From NCBI GenBank assembly GCA_015055815.1, contig SVHM01000003.1, positions 117,271 through 181,270 of the forward strand: 64,000 bases of DNA, in the 5' to 3' direction. Below the pieces are notes generated by a model. The model searched no databases and was not told where the DNA came from. It saw only the letters and a list, made by a program, of their open reading frames with translations. Within the stretch, counting starts at the first letter, position 1, and each line of letters opens with the position of its first letter. Positions 1 through 64,000 of the stretch are shown piece after piece. The translations under genes were made by a program, and so were the position numbers. Source of the stretch: Clostridiales bacterium (GTDB taxonomy: Bacteria; Bacillota; Clostridia; Christensenellales; UBA1242).

Positions 1-1
1 T

Positions 2-913
2 ATGGATAAATTAAAAGAATTGAGAATTGTAGATAATTTTTATCAAACGTCGGCATTTTACCCAATGCCAACAATTTTGGTAGGAACGGTAAGTAAAAGT
101 GGTCAAACAAACTTGGGTGCGTACTCACTTTGTTTCCCATATTATGTAGCAGGCAAAGATTATTATGCTATGATACTTGAATGTAGAAATAGTTCTAATA
201 CTGCTCAAAATATATTGCGCACAAAAAAATGTACATTAAATTTCATTCCCGATAACAAAAAATATTTCAAGGAAGCGGTAAGGCTAGGCTTTCCTGGAGA
301 TACAACCGAAGAGAAAATGAAAGATTGTATTTTTACATTGTCAGACAGTACTTTGGGAAAAGATAGACCTAAGCTTGTTGAAGAGAGTTTTCAAGTATTT
401 GAGTGTACATGGGATGATAGCTTGGAAGATGCTAAAAAAGATAAACCGGGAAAACTTGAAGGTTATCCGCCACCATACAGAAACTTTAATGGTATCACTA
501 GCGAGTATGGCGCACATTTTATTCTTAAAATAGATAAAATTTGGATGAAAGAGAAATATCACAAGGCAATTGTTGATGGGGTAAAAGCAAATAGTTTCCC
601 ATCAGTGCCAGTTGATTATGGATATAGGGATAGCACAAATTTCTGGTATACAAAATTTAAAAAACCTATTTCTGAAAAAATTCCAGAAAAAAATGACGGT
701 GATGTAAAGTCGGTAAAATATTGTGCAGATAGGATAGACCCCGAAATTAAGTTTACCGATGAGGCATGTGCCAAACTTGTAAAAATTCCAAGGATATTTT
801 TAAAGGCTGCACTTTCACAAATGGTAAAAATAGCAAAAGAAGAAAATATTAAAGTAATTGATGAAAATGCTCTTAATATAATAAACGATAAGAGACGTAA
901 AGAGAAAAAATAA
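2..913 (+). CDS. Flavin reductase-like FMN-binding protein
   Basis: A 303-residue protein whose first half has the look of the flavin reductase-like split-barrel family, which binds FMN and often passes electrons from NAD(P)H. Visible support is the N-terminal stretch with PMPTILVGTVSKSGQTNL and, near residues 40-80, the hydrophobic strands with ECRNSSNTAQNI, a region that in this family sits over the flavin phosphate. The second half (about residues 150-300) is an extension I do not recognise. The ATG lies at the very window edge, so the ribosome binding site cannot be seen and the true start could be upstream. A strong terminator follows within 10 bases of the stop, so it is the last gene of its unit. 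The substrate cannot be told from sequence. Confidence 0.7.
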   Translation: MDKLKELRIVDNFYQTSAFYPMPTILVGTVSKSGQTNLGAYSLCFPYYVAGKDYYAMILECRNSSNTAQNILRTKKCTLNFIPDNKKYFKEAVRLGFPGDTTEEKMKDCIFTLSDSTLGKDRPKLVEESFQVFECTWDDSLEDAKKDKPGKLEGYPPPYRNFNGITSEYGAHFILKIDKIWMKEKYHKAIVDGVKANSFPSVPVDYGYRDSTNFWYTKFKKPISEKIPEKNDGDVKSVKYCADRIDPEIKFTDEACAKLVKIPRIFLKAALSQMVKIAKEENIKVIDENALNIINDKRRKEKK

Positions 914-918
914 GCATG

Positions 919-947
919 AAAAAACACCTAATAATAGGTGTTTTTTT
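919..947 (+). terminator. Rho-independent terminator after the flavin reductase gene
   Basis: An 11-bp A-T-rich stem with a central CACCTA/TAGGTG core (920-930 with 935-945) and an ATAA loop, running into a T tract. Confidence 0.85.
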
Positions 948-1020
948 AATTGTGTGAAAATCAATTTATATTGTGTTTTAATTATAAAATTTACAAATTT
1001 TTTTAAAAATAAACAGTAAA

Positions 1021-2031
1021 CTAAATTTGACCCATTCCATCTCTAGACCTTGCAAGGTATTGTTGCATTTGAGTATATTTCATAATGTCAGCCTTTTTTT
1101 TATCAATTGAGCGATTATTGTCTTCTATCTCCGCACGAATGTCTTCTACAGGTTGTTTTGCTTGTCTAATCATTTCAGTATAATTTTTTTCAGCTTCTAA
1201 ACTATCTTCAAATTGTCTTTGAAGGTCATCGGTTGATGCTTCTTTCATCTGTTCTCTTAACTTTTTCCTATCTTTAAACAAGTTAACTTTTTCTTCTTCT
1301 AATTTTGTCTTGTGTTCAATTGCTTCTTGTAGTTTTGCTTGTAAAGTTGTATTTTCATAAGTGAGTTGTTCTATAGATTTATTTAGTTTATTGATAACAA
1401 CATCAGGAAGTTTGTTCATTTCTTCAAGAGAATATTTTTTTGCTCTAAAGTGCTCAAATTCATCAGCAGACATTTCAGTATCAAATAATCCAATATCAAA
1501 ATTATTATGTGAAGCTTGTTGTATAAATTTATTTTCAAAGAATTGTGTTTCAAAAACCAATTTTTTAATTTTGTCGCAAACTTGTCCAAAGTCGACTTCA
1601 TGTGATTGTTCTTGTGCAGTATATAAAAGTTCTTCCAATGATGAATAATAAAATCGTTCAATATTTTTTCCAAAAATCTCCATAGGGAAATATTGTTGAA
1701 GAGTTTTAGTTACTTTCTCAAGAAGTTCTTCATTTAATTCTCTTGCTATCCTGCTTGGATAAGCGTCTTCAAAATTTGTTGTAGATACTTCTTCATAAAA
1801 AGCAAAATTTGTGTTTCCGTAAAAGTGATTAAGCATCTTTTCTTCTATTTCTTCTGCATGTTCTTGAATGTAATTTGGATTAACATTTTCTCTACATTGG
1901 TCAAAAATAATATCTTGTAGAGTTTTGGTGTTTGGTTGTTGTGTCTTAGTTTGTTCTGTTGGTTGTTGCGTTGCAGTTTGTGCCTTTTTGTTTTTGTTAA
2001 AAATGTTATTAAGTATATCTGAAAGTGCCAT
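1021..2031 (-). CDS. Hypothetical coiled-coil protein
   Basis: A 336-residue protein with no signal peptide and no membrane segment. Residues about 15-40 are a Gln/Thr/Lys-rich linker. A mixed helical region follows, and from about residue 205 to 320 there is a long charged segment with heptad-like spacing of Leu and Ile (ENTTLQAKLQEAIEHKTKLE and on), a clear coiled coil. The start is well supported: an AGGAG lies six bases before the ATG. It stands alone, with a terminator-bearing gap on one side and the ABC operon end on the other. I do not recognise the family. A cytoplasmic scaffold or cell-organisation protein is possible but unproven. Confidence 0.75.
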   Translation of the reverse strand: MALSDILNNIFNKNKKAQTATQQPTEQTKTQQPNTKTLQDIIFDQCRENVNPNYIQEHAEEIEEKMLNHFYGNTNFAFYEEVSTTNFEDAYPSRIARELNEELLEKVTKTLQQYFPMEIFGKNIERFYYSSLEELLYTAQEQSHEVDFGQVCDKIKKLVFETQFFENKFIQQASHNNFDIGLFDTEMSADEFEHFRAKKYSLEEMNKLPDVVINKLNKSIEQLTYENTTLQAKLQEAIEHKTKLEEEKVNLFKDRKKLREQMKEASTDDLQRQFEDSLEAEKNYTEMIRQAKQPVEDIRAEIEDNNRSIDKKKADIMKYTQMQQYLARSRDGMGQI

Positions 2032-2135
2032 TATAATCTCCTAATTTTTTTTGAGAATAACATATTTGTATGAAAAAATCAATTAAAAAACGGAATTTTT
2101 AATAATTTTATAATACAGAAATATTTTTTGTTTCT

Positions 2136-2158
2136 AAAAACCCCAGCTCAACTGGGGG
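2136..2158 (-). terminator. Terminator of the leftward ABC exporter operon
   Basis: Read on the minus strand, a CCCCAG/CTGGGG stem (2152-2157 with 2141-2146) is followed by five T. It sits 25 bases after the last permease stop. The remaining gap to 2031 shows nothing else. Confidence 0.8.
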
Positions 2159-2182
2159 ATATTTATTATGATTATTTATACC

Positions 2183-2962
2183 TTATGTTCCTGTTCCTTG
2201 ATATTTTTTTATTGCCCAGCTGAAAAATATAAAGCATGGAATTACAAAAACCATTCCAATAAGGGGAGACAAGGCATAAACAATTTGTGGCAACTCTCCA
2301 TAACCCATTATGTATGATAGTGGTAGGTAGTTAAAGCAAGCGACCGGAATTATAAATGTAAATACTCTAGATAGCCATTTGTTATATATATTAATAGGGT
2401 AAAATGCTATTTCTTTTGCACCATTTGTAAATATATTGATAAACTCAAGGTTTTCAACGGTAAATACGCTAATTCCCGCACCTATTAACATTACTCCAAA
2501 TATTACTAAACATCCGCATATTAGTGTTGCAATTAGAACGAGTACTTTAAGTATGGTCCAAGTAATGTTTAGTTTAATAAGAGATATTATCATAACGGCA
2601 ACGCCAAGTGAACATCTAAGTAATTTATTAAGTTCAATTTTCGTTCCGAATATTTGGTAAGTAATACTCACTGGTCTTACTAGTATTCTATCTAAACTGC
2701 CGTGCTTTATGACACTTGCAAATTCATCAAAACCCCTTGCAAAGCATTCGGTAAATGAATAAACAAAAGTTACAATTCCAAACATAAGTGCGGTTTCGTA
2801 AAAGCCCCAGTATCCTACCGAATTAAAGTTTTCAAACATTAAAAATATTGCTAGTAATTCACCTACAGATATAAGGCATGCGGAAATTGATAACATTGTC
2901 ATATTTGCTCTGTATTGCATTGAAGATTTCAAATGCATTTTAACATAATTTTTGTACAACAT
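2183..2962 (-). CDS. ABC-2 type exporter permease (COG3694-like)
   Basis: A 259-residue integral membrane protein with about six hydrophobic spans, third gene of an ATPase-permease-permease triad. The set matches the COG4586/COG4587/COG3694 arrangement of uncharacterised ABC-2 exporters, some relatives of which act in drug or lipid export. The segment ECFARGFDEFASVIKHGSLD, followed by RILVRP, is the cytoplasmic coupling region conserved in this family. The ribosome binding site AAGGGGG lies just before the ATG, and the preceding permease ends only three bases upstream, so the two are co-translated. The exported substrate is unknown. Confidence 0.8.
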   Translation of the reverse strand: MLYKNYVKMHLKSSMQYRANMTMLSISACLISVGELLAIFLMFENFNSVGYWGFYETALMFGIVTFVYSFTECFARGFDEFASVIKHGSLDRILVRPVSITYQIFGTKIELNKLLRCSLGVAVMIISLIKLNITWTILKVLVLIATLICGCLVIFGVMLIGAGISVFTVENLEFINIFTNGAKEIAFYPINIYNKWLSRVFTFIIPVACFNYLPLSYIMGYGELPQIVYALSPLIGMVFVIPCFIFFSWAIKKYQGTGT

Positions 2963-2965
2963 ATC

Positions 2966-3763
2966 TTAACCCCCTTGAATAGTGGCGGACTTTCCCGCAC
3001 GTGAAAGTAATAATTTACCAAAGCCAATAATAACTATTATCCATGCAATAGAAATTCCGATAAATGGTAATGCGTCTAATGGGGATATGTTTCCGATATA
3101 TATTCTTGCAGGTAGGTCAATTATAAATCTAAAAGGTAGATAGTTAAGTATATTTTGTACCGCTTGTGGCATGAATACTAGGGGAATGTACATTCCACCA
3201 AGTATGCCAAATACTGTATTGCAAATTGAAGCAGTGCCTTTTGCCGATAATGTTTTGAAAGTTAAAAACACTATTATCATTGAAATTGAAGATGACATAA
3301 TTGCGCCAATTAGTATTGTGAATATAAATAATATAAATGCCGTAAAACTTGCTGGTAGCATAAGTCTAAGGCTAGGTGGTAGTATGAAAGCTACAATTAT
3401 AAGCGGAATGCATCTAAGTATCATGGCAGAAAGTTTGTAGCCAATATGTTCAGCAAACCATTGATTGTATAAGTTTATAGGTCTTACAAACTTGTAACAC
3501 ACATTCCCGCTTTCAATTTCTTTTGCACAGTTTTTGGGTAGGTCTAGAAATCTTATAACCAAGAAGCCTTGCCCTAGCCAAACATAACTTTTCATTTGTT
3601 CGAGTGAAAACCCTTCAATTATTTTTCCGCCCATAAATGCGGTGTAAAGGTAAATATACATAAGCCCCCAAAATACTTGAGTAGCAACGCCCGATATGGC
3701 TTTTGTTCGGTATTGTAATTCACCTTTAAAATTCATTTTAAATATTCCAAAGTATGAACTCAT
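2966..3763 (-). CDS. ABC-2 type exporter permease (COG4587-like)
   Basis: A 265-residue membrane protein with about six spans and the same architecture as its neighbour. The family hallmark is the region around residues 75-95, where DLPKNCAKEIESGNVCYKF leads into VRP (a cytoplasmic loop thought to contact the ATPase). It probably forms a heterodimeric channel with the 2183-2962 product, energised by the ATPase just upstream. The AGGTGGTGA ribosome binding site overlaps the stop codon of the ATPase gene, which indicates translational coupling. No substrate can be inferred. Confidence 0.8.
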   Translation of the reverse strand: MSSYFGIFKMNFKGELQYRTKAISGVATQVFWGLMYIYLYTAFMGGKIIEGFSLEQMKSYVWLGQGFLVIRFLDLPKNCAKEIESGNVCYKFVRPINLYNQWFAEHIGYKLSAMILRCIPLIIVAFILPPSLRLMLPASFTAFILFIFTILIGAIMSSSISMIIVFLTFKTLSAKGTASICNTVFGILGGMYIPLVFMPQAVQNILNYLPFRFIIDLPARIYIGNISPLDALPFIGISIAWIIVIIGFGKLLLSRAGKSATIQGG

Positions 3764-3773
3764 ATTTCACCAC

Positions 3774-4757
3774 CTATAAGTTCATATCCTTGTATAATTT
3801 AGCAAGAATTTCGTCAACCCCCAAAGATTTCACTTGAAAGTCAACCACTTCGTATTTTTCGGTAATTTCATTAAAAAATTCTTTTACGTGAAATTCTTTG
3901 TCTTCATCATTTTTTAAAGTTGCAAAGTTTTTGTTGTGGGATACAACTGTGTAACCGTCAAGTTTTATCCTATCATAATTTTTTGCAAACTCTACTTCAA
4001 TTTCTTTTATGTGACCATATTTTTCTTTTATGGCAGAGAATTTTCCGTTGTATAGAATTTGTCCCCTGCCTATAAGAATAATTTTATTGGTAAGTGCATC
4101 AATGTCGTTCATATCGTGGGTAGTAAGGATAACGGTTGTTCCCCACTTTTTGTTTATAGATTTGACAAAGTCTCTAACTGCTAGTTTTGTAACGGCATCA
4201 AGTCCAATAGTTGGCTCGTCTAAGAATAACACCTTTGGTCTATGGAGTAGGGAGCCTGCTAACTCACACTTCATTTTTTGACCAAGAGACAATTGTCTAA
4301 GCGGACGGTTTAGCAAATCTTTCAAGTTAAGAGTATTAATTAGTTCGTTTAAAGTTTCTTCATATTCTGCATTTGGTATTTTGTAAATATCTTTAAGCAG
4401 TTGAAAGCTATCTATTATAGGCACGTCCCACCATAGTTGAGATCTTTGTCCAAATACAACACCTATGTTTTTGACGTATTTTTTTCTGTCTTTCCATGGC
4501 GTGTAGCCCATAATAGAGCATTCTCCAGAGGTTGGCACAAGTATTCCACTCATGATTTTAATGGTAGTGCTTTTCCCAGCACCATTTGGACCTATGTAAC
4601 CAACAATGTCGCCTTCTTCGATTTCAAAACTTATATTGCTAAGAGCGTGGATTGTTTTCTTGTCCCTTTTAAATAAATTAAGAAAACCTTTGCCTTTTTT
4701 CTTTGCTAAAATCTTGAAATCTTTTGAAATTTCATTAAATTCAATAATTTTTGACAT
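3774..4757 (-). CDS. ABC exporter ATPase (COG4586-like)
   Basis: A 327-residue ATPase. The Walker A motif GPNGAGKST is at residues 56-64, the signature LSLGQ at 156-160, Walker B ending in DEP at 180-182, and the switch histidine in TTHD near 215. An insertion before Walker A (GKGFLNLFKRDKK) is typical of the COG4586 group. The last 90 residues are a C-terminal domain of the kind seen in DrrA-like exporters. It is the first gene of the leftward operon with the two permeases; a strong AAGGAG precedes the ATG. It has a clear paralogue at 6782-7759. Confidence 0.9.
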   Translation of the reverse strand: MSKIIEFNEISKDFKILAKKKGKGFLNLFKRDKKTIHALSNISFEIEEGDIVGYIGPNGAGKSTTIKIMSGILVPTSGECSIMGYTPWKDRKKYVKNIGVVFGQRSQLWWDVPIIDSFQLLKDIYKIPNAEYEETLNELINTLNLKDLLNRPLRQLSLGQKMKCELAGSLLHRPKVLFLDEPTIGLDAVTKLAVRDFVKSINKKWGTTVILTTHDMNDIDALTNKIILIGRGQILYNGKFSAIKEKYGHIKEIEVEFAKNYDRIKLDGYTVVSHNKNFATLKNDEDKEFHVKEFFNEITEKYEVVDFQVKSLGVDEILAKLYKDMNL

Positions 4758-4848
4758 TTCTTCTCCTTTTGTATTAAATTTTAAATTAACAATTTATTCT
4801 CCTACTTTTTTGCTAAACCACCCCCCTTAAAAATTTCAAATAAAATAC

Positions 4849-4885
4849 AAAAAACTACCAAAAGCAAATGTTCAACTTTTGGCAG
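4849..4885 (-). terminator. Terminator downstream of the GDSL hydrolase gene
   Basis: On the minus strand a 10-bp stem (CTGCCAAAAG pairing with CTTTTGGTAG, 4876-4885 with 4855-4864) is followed by TTTTTTG. It lies about 150 bases beyond the stop. The rest of the 4758-5032 gap is AT-rich and must contain the promoter of the ABC operon, but I could not assign it. Confidence 0.75.
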
Positions 4886-5032
4886 TGGATATAGTTAAAA
4901 TTAATTTAAAAATGCCTTTCATAAAACCCCTTTTTATATAGAGTTTGGCATGCAAGTCCTAAATAGGTTATCATAAAATTTTATAAAAAGCAACTAAAAT
5001 TGACAATATATTTTAAAAAGTTTGATTATGTT

Positions 5033-5665
5033 TTAATAACAAAAATCAATATCGATACTTAATTTTTTACAAATAGCAGATACTTGTTGACCAAGTTTAA
5101 TGTGTCCATCTTTTGTTAAATGTTCGCCGTCTTCACCTAATTCCAAGTCTTTTCCAGAAACAAATAATAAATTATTAGTTGTTGCCATGTCATGATAAAG
5201 ACTATCTAATTTTGTACTTTTTTCTTCGCCACCGATATAAAATCTCTTTGTAATTTTATTGTTTTCACGAATAATAGCAGGGCTTATAATCATAATATTT
5301 GCATGTGTGACATCTCGTACAGTTAATGCAAAATTGTTTAAATTATTACATATGTCTTCCGCACTATCCCCGTACATGTTTTTGCAGTCGTTTGTTCCAA
5401 GTTGGATAATTACTAAGTCTAAATTATTGTAATCTTTTAAATCATCATAAATAGTTTCACTTGCGTTTCTACCTTTCAACCATTTGTTTTCATGGGAAAT
5501 ACATCTTCCAGGTAATCCGTTTACATAAACTTCAGCAAATTCTTTTAGTGGATACCACCAACTATCTTCGTCAGCATATTTTTCGATTATTGCATCTTTT
5601 GAATAACCGTCAATATTAGGAACTTGTGCCCAAGTATTAGAGTCTCCATAACATAAAATCTTCAT
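5033..5665 (-). CDS. SGNH/GDSL-family hydrolase (lipase/esterase-like)
   Basis: A 210-residue cytoplasmic SGNH hydrolase. Block I is YGDSNTWA at residues 5-12 with the nucleophilic serine, block II is the glycine in VNGLPGR, block III is LGTNDCKN, and block V is the C-terminal DGEHLTKDGH with the catalytic Asp and His. All four catalytic landmarks are present, so an active esterase or acyl hydrolase is likely; the substrate is unknown. I use the ATG at 5665 because it has an AAGGAG ribosome binding site at proper spacing and begins directly at the conserved MKILCYGDSN. A longer frame from 5737 has no such support and would start inside the promoter. Confidence 0.85.
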   Translation of the reverse strand: MKILCYGDSNTWAQVPNIDGYSKDAIIEKYADEDSWWYPLKEFAEVYVNGLPGRCISHENKWLKGRNASETIYDDLKDYNNLDLVIIQLGTNDCKNMYGDSAEDICNNLNNFALTVRDVTHANIMIISPAIIRENNKITKRFYIGGEEKSTKLDSLYHDMATTNNLLFVSGKDLELGEDGEHLTKDGHIKLGQQVSAICKKLSIDIDFCY

Positions 5666-5686
5666 AAATCTCTCCTTTATGATTGT

Positions 5687-5715
5687 ATTGTAGCATATGA
5701 TTGAAGGGATTTCAA
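5687..5715 (-). promoter_or_regulatory. Sigma-A-type promoter of the GDSL hydrolase gene
   Basis: TTGAAA (5710-5715) and TACAAT (5687-5692) separated by 17 bases, with a TGC extended -10. The predicted mRNA start is about 20 bases before the ATG. Confidence 0.65.
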
Positions 5716-5774
5716 GATTTTTTTTTATTACAAACAACTTTATCTTTCACTTGCTAAGTATGTTTAAAATAATT

Positions 5775-5802
5775 TTGATTTAAAAATAAATTGTGTTAAT
5801 AT
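5775..5802 (+). promoter_or_regulatory. Promoter placing the GNAT mRNA start on its ATG (leaderless)
   Basis: TTGATT (5775-5780), 16 bases, TAATAT (5797-5802), then exactly six bases to the ATG at 5809. No Shine-Dalgarno is present. The expected transcription start coincides with the start codon. Confidence 0.55.
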
Positions 5803-5808
5803 ATGTAT

Positions 5809-6387
5809 ATGGAAATAAGATTTGCGAATGAAAATGATAATAAAAAAGAAATAGCGGAACTTTTTTATAAGGTAGACCCTTATATTTATCCTTATTGGTT
5901 TAATAATGATATGGGGAAAGGAATTTCGACACTAACAAGTTTGTTGGAAGATAAAAATTCTATTTTTACTTATGAAAACTGTATAATAGCTAAAGATGGC
6001 GGTAAAATCATTGGGTTATTTTCTTTCGTTCCGTATAATAAAAAAATTAATAAAGATTACAGTAGATGGGATGTAAGTTTTGAAGCCCATCATGTTATTA
6101 CTTACTATGTACTTGATGTTGTAGAAAATTTAAAAGAAGATGATGTGTGCGTGCTAGGATTGTATGTTGACCCTAGTTATAGACGAAAAAATATTGCTAC
6201 AAAAATGTTTAATTTTTTCTTTAAAAATGTCAAATCAAAAACATATTCACTTGAAGTTTTAGCAAACAATCTTCCAGCCTTGAATTTGTATAATAAACTT
6301 AATTTTGAAATATCCAAAAGTTATAATGGTTATAACGGGTATAAAAAAAGAAAGCCATTGTGTTATGTTATGACTAGAATGGCATAG
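5809..6387 (+). CDS. GNAT-family N-acetyltransferase
   Basis: A 192-residue acyl-CoA-dependent N-acetyltransferase. Motif A, the acetyl-CoA pyrophosphate loop, is visible as LGLYVDPSYRRKNIATKM around residues 120-137, with the RRKNIA turn in place of the usual RGKGIG. The following ALNLYNKLNFE is the family's motif B helix-strand. An ATG also exists two codons upstream at 5803, but that codon directly abuts the -10 box. The ATG at 5809 fits the predicted transcription start, and neither has a ribosome binding site. The acetylated substrate is unknown. It is flanked by divergent genes and so is its own transcription unit. Confidence 0.8.
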   Translation: MEIRFANENDNKKEIAELFYKVDPYIYPYWFNNDMGKGISTLTSLLEDKNSIFTYENCIIAKDGGKIIGLFSFVPYNKKINKDYSRWDVSFEAHHVITYYVLDVVENLKEDDVCVLGLYVDPSYRRKNIATKMFNFFFKNVKSKTYSLEVLANNLPALNLYNKLNFEISKSYNGYNGYKKRKPLCYVMTRMA

Positions 6388-6445
6388 TGATATTTATTTA
6401 AATTATTTGAAAGTTTTGCGGTAAAATTTTTTTATATAAAAACTA

Positions 6446-6474
6446 TTGACAATAAAATTTGCTAGTGTTAAACT
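6446..6474 (+). promoter_or_regulatory. Consensus promoter upstream of a 36-codon ORF
   Basis: TTGACA (6446-6451), a 17-base spacer, then TAAACT (6469-6474). The predicted transcript begins near 6481, just ahead of a strong ribosome binding site. Confidence 0.65.
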
Positions 6475-6497
6475 GAAAGTAGTTCAAGGAGAACATA

Positions 6498-6608
6498 ATG
6501 AGAAATTTAATGACTACACAAAAATTTGGTAAAGAAATGTCAGTGGCTATCCTTAAATATGGTAGACATACTTTTTGTGTAGATGTTAAATTTAATTGTA
6601 TATCTTAA
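6498..6608 (+). CDS. Small ORF, possible leader peptide of the ABC exporter operon
   Basis: A 36-residue ORF beginning MRNLMTTQKFGKEMSVAILK and ending in CIS. It is supported by an AAGGAGAA ribosome binding site (6486-6493) at ideal spacing, a consensus promoter upstream and an intrinsic terminator downstream at 6666-6702, all before the ABC exporter genes. The peptide is basic, not strongly hydrophobic, and has no recognised domain. The order promoter, short translated ORF, terminator, exporter genes resembles known leader-peptide attenuators of antibiotic-resistance ABC transporters such as bmrB-bmrCD in Bacillus. The alternative is an independent small protein or a small RNA. No obvious anti-terminator pairing was identified by eye. 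Confidence 0.5.
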   Translation: MRNLMTTQKFGKEMSVAILKYGRHTFCVDVKFNCIS

Positions 6609-6665
6609 AAATAATCTAATTATAAACATAACGAAAGCGGTAAGAGTTTTTTAAAAATAGAAATT

Positions 6666-6708
6666 AAAGAAGCATCAACATGGAAAAAGTTGGTGCTTCT
6701 TTTGTTTA
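6666..6708 (+). terminator. Intrinsic terminator between the small ORF and the ABC operon
   Basis: A 14-bp stem (6666-6679 with 6689-6702, core AAGAAGCA with TGCTTCTT) ending in a T-rich tract. It would stop transcription from 6446 before the exporter genes unless relieved. Confidence 0.8.
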
Positions 6709-6781
6709 TATGGTTTTTAAGATTTTGCAATTTAAACTCATTATGTTATATTTGAATAAGTATTATTTGAAGGGGGATAAA

Positions 6782-7759
6782 ATGAAAGTAATAGAAGTAA
6801 ATAATTTAAGAAAAGAATTTGTGCTTAAGAAAAAAGCAACAAAGGAAAACGGCAAGAAGGCTCTTTTTAAAAGAGAAAGAAGTGTAAAAAATGCCGTTGA
6901 TGGAATTTCTTTTGCTATTGAAGAAGGTGAAGCTTTGGCATTTATTGGACCAAATGGTGCAGGAAAGTCAACAACCATTAAGATGCTTACTGGAATTTTG
7001 TATCCCACTAGTGGGGATATTAAAGTTTTGGGGCTAAATCCTAGTAAAGATAGGATAAAGTTATCTTACCAAATTGGAACGGTGTTTGGACAAAAAGAAC
7101 AACTTTGGGTACATTTAAGTCCAATGGATAACTTTAAATTTTTCGGCTCTATTTACGATATGAAAAAAGACGAGTTGGAAAAAAGGATTGAAGAATTGGC
7201 GACCATTTTTGATATCAAAGGATATATAAACCAACCAGTAAAAAGTTTGAGTTTGGGACAAAGAATGAAATGTGAAATGGTAGCGAGTTTATTACATAAT
7301 CCAAAGATGTTATTCTTTGACGAGCCAACAATCGGTCTTGACCCAATAGCGAAAGAAACTTTACGTAAGCTTATAAAGAAAATAAATAGAGAACTTGGAA
7401 CGACTTTAATTTTTACTTCTCATGATGTTGGGGATATTGAAGAAGTTTGTAAAAGGGTAATTATAATTAATGATGGAAAAATTGTGCTTGATGATAGCAT
7501 GAAAAATTTAAAGTATCATCATTTAAACAAAAAGATAGTAGAAGTAAACTTAAAAAATAACGTTAAAATTCCAGAAAAGGATGGAATAAAAGTATTAAAA
7601 GCAAAAGACACATTATATAAAATTGAAGTAGATATGAACAAAACTACAATGGATGAACTTTTAGGACTATTTAAGGCGGATGATTTACAAGATATTACTA
7701 TATCTAGTGAACCGCTAGAAGAAATAATCAAAGATATATATAGGGGTAAAGATGAGTAA
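6782..7759 (+). CDS. ABC exporter ATPase (second COG4586-like paralogue)
   Basis: A 325-residue ATPase with Walker A GPNGAGKST, signature LSLGQRMKCE, Walker B FFDEPTIGLD and the switch SHD. Like its paralogue at 3774-4757 it has a lysine-rich insertion before Walker A and a roughly 90-residue C-terminal domain. I chose the ATG at 6782: it has GAAGGGGG nine bases upstream and begins at the conserved strand. A longer in-frame start at 6680 would lie inside the terminator hairpin. The stop overlaps the next ATG by eight bases, so translation is coupled to the permeases. Confidence 0.9.
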   Translation: MKVIEVNNLRKEFVLKKKATKENGKKALFKRERSVKNAVDGISFAIEEGEALAFIGPNGAGKSTTIKMLTGILYPTSGDIKVLGLNPSKDRIKLSYQIGTVFGQKEQLWVHLSPMDNFKFFGSIYDMKKDELEKRIEELATIFDIKGYINQPVKSLSLGQRMKCEMVASLLHNPKMLFFDEPTIGLDPIAKETLRKLIKKINRELGTTLIFTSHDVGDIEEVCKRVIIINDGKIVLDDSMKNLKYHHLNKKIVEVNLKNNVKIPEKDGIKVLKAKDTLYKIEVDMNKTTMDELLGLFKADDLQDITISSEPLEEIIKDIYRGKDE

Positions 7760-8549
7760 ATATTTAAGTATATACAGAACGAGTTTTCGTCAAGAGAGTA
7801 AAACTTTAACAAACTCTATTACTTCTGTTGTGTCTTTTGTAGTCATTATTTATATCTTTCAACAATTATGGCAGTTTATTTATGGTGGTAATGGTGGCGG
7901 AACATTAATAAATGGCTACTCTGTTAATATGATGATTTGGTATATGATAATGGCAGAAATTTTAATGTATGCCGTTAATGCAAGGAGTATAACTCGTGCA
8001 TTTGGTAACGATATCAAATCGGGAAAAATTGCATACCAACTAAATAAACCATACAATTATTTTGCTTATCAAGTGTGTTCACAAGCTGGTGCTTTTATGT
8101 GGAAACTTATTTTCCTTGTACCTACTGGAATAATTATAGGACTTGTTTTGCTTGGTCCTATTAAAAATTTCAGTTTTATTTACATGTTGCCTATACTTGT
8201 AAGCTTGCTTTTAGCTGTACTACTTACTTGTATTATCTATGGTGCAGTAGGGCTTTTGACTTTTTGGATTGAAGAAGCAACTCCATTTACATGGATTATT
8301 CAGAAATTCCAAATGCTATTTGGGTTATTCTTCCCACCAGAATTTTTCCCTACTTGGATGCAACCAATAATTGAATATAGCCCAGTATATGCTATGATGA
8401 GTGGACCATGCAAACTCTTGGCTAATTTCTCTTGGGAGTTATTTTTAAAAGTTAGCGTTTCTCAAATTGCATATATTACATTATTTGTAATTATTGGGGC
8501 TATACTTTACAAAATCGGAACAAAGAAGGTGAATGTTCATGGCGGTTAA
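7752..8549 (+). CDS. ABC-2 type exporter permease (COG4587-like, second system)
   Basis: A 265-residue membrane protein with about six spans, second gene of the rightward triad. The conserved coupling loop after the second span reads TRAFGNDIKSGKIAYQLNKP, equivalent to the loop in the leftward system. It overlaps both neighbours: eight bases with the ATPase and eleven with the following permease. It probably pairs with that permease to make the channel. The substrate is unknown. Confidence 0.8.
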   Translation: MSKYLSIYRTSFRQESKTLTNSITSVVSFVVIIYIFQQLWQFIYGGNGGGTLINGYSVNMMIWYMIMAEILMYAVNARSITRAFGNDIKSGKIAYQLNKPYNYFAYQVCSQAGAFMWKLIFLVPTGIIIGLVLLGPIKNFSFIYMLPILVSLLLAVLLTCIIYGAVGLLTFWIEEATPFTWIIQKFQMLFGLFFPPEFFPTWMQPIIEYSPVYAMMSGPCKLLANFSWELFLKVSVSQIAYITLFVIIGAILYKIGTKKVNVHGG

Positions 8550-9330
8550 AAACAATTTGAAAATGATATTTGATTATTTTAAACTTAATTTAAAGAAAGA
8601 GTGGAAATATAAATCGTCATTTATTATGCAAATAATTATGATGATATTAAACGACCTTTTCTTTATTATTCAATGGGTTATAATCTTCCAACTTGTAGAT
8701 AATATTGGCGGATATGGTTTTGATGAAACAATGCTACTGTGGGCAATTTCTGCGGGTGGATTTGGCTTTGCTCATACTTTCTTTGCGGGTGCTAAGAATA
8801 TAAAAGAATTTGTTTATGAAGGAAAGTTAGATGTATATTTAACTCAACCTAAAAGCATCCTTTTAAATGTTTGTTGCTCGGCAACCGATGTTTCAGGTAT
8901 TGGAGACATTCTTTATGCATTTGTTGTTCTTGCAATTATAGGAGCGCCTTGGTATTGGTATTTAATTATGATACCTATAATAATAATGACGGGGCTTATA
9001 TATATGTCTGTATATGTTGTTTATGTAAGCTTATGCTTCTATATTAATCATGGAGACGCAGTCGCCAAATCAGTTGAAGGTACAATAAACAAAGCGGGCA
9101 ACTATCCACCAGCCATATTCAATACAATTGTAAAAGGTTTGTTCTTTACGTTAATACCTACATTCTTTTACACTTTCGTGCCAGCACAATACTTTTTCCT
9201 AACTCCTAATATTTGGTGGATTTTGGGAACGGTTGGCGTGACGATAGTTTGGGTGATGTTGGCATTTGTATGTTTCAATAAGGGACTTAGAAAATATAAC
9301 TCTGGCAATCTAATGGGCGGAAGATTGTAG
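8539..9330 (+). CDS. ABC-2 type exporter permease (COG3694-like, second system)
   Basis: A 263-residue membrane protein with about six spans. The coupling loop AKNIKEFVYEGKLDVYLTQP is the family hallmark. Two ATG codons are available at 8533 and 8539; the AGAAGGTG at 8524-8531 lies one base from the first but seven from the second, so 8539 is preferred. Last gene of the rightward triad, followed by a large bidirectional terminator. Confidence 0.8.
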   Translation: MAVKNNLKMIFDYFKLNLKKEWKYKSSFIMQIIMMILNDLFFIIQWVIIFQLVDNIGGYGFDETMLLWAISAGGFGFAHTFFAGAKNIKEFVYEGKLDVYLTQPKSILLNVCCSATDVSGIGDILYAFVVLAIIGAPWYWYLIMIPIIIMTGLIYMSVYVVYVSLCFYINHGDAVAKSVEGTINKAGNYPPAIFNTIVKGLFFTLIPTFFYTFVPAQYFFLTPNIWWILGTVGVTIVWVMLAFVCFNKGLRKYNSGNLMGGRL

Positions 9331-9387
9331 GTGGTTATTTTAGAAATTTAGAAAATATCAATATTATAAAACAACTTAATAGTTATT

Positions 9388-9456
9388 AAAAAACCAGCTT
9401 AAAAAATGAAGTGAACCCCGCAGGTATCACTTCAAAAATCAAAAGCTGGTTTTTTA
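9388..9456. terminator. Nested bidirectional terminator between convergent genes
   Basis: An outer stem (AAAACCAGCTT with AAGCTGGTTTT) flanked by A and T tracts encloses an inner perfect stem TGAAGTGA/TCACTTCA (9407-9414 with 9427-9434). It serves the ABC operon on plus and the methyltransferase on minus. Confidence 0.85.
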
Positions 9457-9469
9457 TATTAATTAAAAA

Positions 9470-10333
9470 TCATTTCGTTCCGCAATATACATTTATAAAA
9501 GTTGATTCGTGGTCAAATACTGGTTTGTTTTCCATAAACAATTTTAATCTTTCAGCATATTTTTGTTGAATAAGGGTGATAAGTTTTTCTTCAAACAAGT
9601 CTCTATTTTTAGCTTTACCTAAAATAAATTTAGCATTATATAATTCATCAATTTCTTGGTTTTTAATTTGAGATTTTCCTTCTTCTATACTATCGCACTG
9701 ATAAGGAAAGTAAAACATAATTTCTTTAAATTTCACATTTGGATTTTTAAATCCAAAATTGTAAAGATTGAGCAAAAATGATTGTGGGTTTTGTATATAT
9801 TGTCCAACTGAATATTTATCATCTTCAATTTCTAATTGGTTATAAATATCGTTTATCTCTTTATCGTTGTATTCAAAATTATTTACATGCTTTCTCTTGC
9901 CGTCTACATTGATAAATATTAATTTTCCATCTGTTTTTAAAACTCTTTTTTGGTCAGTTATAAAAAACTCAAATGGTAAATGCTCTACAAGGGTATGGGA
10001 ATATACAATATCAAATGTCTCGTCATTAAATGGAAGTTTCGTGACATCTTCTACTGAGTAATTGACAGAAAGATTTAATTGATTTGCTTTTTCTTTTGCA
10101 AATTCAATGTGTCCACTATCCAAATCGACGCCATATACTTCGCAATTTGGAAAGTGTTTTTTTATCATGTTTGTGAAGTGGCCAGGTCCACAACCAACTT
10201 CTAAAATTTTCATTCCATCTTTTATTTGTAGTAAATTAAACCACTCATCTTTATTGTAGTTGTTAAATCTTGAAAGTCTAGAGTAATACAAAATTTCGCT
10301 TGACTGAATTTCTTTTGACCAAACTGTACTCAT
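9470..10333 (-). CDS. Class I SAM-dependent methyltransferase
   Basis: A 287-residue methyltransferase of the Methyltransf_11/25 type. Motif I is ILEVGCGPGHF (about residues 43-53), the acidic post-I residue is in VYGVDLDSG, motif II/III includes DVTKLPFNDETFDIVYSH, and LVEHLPF follows. All SAM-binding landmarks are intact. The last 120 residues are a substrate domain I cannot place. The ATG at 10333 has an AGGTGA four bases upstream; the longer frame from 10348 lacks a site. It is a single-gene unit convergent with the ABC operon. Substrate unknown. Confidence 0.85.
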   Translation of the reverse strand: MSTVWSKEIQSSEILYYSRLSRFNNYNKDEWFNLLQIKDGMKILEVGCGPGHFTNMIKKHFPNCEVYGVDLDSGHIEFAKEKANQLNLSVNYSVEDVTKLPFNDETFDIVYSHTLVEHLPFEFFITDQKRVLKTDGKLIFINVDGKRKHVNNFEYNDKEINDIYNQLEIEDDKYSVGQYIQNPQSFLLNLYNFGFKNPNVKFKEIMFYFPYQCDSIEEGKSQIKNQEIDELYNAKFILGKAKNRDLFEEKLITLIQQKYAERLKLFMENKPVFDHESTFINVYCGTK

Positions 10334-10481
10334 AAATTCACCTACCATTTTTTCTATTAGGATATAATCCTTATTTATGTAAGTTTAACATATTATTATT
10401 TTTATACCAAATCAAATTTAAAAAATATCATAAGTACATATGAAATAGATTAACTAAGTTAATAGAAAAGTATTCAAACGA

Positions 10482-10510
10482 TTGTTAAACTAAGGATAAT
10501 GTTGTAAAAT
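10482..10510 (+). promoter_or_regulatory. Promoter of the three-repeat lipoprotein gene
   Basis: TTGTTA (10482-10487), 17 bases, TAAAAT (10505-10510), about 20 bases before the ATG. Confidence 0.6.
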
Positions 10511-10531
10511 AAAATTATCAAGGGGTTTAGT

Positions 10532-12577
10532 ATGAAAAGAATAAGAAATATTTTTTGTATAGCGATAATGTTAATATCAAGTGTATTTGTATTTGCTTGT
10601 AATGGTAATGATGACCCGCCACCTAGTAATGTTAATGTGTCTTTTGAAACATTAAAATCTGTTGTAGAAGAAAGTAAAGATATTAGCGGTTGGCAAGGCT
10701 TAAAACTCACAACTTTAAATGCAAGTAATGAAGTGGTAAATAGTTTTAAGTCAACTAAGCAAGTTGCAAGAAGTTCAGATGTTGTGGTTGACTTCATTCA
10801 TGAGAAGGGTAATCACAAAATTTATTGTGACGATAATGTTAGATATTATTACGAAGAAGCAAGACCTTATTTAGATGAGAGTGAGTTTAATTATACCGAA
10901 TATGAGAAAGAATTATTGTCCGATTGCTTGGATGAAGTGGAAGAGTTTTTTAAAAACGACAAAAATTCAGATAACTTACTTAATTCTAGCAAATTAGATA
11001 AAGAAGATAATATTGAATATACATTTGAAATCGTTCTTGATAAATCTAATAATAAAAGATTAGTAGCGACATATATTTGCGATAAACACAATAAACTTAT
11101 TATGATAAAAGTTGTAGTTTTGTCAGATGATAATGAAAAACTTGAAACTGAAATTACCGAGAATGAAGAAGTTGTTGTAACTCCCGAGTGGTTTGAGAGT
11201 GACAAATATAAAGAAGGGATGGATTATGATCAAGTTAAGAATATAATTTTGAATGAAAATTTATTCAAGGGTTGGAAAGGTGCAGAAGCAACTTTGCCCA
11301 AAATTATTTCTGGATATGACATAAAGCAACATTTTTGGCAAGAAACAGATAATTCAACTTACAAATATTTTAAAGAAGAAACAAGTGAAGACAGAGAAAG
11401 AAGAACTTATTATTCAAATGGTTTAGAATATGTATATGTGAATGGGAAACCTTTTAGAGTTAACGAATATGATATTAAAAGTAAAAATTTAGAAAAAGAT
11501 TTGTTTGAGATTTCTAGCATGTTTATGCAAAATTTCTTCTATGATGGGAATGAAAATGGAGTATATTATGTGAATTCAAAAAAATATCATAAAGATAAAA
11601 CAATTATTTCATACAAATTTGAGTATACTGCAGACAATGAAACTCAGTTGTTAATTGGTTCATTACATTACGATATTGCTGGAAATTTATATTTAGTAGA
11701 AGCATATTTTGCAATAATCGCTGAGCAAACAACTGAAATAAATTTTGTTTTAAGAAGAACATATGAAGAGTTTGAGATGCCAGAGTGGGTAGAACTTGAA
11801 GATTTTGGCAATGTTGTTTTAACTAAAGAATATGAAGATGTGTTAAGTCATGGCGGGGTTGATGGTTGGAAAGATTATTGTTATTCGGCAAAACTTTATC
11901 TGAAAGATAATTCGTATGTGAAAGATGGGGAGTATTTTTCAGAAACGGCGAGAATTAATATTACTAATGATTATAAAAATTACATTGTAGATAGTTATGT
12001 GAGTGAAGAAGTAAAAGAACTTTTGAGAGATGATGATCCCCAAACACCGTTAGATGAAAGTGAGTATTATACGTTTTGGTTTGAGAAAGAGCGTAATAAT
12101 AGAAAATTATATTGTATAAACGGAGTTGAATATAATTATTGTGACGATGAAAAAACATCATTGACGAATTATACTCCATATTCGCCCGATTTTTATAATA
12201 GTATTCAGGTGCAGTTGTTAAATAAATTTTTAATTGGAGAGTATATAGGTACTTTTGAACTTCCTGTAATAAATCTGACAAATAATTATAAAAAATTGAA
12301 TGATAATTTGCCATTACCTGTAGATAAAGTGTTTACTGGTTGGGTGTGTTCAGAAACACAAGGAGAAAATATTGTTTATACACAAATATTTCATGCAGAA
12401 AGCAATCCTAATGCATTTTTAAAATTTCAACTTGTCAAAAATCAAAATGATGAAATTTTAAAGGTTGTTATTGAAAATAATATACTGCTTGCGACAAATG
12501 GTATTGTTACTTATACTTTTGAAAAGACTGATAGTGTTTTTGCTGCTCCCGACTGGTTTAATGAAAATGACTTTTAA
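10532..12577 (+). CDS. Lipoprotein with three internal repeats
   Basis: A 681-residue lipoprotein. The signal peptide ends in the lipobox VFAC with the lipidated cysteine at residue 23, followed by a short NGNDDPPPS linker. The mature part consists of three related domains: about residues 38-221, 232-421 and 433-676. Each starts with a GW after a helical lead-in (residues 53, 247, 445), has a central YC/YY..V.Y patch, and ends in a PEW or PDW motif (218, 417, 673). This fold is not one I recognise; the layout suggests repeated alpha/beta domains on the cell surface. An AAGGGG precedes the ATG. It begins a run of envelope genes. Confidence 0.85.
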   Translation: MKRIRNIFCIAIMLISSVFVFACNGNDDPPPSNVNVSFETLKSVVEESKDISGWQGLKLTTLNASNEVVNSFKSTKQVARSSDVVVDFIHEKGNHKIYCDDNVRYYYEEARPYLDESEFNYTEYEKELLSDCLDEVEEFFKNDKNSDNLLNSSKLDKEDNIEYTFEIVLDKSNNKRLVATYICDKHNKLIMIKVVVLSDDNEKLETEITENEEVVVTPEWFESDKYKEGMDYDQVKNIILNENLFKGWKGAEATLPKIISGYDIKQHFWQETDNSTYKYFKEETSEDRERRTYYSNGLEYVYVNGKPFRVNEYDIKSKNLEKDLFEISSMFMQNFFYDGNENGVYYVNSKKYHKDKTIISYKFEYTADNETQLLIGSLHYDIAGNLYLVEAYFAIIAEQTTEINFVLRRTYEEFEMPEWVELEDFGNVVLTKEYEDVLSHGGVDGWKDYCYSAKLYLKDNSYVKDGEYFSETARINITNDYKNYIVDSYVSEEVKELLRDDDPQTPLDESEYYTFWFEKERNNRKLYCINGVEYNYCDDEKTSLTNYTPYSPDFYNSIQVQLLNKFLIGEYIGTFELPVINLTNNYKKLNDNLPLPVDKVFTGWVCSETQGENIVYTQIFHAESNPNAFLKFQLVKNQNDEILKVVIENNILLATNGIVTYTFEKTDSVFAAPDWFNENDF

Positions 12578-12578
12578 T

Positions 12579-12613
12579 CAAAAAAACGAACTTTGTTTAG
12601 AGTTCGTTTTTTT
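12579..12613. terminator. Bidirectional terminator after the lipoprotein gene
   Basis: AACGAACT (12585-12592) pairs with AGTTCGTT (12601-12608), flanked by A and T tracts on both sides. It can end the lipoprotein mRNA on plus and the small leaderless ORF on minus. Confidence 0.85.
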
Positions 12614-12643
12614 GTAAACTATGAGTGGATGGGGAATGCTTTT

Positions 12644-12742
12644 TTATATTGAAATTAAAATTGCTCCAGCGACAACTTGTTTTTTAAAGATGTTGTAAAA
12701 ACCAATAAATGTTGCATATAAAATTGTATAAAAAATTTCCAT
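12644..12742 (-). CDS. Small hydrophobic ORF, possibly leaderless
   Basis: A 32-residue ORF starting MEIFYTILYATFIGFYNIFK and ending in AGAILISI, with one probable membrane span. On the minus strand TTGAAA (12771-12776), 16 bases and TACAAT (12749-12754) with a TGC extension form a good promoter, and the ATG follows exactly six bases after the -10. There is no Shine-Dalgarno. The transcript would end at the bidirectional terminator about 30 bases after the stop. The sequence could be a genuine small membrane protein or the remnant of a DMT-type transporter N-terminus. Confidence 0.4.
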   Translation of the reverse strand: MEIFYTILYATFIGFYNIFKKQVVAGAILISI

Positions 12743-12748
12743 ATTCAA

Positions 12749-12776
12749 ATTGTAGCATATTTAAAAAGTATTTCAA
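12749..12776 (-). promoter_or_regulatory. Promoter of the 32-codon ORF
   Basis: TTGAAA-16-TACAAT with extended -10 TGC, six bases from the ATG at 12742. The rest of 12578-12894 is AT-rich spacer plus the terminator and the next promoter. Confidence 0.5.
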
Positions 12777-12847
12777 ATAAACAAGTTAAATTTTTGAAAT
12801 ATTTTTAAAAAACTTCTTAATTTTACAACACTCTTTTTATTTGTTTG

Positions 12848-12856
12848 TGCTATACT
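12848..12856 (+). promoter_or_regulatory. Extended -10 promoter of the 998-residue lipoprotein
   Basis: TGCTATACT within a longer block TTGTTTGTGCTATACTAAAA that recurs, nearly unchanged, ahead of the genes at 16027 and 16596. No convincing -35 is seen. Confidence 0.6.
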
Positions 12857-12894
12857 AAAAATATAAAACATTTATAAATTAAATAGGAGTGTTT

Positions 12895-15891
12895 ATGAAA
12901 AAGAAGTTTTTAAGTATGTTATTAGGTGCTTGCTTAACAATTCCTTGTGCATTTATAATGAGTGCATGCGATGGAAATGATGACCCGCCAGCACCAACAG
13001 TTCAATCATCTCGTGCTAAAGTGACTAATTCAGATTATTCGTATAACGAAAGTGAAGATTGTATTACATTTTTACTTTTGGACGATGTTGATTTTCAAAA
13101 AACAGATTTTGAAATAGTACAAACATTTTCTGATGACACAACCAAAACACTTGATGTTGATAAGTGGGAATTAGATTTATCTGAAATCCCAGAAGACCCT
13201 ATTGATGATGGGTATTATAGAATTGTATTTAAATATGCGGACAAAGATGAAGAACTTGACACAATTAACGTAACTTTTGTTTCAGAAAAAATCGATTTGG
13301 GAAATATTGAATTACAGACTTTTTCAAATACATATACCGGTGAAGAAATTGACGTTGTAGACTTGATTGATGATTATCTTGTTTCTCAAGGCAAACCGAA
13401 AATATCTCCATTGGTTGAAAGTGGAATTGTTACAATAGTAAATGACAGTAATTCAACAAGGACTGCTACAAATGTAGGACAGTATTCTGCTGGAATTAAC
13501 CTTGCTGATGGCTATGACTGGAATGATAATTTTTCAGGAACTAGATATATTTCATGGAGAATTGATAAAGCAAATATCCCAGCACCTACTTTAGTAAATA
13601 ATTCTTTTGAATATGAATATGAAGTAAAAGGTGTGAACTTAGAAGGTGTTGCACAAAGTGTAGAATATACATTTGGGAATTTCCCTAATGCACTACAGTT
13701 TGTAGATATAAATAGAGACACTGAAATGGATGGTGTTTTCCAAACAACTGCTACAAATGTAGGTGATTATAAAGTTAAGTTTGATATTAAAGAAGAGTAT
13801 GCTTCAAATTACACATTTTTAGTTGACGACTATAATGTAAGTTCATATGAACTAGACTGGGAAATTACTCCAACAATTGTTACCATTCCAACTCTAAAAC
13901 AAGATGTGTTTACATATAATCCAAATGGCTTTGACCCTACTATAGCAGGAAGTAATTTAAACAATTACAATTCTGCACTTATGACATTAACTAATGAAGC
14001 TGGAAATGTTCCAACAGTTAATTCTAGTACTAATTATATAAGTGTTGAATTAAAAGACACTCACAACTTCTTATGGAATGATGAGCCTGCTACAAATTAT
14101 ACACAATACTTGTTTTTCAGAGTAGATAAGGCAAATTATGAACTAGAAGATTTTGATGAAAGCAAACTAAAAATGGAAATAACTTGGACACCATACTTGT
14201 TGTTAAATAGCCTTAACACATCTCTTTCAGATTATAATATAGAATATACAAATTGGACTAGTGAAGCAAGAACTTATTTAATTTCAAAAGGCTTTGAACA
14301 TTATCATACTCTAGAATGGAAAGAGGATCCTTCACAAGTAGACTTGGCACAACTTGGAGCGGGAACTCATACTTTTAAAATGAAATATAATCCCGATTAT
14401 AACAACTATAACAATATAGAAATTGATGTTACGGTAGAAGTATTAAAAGAAGTGATGTGTGTTACACCTGATATTGATGGGAGTGATTTTGTTGATCCTA
14501 CCAATATTAAATATGATGCTGATACATTAGACATATATCTAGAAGATATAACCGAACAAGAGCATGTAAAAAACTACTCAACAAATATTGTATATTCAGT
14601 AGGATACAAGGCTGAAGAGAGTGGGGAATATCAATACAATAATTATACTCATGCACAACTTCAAGCTATTAACGGCGAAATTGGAAAACTTATGAAAAAT
14701 GCAGGCTTCTACGATTTGAAAATTTCAATCACTGCAGACGATAACCATTTATTCCATTTAGTTGACACAGATGAGTCAACCGCTGTTCAAAATTTTGAAG
14801 CTCATCAACCAATAGTTATTAAACCATATGAACTAAATATGGCAATGGGACTTTCTCATGGTTTGGATAGCAATTACTATTCAATTAGCGAAGACTACCC
14901 TAAATTTTATTATAAAAACGGACAAGAGGTTGAGTATACCATAACAGAATTTTATGATTCGTATATAAGTGTTAGTTCTGATGAAATTTATAAAAACTTA
15001 AATGTTTCAACTTTAGTAGAAAATACAATGGATAATTTACCAACCTGCAAAACATATTATAGGGCAAATGAAAGTGATGAGTGGTCATTAGTAACAAAAT
15101 CAACAGATGTTGGATATTATAAAAATGTTTATGAATTTACATCAAAATATCCACAAAATGTTAAAATTGTACCTTTCGAGAAAAATTGGGAAATCATACC
15201 TTCAAATATTAACTTTACTGGTATTATGTTTAATCAGTTTGAAAATCCTACATATACTGGAGAAGGATATTATCCACCAACATTTAAAGAAGAGTATATT
15301 CCAACTAACGTAATTTATTGTGGATATACTCATAGCACGGGTGTGGGATATTCTGAACAAGTTTCTAGTTGGCAATCAAAAATAGATACTGCCGGAGAAT
15401 ATAAAACAACTTGGTGGTTTAAAGTTCCAAATCATGTTACGGTTACATATTTAAATGAGCCAATTTCGTCTAGTATGTTTGAAAAAACATCAGACGAAAA
15501 TTATACAACATATAGTTGTAGTCATCTTTGGGAAATTAGCAAACATGTTTTGAAATCTACTGAAGTTAATTTCGATAGTTTTGTTGGCGAACAATCATTA
15601 GTACACACAGGAGAAGAATTATCGCCAGAGTATCAAATTGTCTTTAATGAAGAATTTGGTGACCATTTTAAATCTCAATTTGTTGTTATTAAGACAACAA
15701 AACAAGGCGAAGAAACAGTTACTCCAGTAAATGTTGGAGAATACCAAACTACAGTTAAAATCAAAATTAATAAATTAAATATTGAAATTGATGAAAGTTG
15801 GGCTTCGTTACTAGGTGAAATAAACGTAGAGGGAAACTTTTACTATATAACGAGAACAATAACTTGGTCTATCGTTTCTGCTAACGCTTAA
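12895..15891 (+). CDS. Large lipoprotein with Ig/MBG-like repeats
   Basis: A 998-residue lipoprotein. The signal peptide carries the lipobox MSAC with cysteine 25, then an acidic DGNDDPPAP linker. The mature part is a chain of beta-rich repeats in which a YTG or YNP-type strand leads to a NVG.Y turn and a closing WRI or WEI strand (for example TATNVGQYSAG, SWRIDKANI, ATNVGDYKVKF, LDWEITP). This is the pattern of MBG-like and related surface repeats of Firmicutes. The ATG at 12895 is chosen over the upstream in-frame GTG because AGGAG lies five bases before it. It is probably a cell-surface structural or adhesive protein; no catalytic motif was seen. Confidence 0.85.
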   Translation: MKKKFLSMLLGACLTIPCAFIMSACDGNDDPPAPTVQSSRAKVTNSDYSYNESEDCITFLLLDDVDFQKTDFEIVQTFSDDTTKTLDVDKWELDLSEIPEDPIDDGYYRIVFKYADKDEELDTINVTFVSEKIDLGNIELQTFSNTYTGEEIDVVDLIDDYLVSQGKPKISPLVESGIVTIVNDSNSTRTATNVGQYSAGINLADGYDWNDNFSGTRYISWRIDKANIPAPTLVNNSFEYEYEVKGVNLEGVAQSVEYTFGNFPNALQFVDINRDTEMDGVFQTTATNVGDYKVKFDIKEEYASNYTFLVDDYNVSSYELDWEITPTIVTIPTLKQDVFTYNPNGFDPTIAGSNLNNYNSALMTLTNEAGNVPTVNSSTNYISVELKDTHNFLWNDEPATNYTQYLFFRVDKANYELEDFDESKLKMEITWTPYLLLNSLNTSLSDYNIEYTNWTSEARTYLISKGFEHYHTLEWKEDPSQVDLAQLGAGTHTFKMKYNPDYNNYNNIEIDVTVEVLKEVMCVTPDIDGSDFVDPTNIKYDADTLDIYLEDITEQEHVKNYSTNIVYSVGYKAEESGEYQYNNYTHAQLQAINGEIGKLMKNAGFYDLKISITADDNHLFHLVDTDESTAVQNFEAHQPIVIKPYELNMAMGLSHGLDSNYYSISEDYPKFYYKNGQEVEYTITEFYDSYISVSSDEIYKNLNVSTLVENTMDNLPTCKTYYRANESDEWSLVTKSTDVGYYKNVYEFTSKYPQNVKIVPFEKNWEIIPSNINFTGIMFNQFENPTYTGEGYYPPTFKEEYIPTNVIYCGYTHSTGVGYSEQVSSWQSKIDTAGEYKTTWWFKVPNHVTVTYLNEPISSSMFEKTSDENYTTYSCSHLWEISKHVLKSTEVNFDSFVGEQSLVHTGEELSPEYQIVFNEEFGDHFKSQFVVIKTTKQGEETVTPVNVGEYQTTVKIKINKLNIEIDESWASLLGEINVEGNFYYITRTITWSIVSANA

Positions 15892-15899
15892 AAAGAAAA

Positions 15900-15929
15900 T
15901 CAACCCGCTAAATTTAGTGGGTTGGTTTT
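15900..15929 (+). terminator. Terminator after the 998-residue lipoprotein
   Basis: Stem AACCCGCT/AGTGGGTT (15902-15909 with 15916-15923) with a G-T pair, followed by a T-rich tract. Confidence 0.75.
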
Positions 15930-15982
15930 GTTATAAAATTTCAAAATGTATAAAATTTATTATCACAATTTTAAATAGTTTG

Positions 15983-15991
15983 TGTTATAAT
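15983..15991 (+). promoter_or_regulatory. Extended -10 promoter of the small membrane protein
   Basis: TGTTATAAT inside AGTTTGTGTTATAATATAAA, a near copy of the blocks at 12848 and 16549. Confidence 0.6.
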
Positions 15992-16026
15992 ATAAAATAT
16001 AACAAATAGAATTAAAAGGAATAAAA

Positions 16027-16443
16027 ATGGGATTTTTTAATAGTTTAAAAAATTGGTCAAATAATAATAAGAGAAGAAAACAAGAAAAAGAAGCAAGGAA
16101 GCAAGCGGTAAATCATAATCCAACAGACGAACAATTGAAAGATAATAAAAAAGGTAAACGTGCGTATCTTTGGACTATTATAAGTATTGTTGTTTATTTA
16201 TTGGGCTTTGGTTTGGTTGCTTCTGCATGGGAAGAAAACATAGCGTTGGGAATAATGGCTTTGTTAATGGCGTTAATGATAACACCCATTACACATAAAA
16301 AGGCAATAAGTTTAGCACAAGAGCAAAGACGAATAAATGGTAAGGGATTAATTGCACTAATGGTTGCCAGTATATTGCCATTGATTGTTCTTGCGGGTGG
16401 ATTTTTCTTCTTTGTTTTTGGTGGAATGTATATATTTAGATAA
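16027..16443 (+). CDS. Small membrane protein of unknown function
   Basis: A 138-residue protein with a lysine- and asparagine-rich cytoplasmic head (residues 1-45, highly basic), then three hydrophobic spans at about 47-66, 72-88 and 108-133. An AAGGA ribosome binding site precedes the ATG. It has its own copy of the shared TTTGTG-type promoter and sits between two lipoprotein genes, which suggests an envelope role. No family recognised. Confidence 0.7.
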   Translation: MGFFNSLKNWSNNNKRRKQEKEARKQAVNHNPTDEQLKDNKKGKRAYLWTIISIVVYLLGFGLVASAWEENIALGIMALLMALMITPITHKKAISLAQEQRRINGKGLIALMVASILPLIVLAGGFFFFVFGGMYIFR

Positions 16444-16548
16444 ATAAATATATTTGTAAAACCGGATTTTGAATATAAAGAGTTATATAAAAATGTCATA
16501 AACATTTGAAAATATTTCGTTATTATTAATACTATTTCAAATTGTTTG

Positions 16549-16557
16549 TGCCATACT
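16549..16557 (+). promoter_or_regulatory. Extended -10 promoter of the 242-residue lipoprotein
   Basis: TGCCATACT in the block TTGTTTGTGCCATACTAAAA, the third copy of the shared promoter module. Confidence 0.55.
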
Positions 16558-16595
16558 AAAAATATCAAATTCAATAAATTGTATTAGGGGGTTTT

Positions 16596-17324
16596 ATGAA
16601 AAAGAAGTTTTTAAGTTTTATTTTGGCAATATGTTTAATTATTCCTTGTGTATTTGCGCTAACTGCATGTGGTGGAGATGATGAGCCTAAGACATTGGCT
16701 GGCAGAACTATTCAATGCTCTGACCTTTATGATGAATTTAACCTTAATAATAACTTATTTCTAAGCTATAATGAAGGTGGTCTTGGTGGGACAAATTATC
16801 AAAAAGAAATAACTTATAACGAACTATTAGAAATGACACTAGGAACTGAAGCTTTTCCTTTTTCAAATGATGTTACTACTCTTGATGAAGGGAAAGTGTT
16901 ATTCCAGCAAATGATAAAAGATATGTTTTGCACAATGAGTGTAAATCCTTGGATACATTTTTCAGATGATTTAACTAAGGCTGAATTGTACTATACTACT
17001 GATAGTATTGCAAAAACTTTTGATGTTGAGTATATAGATGCTGGTTGTGACGAATACATATTAAAATCAGAAGGCGAAGAAGTTATGAGATTAAAATCAA
17101 TAGACAGCGATAACGATAAGTTTTTAACTCAACAAGCTGGAATGTATGCTCATCCTGATGATTTTGTGGTAAGATGGAAACCTTTAAAAATGAATATATG
17201 TGAAACTGAAGTAACTCTAACAGATATTACCGACCCTAGTAACACAATAACAAAAAGACTTGATGAAGTTTTTGATAAAGACCAAACAGTTCATGTTGAG
17301 CTATTATATACAGTTATGAAATAA
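16596..17324 (+). CDS. Lipoprotein of unknown function
   Basis: A 242-residue lipoprotein with lipobox LTAC (cysteine 25) and the linker GGDDEPKT. Its signal peptide is nearly the same as that of the 998-residue lipoprotein (MKKKFLS, PC at 17-18, AC at 24-25), so the two probably descend from a duplicated 5' module. The mature domain of about 215 residues has mixed alpha/beta character and includes three cysteines; no known domain was recognised. An AGGGGG lies six bases before the ATG. Monocistronic, ended by the hairpin at 17331. Confidence 0.8.
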   Translation: MKKKFLSFILAICLIIPCVFALTACGGDDEPKTLAGRTIQCSDLYDEFNLNNNLFLSYNEGGLGGTNYQKEITYNELLEMTLGTEAFPFSNDVTTLDEGKVLFQQMIKDMFCTMSVNPWIHFSDDLTKAELYYTTDSIAKTFDVEYIDAGCDEYILKSEGEEVMRLKSIDSDNDKFLTQQAGMYAHPDDFVVRWKPLKMNICETEVTLTDITDPSNTITKRLDEVFDKDQTVHVELLYTVMK

Positions 17325-17329
17325 ACAAT

Positions 17330-17366
17330 TAAAAAACCTATTAGAGAAATCTAGTAGGTTTTTTGT
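17330..17366 (+). terminator. Terminator of the 242-residue lipoprotein gene
   Basis: AAAAAACCTATTAG (17331-17344) pairs with CTAGTAGGTTTTTT (17351-17364). Confidence 0.85.
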
Positions 17367-17492
17367 TTTGTCCACTTTTAATGATTAAAAAAAGTTCCAA
17401 ATCTACCTTGTATAAAAGAGATAAGCTTGAAACTGATGTTGGCTTTATGTATCTAAAAGTTCATAAAGTCACCACCTAAATAAAGTAAAAAT

Positions 17493-17540
17493 AAAAAGTC
17501 TAAATCTGCGAAATAAAGCAAGATTTAGACTTTTTGGTGT
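17493..17540. terminator. Terminator of the restriction-modification operon
   Basis: A perfect 15-bp stem AAAAAGTCTAAATCT (17493-17507) with its complement at 17521-17535; the A and T tracts make it usable from both sides. The 17367-17492 gap shows no supported gene. Confidence 0.8.
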
Positions 17541-17560
17541 GGTACTTAATAAAACTTAAA

Positions 17561-18940
17561 TTATTTTAACGAATTAATTCGTGCTTCTATTACCTTTTCA
17601 GCCTTTTTTGTGTAATAGATTTCTTCTTCTTGTTCTAAACCTATGTTGTAATATGATGCTAAAATTGATAATGTTAAATTAGGATTAAAAGAAAGCAATT
17701 TCGCTTTATTTCTAACATATAATTCGCTAATAATTTTTAATCTTGCCTGTCTGCTACCTAAGTGAATTTGACAATGACAATTAGGACAAAGTGGAACGAT
17801 ATTATTAGGGATGTCTAAGTTTATTGAACTATCAAAATAATACTCTTGTTGTCTATTCATTGGAACAATATGATGACCTTCTACATAATTATTCAATTCA
17901 ACGGATTCGAAATAAAAATGACTAGCGTCATTGCAGTCGCACAAGTATTTAGCTTTTTCTAATACACTATCTCTAATTTTTTTCTGAGTTTTGAATCTTT
18001 TTCTGCCATTGCCATCAACGCCTCTTTCTGGTTTACGATGTATGTCATTAATATCATCTAATTCATCATCACTTTCTATTACGTCATCATCTATAGGAGC
18101 AATCATGTGTCCTTGTTTTAATAATGATGAATTTGCATATTCTATGAATTTACTAAGATTTTTAAATTGATTATCTAACTTTGATAGTCTTTTTGTTATT
18201 TGAGATATATCATATTTAAAATCGTTTCCTCCTGCAAACATAGCAGTTAAAAATCTAAAGCAAAAAGATTTTATAAACTGACCTTCAAGTTGTTTTAATT
18301 CACAGTTGCCATAAAGCGTGTTATTATCCAATCTTAAATATTGGACTTGGGAATTAGCCTTTGATTTTTTTTGTAAAAAATCAGACATTTCTAAATATTC
18401 AGTTAATGTGTTAAACCTTGTATCAGTAGATAGATTCAAAATAGGGAAAAACGGAATCACATCAAAATTTAAAGTGTTCAGACTGTTCACATCCATCTGC
18501 ATTTTATTATAGTCTATATCAACTCTATTATTTGCATTTATTTTAGATGTTAATAAAACTATTTTTTTACACTTATCATCTAATAAGAATGTAATATTTT
18601 CTTCCATTTGAGTGCAAATAGTTGGCATTAAACTTTGTTCTATAATTACATCCCCCAATTTTGAATCTATTGGAGTAAAGAACACGACAACCTTATCATA
18701 ATGTAAATTATCTCCTTCGATAAAACCACTATATTGACTAAAAGAGCTTTTTTCTTCTTTTGTTCTAGCAAATCTGTATGAATCAATCTCTAAAAATGTA
18801 AATTCATCATTTAATTTTGCAATAACTTTCTGCAAAAAATCATCGGCTGATTTCATACCTAAAGATTTTAATATTGCCAAATTTTTATCATTACATAAAG
18901 ATTTATAAAATGACTCTTGAATAACCAATGTTTGACTCAT
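17561..18940 (-). CDS. HNH restriction endonuclease
   Basis: A 459-residue protein, the likely cutting subunit of a restriction-modification pair. The C-terminal HNH/beta-beta-alpha-metal nuclease is complete: zinc ligands C334, C336, C385 and C388, catalytic EGHH with H356/H357, the structural Asn at 380 in NNIVPLC, and the final histidine in CHCQIH at 393. Residues 1-290 are a large domain I do not recognise, presumably for DNA recognition. An acidic linker (about 285-305) joins them. The ATG overlaps the methyltransferase stop by one base (TAATG), so the nuclease is translated after the protecting methylase, as expected for safe establishment. The cut site cannot be read from sequence. Confidence 0.75.
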   Translation of the reverse strand: MSQTLVIQESFYKSLCNDKNLAILKSLGMKSADDFLQKVIAKLNDEFTFLEIDSYRFARTKEEKSSFSQYSGFIEGDNLHYDKVVVFFTPIDSKLGDVIIEQSLMPTICTQMEENITFLLDDKCKKIVLLTSKINANNRVDIDYNKMQMDVNSLNTLNFDVIPFFPILNLSTDTRFNTLTEYLEMSDFLQKKSKANSQVQYLRLDNNTLYGNCELKQLEGQFIKSFCFRFLTAMFAGGNDFKYDISQITKRLSKLDNQFKNLSKFIEYANSSLLKQGHMIAPIDDDVIESDDELDDINDIHRKPERGVDGNGRKRFKTQKKIRDSVLEKAKYLCDCNDASHFYFESVELNNYVEGHHIVPMNRQQEYYFDSSINLDIPNNIVPLCPNCHCQIHLGSRQARLKIISELYVRNKAKLLSFNPNLTLSILASYYNIGLEQEEEIYYTKKAEKVIEARINSLK

Positions 18941-20796
18941 TATTCATTCCTCCAATCGTAATTGGTAACTAATACCTCATCTCTACTATTTTTTGCACCT
19001 ACATTATCAATATTAGTAATTAAGAAATTGTGTGTTTTAACCCATTCGGCAAGTAGGTAATTAGTACTATCATTGTGATATATAACATTAGACAATATAA
19101 ATTTAAACCCTTTTTCATGTAACATGGTTATATATTCTAAAAGTTTTGTTTCTTCATCTGCATTCCATCCTATAAAACCTCTTTTCCCATCGTTATAAGT
19201 AGCACTTGTTATAAAATAAGGCGGGTCAAAATAAAAGATTGTATCTTTATCTAAATTTGATATATCAATATTACTATAGGAATCATTATATAATTCATAA
19301 TTACTTGTTTTAGGTACAAAATTTATTATTCTATCTGTTAAATTACTATTATAAGAACAATTACCGACAGGAGAATTGAATTCAAGTTTTGCATTAAATC
19401 TCATTTGATTTTGAAAACAATACATGTGTAATACAAAAAGTTGATAAATATCTTTTGTTTTGTTGTAGCAGTTTCTTAAATTTAAATAGGCGTCTTTATT
19501 TCCTTTTTCAAGTTTAAATTCTTTAATAATACTTTCAACTTTTTTAATTATAATCTCATTATTTTCTTTAAGCAATGTACTAATAATATTAAATGTATGT
19601 GGCAAGAATTCATTATATATCACTCTATCTGCAACAATATTTACACCTACATTAAAGGCGCCACCCATCATATCAACAAATGTTGAGATGTGTTTTGGAA
19701 GAACTTTTGCAATCTCGTTAAAAATAGAATATTTACTTCCAGTATAATTTAATGGTGATTTAATTATTTCCGAATCTTTTTTAAAGTATATTAAAACTTC
19801 CTTCAAGTCATTTCTTTTTTGACTAGACCTAATATTTTTATACTCTCTAAAAGGGAATTCATAAACTTTTACTTCATTTTTTACTGCAAACCTTTTTGCT
19901 AAGTTTGTTAATTCTTCTATTGATACTAAACCTTGGGTGCTATAGCTAACCAAAATATGATTAAAGTCTGCTTGTCTAAATAAATCTTCAAAGTTTAACA
20001 ATGCTTGTTGTTTTCTTGTATATTTCGATTTTATAGTCGTTTCTTTTCTTCTTCCTGTTATACCACCAATAACTGGATAATCATATTTAGAAATACTTTC
20101 CAATATATGATAAGCAGAGTTATAGTCCGTCACTGTATAAGGGGGGTCAATATATAAAATATCACCACTTATTTTTCTTAATAATTCGTTACTGTCTTTA
20201 TTGTAAATTGTGTTACAATAAATTTTATTTGTTTTATTAATACTAATAGGTTGAATTTCAAAATTTTTTAATGCTCTATTATCCCAATTTTTCAAATAAG
20301 CTTCATATGTTCCAGTAGTATTAGAAACACCCATAACACTCTCAATCAATGAAGCAATTAAAAAATTCCTTTCTTTTAAATCAATAATAAAGTTTTTATA
20401 TAATTCTTCAATTTCAATACGAATACCATCTATTTTGATTGAATTCTGCACTGTAAAAAATTTCCTATTCCCCTTTGGAGAATAATTGTTAGTTATAAAA
20501 TACTGAGAATCTGGAATGTAATTTTTACTATTTAAGTATGAAAAAGGGTTAACTCCAAACTTTTTAATGAAATCTTTAAATTCAGGAACATCATTATTCT
20601 CAAGTTTTGCTCTATTAATAATGCTTAAAGAATGTAAAAAATCATTAGCAATAATTTCAAATTTATCTTTAAAATAATCACCAACAGACCCAGACCCCGC
20701 AAATAAATCGCAAAAAACACCTTCAGTAATATTATTGTCTAACATTACTGACTTAATATTGTCTAACATTCTTGTTTTATTCCCTAAATATCGCAT
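18940..20796 (-). CDS. Fused tandem D12-class DNA adenine N6-methyltransferase
   Basis: A 618-residue methylase made of two complete D12-type (Dam-like) domains. Domain 1: motif X at MRYLGNKTRML, motif I CDLFAGSGSVG (residues 29-39), motif IV DPPY at 217-220. Domain 2: motif X PLNYTGSKYSIF (349-360), a divergent motif I FVDMMGGAFNVG (373-384), motif IV DPPY at 524-527. Tandem D12 fusions of this type (M.FokI is the classic case) methylate the two different strands of an asymmetric site, so this is probably a type IIS-like system. The ATG at 20796 has AAGGAG five bases upstream and begins at motif X; the longer frame to 20889 is unsupported. Confidence 0.85.
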   Translation of the reverse strand: MRYLGNKTRMLDNIKSVMLDNNITEGVFCDLFAGSGSVGDYFKDKFEIIANDFLHSLSIINRAKLENNDVPEFKDFIKKFGVNPFSYLNSKNYIPDSQYFITNNYSPKGNRKFFTVQNSIKIDGIRIEIEELYKNFIIDLKERNFLIASLIESVMGVSNTTGTYEAYLKNWDNRALKNFEIQPISINKTNKIYCNTIYNKDSNELLRKISGDILYIDPPYTVTDYNSAYHILESISKYDYPVIGGITGRRKETTIKSKYTRKQQALLNFEDLFRQADFNHILVSYSTQGLVSIEELTNLAKRFAVKNEVKVYEFPFREYKNIRSSQKRNDLKEVLIYFKKDSEIIKSPLNYTGSKYSIFNEIAKVLPKHISTFVDMMGGAFNVGVNIVADRVIYNEFLPHTFNIISTLLKENNEIIIKKVESIIKEFKLEKGNKDAYLNLRNCYNKTKDIYQLFVLHMYCFQNQMRFNAKLEFNSPVGNCSYNSNLTDRIINFVPKTSNYELYNDSYSNIDISNLDKDTIFYFDPPYFITSATYNDGKRGFIGWNADEETKLLEYITMLHEKGFKFILSNVIYHNDSTNYLLAEWVKTHNFLITNIDNVGAKNSRDEVLVTNYDWRNE

Positions 20797-20902
20797 ATGT
20801 TCTCCTTGAACATTAATATAATATATTATATCATATTTTTTAAAAAAATCATTATTTAAATAGATGTTTCTTGACAAATTTTTGTTCAAATCACTTCTTC
20901 TC

Positions 20903-20928
20903 CGATTTAAAACGATTTGGCACGATTT
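20903..20928. repeat. Three CGATTT repeats spaced exactly 10 bp
   Basis: CGATTT occurs at 20903, 20913 and 20923, once per helical turn, about 110 bases upstream of the methylase start codon and between it and the tRNA terminator. It could be a regulator binding array for the restriction-modification operon. Confidence 0.5.
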
Positions 20929-20978
20929 GAAACATTTTTTGATTTTCGCAAAATCAAAATTAAAATTATCAAAAAATC

Positions 20979-21001
20979 AAAAAAGAGCCAAAATGGCTCT
21001 A
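20979..21001 (-). terminator. Terminator of the tRNA-Ser gene
   Basis: On the minus strand AGAGCCA/TGGCTCT (20994-21000 with 20984-20990) followed by TTTTTTG. Confidence 0.85.
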
Positions 21002-21055
21002 AAAACAAAGAATATTCACCCAATCTCTAGTTGGAGACAAAAGTGAACATTGCCG

Positions 21056-21146
21056 TGGCGGAGAAGGAGGGATTTGAACCCTCGCGGCAGTCTCCCGCCC
21101 TACACCCTTAGCAGGGGCGCCTCTTCGGCCTCTTGAGTACTTCTCC
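21056..21146 (-). tRNA. tRNA-Ser, anticodon GCU, reads AGC/AGU
   Basis: A 91-base class II tRNA. The acceptor stem is GGAGAAG with CTTCTCC (21140-21146 with 21060-21066), discriminator G and an encoded CCA (21056-21058). The anticodon loop is CTGCTAA with GCT at 21110-21112. It has the long variable arm expected of serine tRNAs and the T-loop GGTTCAAATCC. A promoter and a terminator flank it. The restriction-modification operon lies directly downstream in the same orientation, a common position for acquired islands. Confidence 0.95.
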
Positions 21147-21231
21147 ATATCCGATATGTTGTTATTAATTATTTTTGCATTTTAAAAATAAAATAACGAA
21201 ATTTTAGTCAACTTATTAAATTGACAAGAGT

Positions 21232-21261
21232 ATTTTAGCAAAATAACGCTTCACTTGTCAA
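21232..21261 (-). promoter_or_regulatory. Promoter of the tRNA-Ser gene
   Basis: TTGACA (21256-21261), 18 bases, TAAAAT (21232-21237) with TGC extension. The remainder of the 21147-21506 gap is AT-rich and contains no gene I can support; it must also hold the promoter of the Nudix gene, which I could not assign. Confidence 0.6.
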
Positions 21262-21506
21262 TAGATTTTGTGTTATTTATTTGTTTATTTTGTATATTGT
21301 TGGTTATCCCTTGTGATTTTGTTTGACTTTATTTTAAAAAGGTTTCAAAATATATTTACATAATGTTTTATGCTGAAATTAATTTGTTATTATTTACTCA
21401 ACTCGTTTTTATGTAAATTTTAAAAACATATAGAGGGGTAATTATTTGTGTAAAAACATTTTAAATTTCATTTACATTTAAATTTAAAATATGCGTAGGA
21501 GAAAAT

Positions 21507-21995
21507 ATGGAGCTTATAGATTTAATAGATATTAATGGTAATAAAATAAACAAGACTATTGTAAGGGGACATTCGGATGAAATTGGTGAAGGTGAATATG
21601 TTCCAGTTGTGTCTATTTATCTAAGGAGCGGGATAAGGTATCTTATTCAATATACAAGTGAAGCTAAGGGGCATGTTTATGCTACAACTGGTGGTGTTGT
21701 TCCTAGCGGTGGTGAGCCACTTAAACAAGCGGTTATTGAAGTCAAAGAAGAATTGGGCTTGGAATTAAAAGAAAGTGACTTAAAGTATTTAGGAAGAATT
21801 GTAAGAGATGATATTATTATGTTCGTATATATTTACGAAGATGATAGTTGTGAGATAGAGAAATATCCTTTTAAACTTCAAGAAAGCGAAGTTGAAAAAA
21901 TTATGTGGCTAAGCAAAGATGAAATAGAAGATTTGATACTAAAAGGAATGCTTAGAGAAAGTACTTGTGAACATTATTTAAAGTTTATTAAATAA
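21507..21995 (+). CDS. Nudix-family hydrolase
   Basis: A 162-residue protein with a Nudix box at residues 63-85 (GVVPSGGEPLKQAVIEVKEE then LGL). The metal-binding core glutamates E78, E81 and E82 are present, but two consensus positions differ: the first Glu (position 69) is Gly and the Arg before the core (position 77) is Ile. Nudix enzymes cleave nucleoside diphosphates linked to another moiety; the preferred substrate cannot be told. AGGAG precedes the ATG. No terminator follows it before the next promoter at 22111. Confidence 0.8.
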   Translation: MELIDLIDINGNKINKTIVRGHSDEIGEGEYVPVVSIYLRSGIRYLIQYTSEAKGHVYATTGGVVPSGGEPLKQAVIEVKEELGLELKESDLKYLGRIVRDDIIMFVYIYEDDSCEIEKYPFKLQESEVEKIMWLSKDEIEDLILKGMLRESTCEHYLKFIK

Positions 21996-22110
21996 TTTTC
22001 AAAAATTGTAAAATTTGTTTAAACTTAGGTTAAAAGAATATCCCAGTTATATATTTATATACATAAATTAATATGGTGGAAAAAATTGGAAAAATTTGTA
22101 AAATTTAGTA

Positions 22111-22139
22111 TTGACAAATTGCATTTTAAAATTTACAAT
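22111..22139 (+). promoter_or_regulatory. Strong promoter of the MBG-repeat surface protein
   Basis: Consensus TTGACA (22111-22116), 17 bases, TACAAT (22134-22139). The mRNA should start near 22146. Confidence 0.75.
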
Positions 22140-22152
22140 TTATGTATCATTT

Positions 22153-22174
22153 GCCGTCAAATGACGGCTTTTTT
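22153..22174 (+). promoter_or_regulatory. Terminator-like hairpin at the 5' end of the mRNA
   Basis: A perfect GCCGTC/GACGGC stem (22153-22158 with 22163-22168) with an AAAT loop and six T. It lies about eight bases after the predicted transcription start and 18 bases before the start codon. It may protect the mRNA 5' end, work as an attenuator, or end read-through from the Nudix gene. Confidence 0.65.
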
Positions 22175-22191
22175 AATTGGATGGATATTTT

Positions 22192-25100
22192 ATGAAGAAA
22201 TGTATTATTGGGTTATTTTTAGCCATTATTTGTGTTTTTAGTGTGGAGAGATTGAATGTTTCTGCAAGTGAAGATTACACGCAAGGTGGTGAAATAACTG
22301 GGTGTGTAATAGATATAAATAAAGATAATATTTTGAGTGTTAATAGTGGAACTCTTACACTTGAAGATGTGAGTTTCACAAAGTCGTATGCAAATTCTTT
22401 GACAAAGATTATAACTGTTGGAGAAAACGCAACAGTTATTTTAAATGATGTTGATTTTACCGGTATATCTGGAAGTGTCGCAATTGAAAACAAGGGTAAA
22501 TTAATTTTAAATAAAGTTACATTTGGTAAAGGTTTTGCAAGTTCTATTAAAATTAATTCTGATGTTGAAAATTCAACTGTTTTAAATGGTAGTGTTTCTA
22601 TAAATTCAATTGAGATTACAAAAGGTTACGTAACTGTTAATGATAACACAGTTATTGAAAGTGTTATTAATTTGTCTTTTACAAATACTCCCGATGTGGG
22701 TAAGAGAGTGGTAACTGGTGATAATTCAATTGCTAGTTATTATATGGATAAATTTTTATACGTTGGTGAAGGTAAATTGTATATCGACTATGTTGGTGAT
22801 GATTATTCTTCTCTTTCTGAAGATTGCAAAAGTAGTGATACTCTTGTTGCGGGAGATATAATTGTTACACAAGAATTTGCTAGATATAAAGATGAAAATT
22901 TTATTTATTTTGCTGGTAGATATTGTACAGCAAATAATTATCTTACTAGTGAGTTGGTTGCAAGAACGGTAACTGGTCAAGGGCATACCAATAAATATTT
23001 AGATAACATTACATCATTTTCCACATCAACAACTAATACTTATGCCAATTACAATAGCACATTGATAGAAGATGCTAATGATGTGAAAGTTAATTTAAAA
23101 GTTAAAAGTGGTGAAAGTATACTAGCAACTCTTGATACAATTAACATTTACGCTGGCATGAAATGGAGTGTGTTTGTCGACATCCCTAATGAGTATAGTT
23201 ATAAAAACATATCTTTAAGTGGTGGGTCAAAATGTACTGCAAGTGTTACGTTTAGTAACTCAAAGTTTGCAAGAGTTTTAATTGATGGAAGTGCATGTGA
23301 AAATGCTGAGACACTGAACATAGATATTCAAGTAGAGAAAGAAATTAAGCAAGATATAAATGTAGATATCTTAATGGATAATTACACTCAAGAATATTCA
23401 AATGTTGATTTTAAAACTTCATTAAAGCCATATTATATTTTTGAAGAAGAAAAAGTTTATGTTGAATATACTCTTTTAAAAGGTGGCGTAGAGTGTAACG
23501 AATGTAAAAATGTTGGAGAGTATGTAGTAAACATTACTTCAGCTGAGCCTACTGGTATTAAGTTTAATAATACTACACTTAATTTTGAAATAACTGCTAA
23601 GGCAGTTGGCATTTCGCCAAGTGATTTTGAATTTACTTATGGCGAAGAGATTGTTTTGTGCGAAAATGTAGATATTATTGAAACTGGTGAAAGTATTGCC
23701 GTTACATATGTAAAAGAAAGTGGAATAAATGTTGGTGTTTATGATATTGATAGTGTGTCATGCGGTAATGGTAACTATGTTGTGACGCTAGAAGATGGTG
23801 AAGACAAAGTAGAGATAATTCCACTTGAGATATCTATTAGTTATACTCAAAATACCTTTAGATATGATGGTAGTCAAAAAGAAATGACTGTAAGCCTTGA
23901 AGATGTCCTTAGTGGAGATACTGTAAATTTGTTGCTTGTATCCGAAAATGCAAATATTACAGGCAATAAAATTACTGCAACTACAGTTGGTACTTATGTT
24001 GTAAATATTTCACTTGATAATGCTAATTATGCACTTGATAATTCATCTAAGAGTGTAATAATGACTATCTCAAAAGGAATTTATGATAACTCTAATTTGG
24101 AGTTGGAGAAAACATCTTTTGAAGTGGATAGTGATGTTAATTTAACTTTTAAAGATATACCTTCATTTATAACTTTTGCTTATTCCAAAAGTTTTATAGT
24201 TCCAAACAATTATCCTGTAACAATAACTTTTGAACTTGAAGAAAACGATTTGTATGATGAACTTAGTATTACTTCAAAAGTTTATACTATTGAAATTACT
24301 AAGAAAGATATTTCTATGACACATCTAACACTTGTGGGAGATAGAGACGTTATGTATGATGGTAAAGTTCATACCCTTTTATTAAATGGGACTTTGCCAG
24401 ATGGTGTTACAATTTCTAGTATAGAAAACGAAAGCAATATACATCAAGGAACATACGAAGTTAAATACAACTTTAGTTGGGACGTAGATAAATATAACTG
24501 TATAAGTTTCATTTCAGATACTCTTGTTATTAGACCTATTGAGTTGAATATTGAACTTACTGAAAGGGAATATGTGTATACGGGTAGCCCAATAACTCCG
24601 CAAATATCTGTTAGTGGAATTTTGCTTGAAGATGATATTGAAGTTGTGGCAAAGAGCAATACAAATGTTGGTAAATACACTCTTGAAATAACTATCAATA
24701 ATAATGATTATGGTGATTATGTATATTCGGTAAATGATTATTATTTTATAACAAAGAAAACAATCAATCTTCAAAATATACATTTGGTAAAAGATGAAGT
24801 TGTGTATAACGGGAAATTGGTTATTCCAGAAATTGACGGAGAATTGCCAGAAGGTATATTAAACTTTAAATTGGTTCATACTGCAATAAAAGATGTGGGT
24901 GAGTATACAGTAACTGCAGAAATAGAAGTGGGAAGTAATTATTCTAGACCTACTTGGAGTAGTAAAATAACCGTTGTGCCTAAGTCGATAACAATTATAT
25001 TTTCTGATTACGAAAATATTGTAGAAGACGGGACATTAAAAAGTATTTCTGTAAAACTTAACGGAGTGTTAGAGAAGAACTTTGAAAGTTACGAAGTAAC

Positions 25101-25668
25101 ATACGAGCCAAAGCCTATCGCTTCGGGAAGTTATATTTGCACAGTAAAATTAGTTGGTAAAACTAATTACGTTTTAGTTGGTGAGAGAAGTAAAGAATTT
25201 ACTATTTACCCAAGTAAGAAAGTGTATTCAAATAACGACATGTCAGTAACCGTTCAAGGTAATGGTGGAAATTTATCTAATTTGGAAGTAACTTGTACGA
25301 CTGATGATAAGTTGGTTGAATATTCTCTTAAAAGTGTAAGTACAAGAATAGCTGGATATAATGTAATTAACTTTAGCGGTGATGAAAAAGAAGTAAGTGT
25401 TAGTTTAGATACAAATTTAAATGTGTCAAATGTTGAAAATATTAAAGTATTCAAATACAGTGATGGGATGCTTACCGAAATAGATTTTGATATCAAGAAC
25501 GGCAAAATCTCATTTGAAGGGGATAGTGGCTATAGTTATGTCGTACTAGAAGAAAGCACAACAAACACAACATTAATTATTATAATAATTGCACTTTCAG
25601 TACTTCTTGTGAGTGTTTTTGTGGTATTGACAATTTTTATAGTAAAAAGAAAAAATAAACGACTTTAG
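22192..25668 (+). CDS. Surface protein with MBG-like repeats and C-terminal membrane anchor
   Basis: A 1158-residue exported protein. Residues 1-25 are a signal peptide (KKCIIGLFLAIICVFSV core). Residues about 30-170 are rich in short strands with LNVSNSG-type turns, perhaps a small beta-helix. From about 380 to 1000 there are successive MBG-like repeats, recognised by YDG or YTG starts, NVG.Y turns (VGVYDID, VGTYVVNI, VGKYTLEI, VGEYTVTA) and separating AK or KK.I strands. Residues about 1125-1150 are a single hydrophobic span followed by KRKNKRL, which would hold it in the membrane without sortase; no LPXTG is present. The annotated start is the ATG at 22192; an upstream in-frame TTG at 22177 is less likely. 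Ribosome binding is weak (GGATGGA). Confidence 0.85.
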   Translation: MKKCIIGLFLAIICVFSVERLNVSASEDYTQGGEITGCVIDINKDNILSVNSGTLTLEDVSFTKSYANSLTKIITVGENATVILNDVDFTGISGSVAIENKGKLILNKVTFGKGFASSIKINSDVENSTVLNGSVSINSIEITKGYVTVNDNTVIESVINLSFTNTPDVGKRVVTGDNSIASYYMDKFLYVGEGKLYIDYVGDDYSSLSEDCKSSDTLVAGDIIVTQEFARYKDENFIYFAGRYCTANNYLTSELVARTVTGQGHTNKYLDNITSFSTSTTNTYANYNSTLIEDANDVKVNLKVKSGESILATLDTINIYAGMKWSVFVDIPNEYSYKNISLSGGSKCTASVTFSNSKFARVLIDGSACENAETLNIDIQVEKEIKQDINVDILMDNYTQEYSNVDFKTSLKPYYIFEEEKVYVEYTLLKGGVECNECKNVGEYVVNITSAEPTGIKFNNTTLNFEITAKAVGISPSDFEFTYGEEIVLCENVDIIETGESIAVTYVKESGINVGVYDIDSVSCGNGNYVVTLEDGEDKVEIIPLEISISYTQNTFRYDGSQKEMTVSLEDVLSGDTVNLLLVSENANITGNKITATTVGTYVVNISLDNANYALDNSSKSVIMTISKGIYDNSNLELEKTSFEVDSDVNLTFKDIPSFITFAYSKSFIVPNNYPVTITFELEENDLYDELSITSKVYTIEITKKDISMTHLTLVGDRDVMYDGKVHTLLLNGTLPDGVTISSIENESNIHQGTYEVKYNFSWDVDKYNCISFISDTLVIRPIELNIELTEREYVYTGSPITPQISVSGILLEDDIEVVAKSNTNVGKYTLEITINNNDYGDYVYSVNDYYFITKKTINLQNIHLVKDEVVYNGKLVIPEIDGELPEGILNFKLVHTAIKDVGEYTVTAEIEVGSNYSRPTWSSKITVVPKSITIIFSDYENIVEDGTLKSISVKLNGVLEKNFESYEVTYEPKPIASGSYICTVKLVGKTNYVLVGERSKEFTIYPSKKVYSNNDMSVTVQGNGGNLSNLEVTCTTDDKLVEYSLKSVSTRIAGYNVINFSGDEKEVSVSLDTNLNVSNVENIKVFKYSDGMLTEIDFDIKNGKISFEGDSGYSYVVLEESTTNTTLIIIIIALSVLLVSVFVVLTIFIVKRKNKRL

Positions 25669-25683
25669 ATAGTCGTTTTTTTT
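25657..25683 (+). terminator. Terminator of the MBG-repeat gene
   Basis: AAACGACT (25657-25664) with AGTCGTTT (25671-25678) and a T tract; the stop codon lies in the loop. Confidence 0.85.
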
Positions 25684-25707
25684 GGTAATAATAAAGGTAA
25701 TATGTGT

Positions 25708-25926
25708 TTATATTGTAAAAAATGTTGAAGTGGTTTCGTAAGAAGATAAATCATAAAAACCTATCCCCATTACATCGCAAATTCTTTCAGTGACTTTGTA
25801 GTCTACACTTTTTCCATAGTAGATTATATCATCCAATGTCGATAAGTCTATTTTGCATAGTTTGCAGAATTGCTCTTTAGTTATTTTTTGTTGTCTTATA
25901 TATTCAATAATTTTTAATGGGTTCAT
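25708..25926 (-). CDS. Small HTH regulator (XRE-like)
   Basis: A 72-residue protein that is essentially one five-helix domain. KEQFCKLCKIDLSTLDDII fits the helix-turn-helix of Cro/C1-type proteins, although the usual glutamine at the start of helix 2 is replaced. AAGGA lies eight bases before the ATG. It is divergent from the HTH gene at 26006, and the 80-bp gap contains two palindromes, so the pair looks like a mutual switch. Targets beyond this locus are unknown. Confidence 0.65.
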   Translation of the reverse strand: MNPLKIIEYIRQQKITKEQFCKLCKIDLSTLDDIIYYGKSVDYKVTERICDVMGIGFYDLSSYETTSTFFTI

Positions 25927-25948
25927 AATTTATCCTTTTTTAAATTAT

Positions 25949-25967
25949 ATTCCAATTTTTTTGGAAT
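25949..25967. promoter_or_regulatory. Palindromic operator 1 between divergent HTH genes
   Basis: A perfect 19-bp palindrome, ATTCCAA-N5-TTGGAAT. Confidence 0.6.
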
Positions 25968-25971
25968 GTCA

Positions 25972-25977
25972 ATTATA
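25972..25977 (-). promoter_or_regulatory. -10 box candidate of the leftward HTH gene
   Basis: TATAAT on the minus strand between the two operators; no clear -35. A regulator bound at operator 1 would block its start region. Confidence 0.4.
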
Positions 25978-25996
25978 ATTCCAAAAAATTTGGTAA
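25978..25996. promoter_or_regulatory. Palindromic operator 2 overlapping the rightward -10 box
   Basis: Same 19-bp layout as operator 1 (ATTCCAA-N5-TTGGTAA), with the right half degenerate at two positions. It runs into the TAATAT -10 at 25994-25999. Confidence 0.55.
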
Positions 25997-26005
25997 TATG
26001 AAAAT

Positions 26006-26206
26006 ATGAGAGAAATAAAGTTTGCGGACAATTTAAAAAGGTTAAGAATTAATAGTAATTTATCCCAAAAGACATTAGCTGAAAAACTTAATGTAAATTA
26101 TAGAACAATAAGTGCTTGGGAAAAATCTATTTGTGAACCGAGTATAGAAATGCTAGTGAAAATATCTGAGATTTTTAATGAAACTCTTGAAGATATAATA
26201 TTTTAA
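26006..26206 (+). CDS. XRE-family transcriptional regulator, likely leaderless
   Basis: A 66-residue stand-alone HTH_3 domain. The helix-turn-helix is SQKTLAEKLNVNYRTISAWE at about residues 20-39, followed by the typical PSIEMLVKISEIF helix. The ATG lies exactly six bases after the -10 TAATAT (25994-25999) with no ribosome binding site, so the mRNA probably starts at the ATG. The operator overlapping its -10 suggests autoregulation. Confidence 0.85.
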   Translation: MREIKFADNLKRLRINSNLSQKTLAEKLNVNYRTISAWEKSICEPSIEMLVKISEIFNETLEDIIF

Positions 26207-26218
26207 AAAATTTTATAC

Positions 26219-26431
26219 ATGGAAAATATGAATAAATTTGCAGAAAGATTAAGGTTAGTATTGAAAGTTAACAATATGACACAAGTAGAATTGGCAAAGA
26301 AAATTAATATGTCGCAAGGTGTTGTTAATAATTATTGTACAGGTAAAAGAGAGCCAACACTTGATGGACTAGTGCTTATATGTAAGGAACTTAATGAAAG
26401 TGCCGATTATTTATTGGGACTAGAAGATTAG
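26219..26431 (+). CDS. XRE-family transcriptional regulator
   Basis: A 70-residue HTH_3 protein with TQVELAKKINMSQGVVNNYC as recognition unit and the closing LNESADYLLGLED typical of short Firmicute repressors. It follows the previous HTH gene by 12 bases. No Shine-Dalgarno is visible; a TATAAT at 26194-26199 within the end of the upstream gene could provide its own promoter. An alternative in-frame ATG is at 26228. Confidence 0.8.
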   Translation: MENMNKFAERLRLVLKVNNMTQVELAKKINMSQGVVNNYCTGKREPTLDGLVLICKELNESADYLLGLED

Positions 26432-26471
26432 TGTATTTTTTAGCAAAGTAACATTTAAAGTTTATACAAAT

Positions 26472-26502
26472 AAAAAAACGACTTTATTTAAGTCGTTTTT
26501 TA
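26472..26502. terminator. Bidirectional terminator between HTH genes and degV
   Basis: An AACGACTT/AAGTCGTT stem flanked by A and T tracts. It overlaps the degV stop codon on the minus strand. Confidence 0.85.
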
Positions 26503-27345
26503 CTTTCCGTCGTTATAATATATGATGCCTAAGGTATTTGGTCCACAATGTGTTGCAACCGTACAACCTGCAGTAGTTTCGGCAATCTTTTTGAAACCAA
26601 CGCCCGATAATGCATTTTTTGTTACATCAATCATTTCTTTTGTTGCACTACTATATGTAATGAAACAAAGTGACTTGTCTGGAGTGTTAAATTCTTCTAA
26701 GGTGTCAGAAACGTATTTGTCTAATGTTTTGTGGATTTTGCCCATGTATTTTTTGCCAACAACCATTTTGCCACTACTCAAAACAATTGATGGTTTAATG
26801 CCAAGTAGGTTTGAGCCAAGCAAGGCGACAGCTGAACATCTTCCGCCTTTGTGTAGATAGTTGAGTTTGTCGACAACAAAAGATATTTGAACAGAACTTC
26901 TTCTATTTGTTATTAATTCTACCGCTTCTTTGATAGGTGTTTTCTTATCTCTCAAAGAACAAGCGTATAGTACTTGAAGTCCAACACCGCTAGAAAGAGA
27001 TTCGCTATCTATAACGTATACATTGTCAAATTCTTTGCTTGCTTCAACTGCATGTTCATATGTAGAAGAAAGTTTGCTACTAAGTGAAATATGGATAATG
27101 CCTTCATCTTCAGTATTTTCTCTCTTAAAAAATTCAACATAGTCAGATGCGTTTAATGCTGCTGTCTTTGGTAAAATTTTGCTTTTTTCAGCAAAGTCAA
27201 ATAAATCTGCATTTGTGATATTAATGCCGTCTTTAAATTCATTATCTCCAAGAATTATTGAAAAAGGAAGTACGGAAATATTATGTTTTTTGTAATCGGC
27301 AGTATTTAAGTCGGCACAACTTTCGCAAGTTACTTTAAAACTCAT
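26500..27345 (-). CDS. DegV-family fatty-acid-binding protein
   Basis: A 281-residue DegV (EDD fold) protein. Visible hallmarks are the N-terminal CESCADLN, VLPFSIILGDNEFKDG, the TAALNASDY segment with a T.....S pattern, HISLSSKLSSTYEHA, and KGGRCSAVALLG. DegV proteins (FakB type) bind a fatty acid in the cleft and present it to the kinase FakA for phosphorylation. No FakA is in the window. AAGGGG precedes the ATG and the gene has its own promoter. Confidence 0.9.
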   Translation of the reverse strand: MSFKVTCESCADLNTADYKKHNISVLPFSIILGDNEFKDGINITNADLFDFAEKSKILPKTAALNASDYVEFFKRENTEDEGIIHISLSSKLSSTYEHAVEASKEFDNVYVIDSESLSSGVGLQVLYACSLRDKKTPIKEAVELITNRRSSVQISFVVDKLNYLHKGGRCSAVALLGSNLLGIKPSIVLSSGKMVVGKKYMGKIHKTLDKYVSDTLEEFNTPDKSLCFITYSSATKEMIDVTKNALSGVGFKKIAETTAGCTVATHCGPNTLGIIYYNDGK

Positions 27346-27379
27346 AAATTTATTCCCCTTATATTTAATTTATGTTAAG

Positions 27380-27408
27380 AGTATAGTTCAAAATGTTTCA
27401 GTAGTCAA
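27380..27408 (-). promoter_or_regulatory. Promoter of the DegV gene
   Basis: TTGACT (27403-27408), 17 bases, TATACT (27380-27385). Confidence 0.7.
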
Positions 27409-27428
27409 ATAAATAGAAGTGACTTTAC

Positions 27429-27457
27429 TTGCAAAAGTCGATTAAAAAGTGTATATT
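27429..27457 (+). promoter_or_regulatory. Promoter of the RadC gene
   Basis: TTGCAA (27429-27434), 17 bases, TATATT (27452-27457). The leader is about 30 bases and carries no clear Shine-Dalgarno. Confidence 0.6.
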
Positions 27458-27493
27458 ATTAGTACATATTGAAGTGTAGAAATAAATAATATT

Positions 27494-28261
27494 ATGGATA
27501 AAAATTTACATAAAGGGCATAGGTCTAGAATAAGGGATAGAGTAAAGAAAGAAGGTCTTGATAATTTTCAGGATTACCAAGTACTTGAATATGTACTGTC
27601 TTTTGTCATACCTTACAAAGATACTAACCCACTTGCACATAGGTTAATAAATCGTTTTGGAAGTCTTGCAGGGGTGCTTGAAGCTGACGAAGAACAACTG
27701 AAAGAAGTTGATGGAATGGGTGAAGTTTCGTCACATTTTTTGACATCTATTATTAAAATATATAATTTTTATGAAAAGGGTAAAATAACTCAAGATTATA
27801 TCCTTAAAGGTCCACAACAAACGTTCGATTATTGCAAAAAATTATTTGCAGGTAAAATAGTTGAAGAACTTTATATGATATCCCTAACGGGTAATAATAA
27901 GGTGGTCAAGACACAAAGAGTTTCAAGCGGTACAAGAATGGAAGCAAAGGTCACCATTCGAGAAATTACCGATAATATTACAAGAAATAAAGTTAATTCT
28001 ATTATACTTGTACATAATCATCCTAACGGAGAGTGTAAGCCATCCTCAGAAGATGATAAGTTTACAAAAGGGGTTGTTACATCTCTTGCGCTTAATGATT
28101 GTCACCTAATTGACCATATGATTATTGGAGATGGTGGAGAATTTTATAGTTATAGACGTTCTGGGCTAATTGATGACTATCTAAAAGGAATTGCTGGGTT
28201 AATTTCTCCAACTTTTGATAAAATAGAAGAAGATGGGGTGGATGAATATGATAAAAAATGA
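27494..28261 (+). CDS. radC: RadC-family JAB/MPN metalloprotein
   Basis: A 255-residue RadC (UPF0758) protein. The N-terminal half has the UPF0758 helix-hairpin-helix (RFGSLAGVLEADEEQLKEVD). The C-terminal JAB domain carries the metal motif VHNHPNGECKPSSEDD at about residues 174-189, with both histidines, the serine and the aspartate present. The biochemical role of RadC is unsettled; despite its name it is not a proven repair factor, and relatives often travel with mobile DNA. It overlaps the RNHCP gene by 14 bases. Confidence 0.9.
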   Translation: MDKNLHKGHRSRIRDRVKKEGLDNFQDYQVLEYVLSFVIPYKDTNPLAHRLINRFGSLAGVLEADEEQLKEVDGMGEVSSHFLTSIIKIYNFYEKGKITQDYILKGPQQTFDYCKKLFAGKIVEELYMISLTGNNKVVKTQRVSSGTRMEAKVTIREITDNITRNKVNSIILVHNHPNGECKPSSEDDKFTKGVVTSLALNDCHLIDHMIIGDGGEFYSYRRSGLIDDYLKGIAGLISPTFDKIEEDGVDEYDKK

Positions 28262-28559
28262 TAATTCATTTGTCTGCTTAAATTGTGGTAAAACAGTTGA
28301 AAAATTGGGCTACACAAGTAGAGACCATTGTCCGCATTGTCTTCATTCAATTCATGTAGATATAGTTCCTGGTGATAGGTCAAATTCGTGTAAGGGGAAA
28401 CTAATTCCTGTATCGGTTGAAAGTAGTAGTAAAAAGGGATATATAATTGTTTATAAATGTGAAAAGTGTGGCGAGATAAAGAGAAATAAATTTGCAGAAG
28501 ATGACAACTTTGATGAAATGTTAAGGGTACAAAAAAACAATGCAAACTATTCAAAATAA
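28248..28559 (+). CDS. RNHCP-domain zinc-ribbon protein
   Basis: A 103-residue protein of the RNHCP family. A first CxxC (VCLNCGK) and the family block RDHCPHCLHSIHVD, followed by PGDRSNSCKGKLIP, account for residues about 9-55. A second CxxC (CEKCGE) lies near 75. The cysteine and histidine layout points to bound zinc. The function is unknown. The ATG at 28248 is preferred over 28233 because GGGGTGG lies seven bases before it; it overlaps the radC end, so the two are co-translated. Confidence 0.8.
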   Translation: MIKNDNSFVCLNCGKTVEKLGYTSRDHCPHCLHSIHVDIVPGDRSNSCKGKLIPVSVESSSKKGYIIVYKCEKCGEIKRNKFAEDDNFDEMLRVQKNNANYSK

Positions 28560-28572
28560 CTTTTACAAATAT

Positions 28573-28608
28573 AAAAAGACATATTACAATTTTGTAGTAT
28601 GTCTTTTA
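28573..28608. terminator. Bidirectional terminator
   Basis: A 14- to 16-bp stem (28574-28589 with 28592-28607) with A and T tracts, between the convergent RNHCP and DAC-like genes. Confidence 0.85.
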
Positions 28609-28611
28609 GTT

Positions 28612-29946
28612 TTATTCTTCTATATCTTTAGCGACTTTTTCTTTTGTTTTGTCGTCTGACTTTTTGTCTTCCGTTTTTTCTACTTTCTTGTCTTCAGATT
28701 TTTCTACCTTTTTATCTTCAACCTTTTCTTTTTTTGGCTCTTTATTTTCTGCCTTTGGTTTCTTTTCGTCGTCAGTCTTTGGCTTTTTTTCTTCTTCAGA
28801 CTTTTTGGTTTGTTGAAGTTTTGCGATTATTTCAAGTGGTAGCATTTCGTCATTTTCATTTACGACTTCGCCACCGACAATTTTTATTTTCTTTTTCTTT
28901 CTTAAATCGCTCTTTTCTTTGTAGAAGTTATCGCCGTCTTGAGATTGGAAGTAAACTCCAATAATCTTTTTGTTTTTGTTTTCAAGTATTGTGTATGCCG
29001 CTCTTCTTCTTGCTCCGCCTATTACTTTCTTGCTGGCAGTAGCACTATTTTCAATAAAAACATTGTATGCTCTAATTCTTCCCGCATTATCTATAACGGT
29101 AATTCCGTCAAAGTCAAGCATGGTAGTCAAAACATCTGCTAGCCCCCTTAGTTTGCTTTCGTCATAGGTGTTGCTTTTTATAAACATTTTACCAAATTCG
29201 ATAGGCTCTTTTAACCAAGTGCCGTCTGCAAGGAAACCGTTTTTGTCTTTGTAGTCTTTGTCTACCAGCATACAAATTGTACCATGAGAATTGCTAAGAG
29301 ACTTTCTGAAGATATTGGTAAGCATTTGCTTTATGTCTTCAAGTTTTCTTTTTGTTGTTTTTAATTTTGAAACAGAACTTTCTACAAAGTCAGAAATTTC
29401 ATTTTCCCAATTATATTCCGATTGTGAGTTTAGGTTGAAACAAACTGATATGTTTGTTCCTTTACCGCCAGTAAGTTTACCAACACCACCACCTTGTACT
29501 TGGATAAGGATTAAGTTTGTTTTCTTAGATAAACCGTCCATTACTGATTTGTTTCTCAAACTTTGAATAAGTGAAGGCTCTTTGATGCTAACAAGTCTTT
29601 TTATAATGCCATATTCAACAACTCCTTCGCCGAAGTTGATGTAAATATTCCAGCCCCTTATACAGAAACACATAAGGGCTTTTATATGGGCTCTGAAGTT
29701 ACTTGTGTCTTCATCTTCATAAAAAGTTATTTTCTGTGTATGAGAAATGTTCTTTACAAGGCTATTAATATTGCTTGTTACAATTAAGTTTGGTCTTATC
29801 TTTGTACCTTCTTCTTCGTAATTAATAAGGTGATAAAACATACCTACGAATAAGTCTACATCGTTAATAGTAAGTAGTGGAAATTCGTAAGAAAACATCT
29901 CAAGCATACTTTTTCTTGCATCTTCAAAAAATATCTTTTTTTCCAT
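28612..29946 (-). CDS. Protein with diadenylate-cyclase-like (DisA_N-type) domain
   Basis: A 444-residue cytoplasmic protein. Residues about 1-200 are an unrecognised alpha/beta domain. Residues about 205-345 resemble the DAC domain that makes c-di-AMP: HGTICMLV at 221-228, LDFDGITVIDNAGRIRA at 277-293 (family motif DGA, here DGI), and GGARRRAAYTI at 310-320 (family motif RHR, here RRR), followed by the IIGVYFQSQDG strand. The tail from 380 is a Lys/Glu-rich low-complexity stretch with VEDKK and VEKSEDKK repeats. It could be an active cyclase, or one of the DAC-derived nucleotide-sensor domains. A canonical housekeeping c-di-AMP synthase would carry RHR. AAGGA precedes the ATG. Confidence 0.6.
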   Translation of the reverse strand: MEKKIFFEDARKSMLEMFSYEFPLLTINDVDLFVGMFYHLINYEEEGTKIRPNLIVTSNINSLVKNISHTQKITFYEDEDTSNFRAHIKALMCFCIRGWNIYINFGEGVVEYGIIKRLVSIKEPSLIQSLRNKSVMDGLSKKTNLILIQVQGGGVGKLTGGKGTNISVCFNLNSQSEYNWENEISDFVESSVSKLKTTKRKLEDIKQMLTNIFRKSLSNSHGTICMLVDKDYKDKNGFLADGTWLKEPIEFGKMFIKSNTYDESKLRGLADVLTTMLDFDGITVIDNAGRIRAYNVFIENSATASKKVIGGARRRAAYTILENKNKKIIGVYFQSQDGDNFYKEKSDLRKKKKIKIVGGEVVNENDEMLPLEIIAKLQQTKKSEEEKKPKTDDEKKPKAENKEPKKEKVEDKKVEKSEDKKVEKTEDKKSDDKTKEKVAKDIEE

Positions 29947-29969
29947 AATCTTTATCCTTTTGTACTGGC

Positions 29970-30020
29970 ATTATACACATTTTACTTATTTTAGTATAAC
30001 ATAATGAAAAAATAAATCAA
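29970..30020 (-). promoter_or_regulatory. Two overlapping promoters of the DAC-like gene
   Basis: Distal: TTGATT (30015-30020), 16 bases, TATACT (29993-29998). Proximal: extended -10 TGTATAAT at 29970-29977 without a clear -35. Confidence 0.5.
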
Positions 30021-30038
30021 TAGGGTTATTAAAAATAA

Positions 30039-31316
30039 TTAATAATTAATTTTAACTACATCAAACTTACTGTTTAGTACTGCCCAGTTAACTGCATAGA
30101 AATTATTAATTGTCCAATAGCTTACACCTGCAAGGTTATATTTATTTACAAGTTCAAGTCTTGCACTTATACTTCTTGCATCATCAAACCAAACAACTTT
30201 GTTTCTGCCATTGTCTCCTGTGTAATTAAAGTATGGTGCTTGTGCTCTTTCGTCAAAATTAATAGTGGCACCATTTTCAATTGCTAGTTCCAAAGCCCTA
30301 CTATTTGTAATGGCTGTTGCAGGTGTTCCTTGTTCGTATGGAATGTTCCAAGCATAACCATAGTTTGGCATACCCATTAATATTTTTTCTGGCGGTATTC
30401 GAGTGACTGCATATCTTAAAACTGCATCAACTTCCATAAGCGGACTTACTGCCATTGGTTCGCCATAAGTGTATCCCCATTCGTATGTCATAATTATTAC
30501 TCTGTCGGCAATTTCGCCAATGCCTCTGTAGTCGTGTGCTTCGTATAAAATGCCACTTTGTTCGTCTCTGTATTTAGGGGCTACGGCAACTGATAATTTT
30601 TTATTAATTTTCACAAGTTCGGTTTTTAATTTTCTTAAAAAATTCAAATATGCAACTCTGTCTCTTGGATATAAATATTCAAAGTCTATGTCAACACCAT
30701 AATAGTTTTTGTCAACAACTCTAGAGATAATGTTATTTATAAGGGTGTTTGTAATATTTTCATTATTTAATATTCTACTTGCTATATCGCTATCAAACCC
30801 GCCATTTTCAGCAATATTTGTAACAACCATAACGGGTGCGACAGACATATTTCTTGCTCTTTCAATTATATCGTCTTCGTATAAGATAAATAAGTTTCCG
30901 TCTTGTTTTGCTTGATAAGAAAATATGCTAATGTAAGTAAGGTATGGTAATGTTCTTTCTAGTGTCGTTGTGTTAATATTTGCAATTGCATAACCATTAA
31001 CTTCTATTGCTTTTTTACCAGATGGGATGTTGATAATATCACCAATATTAATTACGTTTGGATTGGTAATTTGTGGATTGGCAACAATTAGGTCGTTTAG
31101 TGGAATTCCTAATCGTTGTGAGATAAGATACATAGTATCTCCTGCAACAACTCTATATGTTGTTAAATTACTTTGGGTTGGGATAAATAAACTTTGCCCA
31201 ATTACCAAATCGTTAGGTCTACTTAATCCGTTTGCTTCAACAATGCTTTCTATAGTGACGCCATATTCTCTTGCAATCTTAAATAATGTGTCTCCGCTTT
31301 TAACTGTATATATCAT
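30039..31316 (-). CDS. LysM-GH18 peptidoglycan hydrolase (YaaH/SleL-like)
   Basis: A 425-residue protein with two LysM cell-wall-binding repeats (residues about 2-46 and 53-98) and a glycoside hydrolase 18 barrel (about 110-420). The catalytic motif is GVDIDFEY with the acid E213; the barrel's YEWGYTYGEP and GMPNYGYAW are also present. This matches the YaaH/SleL group, which cuts cortex peptidoglycan in spores as an N-acetylglucosaminidase. There is no signal peptide, as is usual for that group. It therefore hints at a spore-forming lineage, although no other sporulation gene is in the window. AAGGAG precedes the ATG. Confidence 0.9.
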   Translation of the reverse strand: MIYTVKSGDTLFKIAREYGVTIESIVEANGLSRPNDLVIGQSLFIPTQSNLTTYRVVAGDTMYLISQRLGIPLNDLIVANPQITNPNVINIGDIINIPSGKKAIEVNGYAIANINTTTLERTLPYLTYISIFSYQAKQDGNLFILYEDDIIERARNMSVAPVMVVTNIAENGGFDSDIASRILNNENITNTLINNIISRVVDKNYYGVDIDFEYLYPRDRVAYLNFLRKLKTELVKINKKLSVAVAPKYRDEQSGILYEAHDYRGIGEIADRVIIMTYEWGYTYGEPMAVSPLMEVDAVLRYAVTRIPPEKILMGMPNYGYAWNIPYEQGTPATAITNSRALELAIENGATINFDERAQAPYFNYTGDNGRNKVVWFDDARSISARLELVNKYNLAGVSYWTINNFYAVNWAVLNSKFDVVKINY

Positions 31317-31383
31317 GTTAACTCCTTTTAAAAAATACTCATGATATATTTATGATAGCGAATTTTTTATTGTGATAAATTTA

Positions 31384-31413
31384 TAACAAAAAATCCCCCT
31401 AAGGTTAGGGAGA
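31384..31413 (-). terminator. Terminator of the five-gene leftward operon
   Basis: On the minus strand CTCCCTAA pairs with TTAGGGGG (31405-31412 with 31395-31402), followed by ATTTTTTG. Confidence 0.8.
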
Positions 31414-31416
31414 TTA

Positions 31417-32040
31417 TTATTCTTCTTCATCTTCTTCAATTTCAAAGTAGTTAATTTCTTCAAGGTGAGCTTTTATTTTTTCTAAAGCTTTGCTCCTGTG
31501 AGAAACCCTGTCTTTTTCTGCAGGGGTTGCCTGACCAAAAGTTTTTCTTAGTTCGTCTGACCAGAAAATACAATCGTAACCGAATGATTTGTCGCCAATT
31601 TCTTCTTTTGAAATAAGGCCATAAGTTTTGCCTTCTTCTACTATTTCTTGTCCATCTGGAAGAATAAGTGCAGAGAAGCAAATAAAGTATGCAGTTCTAT
31701 CTGAAATAGTGGTTAGTTTATCAAGAAGTAGACGTCTGTTTTCGGCATCGCCACCACCACTATAACGGCTACTATAAATACCCGGCTCGTAGTTTATAGC
31801 CTTTACACAAAGCCCGCTATCGTCAGAAATAACCGCATAAGTAAATTTAAGCCTTTCTTTAACGTATTTCATAACTGCTCTAGCCTTGATAAGTGCATTT
31901 TCTTCAAATGTATAGCCGTCTTCTTCTATTTCTTCAGTAAAGCCAATTTCTCTTAGTGATAAAACTTGGTATTTATCAAAAATTCTTCTAACTTCAGCAA
32001 GTTTATGCTGATTATTTGATGCAAAAATTAATTTCTTCAT
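31417..32040 (-). CDS. rdgB: XTP/dITP pyrophosphatase (RdgB/HAM1 family)
   Basis: A 207-residue house-cleaning enzyme that hydrolyses dITP, XTP and ITP to monophosphates. The family start FASNNQHKLAEV, the EDGYTFEENALIKARA block, DDSGLCVKAI with the metal-binding acids, PGIYSSRYSG, FGYDCIFW and the closing KDRVSHRSKAL are all present. AGGATAAT, overlapping the galE stop, is the ribosome binding site. Last gene of the operon. Confidence 0.95.
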   Translation of the reverse strand: MKKLIFASNNQHKLAEVRRIFDKYQVLSLREIGFTEEIEEDGYTFEENALIKARAVMKYVKERLKFTYAVISDDSGLCVKAINYEPGIYSSRYSGGGDAENRRLLLDKLTTISDRTAYFICFSALILPDGQEIVEEGKTYGLISKEEIGDKSFGYDCIFWSDELRKTFGQATPAEKDRVSHRSKALEKIKAHLEEINYFEIEEDEEE

Positions 32041-32046
32041 ATTATC

Positions 32047-33045
32047 CTACTTTTTGTGTTTACGGAAGTTCCATGCGTCTTTACACATGTCTTCTATTGT
32101 TAGTTCTGCCACCCATTCAAGCTCAAGCCTTGCCTTGTCTGCCTTGGCAAAGTTTACAGGAACGTCTCCTGGACGTCTGTCAGCGAATTCATAATTAACA
32201 ATGTCGCCATTCACTTTATTAAATGTGTCTACAAGTTCTAGAACACTTGTGCCTTTTCCTGTGCCTAGATTGTATACATGTACACCTGCGTCTTTTACTT
32301 TGTCAATAGCTTTAACGTGTCCTTTTGCTAAGTCTACAACATGTATAAAGTCTCTTATACATGTACCATCTTCGGTATCATAATCTTTACCAAATATTTT
32401 AAGTGTATCAGTTTCGCCACCAGCAACTCTCAATATAAATGGCATAAGGTTATTAGGTATACCATTTGGGTCTTCTCCAAGAAGTCCGCTTGCGTGAGCG
32501 CCAACTGGGTTAAAGTATCTAAGAATGGTAATAGTAAGTGTATTGTCTGCAATATAGCAGTCTCTTAAAATATCTTCTATAAAGCACTTTGTTCTGCCAT
32601 AAGGATTTGTTGCTATGTTTGATGGGAATTCTTCGTCAATAGGGTTTTCTTTTGGTATTCCATAAACACAAGCACTTGAGCTAAACACAATGTTTTTAAC
32701 ACTATATTCTCTCATGCATCTAAGCAAATTTAGGGTGCTAATAAGATTGTTTTCGTAATATTCAATAGGCATAGAAATGCTTTCGGAAACGGCTTTTAAA
32801 CCGGCAAAATGAATTACACCGTCAAATGTGTGATTTTCAAAAATTTTCCTTACATCTTCCAAAATTGTAAGGTTGTATTTATAGAATGTGGGTCTAACTT
32901 TAGTGATTTTTTCAATTTTGTCAAGTACTTCAATTTTGCTGTTGCATAAGTTGTCTACGATTACAACTTCATGTCTGTCTTCAATAAGTTCAACAACTGT
33001 GTGTGAGCCAATAAAACCTAGTCCACCTGTTACAAGTATTTTCAT
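32047..33045 (-). CDS. galE: UDP-glucose 4-epimerase
   Basis: A 332-residue extended short-chain dehydrogenase that interconverts UDP-glucose and UDP-galactose using bound NAD. NAD motif GGLGFIGSH at residues 7-15; catalytic serine region VFSSSACVYG; YxxxK in NPYGRTK; substrate loop with HVYNLGTGKG. Length is normal for GalE. Its ATG overlaps the preceding stop (ATGA), showing translational coupling. It supplies galactose units for surface polysaccharide or Leloir metabolism. Confidence 0.95.
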   Translation of the reverse strand: MKILVTGGLGFIGSHTVVELIEDRHEVVIVDNLCNSKIEVLDKIEKITKVRPTFYKYNLTILEDVRKIFENHTFDGVIHFAGLKAVSESISMPIEYYENNLISTLNLLRCMREYSVKNIVFSSSACVYGIPKENPIDEEFPSNIATNPYGRTKCFIEDILRDCYIADNTLTITILRYFNPVGAHASGLLGEDPNGIPNNLMPFILRVAGGETDTLKIFGKDYDTEDGTCIRDFIHVVDLAKGHVKAIDKVKDAGVHVYNLGTGKGTSVLELVDTFNKVNGDIVNYEFADRRPGDVPVNFAKADKARLELEWVAELTIEDMCKDAWNFRKHKK

Positions 33046-33980
33046 GATTGTTTACCATCCTTTATTAATTTTTTTATATAATTAAAAGCTGAAAGGGCAG
33101 ATATTGCACCATCTGCACAGCCTGTAATTATCTGTCTAAATACTGTATTTCTTATATCGCCAATTGCAAATACGCCAGGAATATTTGTTTCCATTTTTTC
33201 ATTTGTTACAATGTATCCTTGCTCAGTTCTTTCAATGTCTTTGTCTATAATTTCACTTATAAGTCCACGTCCAATCGCTACAAATATCCCATCAAGTGTA
33301 AGTTCTTTTTCGGTGTTGTTGCTTGCATGAATAATCTTTAGTTTTTCAACCTTTTCTTCACCGATAATTGCAAGCGGTTTATATTCCAAAACAAACTCAA
33401 TATTAGGTGTGTTTTTTGCTTTTTCAACAAGCCCTAAATCGCCCCTAAATTCATTTCGTCTATGAATAAGATATACTTTTTTACATTTTTCACTTAAATA
33501 AATTGCGTCTTCAATGGCTGAATTTCCACCACCTATAACGCCAACAATTTTATCTTTAAACTTGTCTCTGTCTCTAAGTGATGAGTAACTAATGCCTTTT
33601 CCGATATATTTGTTTTCGTTCTCAATACCTAAGCGTCTAACTTCAGTACCCATGCCGATAATAACTGTTTTGGCAAAATATTCGTTGTTGTCAGTTTTTA
33701 TTTTTTTAGTAGTGCCTTTGATATCCATGTCAACTACTTCTTCTTTTGTGGTTTCAATGCCTAAATCGGTAATGTGATTGTACATTTTTTCGCAAAGTTC
33801 TTTACCTGATACGGTTCCAACACCCAAGTAATTTTCGACTGTGCTGGTTGTGGCAATTTGTCCACCAAATTCGCCTTTTTCGATAATTAGTGAAGTTAGT
33901 CTCATTTGCTTTGCATACAATGCTCCGCTCATGCTGGCAGGTCCACCACCGATAAATATAATATCGTAAATTTTCTCCAT
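33042..33980 (-). CDS. Thioredoxin reductase-like flavoprotein lacking the redox cysteines
   Basis: A 312-residue two-domain flavoprotein of thioredoxin reductase size. FAD motif GGGPAS at residues 11-16 (usual final Gly is Ser), NADPH motif GGGNSAIEDA with HRRNEFR at 173-179, and the C-terminal FAD motif FAIGDIRNTVFRQI. The redox-active CATC is absent: the equivalent segment is GISYSSLRDRDKF, with SSLR at 133-136. It can bind FAD and probably NADPH but cannot reduce thioredoxin by the known disulfide route. It may reduce another acceptor such as ferredoxin, flavin or a partner protein. TAGGAG precedes the ATG; it follows fhs by eight bases. Confidence 0.85.
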   Translation of the reverse strand: MEKIYDIIFIGGGPASMSGALYAKQMRLTSLIIEKGEFGGQIATTSTVENYLGVGTVSGKELCEKMYNHITDLGIETTKEEVVDMDIKGTTKKIKTDNNEYFAKTVIIGMGTEVRRLGIENENKYIGKGISYSSLRDRDKFKDKIVGVIGGGNSAIEDAIYLSEKCKKVYLIHRRNEFRGDLGLVEKAKNTPNIEFVLEYKPLAIIGEEKVEKLKIIHASNNTEKELTLDGIFVAIGRGLISEIIDKDIERTEQGYIVTNEKMETNIPGVFAIGDIRNTVFRQIITGCADGAISALSAFNYIKKLIKDGKQS

Positions 33981-33988
33981 TGTGTCTC

Positions 33989-35629
33989 CTAGAATAATCC
34001 TGAAATTTTTCCGCTGTTTGTAATTTTCATGCCCATACTAGCGGGGGTTTTGCTTAAGCCCGGCATAAGCATTATATCGCCCGCAATTGCTACCAAAAAT
34101 TCACTTCCACTTCTTATTTCAATGTCTCTAATAGCTATTTCAAAGTTTTCTGGAGCGCCAATAAGTTTGGCATTATCGCTAAGCGAATATTGTGTTTTTG
34201 CAATACAAATAGGGAATTTATTCATGCCTAAATTATTAATGGTTGCAATACTTTCTTTGGCTTTGTCTGTAAAAATTACTCCGCTTGCACCATAAACTTT
34301 TTTGGCAATGTTACCAATTTTTTCTTCAATTGTTTCGTCTAATTGATATGAAAATTGGAAGTTGTTTTCTTCATTACAAGCGTCCATTACTGCATTTGCC
34401 AAGTCAATTGCACCTTCTCCACCGCTTGTCCATGCATCATTTATTGCATAACTTACGTTTAGCGATTTTAGTTTGTTTAATACAAGTTCTACTTCTTTTG
34501 GAGTGTCGCTAGTGTATTTGTTAAGAGTGACAACAAGTGGTAATTTGTAGGTGTTTTTAATAATACCAATATGTCTAAGAAGATTGCCCATACCTTTTTC
34601 AAGTAGTTCAATATTTTCTTCTTTTAAATTGTTTTTATTACATCCGCCATGAAGCTTCAAAGCTTGAATTGTTGCTACCAAAACAACTGCATCTGGTTTC
34701 AAATTGCCAATTCTGCATTTGATATCAAAAAACTTTTCAGCGCCTAAATCTGCACCAAATCCCGCTTCGGTAATGGTGTAGTCGGCAAGTGACATTGATA
34801 ATTTTGTAGCTTCAATACTATTGCATCCATGAGCAATATTTGCAAAAGGACCCAAGTGAACTATAGCAGGTGTTCCTTCCAGAGTTTGCACTAAATTTGG
34901 CTTCAATGCGTCTTTAAGTAAAATTGCCATAGCGTCTTGTGCTTTTAATTGTTTTGCAAAAATAGGCTTGCCTTTTTTGTTAAGTCCAACAAGGATATTT
35001 CCAAGTCGTCTCTTTAAGTCATTAATACTATCAGACAAACACATTATTGCCATAATTTCACTTGCAGAAGTTATAGAAAAGCTATCTTCTCTTGGGCTTT
35101 CAATCTTTGTTTGTCCAACAGTTACCGACCTTAATGCTCTGTCGTTCATGTCCATACATCTATGGAATAAAACTTTGTCAATTCCAAGAGTGTTTCCTTG
35201 GAAAATATGATTGTCTATCATTGCGCAAAGTAAGTTGTTTGCTGAAGTAATAGCATGAAAATCACCCGTAAAATGAAGATTGATATCTTCCATAGGTATA
35301 ACTTGACTTCTACCGCCGCCAGTTGCTCCGCCTTTTATTCCAAATACTGGACCCAAAGATGGCTCTCTAAGAGCAAGGCAAACTGACTTGTTAAGTTTGG
35401 CTAGCCCGTCAGCAAGTCCAATTGAAACGGTTGTTTTACCAATTCCTGCTGAAGTTGGGTTGATTGCGGTCACTAATACTAGCTTGCCTTTTTTCTCGCC
35501 AGATTTTTTGTTGATTTTACATTTGTAATCGCCGTATGGAATGATGTCTTTATTTTTAAGACCTAATTTTTTGGCTATTTCTCTAATTTTTTTAGGTTTT
35601 ACTGAATTTGCAATTTCTATATCTGTCAT
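33989..35629 (-). CDS. fhs: Formate-tetrahydrofolate ligase
   Basis: A 546-residue ligase that makes 10-formyltetrahydrofolate from formate, tetrahydrofolate and ATP. Family blocks: LVTAINPTSAGIGKTT (P-loop; the common GEGKTT is GIGKTT here), REPSLGPVFGIKGGATGGG, NLHFTGDFHAI, TEAGFGADLGAEKFFDIKCR, and the C-terminal MLMPGLSKTPASMGM. It feeds purine synthesis and, in acetogens, the Wood-Ljungdahl pathway; no other pathway gene is in the window. GGAGG precedes the ATG, which overlaps the preceding stop (ATGA). Confidence 0.95.
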   Translation of the reverse strand: MTDIEIANSVKPKKIREIAKKLGLKNKDIIPYGDYKCKINKKSGEKKGKLVLVTAINPTSAGIGKTTVSIGLADGLAKLNKSVCLALREPSLGPVFGIKGGATGGGRSQVIPMEDINLHFTGDFHAITSANNLLCAMIDNHIFQGNTLGIDKVLFHRCMDMNDRALRSVTVGQTKIESPREDSFSITSASEIMAIMCLSDSINDLKRRLGNILVGLNKKGKPIFAKQLKAQDAMAILLKDALKPNLVQTLEGTPAIVHLGPFANIAHGCNSIEATKLSMSLADYTITEAGFGADLGAEKFFDIKCRIGNLKPDAVVLVATIQALKLHGGCNKNNLKEENIELLEKGMGNLLRHIGIIKNTYKLPLVVTLNKYTSDTPKEVELVLNKLKSLNVSYAINDAWTSGGEGAIDLANAVMDACNEENNFQFSYQLDETIEEKIGNIAKKVYGASGVIFTDKAKESIATINNLGMNKFPICIAKTQYSLSDNAKLIGAPENFEIAIRDIEIRSGSEFLVAIAGDIMLMPGLSKTPASMGMKITNSGKISGLF

Positions 35630-36582
35630 ACTACCTCCGGTTTATCTGGATATATTGGTGTAAATGCTTCCGCAAAATAATCTCTACTATTTTCAATTGT
35701 AAGTGGCTTAGGCATACCTACGTCATCCCTGTCTACTTCTCTTCCCGAGTCGTCGTTTAAGTAAGTTTCGCCAATTTCATCTTCTGTATAAGGTAAAAAT
35801 GCTTGCAGTGCGTGGAACACAACGGTAAATTTAATTCTACAGTCAGAGTGGTCGTTTGTTAGCGGTACTCCTGGAAGGGTAACTACGGCTTTGTTTAAAA
35901 ATCCAACCGAAACATTGGTTGCAACTCCACCCACTTCTTGTAAAACGTGTTTTCCAGCACTGCCTACCGTTTGACCTTTCATAACATAGTAATAATAATT
36001 GTCTTCTGGGAATGTGTGCTGGTCGCCATCAAATACCCATTTGCCAACTTCAGAGTCGTCATTTATTGCTTTCTCTTTAAGTTGTGGCCAAATCCAATTA
36101 TATATATCCCTTGCAACATTTACAATGTTAGGGTTGTCAGCACTTCCGTCAGATGAATTTGGATATATTACCGACCCCGATGGGTCTGTTATAGTCATCA
36201 TAACTCTTGCTCTTAAAATTGCGCCAGTTGTTACAATGGTAACTGTTTTATCAACGGGAACTTCTTTTTCCCAAGAAGCACCTTCAATTATTGCTCTTGC
36301 TTCAAATTCAATATTCATACCGGGATAAAGTTTTGTCCACGAAGTTGGCATATTTACAACAAGTTGTTCACTACCGCTAGTTTTCTTTTGCTCGTCATCA
36401 CCAAAATGAATGTATACAGGTCCACCCATATACAAAACATTAGAAGCATGGGTACTTGAGTTAAACCATGCAAGCGTAGAAAGTGTTACAATAGAAGTTA
36501 TCAAAAAAACAGCTAAGTAACAACCAGCTATAATAAAAAACTTTTTTTTCTTTTTTGTGACTTTTCCCTTTTTCTTCTTCAT
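35626..36582 (-). CDS. Exported protein with SipW-type signal region
   Basis: A 318-residue protein. After a very basic head (KKKKGKVTKKKKK) comes one hydrophobic segment (about 15-36) ending STLAWFNSSTHASN, which resembles the SipW-cognate class that includes TasA-like fibre proteins. The mature part is beta-rich with no known catalytic motif, and contains phrases such as TVTIVTTGAILRARV and IKFTVVFHALQAF. The ATG at 36582 is preferred: the longer frame begins at a TTG that is really part of a TTGACA -35 box, and the ATG sits exactly six bases after a -10, so the mRNA is probably leaderless. First gene of the operon with fhs. Confidence 0.7.
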   Translation of the reverse strand: MKKKKGKVTKKKKKFFIIAGCYLAVFLITSIVTLSTLAWFNSSTHASNVLYMGGPVYIHFGDDEQKKTSGSEQLVVNMPTSWTKLYPGMNIEFEARAIIEGASWEKEVPVDKTVTIVTTGAILRARVMMTITDPSGSVIYPNSSDGSADNPNIVNVARDIYNWIWPQLKEKAINDDSEVGKWVFDGDQHTFPEDNYYYYVMKGQTVGSAGKHVLQEVGGVATNVSVGFLNKAVVTLPGVPLTNDHSDCRIKFTVVFHALQAFLPYTEDEIGETYLNDDSGREVDRDDVGMPKPLTIENSRDYFAEAFTPIYPDKPEVV

Positions 36583-36588
36583 ATAAAT

Positions 36589-36618
36589 ATAATATATGTT
36601 TTCCAACCAATTTGTCAA
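36589..36618 (-). promoter_or_regulatory. Promoter of the five-gene operon (leaderless start)
   Basis: TTGACA (36613-36618), 18 bases, TATTAT (36589-36594), six bases, ATG at 36582. Confidence 0.65.
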
Positions 36619-36735
36619 ACTAAATTAACTTAAAATTATAATATTAATTATATATATAATATCCAAAAGTGTTAAAAGTCTATCATTCTAAGTACATATC
36701 AATTTGTATCTAATTGCTAGCATTATACAAAAGAC

Positions 36736-36764
36736 TTTACAATTATACAAAATTTTGTTATAAT
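36736..36764 (+). promoter_or_regulatory. Promoter of the CNNM/CorC-like gene
   Basis: TTTACA (36736-36741), 17 bases, TATAAT (36759-36764) with TGT extension. The 70-base leader contains a CAAGTAGT/ACTACTTG hairpin ahead of the ribosome binding site. Confidence 0.7.
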
Positions 36765-36843
36765 ACCTATGTAAAAAATTTTTACACAAGTAGTAATTTT
36801 AAAAACTACTTGAATTTTATTTATAAGGAGATTTAAAAGAGAA

Positions 36844-38271
36844 ATGGACTCAGGACCGACTGGACAGTTGTGTGCAATGAACTTGGGTGGAGTAAATATC
36901 TGGCTGTTTGTAGTGTCAATACTACTAATTTGTTGCTCGGCATATTTCTCAGCAAGTGAGACTGCATTTTCAACTGTTAATCAAATTAGACTAAAAAGTC
37001 TAGCAGACAATAATGTTAGGGGAGCAAGAAAAGCAATTTATATTACCGAACATTATGAAAAAACATTATCAACAATACTTATTGGTAATAACCTTGTAAA
37101 CATTGGACTAACAACAATTTGTGCTTATATCTTTAGTACAATATTTAAAGACCCAACTGTAGCAAACATTTTAAATACTGTTGTGATGACAATTATAATT
37201 TTAATCTTTGGCGAAATTTTACCAAAGACAATGACTAAGGTTGAACCACAAAAATTTGCGCTTAGAACAAGTGGTATTATGTTCTTCTTAATGAAACTAT
37301 TTACACCGATTTCATTTGTGTTTTTGAAGATGCAAAATATGGCAACAAAGAAGATTAAAAAAGCAAGTGAATTTGTTGAAGAACCATCTGTTACAGAAGA
37401 TGAACTTGAAAGCATAATTGATACCATGGAAGAAGAAGGTGTTATAAGCCCAGAGAACGCAGAAGTTATGCAAGGTGTACTTGAATTGCAAAGCCGTACA
37501 GCATATGATATAATGACACCAAGGGTAGACGTTTCTGCCATAAACTATACAGAAAGTGTCAAAAACATACAAGATATGTTTATAAGTACAATGTACTCAA
37601 GATTGCCAGTTTATGATGAAACAATTGATAAAATTATAGGTGTTCTTAACCAAAAAGATTTCTTCAAAGCAATGCTTTCTGGAGAGAAAATTTATATCAA
37701 AAAAATCATGTCCGAACCACTGTTTATCAACGACAATATGAAGGTGGATGATATCATTAGAAAAATGCAATCTACAAAGAAACATATGGCGATAGTTTTA
37801 GATGAACATGGTGGTACTAGTGGTATAGTTTGTATGGAAGATGCCATTGAAGAAATGGTAGGCGAAATATATGACGAACATGATGAAGTAGAGAAAGAAA
37901 TTATTGATAAGAAAAATGATAACGAGTATATCATTGACCCAGATATGGATATCAAAGATTTATTCGATATGTTAGAAATTGAACACTTACCAGATAGTGA
38001 ATATACATCTGTTGGTGGCTTCCTATTTGGTATGCTTAGTGAAGAACTTCCTGAAGAAGGAAAAGTGATTGTGTATAAAACTGTTGACGAAAGAGTTGTT
38101 GATGGTGTATATGTTTCAGTCCTTGTTGAAATTCACTTTACACTTACAAAAGTTGAAGACAATCGTATCAAAGAAATTTATGTAAAAGTAATTGATGTTA
38201 ATGGTGAAAACAAAGACGATAAAGAAGATGAAGACGTCTCCGACTTTGATAATCCTGCTACTAACGATTAA
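36844..38271 (+). CDS. CNNM/CorC-type membrane protein (DUF21-CBS-CorC)
   Basis: A 475-residue protein of the HlyC/CorC (TlyC) family, relatives of which are implicated in Mg2+ or Na+ handling. A DUF21 transmembrane domain (about 18-185, with SASETAFSTVNQIRLKSLA and IFGEILPKT), two CBS domains (about 222-340, DIMTPRVDV opening) and a CorC_HlyC domain (about 358-440) are in the normal order. The tail is acidic. AAGGAG lies 13 bases before the ATG, a little far; an AGAG is nearer. Monocistronic. Confidence 0.9.
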   Translation: MDSGPTGQLCAMNLGGVNIWLFVVSILLICCSAYFSASETAFSTVNQIRLKSLADNNVRGARKAIYITEHYEKTLSTILIGNNLVNIGLTTICAYIFSTIFKDPTVANILNTVVMTIIILIFGEILPKTMTKVEPQKFALRTSGIMFFLMKLFTPISFVFLKMQNMATKKIKKASEFVEEPSVTEDELESIIDTMEEEGVISPENAEVMQGVLELQSRTAYDIMTPRVDVSAINYTESVKNIQDMFISTMYSRLPVYDETIDKIIGVLNQKDFFKAMLSGEKIYIKKIMSEPLFINDNMKVDDIIRKMQSTKKHMAIVLDEHGGTSGIVCMEDAIEEMVGEIYDEHDEVEKEIIDKKNDNEYIIDPDMDIKDLFDMLEIEHLPDSEYTSVGGFLFGMLSEELPEEGKVIVYKTVDERVVDGVYVSVLVEIHFTLTKVEDNRIKEIYVKVIDVNGENKDDKEDEDVSDFDNPATND

Positions 38272-38285
38272 TTTATAAATTTATG

Positions 38286-38315
38286 TGCTATGGAATTTTC
38301 CATAGCATTTTTTAT
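38286..38315 (+). terminator. Terminator of the CNNM-like gene
   Basis: TGCTATGG with CCATAGCA (38286-38293, 38300-38307) then a T tract. Confidence 0.85.
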
Positions 38316-38434
38316 TTAACCTATGGTTAAAAATTTTTAATTTTTTTTATAAAAGTACTTTTAATTGTATCAAATATGTGCTAAAATATGTTGTAATTTT
38401 GTGATGTTATAATTTTATAAATTTAGGAGAAAAA

Positions 38435-40261
38435 ATGAGAGAAGTTAGAAATATTGCTATCATTGCTCACGTTGACCATGGCAAAACTAGTCTTGTTAAT
38501 GAATTACTTAAACAAGGTAATGTTTTTAGAGACAATCAAGTTATCGAAGATAGAGTAATGGATAGTAATGCGTTAGAAAGAGAAAGGGGAATTACAATCC
38601 TTAGTAAAAATACAGCGGTTTTATATAATGACGTTAAAATTAACATTATAGACACTCCGGGACATGCCGACTTTGGTGGCGAAGTAGAAAGAGTTCTTAA
38701 AATGGTTGATGGTGTTATTTTGGTAGTTGATGCTTACGAAGGCCCAATGCCACAAACAAGATTTGTACTTCAAAAAGCATTGGAACTTAATCATAGAGTA
38801 ATTGTAGTTGTTAATAAAATTGATAAACCAGAAGCAAGGCCAAAAGAAGTAATTGATGAAGTATTAGAATTATTCTTAGAACTTAATGGTACTGAAGAAC
38901 AGTTGGAAAGCCCATTCATATTTGCTTCATGTAGACAGGGAATAGCAAGCAACGACCCAGATGTAATGGGCGTCGATATGAAGCCATTATTTGAGAAAAT
39001 TATTGAGTATATTCCAGCACCAAAATGCGATACAAATGCACCTTTTCAAATGCTAGTTAGTTCAAGTGAACACAATGATTATTTGGGTAAACTTTCAGTT
39101 GGTAAAGTTGAAAGGGGCGTTATTAAAGTTAATGATACTGTTGAAGTAACAAACTATTATGGCGAATGTAAAGCAAAACCATTCAAGGTTGTGAATATTT
39201 TTGCTTATGAAGGCTTAAAAAGGGTTCCTCTTGAAGAAGCTGTAGCGGGTGATATTGTATGTATTGCTGGTAGTCCAGATGTAACAATTGGCGATACAAT
39301 TTGTGATAAAACTTTGGTAGAAGCAATTCCATTTGTAAAAATTAGTGAGCCGTCTGTTCAGATGACTTTTAGTGTAAATAATAGTCCTTTTGCTGGAAAA
39401 GAAGGCAAATTCTGTACTAGTAGACATCTTAGAGATAGACTTATGAAAGAAAGTATAAAAGACTTGAGCTTGAAAGTTCAAGATACAGATAGTGCAGATA
39501 GTTTTACTGTTCTTGGTAGGGGAGAAATGCATATTTCTATCTTAATTGAAAATATGCGTAGAGACGGCTATGAATTTCAAGTTTCAATGCCGAAAGTATT
39601 GTATAAAGAAATTGACGGTGTAAAATATGAGCCAATAGATAGATTTGTGGCAGACATTCCAGAAGATTGCGTTGGCGCTGTTATGAGTGAGCTTGGTAAT
39701 AGAAAGGGTGAACTTGTATCAATGACTTCACATGGTAATAGAAATAGACTTGAATTTTTAATTCCATCTAGGGGATTATTTGGATATAAATCACAATTCC
39801 TAACCGATACAAAAGGCGAAGGAATTATGTCAAGCATATTTGAAAAATATGACGTATTTAAGGGAAATATTGATATGCGTAACTTTGGCGCTCTTATTGC
39901 TTATGAGAATGGGGAAGCGTGTCAATATGGATTATTTAACTCTCAAGAAAGGGGAAGAATGCTTATAACTCCTGGAACAAAGGTTTACGGTGGTATGGTT
40001 GTTGGAATTAACCCTAAGGGAGTAGATATTGTAGTAAATGTATGTAAGAAAAAACAATTAACAAACATGCGTTCATCTGCTAGTGATGAAGCATTGAGAC
40101 TTGAGCCTGCTAAGATAATGACGTTGGAAGAATGTTTGGAGTTTTTGGATGATGATGAACTTTTGGAAGTAACTCCAACTTCACTAAGACTAAGAAAAAT
40201 TATCCTTGACCACGTGGCTCGTGGAAGAAGCGATTTTAGAAAGAAAAACAACATTGAATAA
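38435..40261 (+). CDS. typA: Ribosome-associated GTPase TypA/BipA
   Basis: A 608-residue translational GTPase. G1 AHVDHGKTS at residues 11-19, the RGITI switch, G3 [17 protein letters not shown]4 NKID, then the EF-G-like domains II, III and V and the BipA-specific C-terminal domain (RDLIPSRG-type segment here [18 protein letters not shown]). The length is normal. BipA assists 50S assembly and stress adaptation. AGGAG precedes the ATG. Confidence 0.95.
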
Positions 40262-40274
40262 TGTGTAGAAAAAT

Positions 40275-40308
40275 AAGCACACTACTGAGTAAGTGGTGTG
40301 CTTTTTTC
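40275..40308 (+). terminator. Terminator of typA
   Basis: AAGCACACTACT (40275-40286) with AGTGGTGTGCTT (40292-40303) then TTTTT. Confidence 0.9.
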
Positions 40309-40472
40309 TTGTTTTGTTACCATATAAAGCCATAAGTTATAAATCTATATTGTTATAAAAAAATAATGAAAAGGGATAAGGTGGTGAACAAGAATGGTAA
40401 GCCCCCAAATGAACTTTTTTATTTTTTGACAATAGGTTTATGGTTGTTGACAAAAGCAATTTTTTGAAAATT

Positions 40473-40510
40473 TTAAATCCATAGTTCACTATGGATTTAA
40501 TTTTTTTTAT
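40473..40510 (+). terminator. Second intrinsic terminator upstream of the giant gene
   Basis: A perfect 12-bp stem TTAAATCCATAG/CTATGGATTTAA (40473-40484 with 40489-40500) with a TTCA loop and a long T tract. It insulates the giant gene or ends a short transcript starting near the TTGACA boxes at 40426 and 40448. Confidence 0.8.
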
Positions 40511-40659
40511 TTTTTCTAATTTTAATTAAAAAAATATATATTTAATATAAATTTGTAAAAACTAAAGAAAGTGAAATTTATGGTTTTGTTTAGCCGTTTT
40601 TTACAAAAATCTACATAAAAAACAAAAATATAAAAATTTATTATATATATCTAAATAAT

Positions 40660-40689
40660 TTGACATGCGAGTGTATTTAATATTATTAT
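40660..40689 (+). promoter_or_regulatory. Probable promoter of the giant gene
   Basis: TTGACA (40660-40665), 18 bases, TATTAT (40684-40689). The leader is about 90 bases. Confidence 0.6.
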
Positions 40690-40784
40690 ATATATATAAC
40701 TAAGAATGGAAAATGCTGTCTAGATTTAAATTTCTGGGCAATTAAACTCCATGCCTAAAATATGGCAAAGTATGTGAGGGAAGA

Positions 40785-43700
40785 ATGAGAGACGAAAGAG
40801 CAAGTTTTGAAAGAAAAAATTTGATTATAAAAACATTAATTCTTGTTGTTATGTTTATGCTATCTTTGATGGCGTCAATTTTGTATATCATATCCTATCC
40901 GGTGACAACCATAAGGATATACAATGCAGAGACGCAAGAGTTTATTGATAAGATGACTGTCAGACGAAATTCGCCCCTTGATTATATTATCAACGTCGAA
41001 ACTCCATACGGCTATGATTTCAAATGCTATACATATGAAGACGGGTCAGAGTTTGTTCCGGGCAAAGTTGTAAATCAAGAAGTCATCAATATCTATGCTG
41101 TATATACCGCTAAGTATTTCAGAGTTACATATTATGTTCAAGATACTGATGGTGAATATAATACTCAAGTTGATGGCTGTGAAAGTTTCTTAATTCAGTA
41201 TGGCGATACATTTAATTTGCCTACGGGTAGAATAAATGGAACTCTACAAGGAATATTTGCAAATAATGCTGGTAGGTCGTTTATTGGTTGGACAATTGAC
41301 GAGCTTGCAACTGATGGTGGAGATGCTCAAGTTTATGCTCCAGGTAGCGAACAAATAGTTACAGGGGATTTAAACTATTATGCCGCATGGGAGAAAGATA
41401 CATACTCAGTAAACTTGTGGACTGGTAATGATTATGTTACAACTGATGGAACGCCTATTTTGGAAGGCGGTACGCCAAAGAGAGATGGTAGTGGTCAGTT
41501 TATAATTAAAAATGATAGACTTCATGTTGATAATACCCTTTCAACAATTAGATATTTAGATGACCTAGATTTGTTGATAGATAATTATTCTAGTGTATCA
41601 CTTTCGGAAGAATTGGATGGATTGGGTGCTGAAGAGTATGACTTCTTGGGTTGGTACTTGGAAGATAATTATGTAACAAAAATTTCCGAATACGATATTT
41701 ACATTGATGTTTCTAGTGACGGTGTTCCTTATATGGGTTACAAGGAAGACGGGCAGAAAAAAGAACTTAAGAGAGCAAGGGAAGTAGGCAAAGATGATGA
41801 TGGCAATGGTGTTTATCAATTTGACCTATATGCTAAGTGGCAAAGAAGAGCTTATAACATAACTTTTGATAAGAACTCGAATATCGCTAAAGGCAGAATT
41901 GACAAAATTCAAGTATACAAATATGACGAACTTTATGGTAAGTTCTACAACGAAGGTGTTGGTGGAGATTATGCTCAAGTATCGAATTTTACAAGGGATG
42001 GTCAAAAGCAAGGCAAATATTATAACTACATTAACTTAAGCGATGAAAACGAAATAACAACCAAAACATTTAAAGAAAGCTATACCACTAGCACTGGTAG
42101 AAAGTATAAATTTGTTGGTTGGACAACTAATAGTAATTCAAAAGTAGATGGTACAAAGTGGTACTGTAAATATCTTGTAAAGAATGGCGAAGAACAAACT
42201 AACGAATATAAGCACCTTGTTGGTAAAGATATTACTCTTTATGCACAATGGGAGCCAATTTGGGAAATTAGATACTATGAAAGCACTTCTTCATATTCTG
42301 ACTATAAGGTTAGAGAAGGGATTGAGGGTGAAACGGTAGCACTTTGTGGAAGTGCAGAAGTCGCTAGTTGGGGCTGGTCTTTGAAATATAATAAATTTGC
42401 TGGTTGGACTAGTTCAAAAACAAGTATTTCTCCAGACATTCTTAAATATGAAAATCAACCTAATTTTACACATAAATTTAAAAAGCAAGACCAAGTTCTT
42501 TATGTTGTTTGGGAGCCAATTAAATATGATGTAACTTACATGAAAAATGACGGAACAAACGATAACTATAATAGTTTTATGACGGGATACACTAAGTTCC
42601 CAGGTAGTGATACTGCAAAGAATAAATTCCCTTCATACGTTCCACAAAGAGAAGGTTATAAGTTTGAAGGTTGGTCGTCATATCAATATCAGACAAATGA
42701 ATATGCTCAAGAATTAAGGTCGGGAACTCCAACGGGTGAAAAAGCCGTTTATTCGCCTGGCTCTAGAAATTTAAAAATCACAGGTAATACAGTTGTTTAT
42801 GCTGTATGGTCTGTTAACTATGTTATTACTTATGATGCAAATGGTGGCGAAGGAACAGTAAATCCAGATGTAATGTACTCTTCAAGTAATAATAATAAGA
42901 AATTAAAAATGTCTGTAAAAGGCATTGGCGCTAAGAGTAAAGTGTCAAAATTTGGATATGTCTTTAAAGGCTGGAGACTAAAAGATAGTGCTGGAAATTT
43001 AAATACTGCATATGACTTTAGTTCAAGTTCTACTTACTCATTTGACTTTATTGCAAATGGAACATACGGAAGTGTTTCTCTTTCAAGCAACTCATCAAAA
43101 AAGGCAAATGTTTATTACGAGAAGTCTACCGTAGAAGGTGTTCCTGATAGGGTAATAAAACTTGTTGCTCAATGGGAGCCGATTTCTTATACTTTGACAT
43201 TTATCAATACTGCAGAAGGTCACATTGAAGAAAAAGTAAGAGTAGTTTATGGAAATGACTATACTTTTGATGTGAACTATACCTTTGATGCTGATGCTAG
43301 TAAGTTCCCAAATAAATTGCCGATGACATCTTCGGGTGGTAAATATTTTGATGGATGGTCTTTAGAGCGTGGTACAACGGCTAAATATGGCGTTGGTCTT
43401 ATAGATACACTTACATTTAGTGGAAGCGAACCATTTATTAAGAGTGATATGACATTCTATTCAATATTCACCGTAAAACCTATTGATGTATATTTCAAGG
43501 TGGAAAGGTATAATGCCGACCCTAATGCAGAAAAAGAAATTATCGACTTTGTTACTCCGACAGTTATGAACTATGGCACGCTTATAACATTCCCAAAAAC
43601 TGAGCCAAGCGAAGTAACACACTTTGGAAATGATTTGTACAAATTCACTCATTGGTACTATATTGATAGTAAGACTGGTGAAAAAGTAAAAGTTCAAAAG

Positions 43701-46700
43701 GGCGACTATTTATTTAATTATGTTGAAGATAAAGACAAAGACACAAGGTCGTTAGTCATTTGGGCGCACTTTGAACTTACTGTATATGATATTGAGTTTA
43801 TTTTTGCAACACCAGATGGCAAACAACAAGGCGAAACATATACATTCACAGTAAAAAAGGACGATTATTATACTGCAGATTTAGAAAAAGAAGTTAAGAA
43901 AAAATTTGAAGCAGTGATTGATGAAGATACTATTAAAAGTCACGTATTTGAAGATTTCTTTAACGAAGCTTATGTAAACGGTGGCGGTAGTGATTTTGCA
44001 AAAAGATTGGTAGTGGGACAACAATTTAATTCATTATATTTCCCAGTTCTTGCAAGCTCAAAAACTCTTACATTCAAAACTTACTGGACACCAAATTCTG
44101 TAAATATTAAGTATGTTTACGAAAATAACGGCGAAACTGATTATTATGTTGGTGGAAGCGTTTTATATGATAGCGTAGATACATTTACTTTAGAGACGTT
44201 TGATAGGGAGACAAACCATCCTTTTGAAGTAGAAGATGGTTATGATATCTATAAATGGTATATAGTTAAAGATAATTCTAAAGTTTACTTCAATCTTGGA
44301 GAAAGATTAATTGGTGGTGCATATCCATCAATGAGTTCTCTTGCTGACTATATTGTATGGCCAACATCTGGCACAGACAAGTCGGGAACTCTTTACGTTT
44401 ACGCAGAAGTAAATGAAAACATTACTATAAATTATTATGGTACTGATGGACTTATCGGTACAGACACAATTTTGCTTGATGCAAGTAGGCAGGCAAGCGT
44501 AACAATTAAAAACGGTAGTGAAGCAACAAAATCATACGGCAGAAACAACAATATTAGATTTGAAGGCTGGAAAGTTGGCGGACTATCAGAAACTACTACA
44601 TGGGGCTCGGGGGCTACTATATCTGTTTCTGCGACTGCATATCCATCTCACGTAATTAATTTATATGCAGATATGTCATTTGACATTAAATATCTTCATA
44701 TGAAAGATTACCAAAAGTCTTATAATGATGCTGAAGTTTTGAAAACAGAGAAAGTTTCACTTATTAACGAAAGCAAAACAGGTTATATAACTTTCTATAG
44801 TTCAAAAGGTTTGGATAACCTTGATAGTTATAAAGATGTTGACAAGGGCATTGGTGTATTTGGTTACAAATATGGCGAAGCAATATATTCTGTAAGTAAT
44901 GTTGCAAATGGTGGGCTTCCAATTGATATTGACGGAAAAACACAATTTGTATACTTATATGTTTATGAAACAATTAAAATTACATATACAGTAAATGTGA
45001 ATAATGGTGAAAGATTTAGCCATGAAACGGAAGAAAAAGATAATGAAAAAGCAACTTCTGAAATTGTTGAAGAGTATAAAGTAGGCTATGACTTATACTG
45101 CTTAGATGGAGATATAAGAGTAATTAGCGATATCCCAACTAAACCAGATTACGAACATAGTGGTTGGAAGAAAACTGTAAATGGTGTGGTAAATTCTACT
45201 GTTTATAAAAATAGTGAAATACTTAAACTAACATCTTTAGATGATATCACAATGCAGGCATACTTTATCGAGCCACCAATTGGCAAATATACTGGTTATT
45301 TGAGATTTAAAGCAGACGAAAATACATATCATGATATTACTGTTACAAATGGTCAAACAACTATAGAGGAGGTTAATGGTGTAAAGAAAAGTCTTTGCTT
45401 GCTTGATGAAGATGATTTAATTGAACTTGATGAGGAAAGACAAGGTGAAGGCAAATCATTAGCATGGACTAGCACAAAGAAGAAAATTATTGGCTGGAAA
45501 TGTGGTGAAATTGAATATATTTTAGGTGCAAATTATCCAGTTTCAAGAAATTTAAAAGATAATGACCATATCATCTTTGAAGCAATTTGGGAGAAAACTT
45601 ATATCCTTTCATACTATACCGATTTAATGGATATAAGTAAAATGCCAAACCCAAGCGAAATAACTGTTGTTTCGGGTGATGTGTGTGTAGTTCCAATAGT
45701 TGTTCCAGAAAGTTCAAAGCCAGACATAACATTTGAAACTTGGTATTATTTAAATAGGGGCGAAAAAATCATTATAAATGGCGGAGATAGTATAGTTGTT
45801 GATGAAAGTATATCTGAATACAAAGCAGAAAAAACATCTCCAACAAGTCCGACAATTCATTATTTGCCAGCAAGCAATAAAAATGGCGGAGAAAGCTATA
45901 TAATATACTCTCAATGGGGCAAACCATCATTTAGTGTTAAGGCAAGATATATCTATACTGGAGACATTACCCTTCCAGAAGGTAGTACTGGGGTAAAAGG
46001 TACAGAAACAATTGAAGAAGTAGAGTATAATTTTGTAGAATATACCTTTACTTATCCATATGGCTCAAGAATTGCCAACGATATAGTATCTCTTAGAAAA
46101 TTGGTTACTGAAGATGCAAAATCTTTATTTGAAACAAATGTAAAAGCAGTTCGTGGTTGGTCTACAACTCCAACGGGAGATACTTATTATCCAAGCGAAT
46201 TTGCATATATTACAGAAAATTTAGTAGTTTACGCAGTGTTCGCTAAAAAATATAGTGTCACTTATATTGATGCAAACTCTGATTTTGGTTATGATGAAGA
46301 TGTAAGAGTAACCCAATATTATTTCCCTGGCGAAATAGTAACTGTTGACTTAAATGTTGTTAGCAAAATTTATAAAAAATGTTCTACTGATGGCAAAAAA
46401 TATATCACAGCATACGATAAAGGTGGAATTTACGACACCTTTGAAAGTGGAACGGGCAATAATATTGAATATTATAAGGTGTTCGGGTTTATATTCAATG
46501 ACACCGACCCAGATTTTGAAGATTACACTGTTGACCCAGATGGCGATGGAATGATTTTGCTTAGCCTTATTGGTGGAAGCACAACATTTACTATTGGAGA
46601 AGGCGATATAACATTAACACCATATTTCTTAAGGGCATATACCGTTACTTTCTATGAAAACGGAACTGAAGAAGGCAAAATTCACTCTATTGATTACTTG

Positions 46701-49700
46701 TTCCCTGGACTTCAGTCATTAGACATTAGCTCTTTAGAACCGGAAAGACCAAATAATGTATTCTTGGGCTGGGGTGAAAGTCAAAACTCTTACGACCCAA
46801 TTCCTGAAAATCAACGTATTAGTGTAACTGACAAAAACTTAGAATTCTGGGCAATTTGGGAGTCTAATATTGTTGTTACATTTAAATTTGGCACTAGAAC
46901 AATTTGTTCTTTAGTTCCTAATGGACAAGGTAAAATTACCGAAACGGATATTTTAAATGGAATTAAGGGTGGTGTGACATCTGTAAATGAAAGAAAAGTT
47001 TATACATTTATGAATTATATGTATTACCTAACCGGCTTTATATATAATGATAACATGTGTGATATTACTTACATTTGTAGTCAAACTTACGCAAACTCAA
47101 CTACAATTTTTATTGACTTTACAAATGTGTATGAAGTTCAATATTACCAAAATGATGGCGTGCAACTTCCTTACAAAGATTATATTTTAAATGGTGGACA
47201 AAATGGTGTTTACATCAATGGAGATGGCACTTTGGGAAGCACATTTGTGGCATATAATCCAACTGGAATGGTCGCAGAAAAATACCATACTACAAATATG
47301 TGGGAATATAAAACTGGTCAAGTAGAATTTGGGCAAGCTGTTTTGGATATTGAAAACTTGATAGATTCTGCAGATAGTTTCCGTAAAATTAAATTTACTG
47401 CAAAAAATTCACCAAAGACATATAAGGTTGAAATTTATTATGTAGATGAAAGCAAAACTGTAATTGATTTCTATAAGAGTTTTGAAAGTGCAGAGACATT
47501 AACAAATGGCTTTACAAACTATACAAGCACATTCGCTTACGATAGCGATGGTAACAAATTAATTCAAACTGCTGTAACATCAGCAAACTTACAATTTGGT
47601 AGTAAATTTAATGTACTATCTCCAGTAAGAATACCTACATTTAGCGATAAAATCGGTAATCAATATAAATTTATCGGTTGGACAACAGTTAGTAATGCTA
47701 AATTGGGCGCAAGCGTATCATATTATTCTGTTACTACACTGAATGATACAATTATAACTATTGATGCTGATTTGGTTGGTGATAATGATACAATTGAAAC
47801 TATTAAATTGTATCCAGTATTTGAAGAAGTTTTAAAAGATATCAATATTTCTGCTTCAACTGGTGGAAAAATAGATTATCAAATAGAAAATACTGAAAGT
47901 ACTGGAATGATTGAATACCATGATGGTGTTGATAAAATTACAGGCATTAGTACTAAAGACTTGACTATTGCTTGGTATCAAAAATTAACTGTATTTGCAG
48001 GTACTGCTGATACAAATTATGAGTTTAAAAACTTTGCATTCAATGACGTTAGCAAGGATGATGACTTTGAAACTCTTTGGAGTGAACTTGATGATACAAA
48101 CTCTATTACTGCAAACTTTGAAGTAATGTCTGTTTCATTGAAGTTAAAAATAAATCCCGACCTTGCATTAAAGACGGGCATTGCAGATACAACTGAAATT
48201 ATAGCTACTATTAACGGAAGTACATATACTCTTAACTGGGAGAATATGGAACAAACTGTATCAGTAAAAATCACTGATGAAGTAAGAATTTCTGTTACTC
48301 TTGGTAGTTATTATGAAATGTGTACATTTGTATCTGGAAGTAATACTTTCAGTCAATCACAAATTACTGTCAAAGATTTAGAAAAAGTTTCAGAAAATTA
48401 TGAACTTAACTTCAACTTAATTGCTAGTACAGTAGAAATATATTTTGAACTAAATGATGGTGGGTTTGTTGGTAGTACACTAACTGTTGCAAATGAAATA
48501 TTTAGCGGAGTTTCTACTTCTTACGACTTATCACAAAAACTAGTTCTTCCACGTAATTCAAAAATTACTCTTCCAAGTGCAACAAAAACTGTTAATGGAT
48601 GCGTGCTTAATTTGGTTGAGTGGACTAGCTCGGTTGGAAGCGGATTTACAAGTGGGGCAGTTACTGGCGAAATCGATAGAATTGTTACATTCCGTGCAAA
48701 ATATGAAACTGCACAAAACTTGTATTACCAAGTAGACGGTGAGACAGTATATCTTCAGACATTTAAAGGCGGTAGTACAACGATTGGTAATGATAACTTA
48801 ACTACTGCTCTTAAAGATAAAGGCGTTCTTGCAAAATATAACATAAATAAATGGAAAGTTGTTGGCGACAGCACTGAATACGAAAATGGCGACCCACTTT
48901 CAACAACAAATACAGTATTCTATTTAGAAGCGGTTAAAGACCCAGCAGACATAACCATTAAATATACATGGACTGTTGGCGGAGATGCAAAAGAATATAC
49001 TCAAACACAAAAATACGGAAGTGTTACACTACTTACAGAAGAAGAGTTAAAATCTTTAAGTCAAGTGACAGATGTTGCAAACGAATACATCTATGGTTGG
49101 AAATGGACTGATGGTGGTAACGAAGTTATGTCACAAGCGGGTGTAGATTGTTCTGACAAATTCACTTCTTTTGATCAATCTTCAAACAATACTTTTGTTG
49201 TTACTGCAGTAAGATATAAAAAGTACACATATAATATTGGCTACTTTGAAAATGATGGTACTACTACTATAACTAAAGATAGTACTGCTTTAGTTGGTAC
49301 AAAAGTAATAAAAGCAATAGATGAAAATAGAAATGTAAATACTGACGATTTGGTATATTCAGTAGACCCATTACTTCCATCTTCTTTAAGTGACGTTAAT
49401 TCAAATGTATACAATGTTTATATTGGTGAAACAAATGCAGATAAGCAACCAGTACTTGATGATGATAAGCAAGTAACTGTTACTGCTGGTGGACTATTAA
49501 ATTTAAGCTATACAGAAGACACTTTCACATATAGTTATAGACTAGTTGTAATTCTTGCAACAGGAGTAAAAGACTTTAATGTTGTTGTTACAAATCCAGA
49601 GAGTGGAAATGTTATTGATGGCGGAAATTATACTCTTAAATTAGACGCTTCAGCAATTGTTGGTGCACAACTTCCAAACTTTGTTGTGCGTTCAAATGAT

Positions 49701-52700
49701 AGTACAATTATTGATTGGAAATATAATAATGCAACTATTAAAACTACTGAAATAGCAGGAATAAATTTCAATAGTTATAGATTAACTGGTTATAGATTAA
49801 CTAGTTCATCAGGGCATGACGAAATAATTGATATTGAAGATATTAGTAGTCAAGATTTCTTGGATGTTACTGCAAGCGATTATACACTAACTACTCAGTG
49901 GGCATCAAGAATAACGGTACACTATAGTAATGGCGAAGATATTATACATACTGCTTATACAGATGATGAAGTAGAAACTTTAAGTAATGCAAAATTAAAT
50001 GAATACAATGGCTCAAATCTAACAAAAACTGGATATATGTTGGTTGGATATATCTTAAACGATAAAACTAAAATTACATATTCAGATTTATCTGATTTAA
50101 TCAATTTTGAAGCTTCTTATACACCAGAAAGTAATGAAATAACATTATATCCAGCATGGTCAGAGATATATACATATAACTTTGATGTTGAGAGTGTTAT
50201 TGAAGATAAATTTGGTGCATCTTATGTAACAAATAAGATTTCATTTGGTGAAAATAATACAACTTTTGAAGATAATGAACATTCAGTCAATTTGTATTTA
50301 AGTGGCGACCCATCAACTTATACAGTTGATATGTCAAAAATGTACTTTACATATGATGGTTATGGAATAAAGTCTACTAATAATTGGTCGTTATTAGATA
50401 AATTCAAAGAAGATTTGGATAGTGATGAAATGTTTACTACTTTCTCTCTTGAAGGTAATGAGCATGCAGGTACATTCTATGCTGTATGGGAAAGAGAAGA
50501 ATTAACAGTAATATTCTTAAATAACGCTAAAAATAAGAGTGGTACTATTCTTAACGAAACACGACTTGAAATAAAAGTCCATTTGGGAGAATATCTTCCA
50601 AATGATTATATGGAAATTTATGATGAAACTACTGAAGAATATAAAAACTTCACATTCTTAAATTTATCAACAAACGCAGATGGAAGCGGAGTTATATCTA
50701 CTCCAGCAACTTATGTTGTAGATCAAACATTAACTCTATATATCAACTACACATATACTTACATAATCAAGTTCGCTGGTTATAGTGATTTCTGTGATCA
50801 GACTATTGATGAGATTTGTTTGGCAGATGGCGTAGACAAAGTGAATATAAGTGATTGGTTAAGCACTTATACTTTCCATCCAAATGCAGTTGGAGATAAA
50901 TCTATTGAGTCTTGGTCGACTTCAAATGATCCAAATGGCAACCCACCAGATTTCTTTGCAGTTAGTACTTTGACAGCTGATGAAAAAAATTCAGCATCAC
51001 CAAATTACGAAATTACTCTTTATCCTAAGCTTACAAGTCAAACATATGACGTTACCTTAGAGTATAAATATAATGGTGAATGGAAATCAATTAGAAATAA
51101 TGCAATCGCTCATGGTAGTAAATTATATGATGGAATTAGTTCCCCATTTGATATTAATTCGGGCGACCATCCATGGACATTATATAACTGTTTAATTAGT
51201 GGAAGCCAAAAGGCTACTCAAGTTAATATTCAAATTGGACAAAGTGTAGAAACTGTAGACTTAGAAGATTGTGTTATTACTAGTAATTGTACATTGGTTC
51301 TTGTATACACAGACATTGAATACAGCTTGACACTATATAATATGTTAGGCGAGTATTCGGGAACTACTTTAATTGGTGGTACTTTGTCTGGTGAACTTGA
51401 CTTCAAATATGGAAACACAATTGTAAATGATGAACGTACATTAAAAATAGATAATCTTACTAATGCAAGCAATTATGTAATTTATCATCCAAGTCAAGTA
51501 GGTTATGAATTTGATTACTGGTATATAAAAGTTGGTGAAGATTATGAAAAGGTTGATATCAGCTCTAATATTCCAGCGACTATTGGTAGTGTTGGACCTG
51601 ATTTCTTACAACTTTATAATTTCACTGGAGCTGTAGAAATTTATGTAGTATATACTATTAAAAGTTATACAGTAACTATAAATGTTGTAACTGATGGATT
51701 TGAATATAATAGCAATTTAGGTTTTAAATTAACAATAGGTAGTACTGACCACAGCGAATATAAAAATAATGTATCTTACCAAATTAAAGAAGGAACAACT
51801 CTATCTATAGAAGGGCTTGTAAAAGGTAGTCAGGCTAGCAAATATTTAGTTGATAGTGTTGCAGTTAGTGATGCAGATAAATTTAAGGATCATAAAGTAC
51901 TTGGCAATTTAACTATAACTGTAAAATATATCCTAAGTACTGACTTTGCTAAGAAAGTATATTTCTTAGTACAGAAAGATAACTTTAAAGGAAATGTCAG
52001 ACGTATAAGTGGCGAATATAAAATTGAAAATGCGCAAGCACCTTACAATTATGTTACAACTATTGAAAAAGGTACTACTATTACTACACTAGCAGATGTG
52101 TTTATAGGAGAACTTAATAACTATACATTTAATGGCTGGTATGTTGGTAATAGCTCGGGCAGAATTACAGACAACACTTATGTCACTTCAATAAAAGTTG
52201 ACAATGACGTTTATTTAATTGCTGACTTTACTGGAAAAGAAATTACTATCAATTATTATGATAGTGAAAGTGAAGATAAGGCATTTGGTGAACCAGTAAC
52301 ATACGGAACATCATTTGTATTATCTAGTGCAGTAATTGAAAAATCTGATAAAGTTTCTCATTCGTGGACAATTAATGGGAAAACATACAATCTTGGCGAT
52401 ACTGTTAATTTTGCAGATATAAATAGGGATAATAACGATATTTCTAAAATAGATGTAAATGCAAATTTCCAATATTTCTATACAGTTAAGTTTGTATGTG
52501 ATGAAAGTGGCTTTACGGTAAGTACTCCATCTGAGTATAAATTAGTTGATAAACCAATTAGTGTGTCAAGTTATTATTTATATGATAATGATAGTGGGTC
52601 ATATACTTTAACGAATGAAGCACTTGAATATGGAAAAACTTGTGTTGTTCCAAACTTAACAACAACAAGTACTTCAAAGGGCTTTACTGGAAAGTGGAAA

Positions 52701-55700
52701 GTAGCAAACGAAACTTATGATGTTAATGGTGTGTATGAATTAGTTAAAACCCATGCGGAAAACTATATAATTACAATCACTCCAGTAATTGGAAATATTA
52801 TTAAGTTTAATATTTCACTTGGTGGAGCTGCTCAAAAATTCTATGCGAATAAAAATGCAACAACAGAAGTTCAAGCAACAACAATTTATGTTGAAGATGG
52901 ATTTGTTGCTCCAACTATTAGAAAAGACAGTGGTAGTTCTTATTATATTTTAGCAGTCGGTGATAAACAATATTATTTCTATCCAACTGTTGACGGTACT
53001 ACTAGTGGTACGCCTATCAATATGCTTGAGTATAAGCATCTTGGTTGGACTGCTAATTCACAATTAGGAAGAGAATTGGCTGATATTTCTACAATAATGA
53101 CAGATGACAAAAGTGCGTTTAAGTATAAAGTAGTAAATGGTAAATTTGAAAATAACGAAAGTGATGATACATATATTATCGACTTAAAAGATTTGATGAG
53201 TGACAATACTACGTTCTATGCAGTATGGGAAAAGGCAAAAACTGTTACATTTAGTAGGGTAGATAGTGCAAGTGCTACGGGTGAGATATTAAGCAAAGTA
53301 GACAACTACAACGTAAATGTAACTGCAACTGCAATTACTTATTCGTTATTCTTTAACGATACAATTGGTACACCAAATCTAGAATTTACTGGTAAGGCAT
53401 TTGAAGGTTGGAGAAAGAGTGGTACAAGTGTTGAACCTATTAAAGGGCACATTTCTCTTACAAGTTTTGCAAATGTTACATATGAGCCAGTTACAGCAGA
53501 TGGTGTTACTATTACAATTAATTTGAACTTTGATAAGTGGAAGGCTTACTATAATGCAGTTACAAATACTACTTTAGACGTAACCCCAACACTAACAAAT
53601 AGTAAAGTTACAATAAATGAGCAAGGTGTTAATTATACATTTACTGCTTCTATTGAAAATTCAAAATCTGCACTTATTAACTTTACTGGGGTATTTAGTG
53701 ACTTTACTGAAGCACAAAAAGTCTTTAGATTTATTGGAATTGCTAAAAATGCAAACGATAGTACCGCAACACTAACAAGTGACTATACATTTGAAGCAGG
53801 TAATAGTTATACATTATATGCTATTTGGGATGTAATAGAAGTTGCTTTAGAAGTGAAAGTCGGAAATGAAACATATTCAACAGAAGTACCATGGGGTGCA
53901 AAATTAACCATTGATGGAGCGGAAGAAAATTCAACTGGCCATATTTATTATGTGGCACTTGAACGTTTAACTTTCACAAATTCTTCTGGACAAACAACTA
54001 ATGCAAGTACTATTTTAGACGCTTATGAAGAGATGAAGAATGCTCCAGTTTCTTCAGACAAAAATAAACAAGTATTCTTATACTGGGCATATGATAAGGG
54101 TGTAAATAGAGTATTTAATAATACTGCAGTTACTGGTGGTGCAGAACAATATACAATTTCTGACCCAATTAGCCCAATATTAAATAGTGAAACAAATGAA
54201 TGGGAAGTAACAACTGTTTACCCTTATGTAACAAACAAATACGAAATCAGATTTGTAAATGATAACAATCCGTATGGCTCATCTATTTATCTAATAGATA
54301 GTAATGTGGCAGTTGATGCAATTCACCCAATAGACTTTGATGAGACATACAAAGGCATTGTAACAATTAAATATAGTGAAATAGAAACTATATTTGGCAA
54401 AAATTATATTGCTAGCGTTTCTCATGGAAGTGTAAATATTACAGAAGATATAGTGTTTACTACAAAAGACAACAAATTTACATCTGATACAAATAACATT
54501 GTTGACATAGAAGTAACACTTGCGTTTACTGTAAATTATGTTTTACCAAGTGGTGAAGACGGTATTTCAGCAATTACAAATGCTGATATCGGTCAAGAAT
54601 TATATAGTACACCAACTCTTTCAAACACAAACGGACAGTTTAATTCTTGGGTATATTCTCCAAACACTATGAATTTGACTAGCGGAACTATTTTAAGTCT
54701 AAAAAATTCTGAAAAATATATAGAAATTGTATGGGTGTCAAATGGCGTGTACAATATCAAATATACACTTGAAAATGGTGAACTTGAAAGTGAACTTATT
54801 ACTTCAAAAGATATTTATCTAAATGCACAAATTGTAAAAGTTTCAACTATTTCTACAAGTGTTGGTAGTTTAGTTGTAAAAGAAGGAGAAAATTCAAACA
54901 CAAATAATTATTATGTGTATACTTTATCTGAGAATAAAAAACAATTAACTCTTAAAATTCATTATTGCTTGCCTGAAAAAGATATACCTGAAATTGAGCT
55001 TTTAACAGATGGCTATGGTGTAACATCTATTGAACATAATGGTAGTACAAATTCAGCTATTGTAAATAGTTGGGCAAGTAGACAAATATTGACTACCGAT
55101 AACGAAGGAAATATAGTTTACGTTGAAAGTTCTGGAACAAAGACAGAAAGTGGTGAAACATCAACTTTATATACATTGGATTATAAAATTACAAATACTG
55201 TTGAAAGTGGTCGTTTGAATATTACAACAACATTTAAATTTAAAACATACGCAAATGCTTCAACATTTAATATTGTAACTGATATATATAAATATAATGT
55301 TAACTTTAAAATTCTTATTTCAGAAAAAGAAAATCTTCAGTATTTAAGTACTGCAATTGGTAGTAATACATCTCCATGGGTAGACTTTGATAGTACTGCA
55401 ACTATATTAAATACAAAACAAACAAGCCCAATTGCCGTAACTTCTACTTCTAGTTTGAATTTTGATTACGGATATGGTGAATTTGAAGAAGACTATGTTA
55501 CTTTAACTATTTTTGACGTTCCATATGGAACTACATTAAGTCTACGAAATAGCAATAGTGATAGCCAATTACTTGGTTGGAAGTCAAAAAACAATATAAA
55601 TATATGGAATAATTATAATGTTACTCTACAACCAACAATTACAAGTGATGATACGACTACTCCTACTGCAATTAATGTAGATATGGATATAGATGTAAAT

Positions 55701-58700
55701 GACACAATTACATTTAATTTTGCAATTTTGACAAACGATTTGCAATCTCAAGGTACTGATACTAATTGGAAAAAGGTTATTCCATCATCTAATATTGTGG
55801 GGGAAACCAATATTGGAAACAAAAGATATTTGTTTGTTACTTGGAAAACAGTTATACCAAATGTAACAAGTGGATATTCTTATGCAAAAGACATGCAAAA
55901 AGTTGAAGGCAAATATAGATATAATATTACATCTATAATGTCACAAGCATTAAAAGACTTTAATGACGAGTTTAACACAATTCCAGAAGGTGAGCCATCA
56001 GAGTTATATAACATGATGCAATACTTTATGTTTAAAAATCTATGGAACTCAACTGTTGATAATGCTTACATTGAAACTGAACAAAGTCACTATGCAATAT
56101 TTAAAAATGACACAAATACAGATACAATATTTGGACCAGGCTTAAATCTATATACAATATTAGATAGAGCAGTTCTTGTCGAACTTGAACATAAAACTAT
56201 TGATTTCTTTACTGGTGATTATATAAAAGATGAAAACGGTGAAAATATTGATAGAGCAGATTTTAATTTGGATGCATTATTAATCAAAGGTGGTCAAGAT
56301 GACCAAACTGCCGTTTCGGGTTACACATATAGCGCAAATAATTTTGATTTTGTTAATCTAACTGGTGGATATAAATATATTGTTTATATTCTTGATAGTG
56401 ACAAAATTAAAATAAAAATGGCTTATGGTTATTTCCTAACAGTAGGTATAGACCCAGTAATCGAAAGTGATACTCATTTGGATTATAATGCTCATGGTGT
56501 TGATGTTGCTGGTGATGTCGGTAGGGCTTGTACATTTGCAAATAACACATTGGAAATTAAACGTGAAAATGATGCTTTAATTAACAATTTTGAGACAAAT
56601 GCTCCAAAAATTTATGCCATTATTCAAGTTGTAGCAGATACATTTAATATAAACTTCTATAATGCTCTTGATGAAAATAATGAATATCGAACAATTGGAA
56701 GTACTACACTTTCATATGATGAAGATATTGCAAATGCGGGTTATAAATATTATAACGTTACTCTTGCTGACTGGTACGCAGATGCCACTTTGGGTGGAGA
56801 TGAAAGCACAACATTACCATTATTTGCAGGATCGCATAGTGGTAATGGTTTCACTCATCCAAGCGAAGAGACTAATGCCAACAAAAATTATGGACATTTG
56901 AGATATATCTTTACTCATTGGTCAAATAAAGACAACGCATCAAGTACAGTAAGTATTAACAATACTTTAAAATCTAGTTGTAATTTATTGGCTGAATATA
57001 TTGAAGCAATAGGCTTTGATAAGAAAACATCAGCAAGCGATGAACTTCTAGAAATAAAATTCAAAATATTTGATGTTAATAATGGTATAGAAGTAGAACA
57101 AACTAGATTTTTATTTAAAAACGAGTATAGGGATATGTTCGATCATCCTTATTCAACTTCACTTATTATAAATGACGTTCAAATTGAATTTGCTAGAATA
57201 AATGATAAGTGTGAATGGAGTAATGGGGGCTATAATAACTGGCACTTAAGAGAAACAATAACCGGTGATATTGTAGATAATGTGACCGACCTAGACCCTA
57301 GTGGCGATGGTATTGTTTATGCATGTATTCCATATACAATTGAAAGAACTTCATTTAATTCGGATACATATAATGGTGAAAATCCATCATTTACTCTTAC
57401 ATTCTTTGCGTTTGGCGGATATTATCAAGTTTACAATGAAAGAACAATAGATAATGATGATAACGAACGTGAAGTTATACGCTTTACAAATGTTATTCCA
57501 GTTGGTATGAAAGCTGGCAATAAAGATGTGACTACTAGAGATTATTATTTATTTGTAGATGGTAATAATCTAGATGGCGTTGAGTATGTATCTATTACAA
57601 CAAGTGATAATATTTCAACCAAAGGCTTACAATTCTTTATGGATGATGCGTCATATCAAAGTTATTATACATTCGCATATTGGAAATTAGTTGTTGACGG
57701 TGTGCATGCTGAAAGTAAGTACATTAATGGATATAAAGGTAGCCAAACTGGTAATGGCTATGTTGTAGTAGACACAGCTGTGTCTTCAAATGTCGCAACA
57801 GATATTTTGTTCAGCGAACATTTCAACGTTCTTGTAAATATACTTGATGCTGATATGATAGGTAATCCAATACTTGAAGAACAACTAAATTGGTTTAGTG
57901 TAAATAATAGTGTAAATGATAATGACTCTATTTATCAAGGTGATACCGGACTTACTAATGCTAAAATTACAATTGAATTAGATACAAACTCCAAGAAAAC
58001 CTTGTATATTAAGAAAGATGATGGTAAGACTATAAAAACTATTAAAACAATTACTCTAATAGACGACTTTAATTTACCATCTGACGACTCGTTCTATTGG
58101 GATGTACAAAATTTACAAGATAACTCAATAGGACAAATTGATTTAAATAATAATGTATATTTAATAGAAGATGAAAATGGCCCTATAAAACTTACACTAT
58201 CTTATAACAAGTCTAGAAGTCATAAAGATGAAAATTCTGCAGAACTATATGATTATGGAAGTATTAGAGAAGAAGATGCAAGTTATATAACATATACTAA
58301 TACTGAAGCTTTAAATAATGTTGTTTCAGGAACTGCTAAGTATAGTTATACTGCAATTACTTCAAATGACTCTTCATCTACACTTAACATTGTAGACGGA
58401 GAAAGCACTTTCACATTTACTGCAAATGGACTAGACTCAATTGAGTGGGATAATGTAGAGAGAGTTGTATGGCAGTATAGTAATGACGGAAACACTTGGA
58501 ATGATTTGAGTTGTGCAGAGGCAACCATTCCAACTGCAGAGAGTGTTGTTTCTCTTCGTATAGGTATTTACTGGAAGATGTTTACCGTTACTGGAATAGC
58601 ATCACCAGAAAAATATAACGGAGATTTGAAAAACAATTTACAAAATGTTTCGACTTATTCATTGGCTGGAAAAGTAAATGTTATTCTTCCAAAAGGTAAA

Positions 58701-61700
58701 AACTCAGTAGAAACAACCTATTCTGGAAATACCGAGACAATTAAGTTTGTAAATAGTGTTCATTCAGATGAAAGTGTTTCTCTTAACATTACAGTTAAGG
58801 CTCTAAATAATAATTATTATGGTCAAGGCGTATTTGTTGATGCTAGTTCATTAATAGACATTTCATCTTTAAAAGATGGTATTTTAGGCGATATAAAAAT
58901 ATTTAACTGGGTAGAGTCGTCTGTAACTCATACTATAAAAGTAGATGATTTTACAAGCGATTATACTCATGGATATGGTGTTGTTAATTATAAAAACACT
59001 CTTCTAAAATCACAATTAAATAGTGAACTTAACGATTTAATAGAAGAAGACTCATTTGATGAAAAAGATATTACATATAGAAATAGTACTTATTACTATG
59101 GTGTAACTGTATTAGGTAAGAGTAATACCATTGAATATTCTCTAAGTGAGTCTAGTGTAGCAAAACATAAAGCTATTAAGATTGAAGGTGAAAATGACAA
59201 CTCTACAACCACATACACTGACAACTCGCACGATTTAAGTAATGAAGACATTTACGTACTATTTGATGCAGAGCCTACGAAACAAAACTTTGAAGTTAAA
59301 ATTAATGATGTAACAAAATACACTTATACTATTTATGGTGGGTATAATGTAGGAGCGATTAATCAAGGTAATTATACTCGAGTATCAATAACTACTTATT
59401 GGTATAATATTAATACTTCTCCTGCAAGTGATAAAGCGATGCATTTTGTAATAGTTTCTCATCTTCCAGAAGTTGATGCAGGAACTCTTCCAACATATTC
59501 ACCTACACTATATACTAGTGCATATGTTTACCCAGATTGGGGTTACAAGATAAATAGTATTTCGTATAAGCAAAGTGGTGGTGACAGTACCACTCTTGGC
59601 TCAAAAGAAGATGTTATTACTGGTGGTAACTCGGCTGAAATAACTGCAGAAGTAATCATCTCTAAAGTTAAAATTTATCCTTATTTGTGGAAGGGTTTCT
59701 CGAAAACTCAAGATTTATCTAAAACTAATGGTCATATTTGGGATGTATTGAGCGGAGATGTTGTAGAACTTAAAGAAGATAAAACTACAAAAGATCAATA
59801 CTTTGTCGTAAATGTTGAAGGAATTAATAATTTCACTCTTCAATCAGATATAAATACTTTGTCGGTACTTTTAAAAGTTTATGAAAGTGAAAATGATGAA
59901 AGTGATGATGGTGAAATTAGATATAAGATTAAAGAGTTAGATACATATAGGTTGAATAGTGTGAACTTGGGCGGTACTTCAGTAACATATAATAGAGAAG
60001 ATAACAATGCTAGCGAAAGTAATGCAATAACAATTGACAAAACTTCATTTGATTTAAATATGTATTTTTCAGAAAGATTGGCTGTAAATATTGCATTTAA
60101 GAATACCCTTTCGGGTGATTCTATGGCAGATATTATGACAACTACTAGTCCAACGGATATATTTAACAGTTGCGTCGAAGAAAATTCTTCATTATTAAAA
60201 TATAATACCCTTTCAAGTACGCTTTCAACTTATTGTAAATACATTAATGTAAGCATTCTGGTAGACAAAAACTACTCAACATTGAGTTTTAGTATCAATC
60301 AAGGTAATTCAGTTGTTAATTATTCATATAGAATAGACTTAAATAATCACTATTCATTCGGGGCAAATAGTTTAGGTGGTTGGAAAATTGCAACCAACGA
60401 AGGTAGATTGTCTCTTGAAAGTGAAGAAGTAGAAGTTGCATCTATGGGTGATGGAAGTATTAAATACAATAGATTTGGGTATACGACAGGAGAAAATTCA
60501 ACCCTTGGTGAATATGTTATTGGTTTGAATAATTACACTAGTGCGTATACTGGTCATCGAAGCACATTCGCTCCATATGAATATGTAACTTATTCATTCC
60601 TAATGACTAGAGACTTTACAATAATACTAGACATCGTAAGAAATCCTGTAACTATTCATTACGAGACGGGTATAGATTATTGGAGTACAAATTACAAAAC
60701 AAATTATGAATTAAATACAATTACTATGGGCATGCAAGGACTTGATGAAAAAGTTACTTTGCCAGGTGGCTCATTTACTTTTGATGTTGAAGGAAGTAAC
60801 GTTCTAGATAATTGGTACGGTAAACTATCATTCGCTAGTCCGTTGAAATTAACTGTAAACTCAGATATAACAAACGCATCTGGAATTAATCAAACTATTA
60901 GTAGTACAAATCGTTATGTTGCAATTGGTAATAGTGATACTATTTCGGGAAGTAAAGGTACGGCTGTAACAAGTAAATTATATAAAACAACTAGATGGTT
61001 CTTTGTTTGTATTCCAGCAAAAACCGACTCTGTAACTTATACATTCCCTGAGTCAGACAATTCTTCTGAATTTGAGTTTGAAAGAAATGGTGAAATAACA
61101 TTGCCAAGATTATCAACCAAGAATACATCATTTACTTTATATATGGGCATAGATAGTTCAACATATTACCAAGGATTAGCTAGTTCAAATGACGCTTGGG
61201 TTGACTCAACTAAGAGAGAGATAGGTTATGTTGATTATAGTAGGAGCTTCGTAATTTACACATGGAATATAAAATATTGGATTGTAGGACTTCCTGCAAA
61301 AGAAATAACACTAGATGGTAATAACGATAATGCATATAACTTATATGACGAATTTATCAATCATGGTGGAGCTGAAACAGATGCGCAAAAATATACCAAA
61401 GTTGAAATCACAGCGAATATGTTATATGGCTATACTGTTACAGTAGAAGATAGTGGTACATATACTCCTTCAGGTATTACGTGGTCTTCGTTTGATAGCG
61501 TCGTCCTAAAAGGAGACAATTACACATTCAAAAATCAAAGTACTAATCAAAATCTATATGATTATGCTGGAGATACTCATGATAAACTAGTAGTTACTAC
61601 TGTTGCGTGGAGTCAAACTAACCCGGTAGTCGAAACAACTCTACGACTTATAACGAAACAGGCTGATGTGGCGGGTATAACCAAAGCATTAACTGGATTT

Positions 61701-64000
61701 AGAATAACGAAGGGTACTACGACCGAAGATATCAAATTCTTTGAAATTGTTCCGTCTGCAAATGGAAAAGCTTATAACTTAAATTGTATTAATGTAGGTT
61801 ATACTTTTGATATAACAAATATTACTCAAGATATAACCATAACCCCGTTATGGGAAGACTTTGGGTATTCTGTCATCTATGGTGTAAACAAATCTTCGGA
61901 TGAGAAATATAAAAAACAATATATAACAAGTGGAGATGTGTATGTTGATACCGACACAGAAATTGTTCTAGAAATAGATAGCGTTCATTATAATAGTTTG
62001 AGAAGTATGCCGTATGTTGTTGGGTATTCTGTAGAATATAAATCAAGCACACATCCAGCACCATATTTTGGTCTTAGTGGTATGTATTCTGATGGCATAA
62101 AGGGTGAACTAAAATATAAAGAAGGAGAATTAATTGTGCCACCAGAAACTGGAAGAATTAATTGTGGTGTCGTCATTGCACATAATTATATTAATAAAAA
62201 CAGCTTTGGCTACTACTCCACTAGGGGTGGACAACATTTGATGGAATTAGAAAGTAATACGTGTGGGTCACATAGCGATTACCCGCATACATATAGAAAC
62301 AAATGTAAGTATTGTACACATACTGAAGACGGAAATTATAATCAGGTTACGGCGTATAAATATTACGATTCAACTAGACATTATTCATATAAATTCTGTG
62401 TTAATTGTTTAACTGCTAAAAGTGAATTAAGTAGCGGGGAGAGTCCTACTAATTATTTCGTGTTTGTTTTAGATTATGATACATATTATCAGTTGGGCAA
62501 TAAGAGTGGTTTACTTATGAGTATAAATAACGTGGTATATATAACTAATTCCGGAAGTAGTTACATTGGACCTTGTACTTTTGGGAATCATGCAATGACC
62601 GAATGGAATACTACAAAACCTCCTTCTTGTACAGCTTCTGGCGAACAAGAACAATCGTGTCCATTGTGTCAATATACCATCACTCAAACTGTTGGAGCAA
62701 AGGGTCACACTAAGGAAACTTTATCAGAAGTTGGTGCAACATGTATGTCAGAAGGAACTAAGACAGAACATTGTGTAGTTTGTGGACTTATGGAAACCAG
62801 CGTTTTAGAAAAGGCTCCGCATAAGTATTATTGGGGAACTGATGAATGCACAAGTGATGATTACTTGTGTCAAGTAATAGATGGTGTTCATTATCATGCA
62901 TATAAACAGGCTGAAGAGTATTTCATTACAACTAATAATGACGCATATGTAATGTTGGATACAGATACGGCTCCTAATACAGATATCCCTGGTCATTGGG
63001 CATATTATTATTTAGCATATGAGTGTCAACATTGTCATAATTTCTATCATGAAGATAAAATGGATTTTATAGGTGAGCGTGACGAAACTATAGGTTGTTA
63101 TAGTTCAGTTCAATATGAAGAGTCTCCGTTATCTTATTTGGGATCAAACTGGCCAGATCGCGTATTTATAGATGATAAACAAGAGCTTGGCTTTGGTAGG
63201 TATGCTTTAACAGGTCCTTATTATGTTTTATTTGAAAAATCTGACAATACAATTTTGGAATATAATTATGAACAGGGACTTATCATTGGTGAGCATGAAA
63301 AAGAGTCCGTTTCTGGAGGCTCGCTTGCTACATGTCAAGACCATAAGGGCGAACAATGTAAATATTGTAAATTGCTTACTGAAACTGCAAGTGGTCCGCA
63401 TAAATTAACTCTTTGGACAAGAAGTGTGTTTGCGTCTGCAAGTGGTAATACTTGTAATCACTATGTAGATAAAAATGGTAGTGTTGTAAGAGAGTATTAT
63501 GTTAATTGTGAAATATGTAATATGTGGTATTATATAGACGCACCTACCTATTTAGGCATAACATTATCTCAATTAAAAAAGTACGATACTATTTCTTATG
63601 AAGAAATTTTTCAAGCTAATAATTCTACATATATACCACCTACTGAATGGTATTATAAACCATATAGGTATTCTCATTTAGATTATTCTGTTAGCACTAC
63701 TAGTAATAATGTTCTATATTTGGAAGGTGTAAATGATCGTTATATTCTTAAAGAAGATAAGGACAATATATTTATAGAAAAAGGCAAAAGTGTAAGATGT
63801 CCTGCTTGTGGAATATTATTAACTTTTACATATGATGAATATGAGAATGTATGGGTTGTTAAACATTCATCAGGCAAACAGGATTCAAGATCTAAGTCAT
63901 TATGGCTTTATAATGTGATATATTTAAATTACGAAAATGTATTGCCAAATATGCTCAAGAAGGATAACGGTGGATATTTTGAATGGGAAGATGATGTCTA
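40785..64000 (+). CDS. Giant surface protein with Listeria-Bacteroides (InlB B-like) repeats, 3' end outside window
   Basis: One open frame of at least 7738 codons that does not stop before the window edge; I checked the frame by translation at the start, near 46, 50, 56 and 60 kb and over the last 2 kb. Residues about 16-41 are a hydrophobic signal or anchor segment after a short basic head (MRDERASFERKNLIIKT). From about residue 90 to beyond 6000 the protein consists of 60-100-residue beta repeats of the Flg_new/InlB B type, with recurring F.GW (FIGWTIDE, FVGWTTNS, FAGWTSSK, FEGWSSYQ) and closing LYA.WE or YAVWE strands. Residues about 7160-7680 hold eight CxxC pairs (C7174/C7177 to C7672/C7675), some in GHT..ATC..EG..T..C..CG units. 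GAGGGAAGA precedes the ATG. Function is probably adhesion or surface structure. The C-terminal anchor is not visible. Confidence 0.9.
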   Translation, partial: MRDERASFERKNLIIKTLILVVMFMLSLMASILYIISYPVTTIRIYNAETQEFIDKMTVRRNSPLDYIINVETPYGYDFKCYTYEDGSEFVPGKVVNQEVINIYAVYTAKYFRVTYYVQDTDGEYNTQVDGCESFLIQYGDTFNLPTGRINGTLQGIFANNAGRSFIGWTIDELATDGGDAQVYAPGSEQIVTGDLNYYAAWEKDTYSVNLWTGNDYVTTDGTPILEGGTPKRDGSGQFIIKNDRLHVDNTLSTIRYLDDLDLLIDNYSSVSLSEELDGLGAEEYDFLGWYLEDNYVTKISEYDIYIDVSSDGVPYMGYKEDGQKKELKRAREVGKDDDGNGVYQFDLYAKWQRRAYNITFDKNSNIAKGRIDKIQVYKYDELYGKFYNEGVGGDYAQVSNFTRDGQKQGKYYNYINLSDENEITTKTFKESYTTSTGRKYKFVGWTTNSNSKVDGTKWYCKYLVKNGEEQTNEYKHLVGKDITLYAQWEPIWEIRYYESTSSYSDYKVREGIEGETVALCGSAEVASWGWSLKYNKFAGWTSSKTSISPDILKYENQPNFTHKFKKQDQVLYVVWEPIKYDVTYMKNDGTNDNYNSFMTGYTKFPGSDTAKNKFPSYVPQREGYKFEGWSSYQYQTNEYAQELRSGTPTGEKAVYSPGSRNLKITGNTVVYAVWSVNYVITYDANGGEGTVNPDVMYSSSNNNKKLKMSVKGIGAKSKVSKFGYVFKGWRLKDSAGNLNTAYDFSSSSTYSFDFIANGTYGSVSLSSNSSKKANVYYEKSTVEGVPDRVIKLVAQWEPISYTLTFINTAEGHIEEKVRVVYGNDYTFDVNYTFDADASKFPNKLPMTSSGGKYFDGWSLERGTTAKYGVGLIDTLTFSGSEPFIKSDMTFYSIFTVKPIDVYFKVERYNADPNAEKEIIDFVTPTVMNYGTLITFPKTEPSEVTHFGNDLYKFTHWYYIDSKTGEKVKVQKGDYLFNYVEDKDKDTRSLVIWAHFELTVYDIEFIFATPDGKQQGETYTFTVKKDDYYTADLEKEVKKKFEAVIDEDTIKSHVFEDFFNEAYVNGGGSDFAKRLVVGQQFNSLYFPVLASSKTLTFKTYWTPNSVNIKYVYENNGETDYYVGGSVLYDSVDTFTLETFDRETNHPFEVEDGYDIYKWYIVKDNSKVYFNLGERLIGGAYPSMSSLADYIVWPTSGTDKSGTLYVYAEVNENITINYYGTDGLIGTDTILLDASRQASVTIKNGSEATKSYGRNNNIRFEGWKVGGLSETTTWGSGATISVSATAYPSHVINLYADMSFDIKYLHMKDYQKSYNDAEVLKTEKVSLINESKTGYITFYSSKGLDNLDSYKDVDKGIGVFGYKYGEAIYSVSNVANGGLPIDIDGKTQFVYLYVYETIKITYTVNVNNGERFSHETEEKDNEKATSEIVEEYKVGYDLYCLDGDIRVISDIPTKPDYEHSGWKKTVNGVVNSTVYKNSEILKLTSLDDITMQAYFIEPPIGKYTGYLRFKADENTYHDITVTNGQTTIEEVNGVKKSLCLLDEDDLIELDEERQGEGKSLAWTSTKKKIIGWKCGEIEYILGANYPVSRNLKDNDHIIFEAIWEKTYILSYYTDLMDISKMPNPSEITVVSGDVCVVPIVVPESSKPDITFETWYYLNRGEKIIINGGDSIVVDESISEYKAEKTSPTSPTIHYLPASNKNGGESYIIYSQWGKPSFSVKARYIYTGDITLPEGSTGVKGTETIEEVEYNFVEYTFTYPYGSRIANDIVSLRKLVTEDAKSLFETNVKAVRGWSTTPTGDTYYPSEFAYITENLVVYAVFAKKYSVTYIDANSDFGYDEDVRVTQYYFPGEIVTVDLNVVSKIYKKCSTDGKKYITAYDKGGIYDTFESGTGNNIEYYKVFGFIFNDTDPDFEDYTVDPDGDGMILLSLIGGSTTFTIGEGDITLTPYFLRAYTVTFYENGTEEGKIHSIDYLFPGLQSLDISSLEPERPNNVFLGWGESQNSYDPIPENQRISVTDKNLEFWAIWESNIVVTFKFGTRTICSLVPNGQGKITETDILNGIKGGVTSVNERKVYTFMNYMYYLTGFIYNDNMCDITYICSQTYANSTTIFIDFTNVYEVQYYQNDGVQLPYKDYILNGGQNGVYINGDGTLGSTFVAYNPTGMVAEKYHTTNMWEYKTGQVEFGQAVLDIENLIDSADSFRKIKFTAKNSPKTYKVEIYYVDESKTVIDFYKSFESAETLTNGFTNYTSTFAYDSDGNKLIQTAVTSANLQFGSKFNVLSPVRIPTFSDKIGNQYKFIGWTTVSNAKLGASVSYYSVTTLNDTIITIDADLVGDNDTIETIKLYPVFEEVLKDINISASTGGKIDYQIENTESTGMIEYHDGVDKITGISTKDLTIAWYQKLTVFAGTADTNYEFKNFAFNDVSKDDDFETLWSELDDTNSITANFEVMSVSLKLKINPDLALKTGIADTTEIIATINGSTYTLNWENMEQTVSVKITDEVRISVTLGSYYEMCTFVSGSNTFSQSQITVKDLEKVSENYELNFNLIASTVEIYFELNDGGFVGSTLTVANEIFSGVSTSYDLSQKLVLPRNSKITLPSATKTVNGCVLNLVEWTSSVGSGFTSGAVTGEIDRIVTFRAKYETAQNLYYQVDGETVYLQTFKGGSTTIGNDNLTTALKDKGVLAKYNINKWKVVGDSTEYENGDPLSTTNTVFYLEAVKDPADITIKYTWTVGGDAKEYTQTQKYGSVTLLTEEELKSLSQVTDVANEYIYGWKWTDGGNEVMSQAGVDCSDKFTSFDQSSNNTFVVTAVRYKKYTYNIGYFENDGTTTITKDSTALVGTKVIKAIDENRNVNTDDLVYSVDPLLPSSLSDVNSNVYNVYIGETNADKQPVLDDDKQVTVTAGGLLNLSYTEDTFTYSYRLVVILATGVKDFNVVVTNPESGNVIDGGNYTLKLDASAIVGAQLPNFVVRSNDSTIIDWKYNNATIKTTEIAGINFNSYRLTGYRLTSSSGHDEIIDIEDISSQDFLDVTASDYTLTTQWASRITVHYSNGEDIIHTAYTDDEVETLSNAKLNEYNGSNLTKTGYMLVGYILNDKTKITYSDLSDLINFEASYTPESNEITLYPAWSEIYTYNFDVESVIEDKFGASYVTNKISFGENNTTFEDNEHSVNLYLSGDPSTYTVDMSKMYFTYDGYGIKSTNNWSLLDKFKEDLDSDEMFTTFSLEGNEHAGTFYAVWEREELTVIFLNNAKNKSGTILNETRLEIKVHLGEYLPNDYMEIYDETTEEYKNFTFLNLSTNADGSGVISTPATYVVDQTLTLYINYTYTYIIKFAGYSDFCDQTIDEICLADGVDKVNISDWLSTYTFHPNAVGDKSIESWSTSNDPNGNPPDFFAVSTLTADEKNSASPNYEITLYPKLTSQTYDVTLEYKYNGEWKSIRNNAIAHGSKLYDGISSPFDINSGDHPWTLYNCLISGSQKATQVNIQIGQSVETVDLEDCVITSNCTLVLVYTDIEYSLTLYNMLGEYSGTTLIGGTLSGELDFKYGNTIVNDERTLKIDNLTNASNYVIYHPSQVGYEFDYWYIKVGEDYEKVDISSNIPATIGSVGPDFLQLYNFTGAVEIYVVYTIKSYTVTINVVTDGFEYNSNLGFKLTIGSTDHSEYKNNVSYQIKEGTTLSIEGLVKGSQASKYLVDSVAVSDADKFKDHKVLGNLTITVKYILSTDFAKKVYFLVQKDNFKGNVRRISGEYKIENAQAPYNYVTTIEKGTTITTLADVFIGELNNYTFNGWYVGNSSGRITDNTYVTSIKVDNDVYLIADFTGKEITINYYDSESEDKAFGEPVTYGTSFVLSSAVIEKSDKVSHSWTINGKTYNLGDTVNFADINRDNNDISKIDVNANFQYFYTVKFVCDESGFTVSTPSEYKLVDKPISVSSYYLYDNDSGSYTLTNEALEYGKTCVVPNLTTTSTSKGFTGKWKVANETYDVNGVYELVKTHAENYIITITPVIGNIIKFNISLGGAAQKFYANKNATTEVQATTIYVEDGFVAPTIRKDSGSSYYILAVGDKQYYFYPTVDGTTSGTPINMLEYKHLGWTANSQLGRELADISTIMTDDKSAFKYKVVNGKFENNESDDTYIIDLKDLMSDNTTFYAVWEKAKTVTFSRVDSASATGEILSKVDNYNVNVTATAITYSLFFNDTIGTPNLEFTGKAFEGWRKSGTSVEPIKGHISLTSFANVTYEPVTADGVTITINLNFDKWKAYYNAVTNTTLDVTPTLTNSKVTINEQGVNYTFTASIENSKSALINFTGVFSDFTEAQKVFRFIGIAKNANDSTATLTSDYTFEAGNSYTLYAIWDVIEVALEVKVGNETYSTEVPWGAKLTIDGAEENSTGHIYYVALERLTFTNSSGQTTNASTILDAYEEMKNAPVSSDKNKQVFLYWAYDKGVNRVFNNTAVTGGAEQYTISDPISPILNSETNEWEVTTVYPYVTNKYEIRFVNDNNPYGSSIYLIDSNVAVDAIHPIDFDETYKGIVTIKYSEIETIFGKNYIASVSHGSVNITEDIVFTTKDNKFTSDTNNIVDIEVTLAFTVNYVLPSGEDGISAITNADIGQELYSTPTLSNTNGQFNSWVYSPNTMNLTSGTILSLKNSEKYIEIVWVSNGVYNIKYTLENGELESELITSKDIYLNAQIVKVSTISTSVGSLVVKEGENSNTNNYYVYTLSENKKQLTLKIHYCLPEKDIPEIELLTDGYGVTSIEHNGSTNSAIVNSWASRQILTTDNEGNIVYVESSGTKTESGETSTLYTLDYKITNTVESGRLNITTTFKFKTYANASTFNIVTDIYKYNVNFKILISEKENLQYLSTAIGSNTSPWVDFDSTATILNTKQTSPIAVTSTSSLNFDYGYGEFEEDYVTLTIFDVPYGTTLSLRNSNSDSQLLGWKSKNNINIWNNYNVTLQPTITSDDTTTPTAINVDMDIDVNDTITFNFAILTNDLQSQGTDTNWKKVIPSSNIVGETNIGNKRYLFVTWKTVIPNVTSGYSYAKDMQKVEGKYRYNITSIMSQALKDFNDEFNTIPEGEPSELYNMMQYFMFKNLWNSTVDNAYIETEQSHYAIFKNDTNTDTIFGPGLNLYTILDRAVLVELEHKTIDFFTGDYIKDENGENIDRADFNLDALLIKGGQDDQTAVSGYTYSANNFDFVNLTGGYKYIVYILDSDKIKIKMAYGYFLTVGIDPVIESDTHLDYNAHGVDVAGDVGRACTFANNTLEIKRENDALINNFETNAPKIYAIIQVVADTFNINFYNALDENNEYRTIGSTTLSYDEDIANAGYKYYNVTLADWYADATLGGDESTTLPLFAGSHSGNGFTHPSEETNANKNYGHLRYIFTHWSNKDNASSTVSINNTLKSSCNLLAEYIEAIGFDKKTSASDELLEIKFKIFDVNNGIEVEQTRFLFKNEYRDMFDHPYSTSLIINDVQIEFARINDKCEWSNGGYNNWHLRETITGDIVDNVTDLDPSGDGIVYACIPYTIERTSFNSDTYNGENPSFTLTFFAFGGYYQVYNERTIDNDDNEREVIRFTNVIPVGMKAGNKDVTTRDYYLFVDGNNLDGVEYVSITTSDNISTKGLQFFMDDASYQSYYTFAYWKLVVDGVHAESKYINGYKGSQTGNGYVVVDTAVSSNVATDILFSEHFNVLVNILDADMIGNPILEEQLNWFSVNNSVNDNDSIYQGDTGLTNAKITIELDTNSKKTLYIKKDDGKTIKTIKTITLIDDFNLPSDDSFYWDVQNLQDNSIGQIDLNNNVYLIEDENGPIKLTLSYNKSRSHKDENSAELYDYGSIREEDASYITYTNTEALNNVVSGTAKYSYTAITSNDSSSTLNIVDGESTFTFTANGLDSIEWDNVERVVWQYSNDGNTWNDLSCAEATIPTAESVVSLRIGIYWKMFTVTGIASPEKYNGDLKNNLQNVSTYSLAGKVNVILPKGKNSVETTYSGNTETIKFVNSVHSDESVSLNITVKALNNNYYGQGVFVDASSLIDISSLKDGILGDIKIFNWVESSVTHTIKVDDFTSDYTHGYGVVNYKNTLLKSQLNSELNDLIEEDSFDEKDITYRNSTYYYGVTVLGKSNTIEYSLSESSVAKHKAIKIEGENDNSTTTYTDNSHDLSNEDIYVLFDAEPTKQNFEVKINDVTKYTYTIYGGYNVGAINQGNYTRVSITTYWYNINTSPASDKAMHFVIVSHLPEVDAGTLPTYSPTLYTSAYVYPDWGYKINSISYKQSGGDSTTLGSKEDVITGGNSAEITAEVIISKVKIYPYLWKGFSKTQDLSKTNGHIWDVLSGDVVELKEDKTTKDQYFVVNVEGINNFTLQSDINTLSVLLKVYESENDESDDGEIRYKIKELDTYRLNSVNLGGTSVTYNREDNNASESNAITIDKTSFDLNMYFSERLAVNIAFKNTLSGDSMADIMTTTSPTDIFNSCVEENSSLLKYNTLSSTLSTYCKYINVSILVDKNYSTLSFSINQGNSVVNYSYRIDLNNHYSFGANSLGGWKIATNEGRLSLESEEVEVASMGDGSIKYNRFGYTTGENSTLGEYVIGLNNYTSAYTGHRSTFAPYEYVTYSFLMTRDFTIILDIVRNPVTIHYETGIDYWSTNYKTNYELNTITMGMQGLDEKVTLPGGSFTFDVEGSNVLDNWYGKLSFASPLKLTVNSDITNASGINQTISSTNRYVAIGNSDTISGSKGTAVTSKLYKTTRWFFVCIPAKTDSVTYTFPESDNSSEFEFERNGEITLPRLSTKNTSFTLYMGIDSSTYYQGLASSNDAWVDSTKREIGYVDYSRSFVIYTWNIKYWIVGLPAKEITLDGNNDNAYNLYDEFINHGGAETDAQKYTKVEITANMLYGYTVTVEDSGTYTPSGITWSSFDSVVLKGDNYTFKNQSTNQNLYDYAGDTHDKLVVTTVAWSQTNPVVETTLRLITKQADVAGITKALTGFRITKGTTTEDIKFFEIVPSANGKAYNLNCINVGYTFDITNITQDITITPLWEDFGYSVIYGVNKSSDEKYKKQYITSGDVYVDTDTEIVLEIDSVHYNSLRSMPYVVGYSVEYKSSTHPAPYFGLSGMYSDGIKGELKYKEGELIVPPETGRINCGVVIAHNYINKNSFGYYSTRGGQHLMELESNTCGSHSDYPHTYRNKCKYCTHTEDGNYNQVTAYKYYDSTRHYSYKFCVNCLTAKSELSSGESPTNYFVFVLDYDTYYQLGNKSGLLMSINNVVYITNSGSSYIGPCTFGNHAMTEWNTTKPPSCTASGEQEQSCPLCQYTITQTVGAKGHTKETLSEVGATCMSEGTKTEHCVVCGLMETSVLEKAPHKYYWGTDECTSDDYLCQVIDGVHYHAYKQAEEYFITTNNDAYVMLDTDTAPNTDIPGHWAYYYLAYECQHCHNFYHEDKMDFIGERDETIGCYSSVQYEESPLSYLGSNWPDRVFIDDKQELGFGRYALTGPYYVLFEKSDNTILEYNYEQGLIIGEHEKESVSGGSLATCQDHKGEQCKYCKLLTETASGPHKLTLWTRSVFASASGNTCNHYVDKNGSVVREYYVNCEICNMWYYIDAPTYLGITLSQLKKYDTISYEEIFQANNSTYIPPTEWYYKPYRYSHLDYSVSTTSNNVLYLEGVNDRYILKEDKDNIFIEKGKSVRCPACGILLTFTYDEYENVWVVKHSSGKQDSRSKSLWLYNVIYLNYENVLPNMLKKDNGGYFEWEDDV

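What the first reader, a model, noticed from the sequence alone, without database searches (positions are those of the whole stretch)
40785..64000. A single reading frame of more than 7738 codons running off the window
The frame starting at 40785 is open for 23.2 kb with no stop, encoding over 0.8 MDa of InlB-B-like repeats behind one N-terminal membrane segment. Proteins of this size are rare in bacteria. The repeats are diverged from one another at the DNA level (no long identical tracts were seen), so the gene looks old and selected rather than freshly expanded.
Basis: partly seen in the sequence, partly recalled or inferred. Interest (0 to 1): 0.8.

Follow-up and report, generated by a model that had tools for sequence, protein, structure and literature searches.

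The report
Giant membrane-anchored surface protein, genus-conserved
A gut bacterium with only 1.3 million bases of DNA devotes 23.5 kb to one gene for a 7,816-amino-acid protein that is probably a very long thread anchored in its membrane; five related species keep a similar gene at the same place (four complete, at 8,020-8,289 residues) although three quarters of the amino acids have changed.

Summary
The reading frame is real. It starts at 40785 and ends 235 bases beyond the window (TAA, G000:C4:181503-181505): 7,816 aa, 879 kDa, native codon usage, no exact repeat of 16 nt or more, its own promoter-like site, and a terminator-like hairpin at the stop. It is not an assembly accident: five other MAG species of the genus hold a frame of 8,020-8,289 aa (one cut at a contig end at 5,178) at the same place, downstream of CNNM-typA. 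TypA is 86-90% identical but the giant only ~25%, and 55 of 55 significant 300-aa window matches are collinear. So it is an old, fast-evolving ortholog with near-constant length. All six have one N-terminal membrane segment; no C-terminal anchor; no sortase in the genus. InlB-B-like units are detectable only in residues ~74-4343 (about 23 units), not along the whole 0.8 MDa; the last ~40% is unassigned, and a Cys/His region (4-8 CxxC) sits near the C terminus. Most likely it is a fibrillar, adhesin-like surface thread with an inverted N-terminal anchor. Function is inferred. Giant frames (5,000-18,679 aa) recur across the family. Structure predictions failed (pLDDT 33 and 29).

The parts
40785..64000 (+). 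Giant ORF, 7,816 aa in full; the stop TAA lies outside the window at virtual position 64233-64235 (G000:C4:181503-181505)
40660..40689 (+). Promoter-like site TTGACA-18-TATTAT, 95 nt before the ATG; each of the six orthologs has a best site of 11 or 12 of 12 matches, with its -10 hexamer 78-170 nt before the start
40776..40784 (+). Shine-Dalgarno-like GAGGGAAGA just before the ATG
   Evidence: sequence
40785..40823 (+). Short N-terminal tail, conserved (E/R)xSxERK motif, inferred cytoplasmic
   Evidence: alignment A1, (S7, E9, R10 invariant)
40824..40895 (+). Single membrane segment (about residues 14-37), the only strong one in the protein and present in all six orthologs; inferred uncleaved N-in/C-out signal anchor
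41004..53813 (+). Region (residues 74-4343) with about 23 detectable InlB-B/PF09479-like units, densest in the first 1,000 residues
53814..62162 (+). Residues 4344-7126: collinear with orthologs but no assignable domain family; weak residual InlB-like profile signal only
62163..63824 (+). Cys/His-rich region (residues ~7127-7680), 8 CxxC motifs; 4-7 CxxC in the four other complete orthologs, all or nearly all near the C terminus; inferred metal-binding, inferred distal tip
36844..38271 (+). CNNM/CBS transporter-like gene, syntenic marker upstream in all six species
38435..40261 (+). typA/bipA GTPase gene, immediate upstream neighbour in all six species, 86-90% identical

Best explanation
The gene is one genuine transcription unit for an 879-kDa cell-surface protein. 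The N terminus stays in the membrane as an uncleaved signal anchor (short tail inside, everything else outside). The chain that leaves the cell is a long string of small beta-rich domains, InlB-B-like in its first half at least, which carries a Cys/His-rich, probably metal-binding region at its far end. It works like a fibrillar adhesin or tether turned round: anchored by its N terminus and presenting its C terminus. If most of the chain folds into ~70-residue domains of 3-4 nm it could reach 0.3-0.4 micrometre and bind feed particles, mucus or neighbouring cells in the gut. Shown: the ORF and its ends, synteny, collinear orthology, near-constant length, the lone N-terminal membrane segment, absence of sortase, InlB-like units in residues ~74-4343, and the conserved C-terminal Cys region. 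Inferred: surface location, topology, fold of the second half, metal binding, filament shape, adhesion and its target.
For: Open frame and stop. Orthologs of 8,020-8,289 aa in four more species and 5,178 aa up to a contig end in a fifth, all just downstream of CNNM-typA, from separately named MAG records. 55 of 55 window matches at E<=1e-3 are collinear, none to reversed sequences. Length varies by a standard deviation of 2.2% while identity is ~25%. One N-terminal membrane segment in all six, CxxC motifs near the C terminus in all five complete ones. No sortase in 13 genus genomes although the control search works. Promoter-like site in all six; terminator-like hairpin at the stop. InlB-B/PF09479 units. 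Codon usage like that of its neighbours, r = 0.97. Flg_new (PF09479) is treated as a stalk domain, and fibrillar adhesins are described as long, fast-evolving proteins with stalk, anchor and adhesive region (PMC9210967).
Against: No known adhesive domain found; no Pfam hit in the last two thirds. Both AlphaFold2 models failed (mean pLDDT 32.7 and 29.3), so the fold of residues 4900-5700 and 6880-7520 is unknown. The InlB-like signal fades after ~4,350. No expression or proteomic data. Uncleaved anchoring is inferred, not shown. The promoter and terminator are pattern matches only.
Confidence: 0.6

Rival explanations
1. It is a structural or shielding coat (S-layer-like or glycocalyx-like thread) that spaces the cell from phage, protozoa or enzymes, with no specific ligand.
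For: No adhesive domain known in it; sequence almost free to change while length and order are kept, as expected of a spacer; the genome has PBP transpeptidases, hence probably a wall to reach across.
Against: The C-terminal Cys/His region is conserved at a specific place in all five complete orthologs, which suggests a functional tip rather than a plain spacer.
Confidence: 0.22
2. It is a delivery stalk for a C-terminal effector or enzyme, in the manner of polymorphic toxins, the Cys/His region being the active head.
For: Long filament with a distinct C-terminal region; the terminal ~150 residues differ among species in the alignment.
Against: No toxin, peptidase or immunity-like family detected in the C-terminal region; the gene looks monocistronic with a terminator-like hairpin at the stop, and its downstream neighbours gave no match to the orthologs' downstream genes.
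Confidence: 0.06
3. Assembly chimera, decaying pseudogene or non-coding open frame.
For: The genome is a fragmented assembly; no transcript or long-read data seen here.
Against: Open through 23.5 kb with coding-type GC by codon position, native codon usage, no repeats that could collapse, and collinear frames of similar length in other MAG species at the same locus.
Confidence: 0.03

Closest known systems
Fibrillar adhesins / FA-like proteins (as defined in PMC9210967)
   Same: Very long, fast evolving, repetitive stalk with Flg_new (PF09479) domains, presumed surface anchor
   Different: Far longer (7,816 aa against a training-set mean of 1,196); anchored by an N-terminal membrane segment instead of a C-terminal anchor; units not near-identical; no recognised adhesive domain
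Apilactobacillus kunkeei Giant1-5 (PMC12863079)
   Same: 3,000-8,000 aa extracellular proteins in a small (1.5 Mb) genome of a host-associated Gram-positive, imperfect internal repeats
   Different: Those have a signal peptide and C-terminal DUF5776 domains, and a cluster of five genes; this is a single gene with an N-terminal anchor, InlB-B-like units and a Cys/His C-terminal region; no shared Pfam domain found
InlB B-repeat / Listeria-Bacteroides repeat (PF09479, TIGR02543)
   Same: Units in residues ~74-4343 match; orthologs' first 1,000 aa pass the Pfam cut-off
   Different: In InlB-type proteins the repeat is a short accessory region (own knowledge); here it makes up about half of a giant chain and is heavily diverged
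Other giant InlB-repeat frames of the same family (e.g. G050, G147, G063)
   Same: Same kind of giant extracellular repeat protein in ~1-Mb genomes; G050 and G091 also have an N-terminal membrane segment
   Different: Different loci and N-terminal domains (leucine-rich-like in G050/G091 by eye); some carry a C-terminal membrane segment (G147, G137) instead

Membership tests
Fibrillar adhesin (PMC9210967) | Large length, among the longest proteins of the proteome | tested here: met
   7,816 aa
Fibrillar adhesin (PMC9210967) | Repetitive stalk domains | tested here: met
   About 23 PF09479/InlB-B-like units with an independent profile, 99% shuffle threshold; only the first ~55% of the chain
Fibrillar adhesin (PMC9210967) | Cell-surface anchor | tested here: inconclusive
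   Membrane segment at the N terminus in 6 of 6; no LPXTG and no sortase; actual anchoring not shown
Fibrillar adhesin (PMC9210967) | Adhesive domain | tested here: inconclusive
   No known adhesive domain in Pfam or NCBIfam scans; conserved Cys/His C-terminal region of unknown function
PF09479 Flg_new / TIGR02543 List_Bact_rpt | Score above the curated cut-off | tested here: met
   TIGR02543 32.1 bits (cut-off 20.95) in residues 1-1333; PF09479 over the cut-off in all five orthologs and one genome-search hit in this gene at 28.1 bits; whole-chunk Pfam score 26.3, just below 27
Sortase-anchored (LPXTG) surface protein | C-terminal LPXTG + membrane segment + sortase in the genome | tested here: not met
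   No LPXTG, no C-terminal membrane segment, no sortase in 13 genomes
Periscope protein (near-identical tandem stalk repeats, variable number) | Highly identical repeats with number variation | tested here: not met
   No exact DNA repeat of 16 nt or more; only 5 self-matches at E<0.01, 25-46% identical; length differs by 2.2% SD across species
A. kunkeei-type giants | C-terminal DUF5776 | tested here: not met
   No Pfam family in the C-terminal third of this protein at E<=0.1 nor in any of five C-terminal regions at E<=1

The most novel reading that the evidence does not exclude
Length itself is the selected trait: an N-terminally anchored molecular ruler or tether of about 8,000 residues whose domain order and reach are held nearly constant while three quarters of its residues are free to drift, tipped by a metal-binding C-terminal head, and one of several giant threads that this family of ~1-Mb Clostridia evolved despite genome reduction.
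Probability: 0.3. Interest if true: 0.7.

Novelty: new member of a known kind. Interest (0 to 1): 0.5.

Why it matters
Genome-reduced bacteria are expected to shed costly genes, yet this one keeps 1.8% of its DNA in a single protein and a relative appears to keep 5.6% (an 18,679-aa frame in ~1.0 Mb). The near-constant length with ~25% identity at a fixed locus gives a test case for whether selection acts on the reach of surface threads rather than on their sequence, and the family is a fresh set of giant surface proteins for uncultured gut Clostridia.

Tried and rejected
A genome-contig scan with the single protein found no relative; the second, with the neighbouring CNNM alignment, gave the organism names. 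AlphaFold2 on residues 4900-5700 and 6880-7520 failed (mean pLDDT 33 and 29), so no fold search was run. PDB sequence search with the N-terminal profile: nothing; with the C-terminal profile: only chance-level hits. Profile comparison of residues 4900-5700 and 6880-7520 with the N-terminal repeats: not significant. No Rfam element above its gathering score in the 5' region. The first repeat map used a profile that included units from the giant itself; it was repeated with independent seeds and only that one is used for the count. Rejected: assembly artefact, pseudogene, periscope protein, sortase-anchored protein, A. kunkeei-type giant. The family-wide idea that the giant always sits beside typA was rejected: outside the genus the giants I could place are mostly elsewhere.

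Full report
Observation. The frame that starts at 40785 is open to the end of the window. The window is G000:C4:117271-181270 of a 1.31-Mb, 15-contig, 98.3% complete genome. The contig continues, and the stop codon TAA lies 235 bases outside the window (L002:1504-1506). The full gene is 23,451 bp and encodes 7,816 aa, 879 kDa, pI 4.6. The other five frames carry 415 to 1,139 stops, GC by codon position is 0.40/0.36/0.20, and no exact repeat of 16 nt or more exists. Codon usage correlates with that of typA, CNNM and FTHFS nearby at 0.97.

It is conserved. A search of the genus found the first 1,000 residues in five further species at E between 2e-47 and 4e-120 (a sixth had only a weak repeat-type match). 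Their frames are 8,216, 8,020, 8,272 and 8,289 aa from the chosen start, and one is cut by a contig end at 5,178. In all six the gene stands directly downstream of a CNNM gene and typA. TypA is 86-90% identical to ours in these species, against 74-76% in two genus members in which the N-terminal profile found no match. A shared assembly error is therefore not credible.

It evolves fast but keeps order and length. Aligned over the whole length the orthologs are about 25% identical, 35% near the N terminus. When 26 windows of 300 aa were searched against the five orthologs, all 55 matches at E<=1e-3 lay at the collinear position, and none fell on reversed sequences; 18 windows had such a match. 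Weakly matching windows lie mostly between 4,500 and 7,000. The five complete lengths have a standard deviation of 2.2%. Only five self-matches (25-46% identical) were seen within the protein at E<0.01. The array is old; it has not been expanded recently. That the coding frame survived this much divergence implies purifying selection on it; dN/dS could not be computed at this distance.

Anatomy. (i) A short tail with invariant S7, E9 and R10. (ii) One hydrophobic segment, about residues 14-37, the only strong one in the protein, present in all six; I infer an uncleaved signal anchor. (iii) InlB-B-like units. Plain Pfam on this copy gives PF09479 at 26.3 bits in the first 2,500 aa (cut-off 27) and nothing afterwards, while NCBIfam TIGR02543 passes (32.1 bits) and PF09479 passes in all five orthologs' first 1,000 aa. 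An iterated HMM finds 8-11 units, none in shuffled sequences. A profile-profile scan with seeds taken only from other proteins of the genome finds about 23 units between residues 74 and 4343 above the 99% shuffle threshold, with weak residual signal beyond (the earlier scan used a profile containing the giant's own units and is not used for the count). Residues 1700-2300 match the N-terminal profile (probability 97%); residues 4900-5700 and 6880-7520 do not. (iv) A Cys/His-rich region, residues ~7127-7680, with 8 CxxC motifs; the four other complete orthologs have 4-7, all or nearly all near the C terminus. No Pfam family matches it. (v) No LPXTG and no C-terminal membrane segment, and no sortase in 13 genus genomes although the control genomes ring. 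PBP transpeptidases are present, so a wall is likely.

Expression signals. In each of the six species the best promoter-like site before the gene scores 11 or 12 of 12 against TTGACA-17/18-TATAAT, with the -10 hexamer 78-170 nt before the start. Ours is TTGACA-18-TATTAT at 40660-40689, followed by GAGGGAAGA before the ATG. A terminator-like hairpin (18 pairs, T-rich tail) begins at the stop codon. No Rfam leader reached its gathering score. These are sequence patterns, not proof of transcription.

The wider family. A profile search of 147 genomes of the family (42 genera, mostly 0.7-1.5 Mb) found relatives of the N-terminal repeats in 94, and PF09479 in 135. At least 28 of them, in at least 13 genera, hold a matching frame of 5,000 aa or more (my count over the printed rows, which were cut, so a lower bound). 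The longest seen is G050:C2:48451-104505, 18,679 aa or about 2.06 MDa in a genome of about 1.0 Mb, with an N-terminal membrane segment and none elsewhere. Others (G147, G137) end in a membrane segment with a basic tail, so several architectures exist. Outside the genus the giants I could place are mostly not beside typA. In G001 a different giant frame of at least 3,998 aa lies a few genes from typA.

Mechanism. The best-supported reading is a fibrillar, adhesin-like surface thread, anchored by its N terminus and presenting its C terminus. Flg_new is listed as a stalk domain and fibrillar adhesins are described as long, fast-evolving proteins with a stalk, an anchor and an adhesive region (PMC9210967). 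Here the orientation is inverted compared with the C-terminally anchored Firmicutes adhesins in that paper. If most of the chain folds into ~70-residue domains of 3-4 nm (my assumption), the thread would reach 0.3-0.4 micrometre. The closest published analogue is the set of 3,000-8,000 aa Giant proteins of A. kunkeei in a 1.5-Mb genome (PMC12863079), which differ in anchor and domains. Adhesion, metal binding and filament shape are inferences. A plain spacer or shield is the main rival. Two AlphaFold2 runs gave models of no value (mean pLDDT 32.7 and 29.3), so the fold of the second half is unknown.

Verdict. Observation confirmed; interpretation partly supported; a new member of the known kind 'giant repeat-rich bacterial surface protein', made more interesting by its genus-wide positional conservation, near-constant length and the family's other giants.

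Noticed in passing
G050:C2:48451-104505 (loci L173, L169-L171): Single frame of 18,679 aa (about 2.06 MDa) in a ~1.0-Mb genome of the same family, one N-terminal membrane segment, 61 FxGW-type motifs, no C-terminal membrane segment.
   Followed up: partly
family sample: At least 28 of 147 genomes in at least 13 of 42 genera hold a repeat-matching frame of 5,000 aa or more (lower bound, printed lists were cut): giant surface genes are common in this reduced-genome family.
   Followed up: partly
G147:C1:27255-65399 and G137:C2:43525-69954: Giants of 12,714 and at least 8,809 aa that end in a membrane segment with a lysine-rich tail, the opposite anchoring to the window's gene.
   Followed up: no
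G004:C8:194055-201710: Two same-frame pieces of 915 and 1,636 codons with InlB-like repeats separated by one in-frame stop, behind a lipoprotein-like N terminus.
   Followed up: no
L002:4395-7571: 23S and 5S rRNA genes about 3 kb downstream of the giant with no 16S match in the scanned 7.6 kb; the 16S may be unlinked.
   Followed up: no
L002:9356-11400: Two adjacent similar ORFs of 342 and 331 aa that resemble HipA-type kinases by eye.
   Followed up: no
L002:1549-3465: Two neighbouring reverse-strand ORFs share a near-identical N-terminal region (VEEFLIEKKENLQELMANISSKTNEVASK...) and diverge after it, just downstream of the giant.
   Followed up: no
22177-25668: 1,163-aa protein with no Pfam family; the counterpart in G011 is only 32% identical over 434 aa, another fast-evolving large protein.
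   Followed up: no
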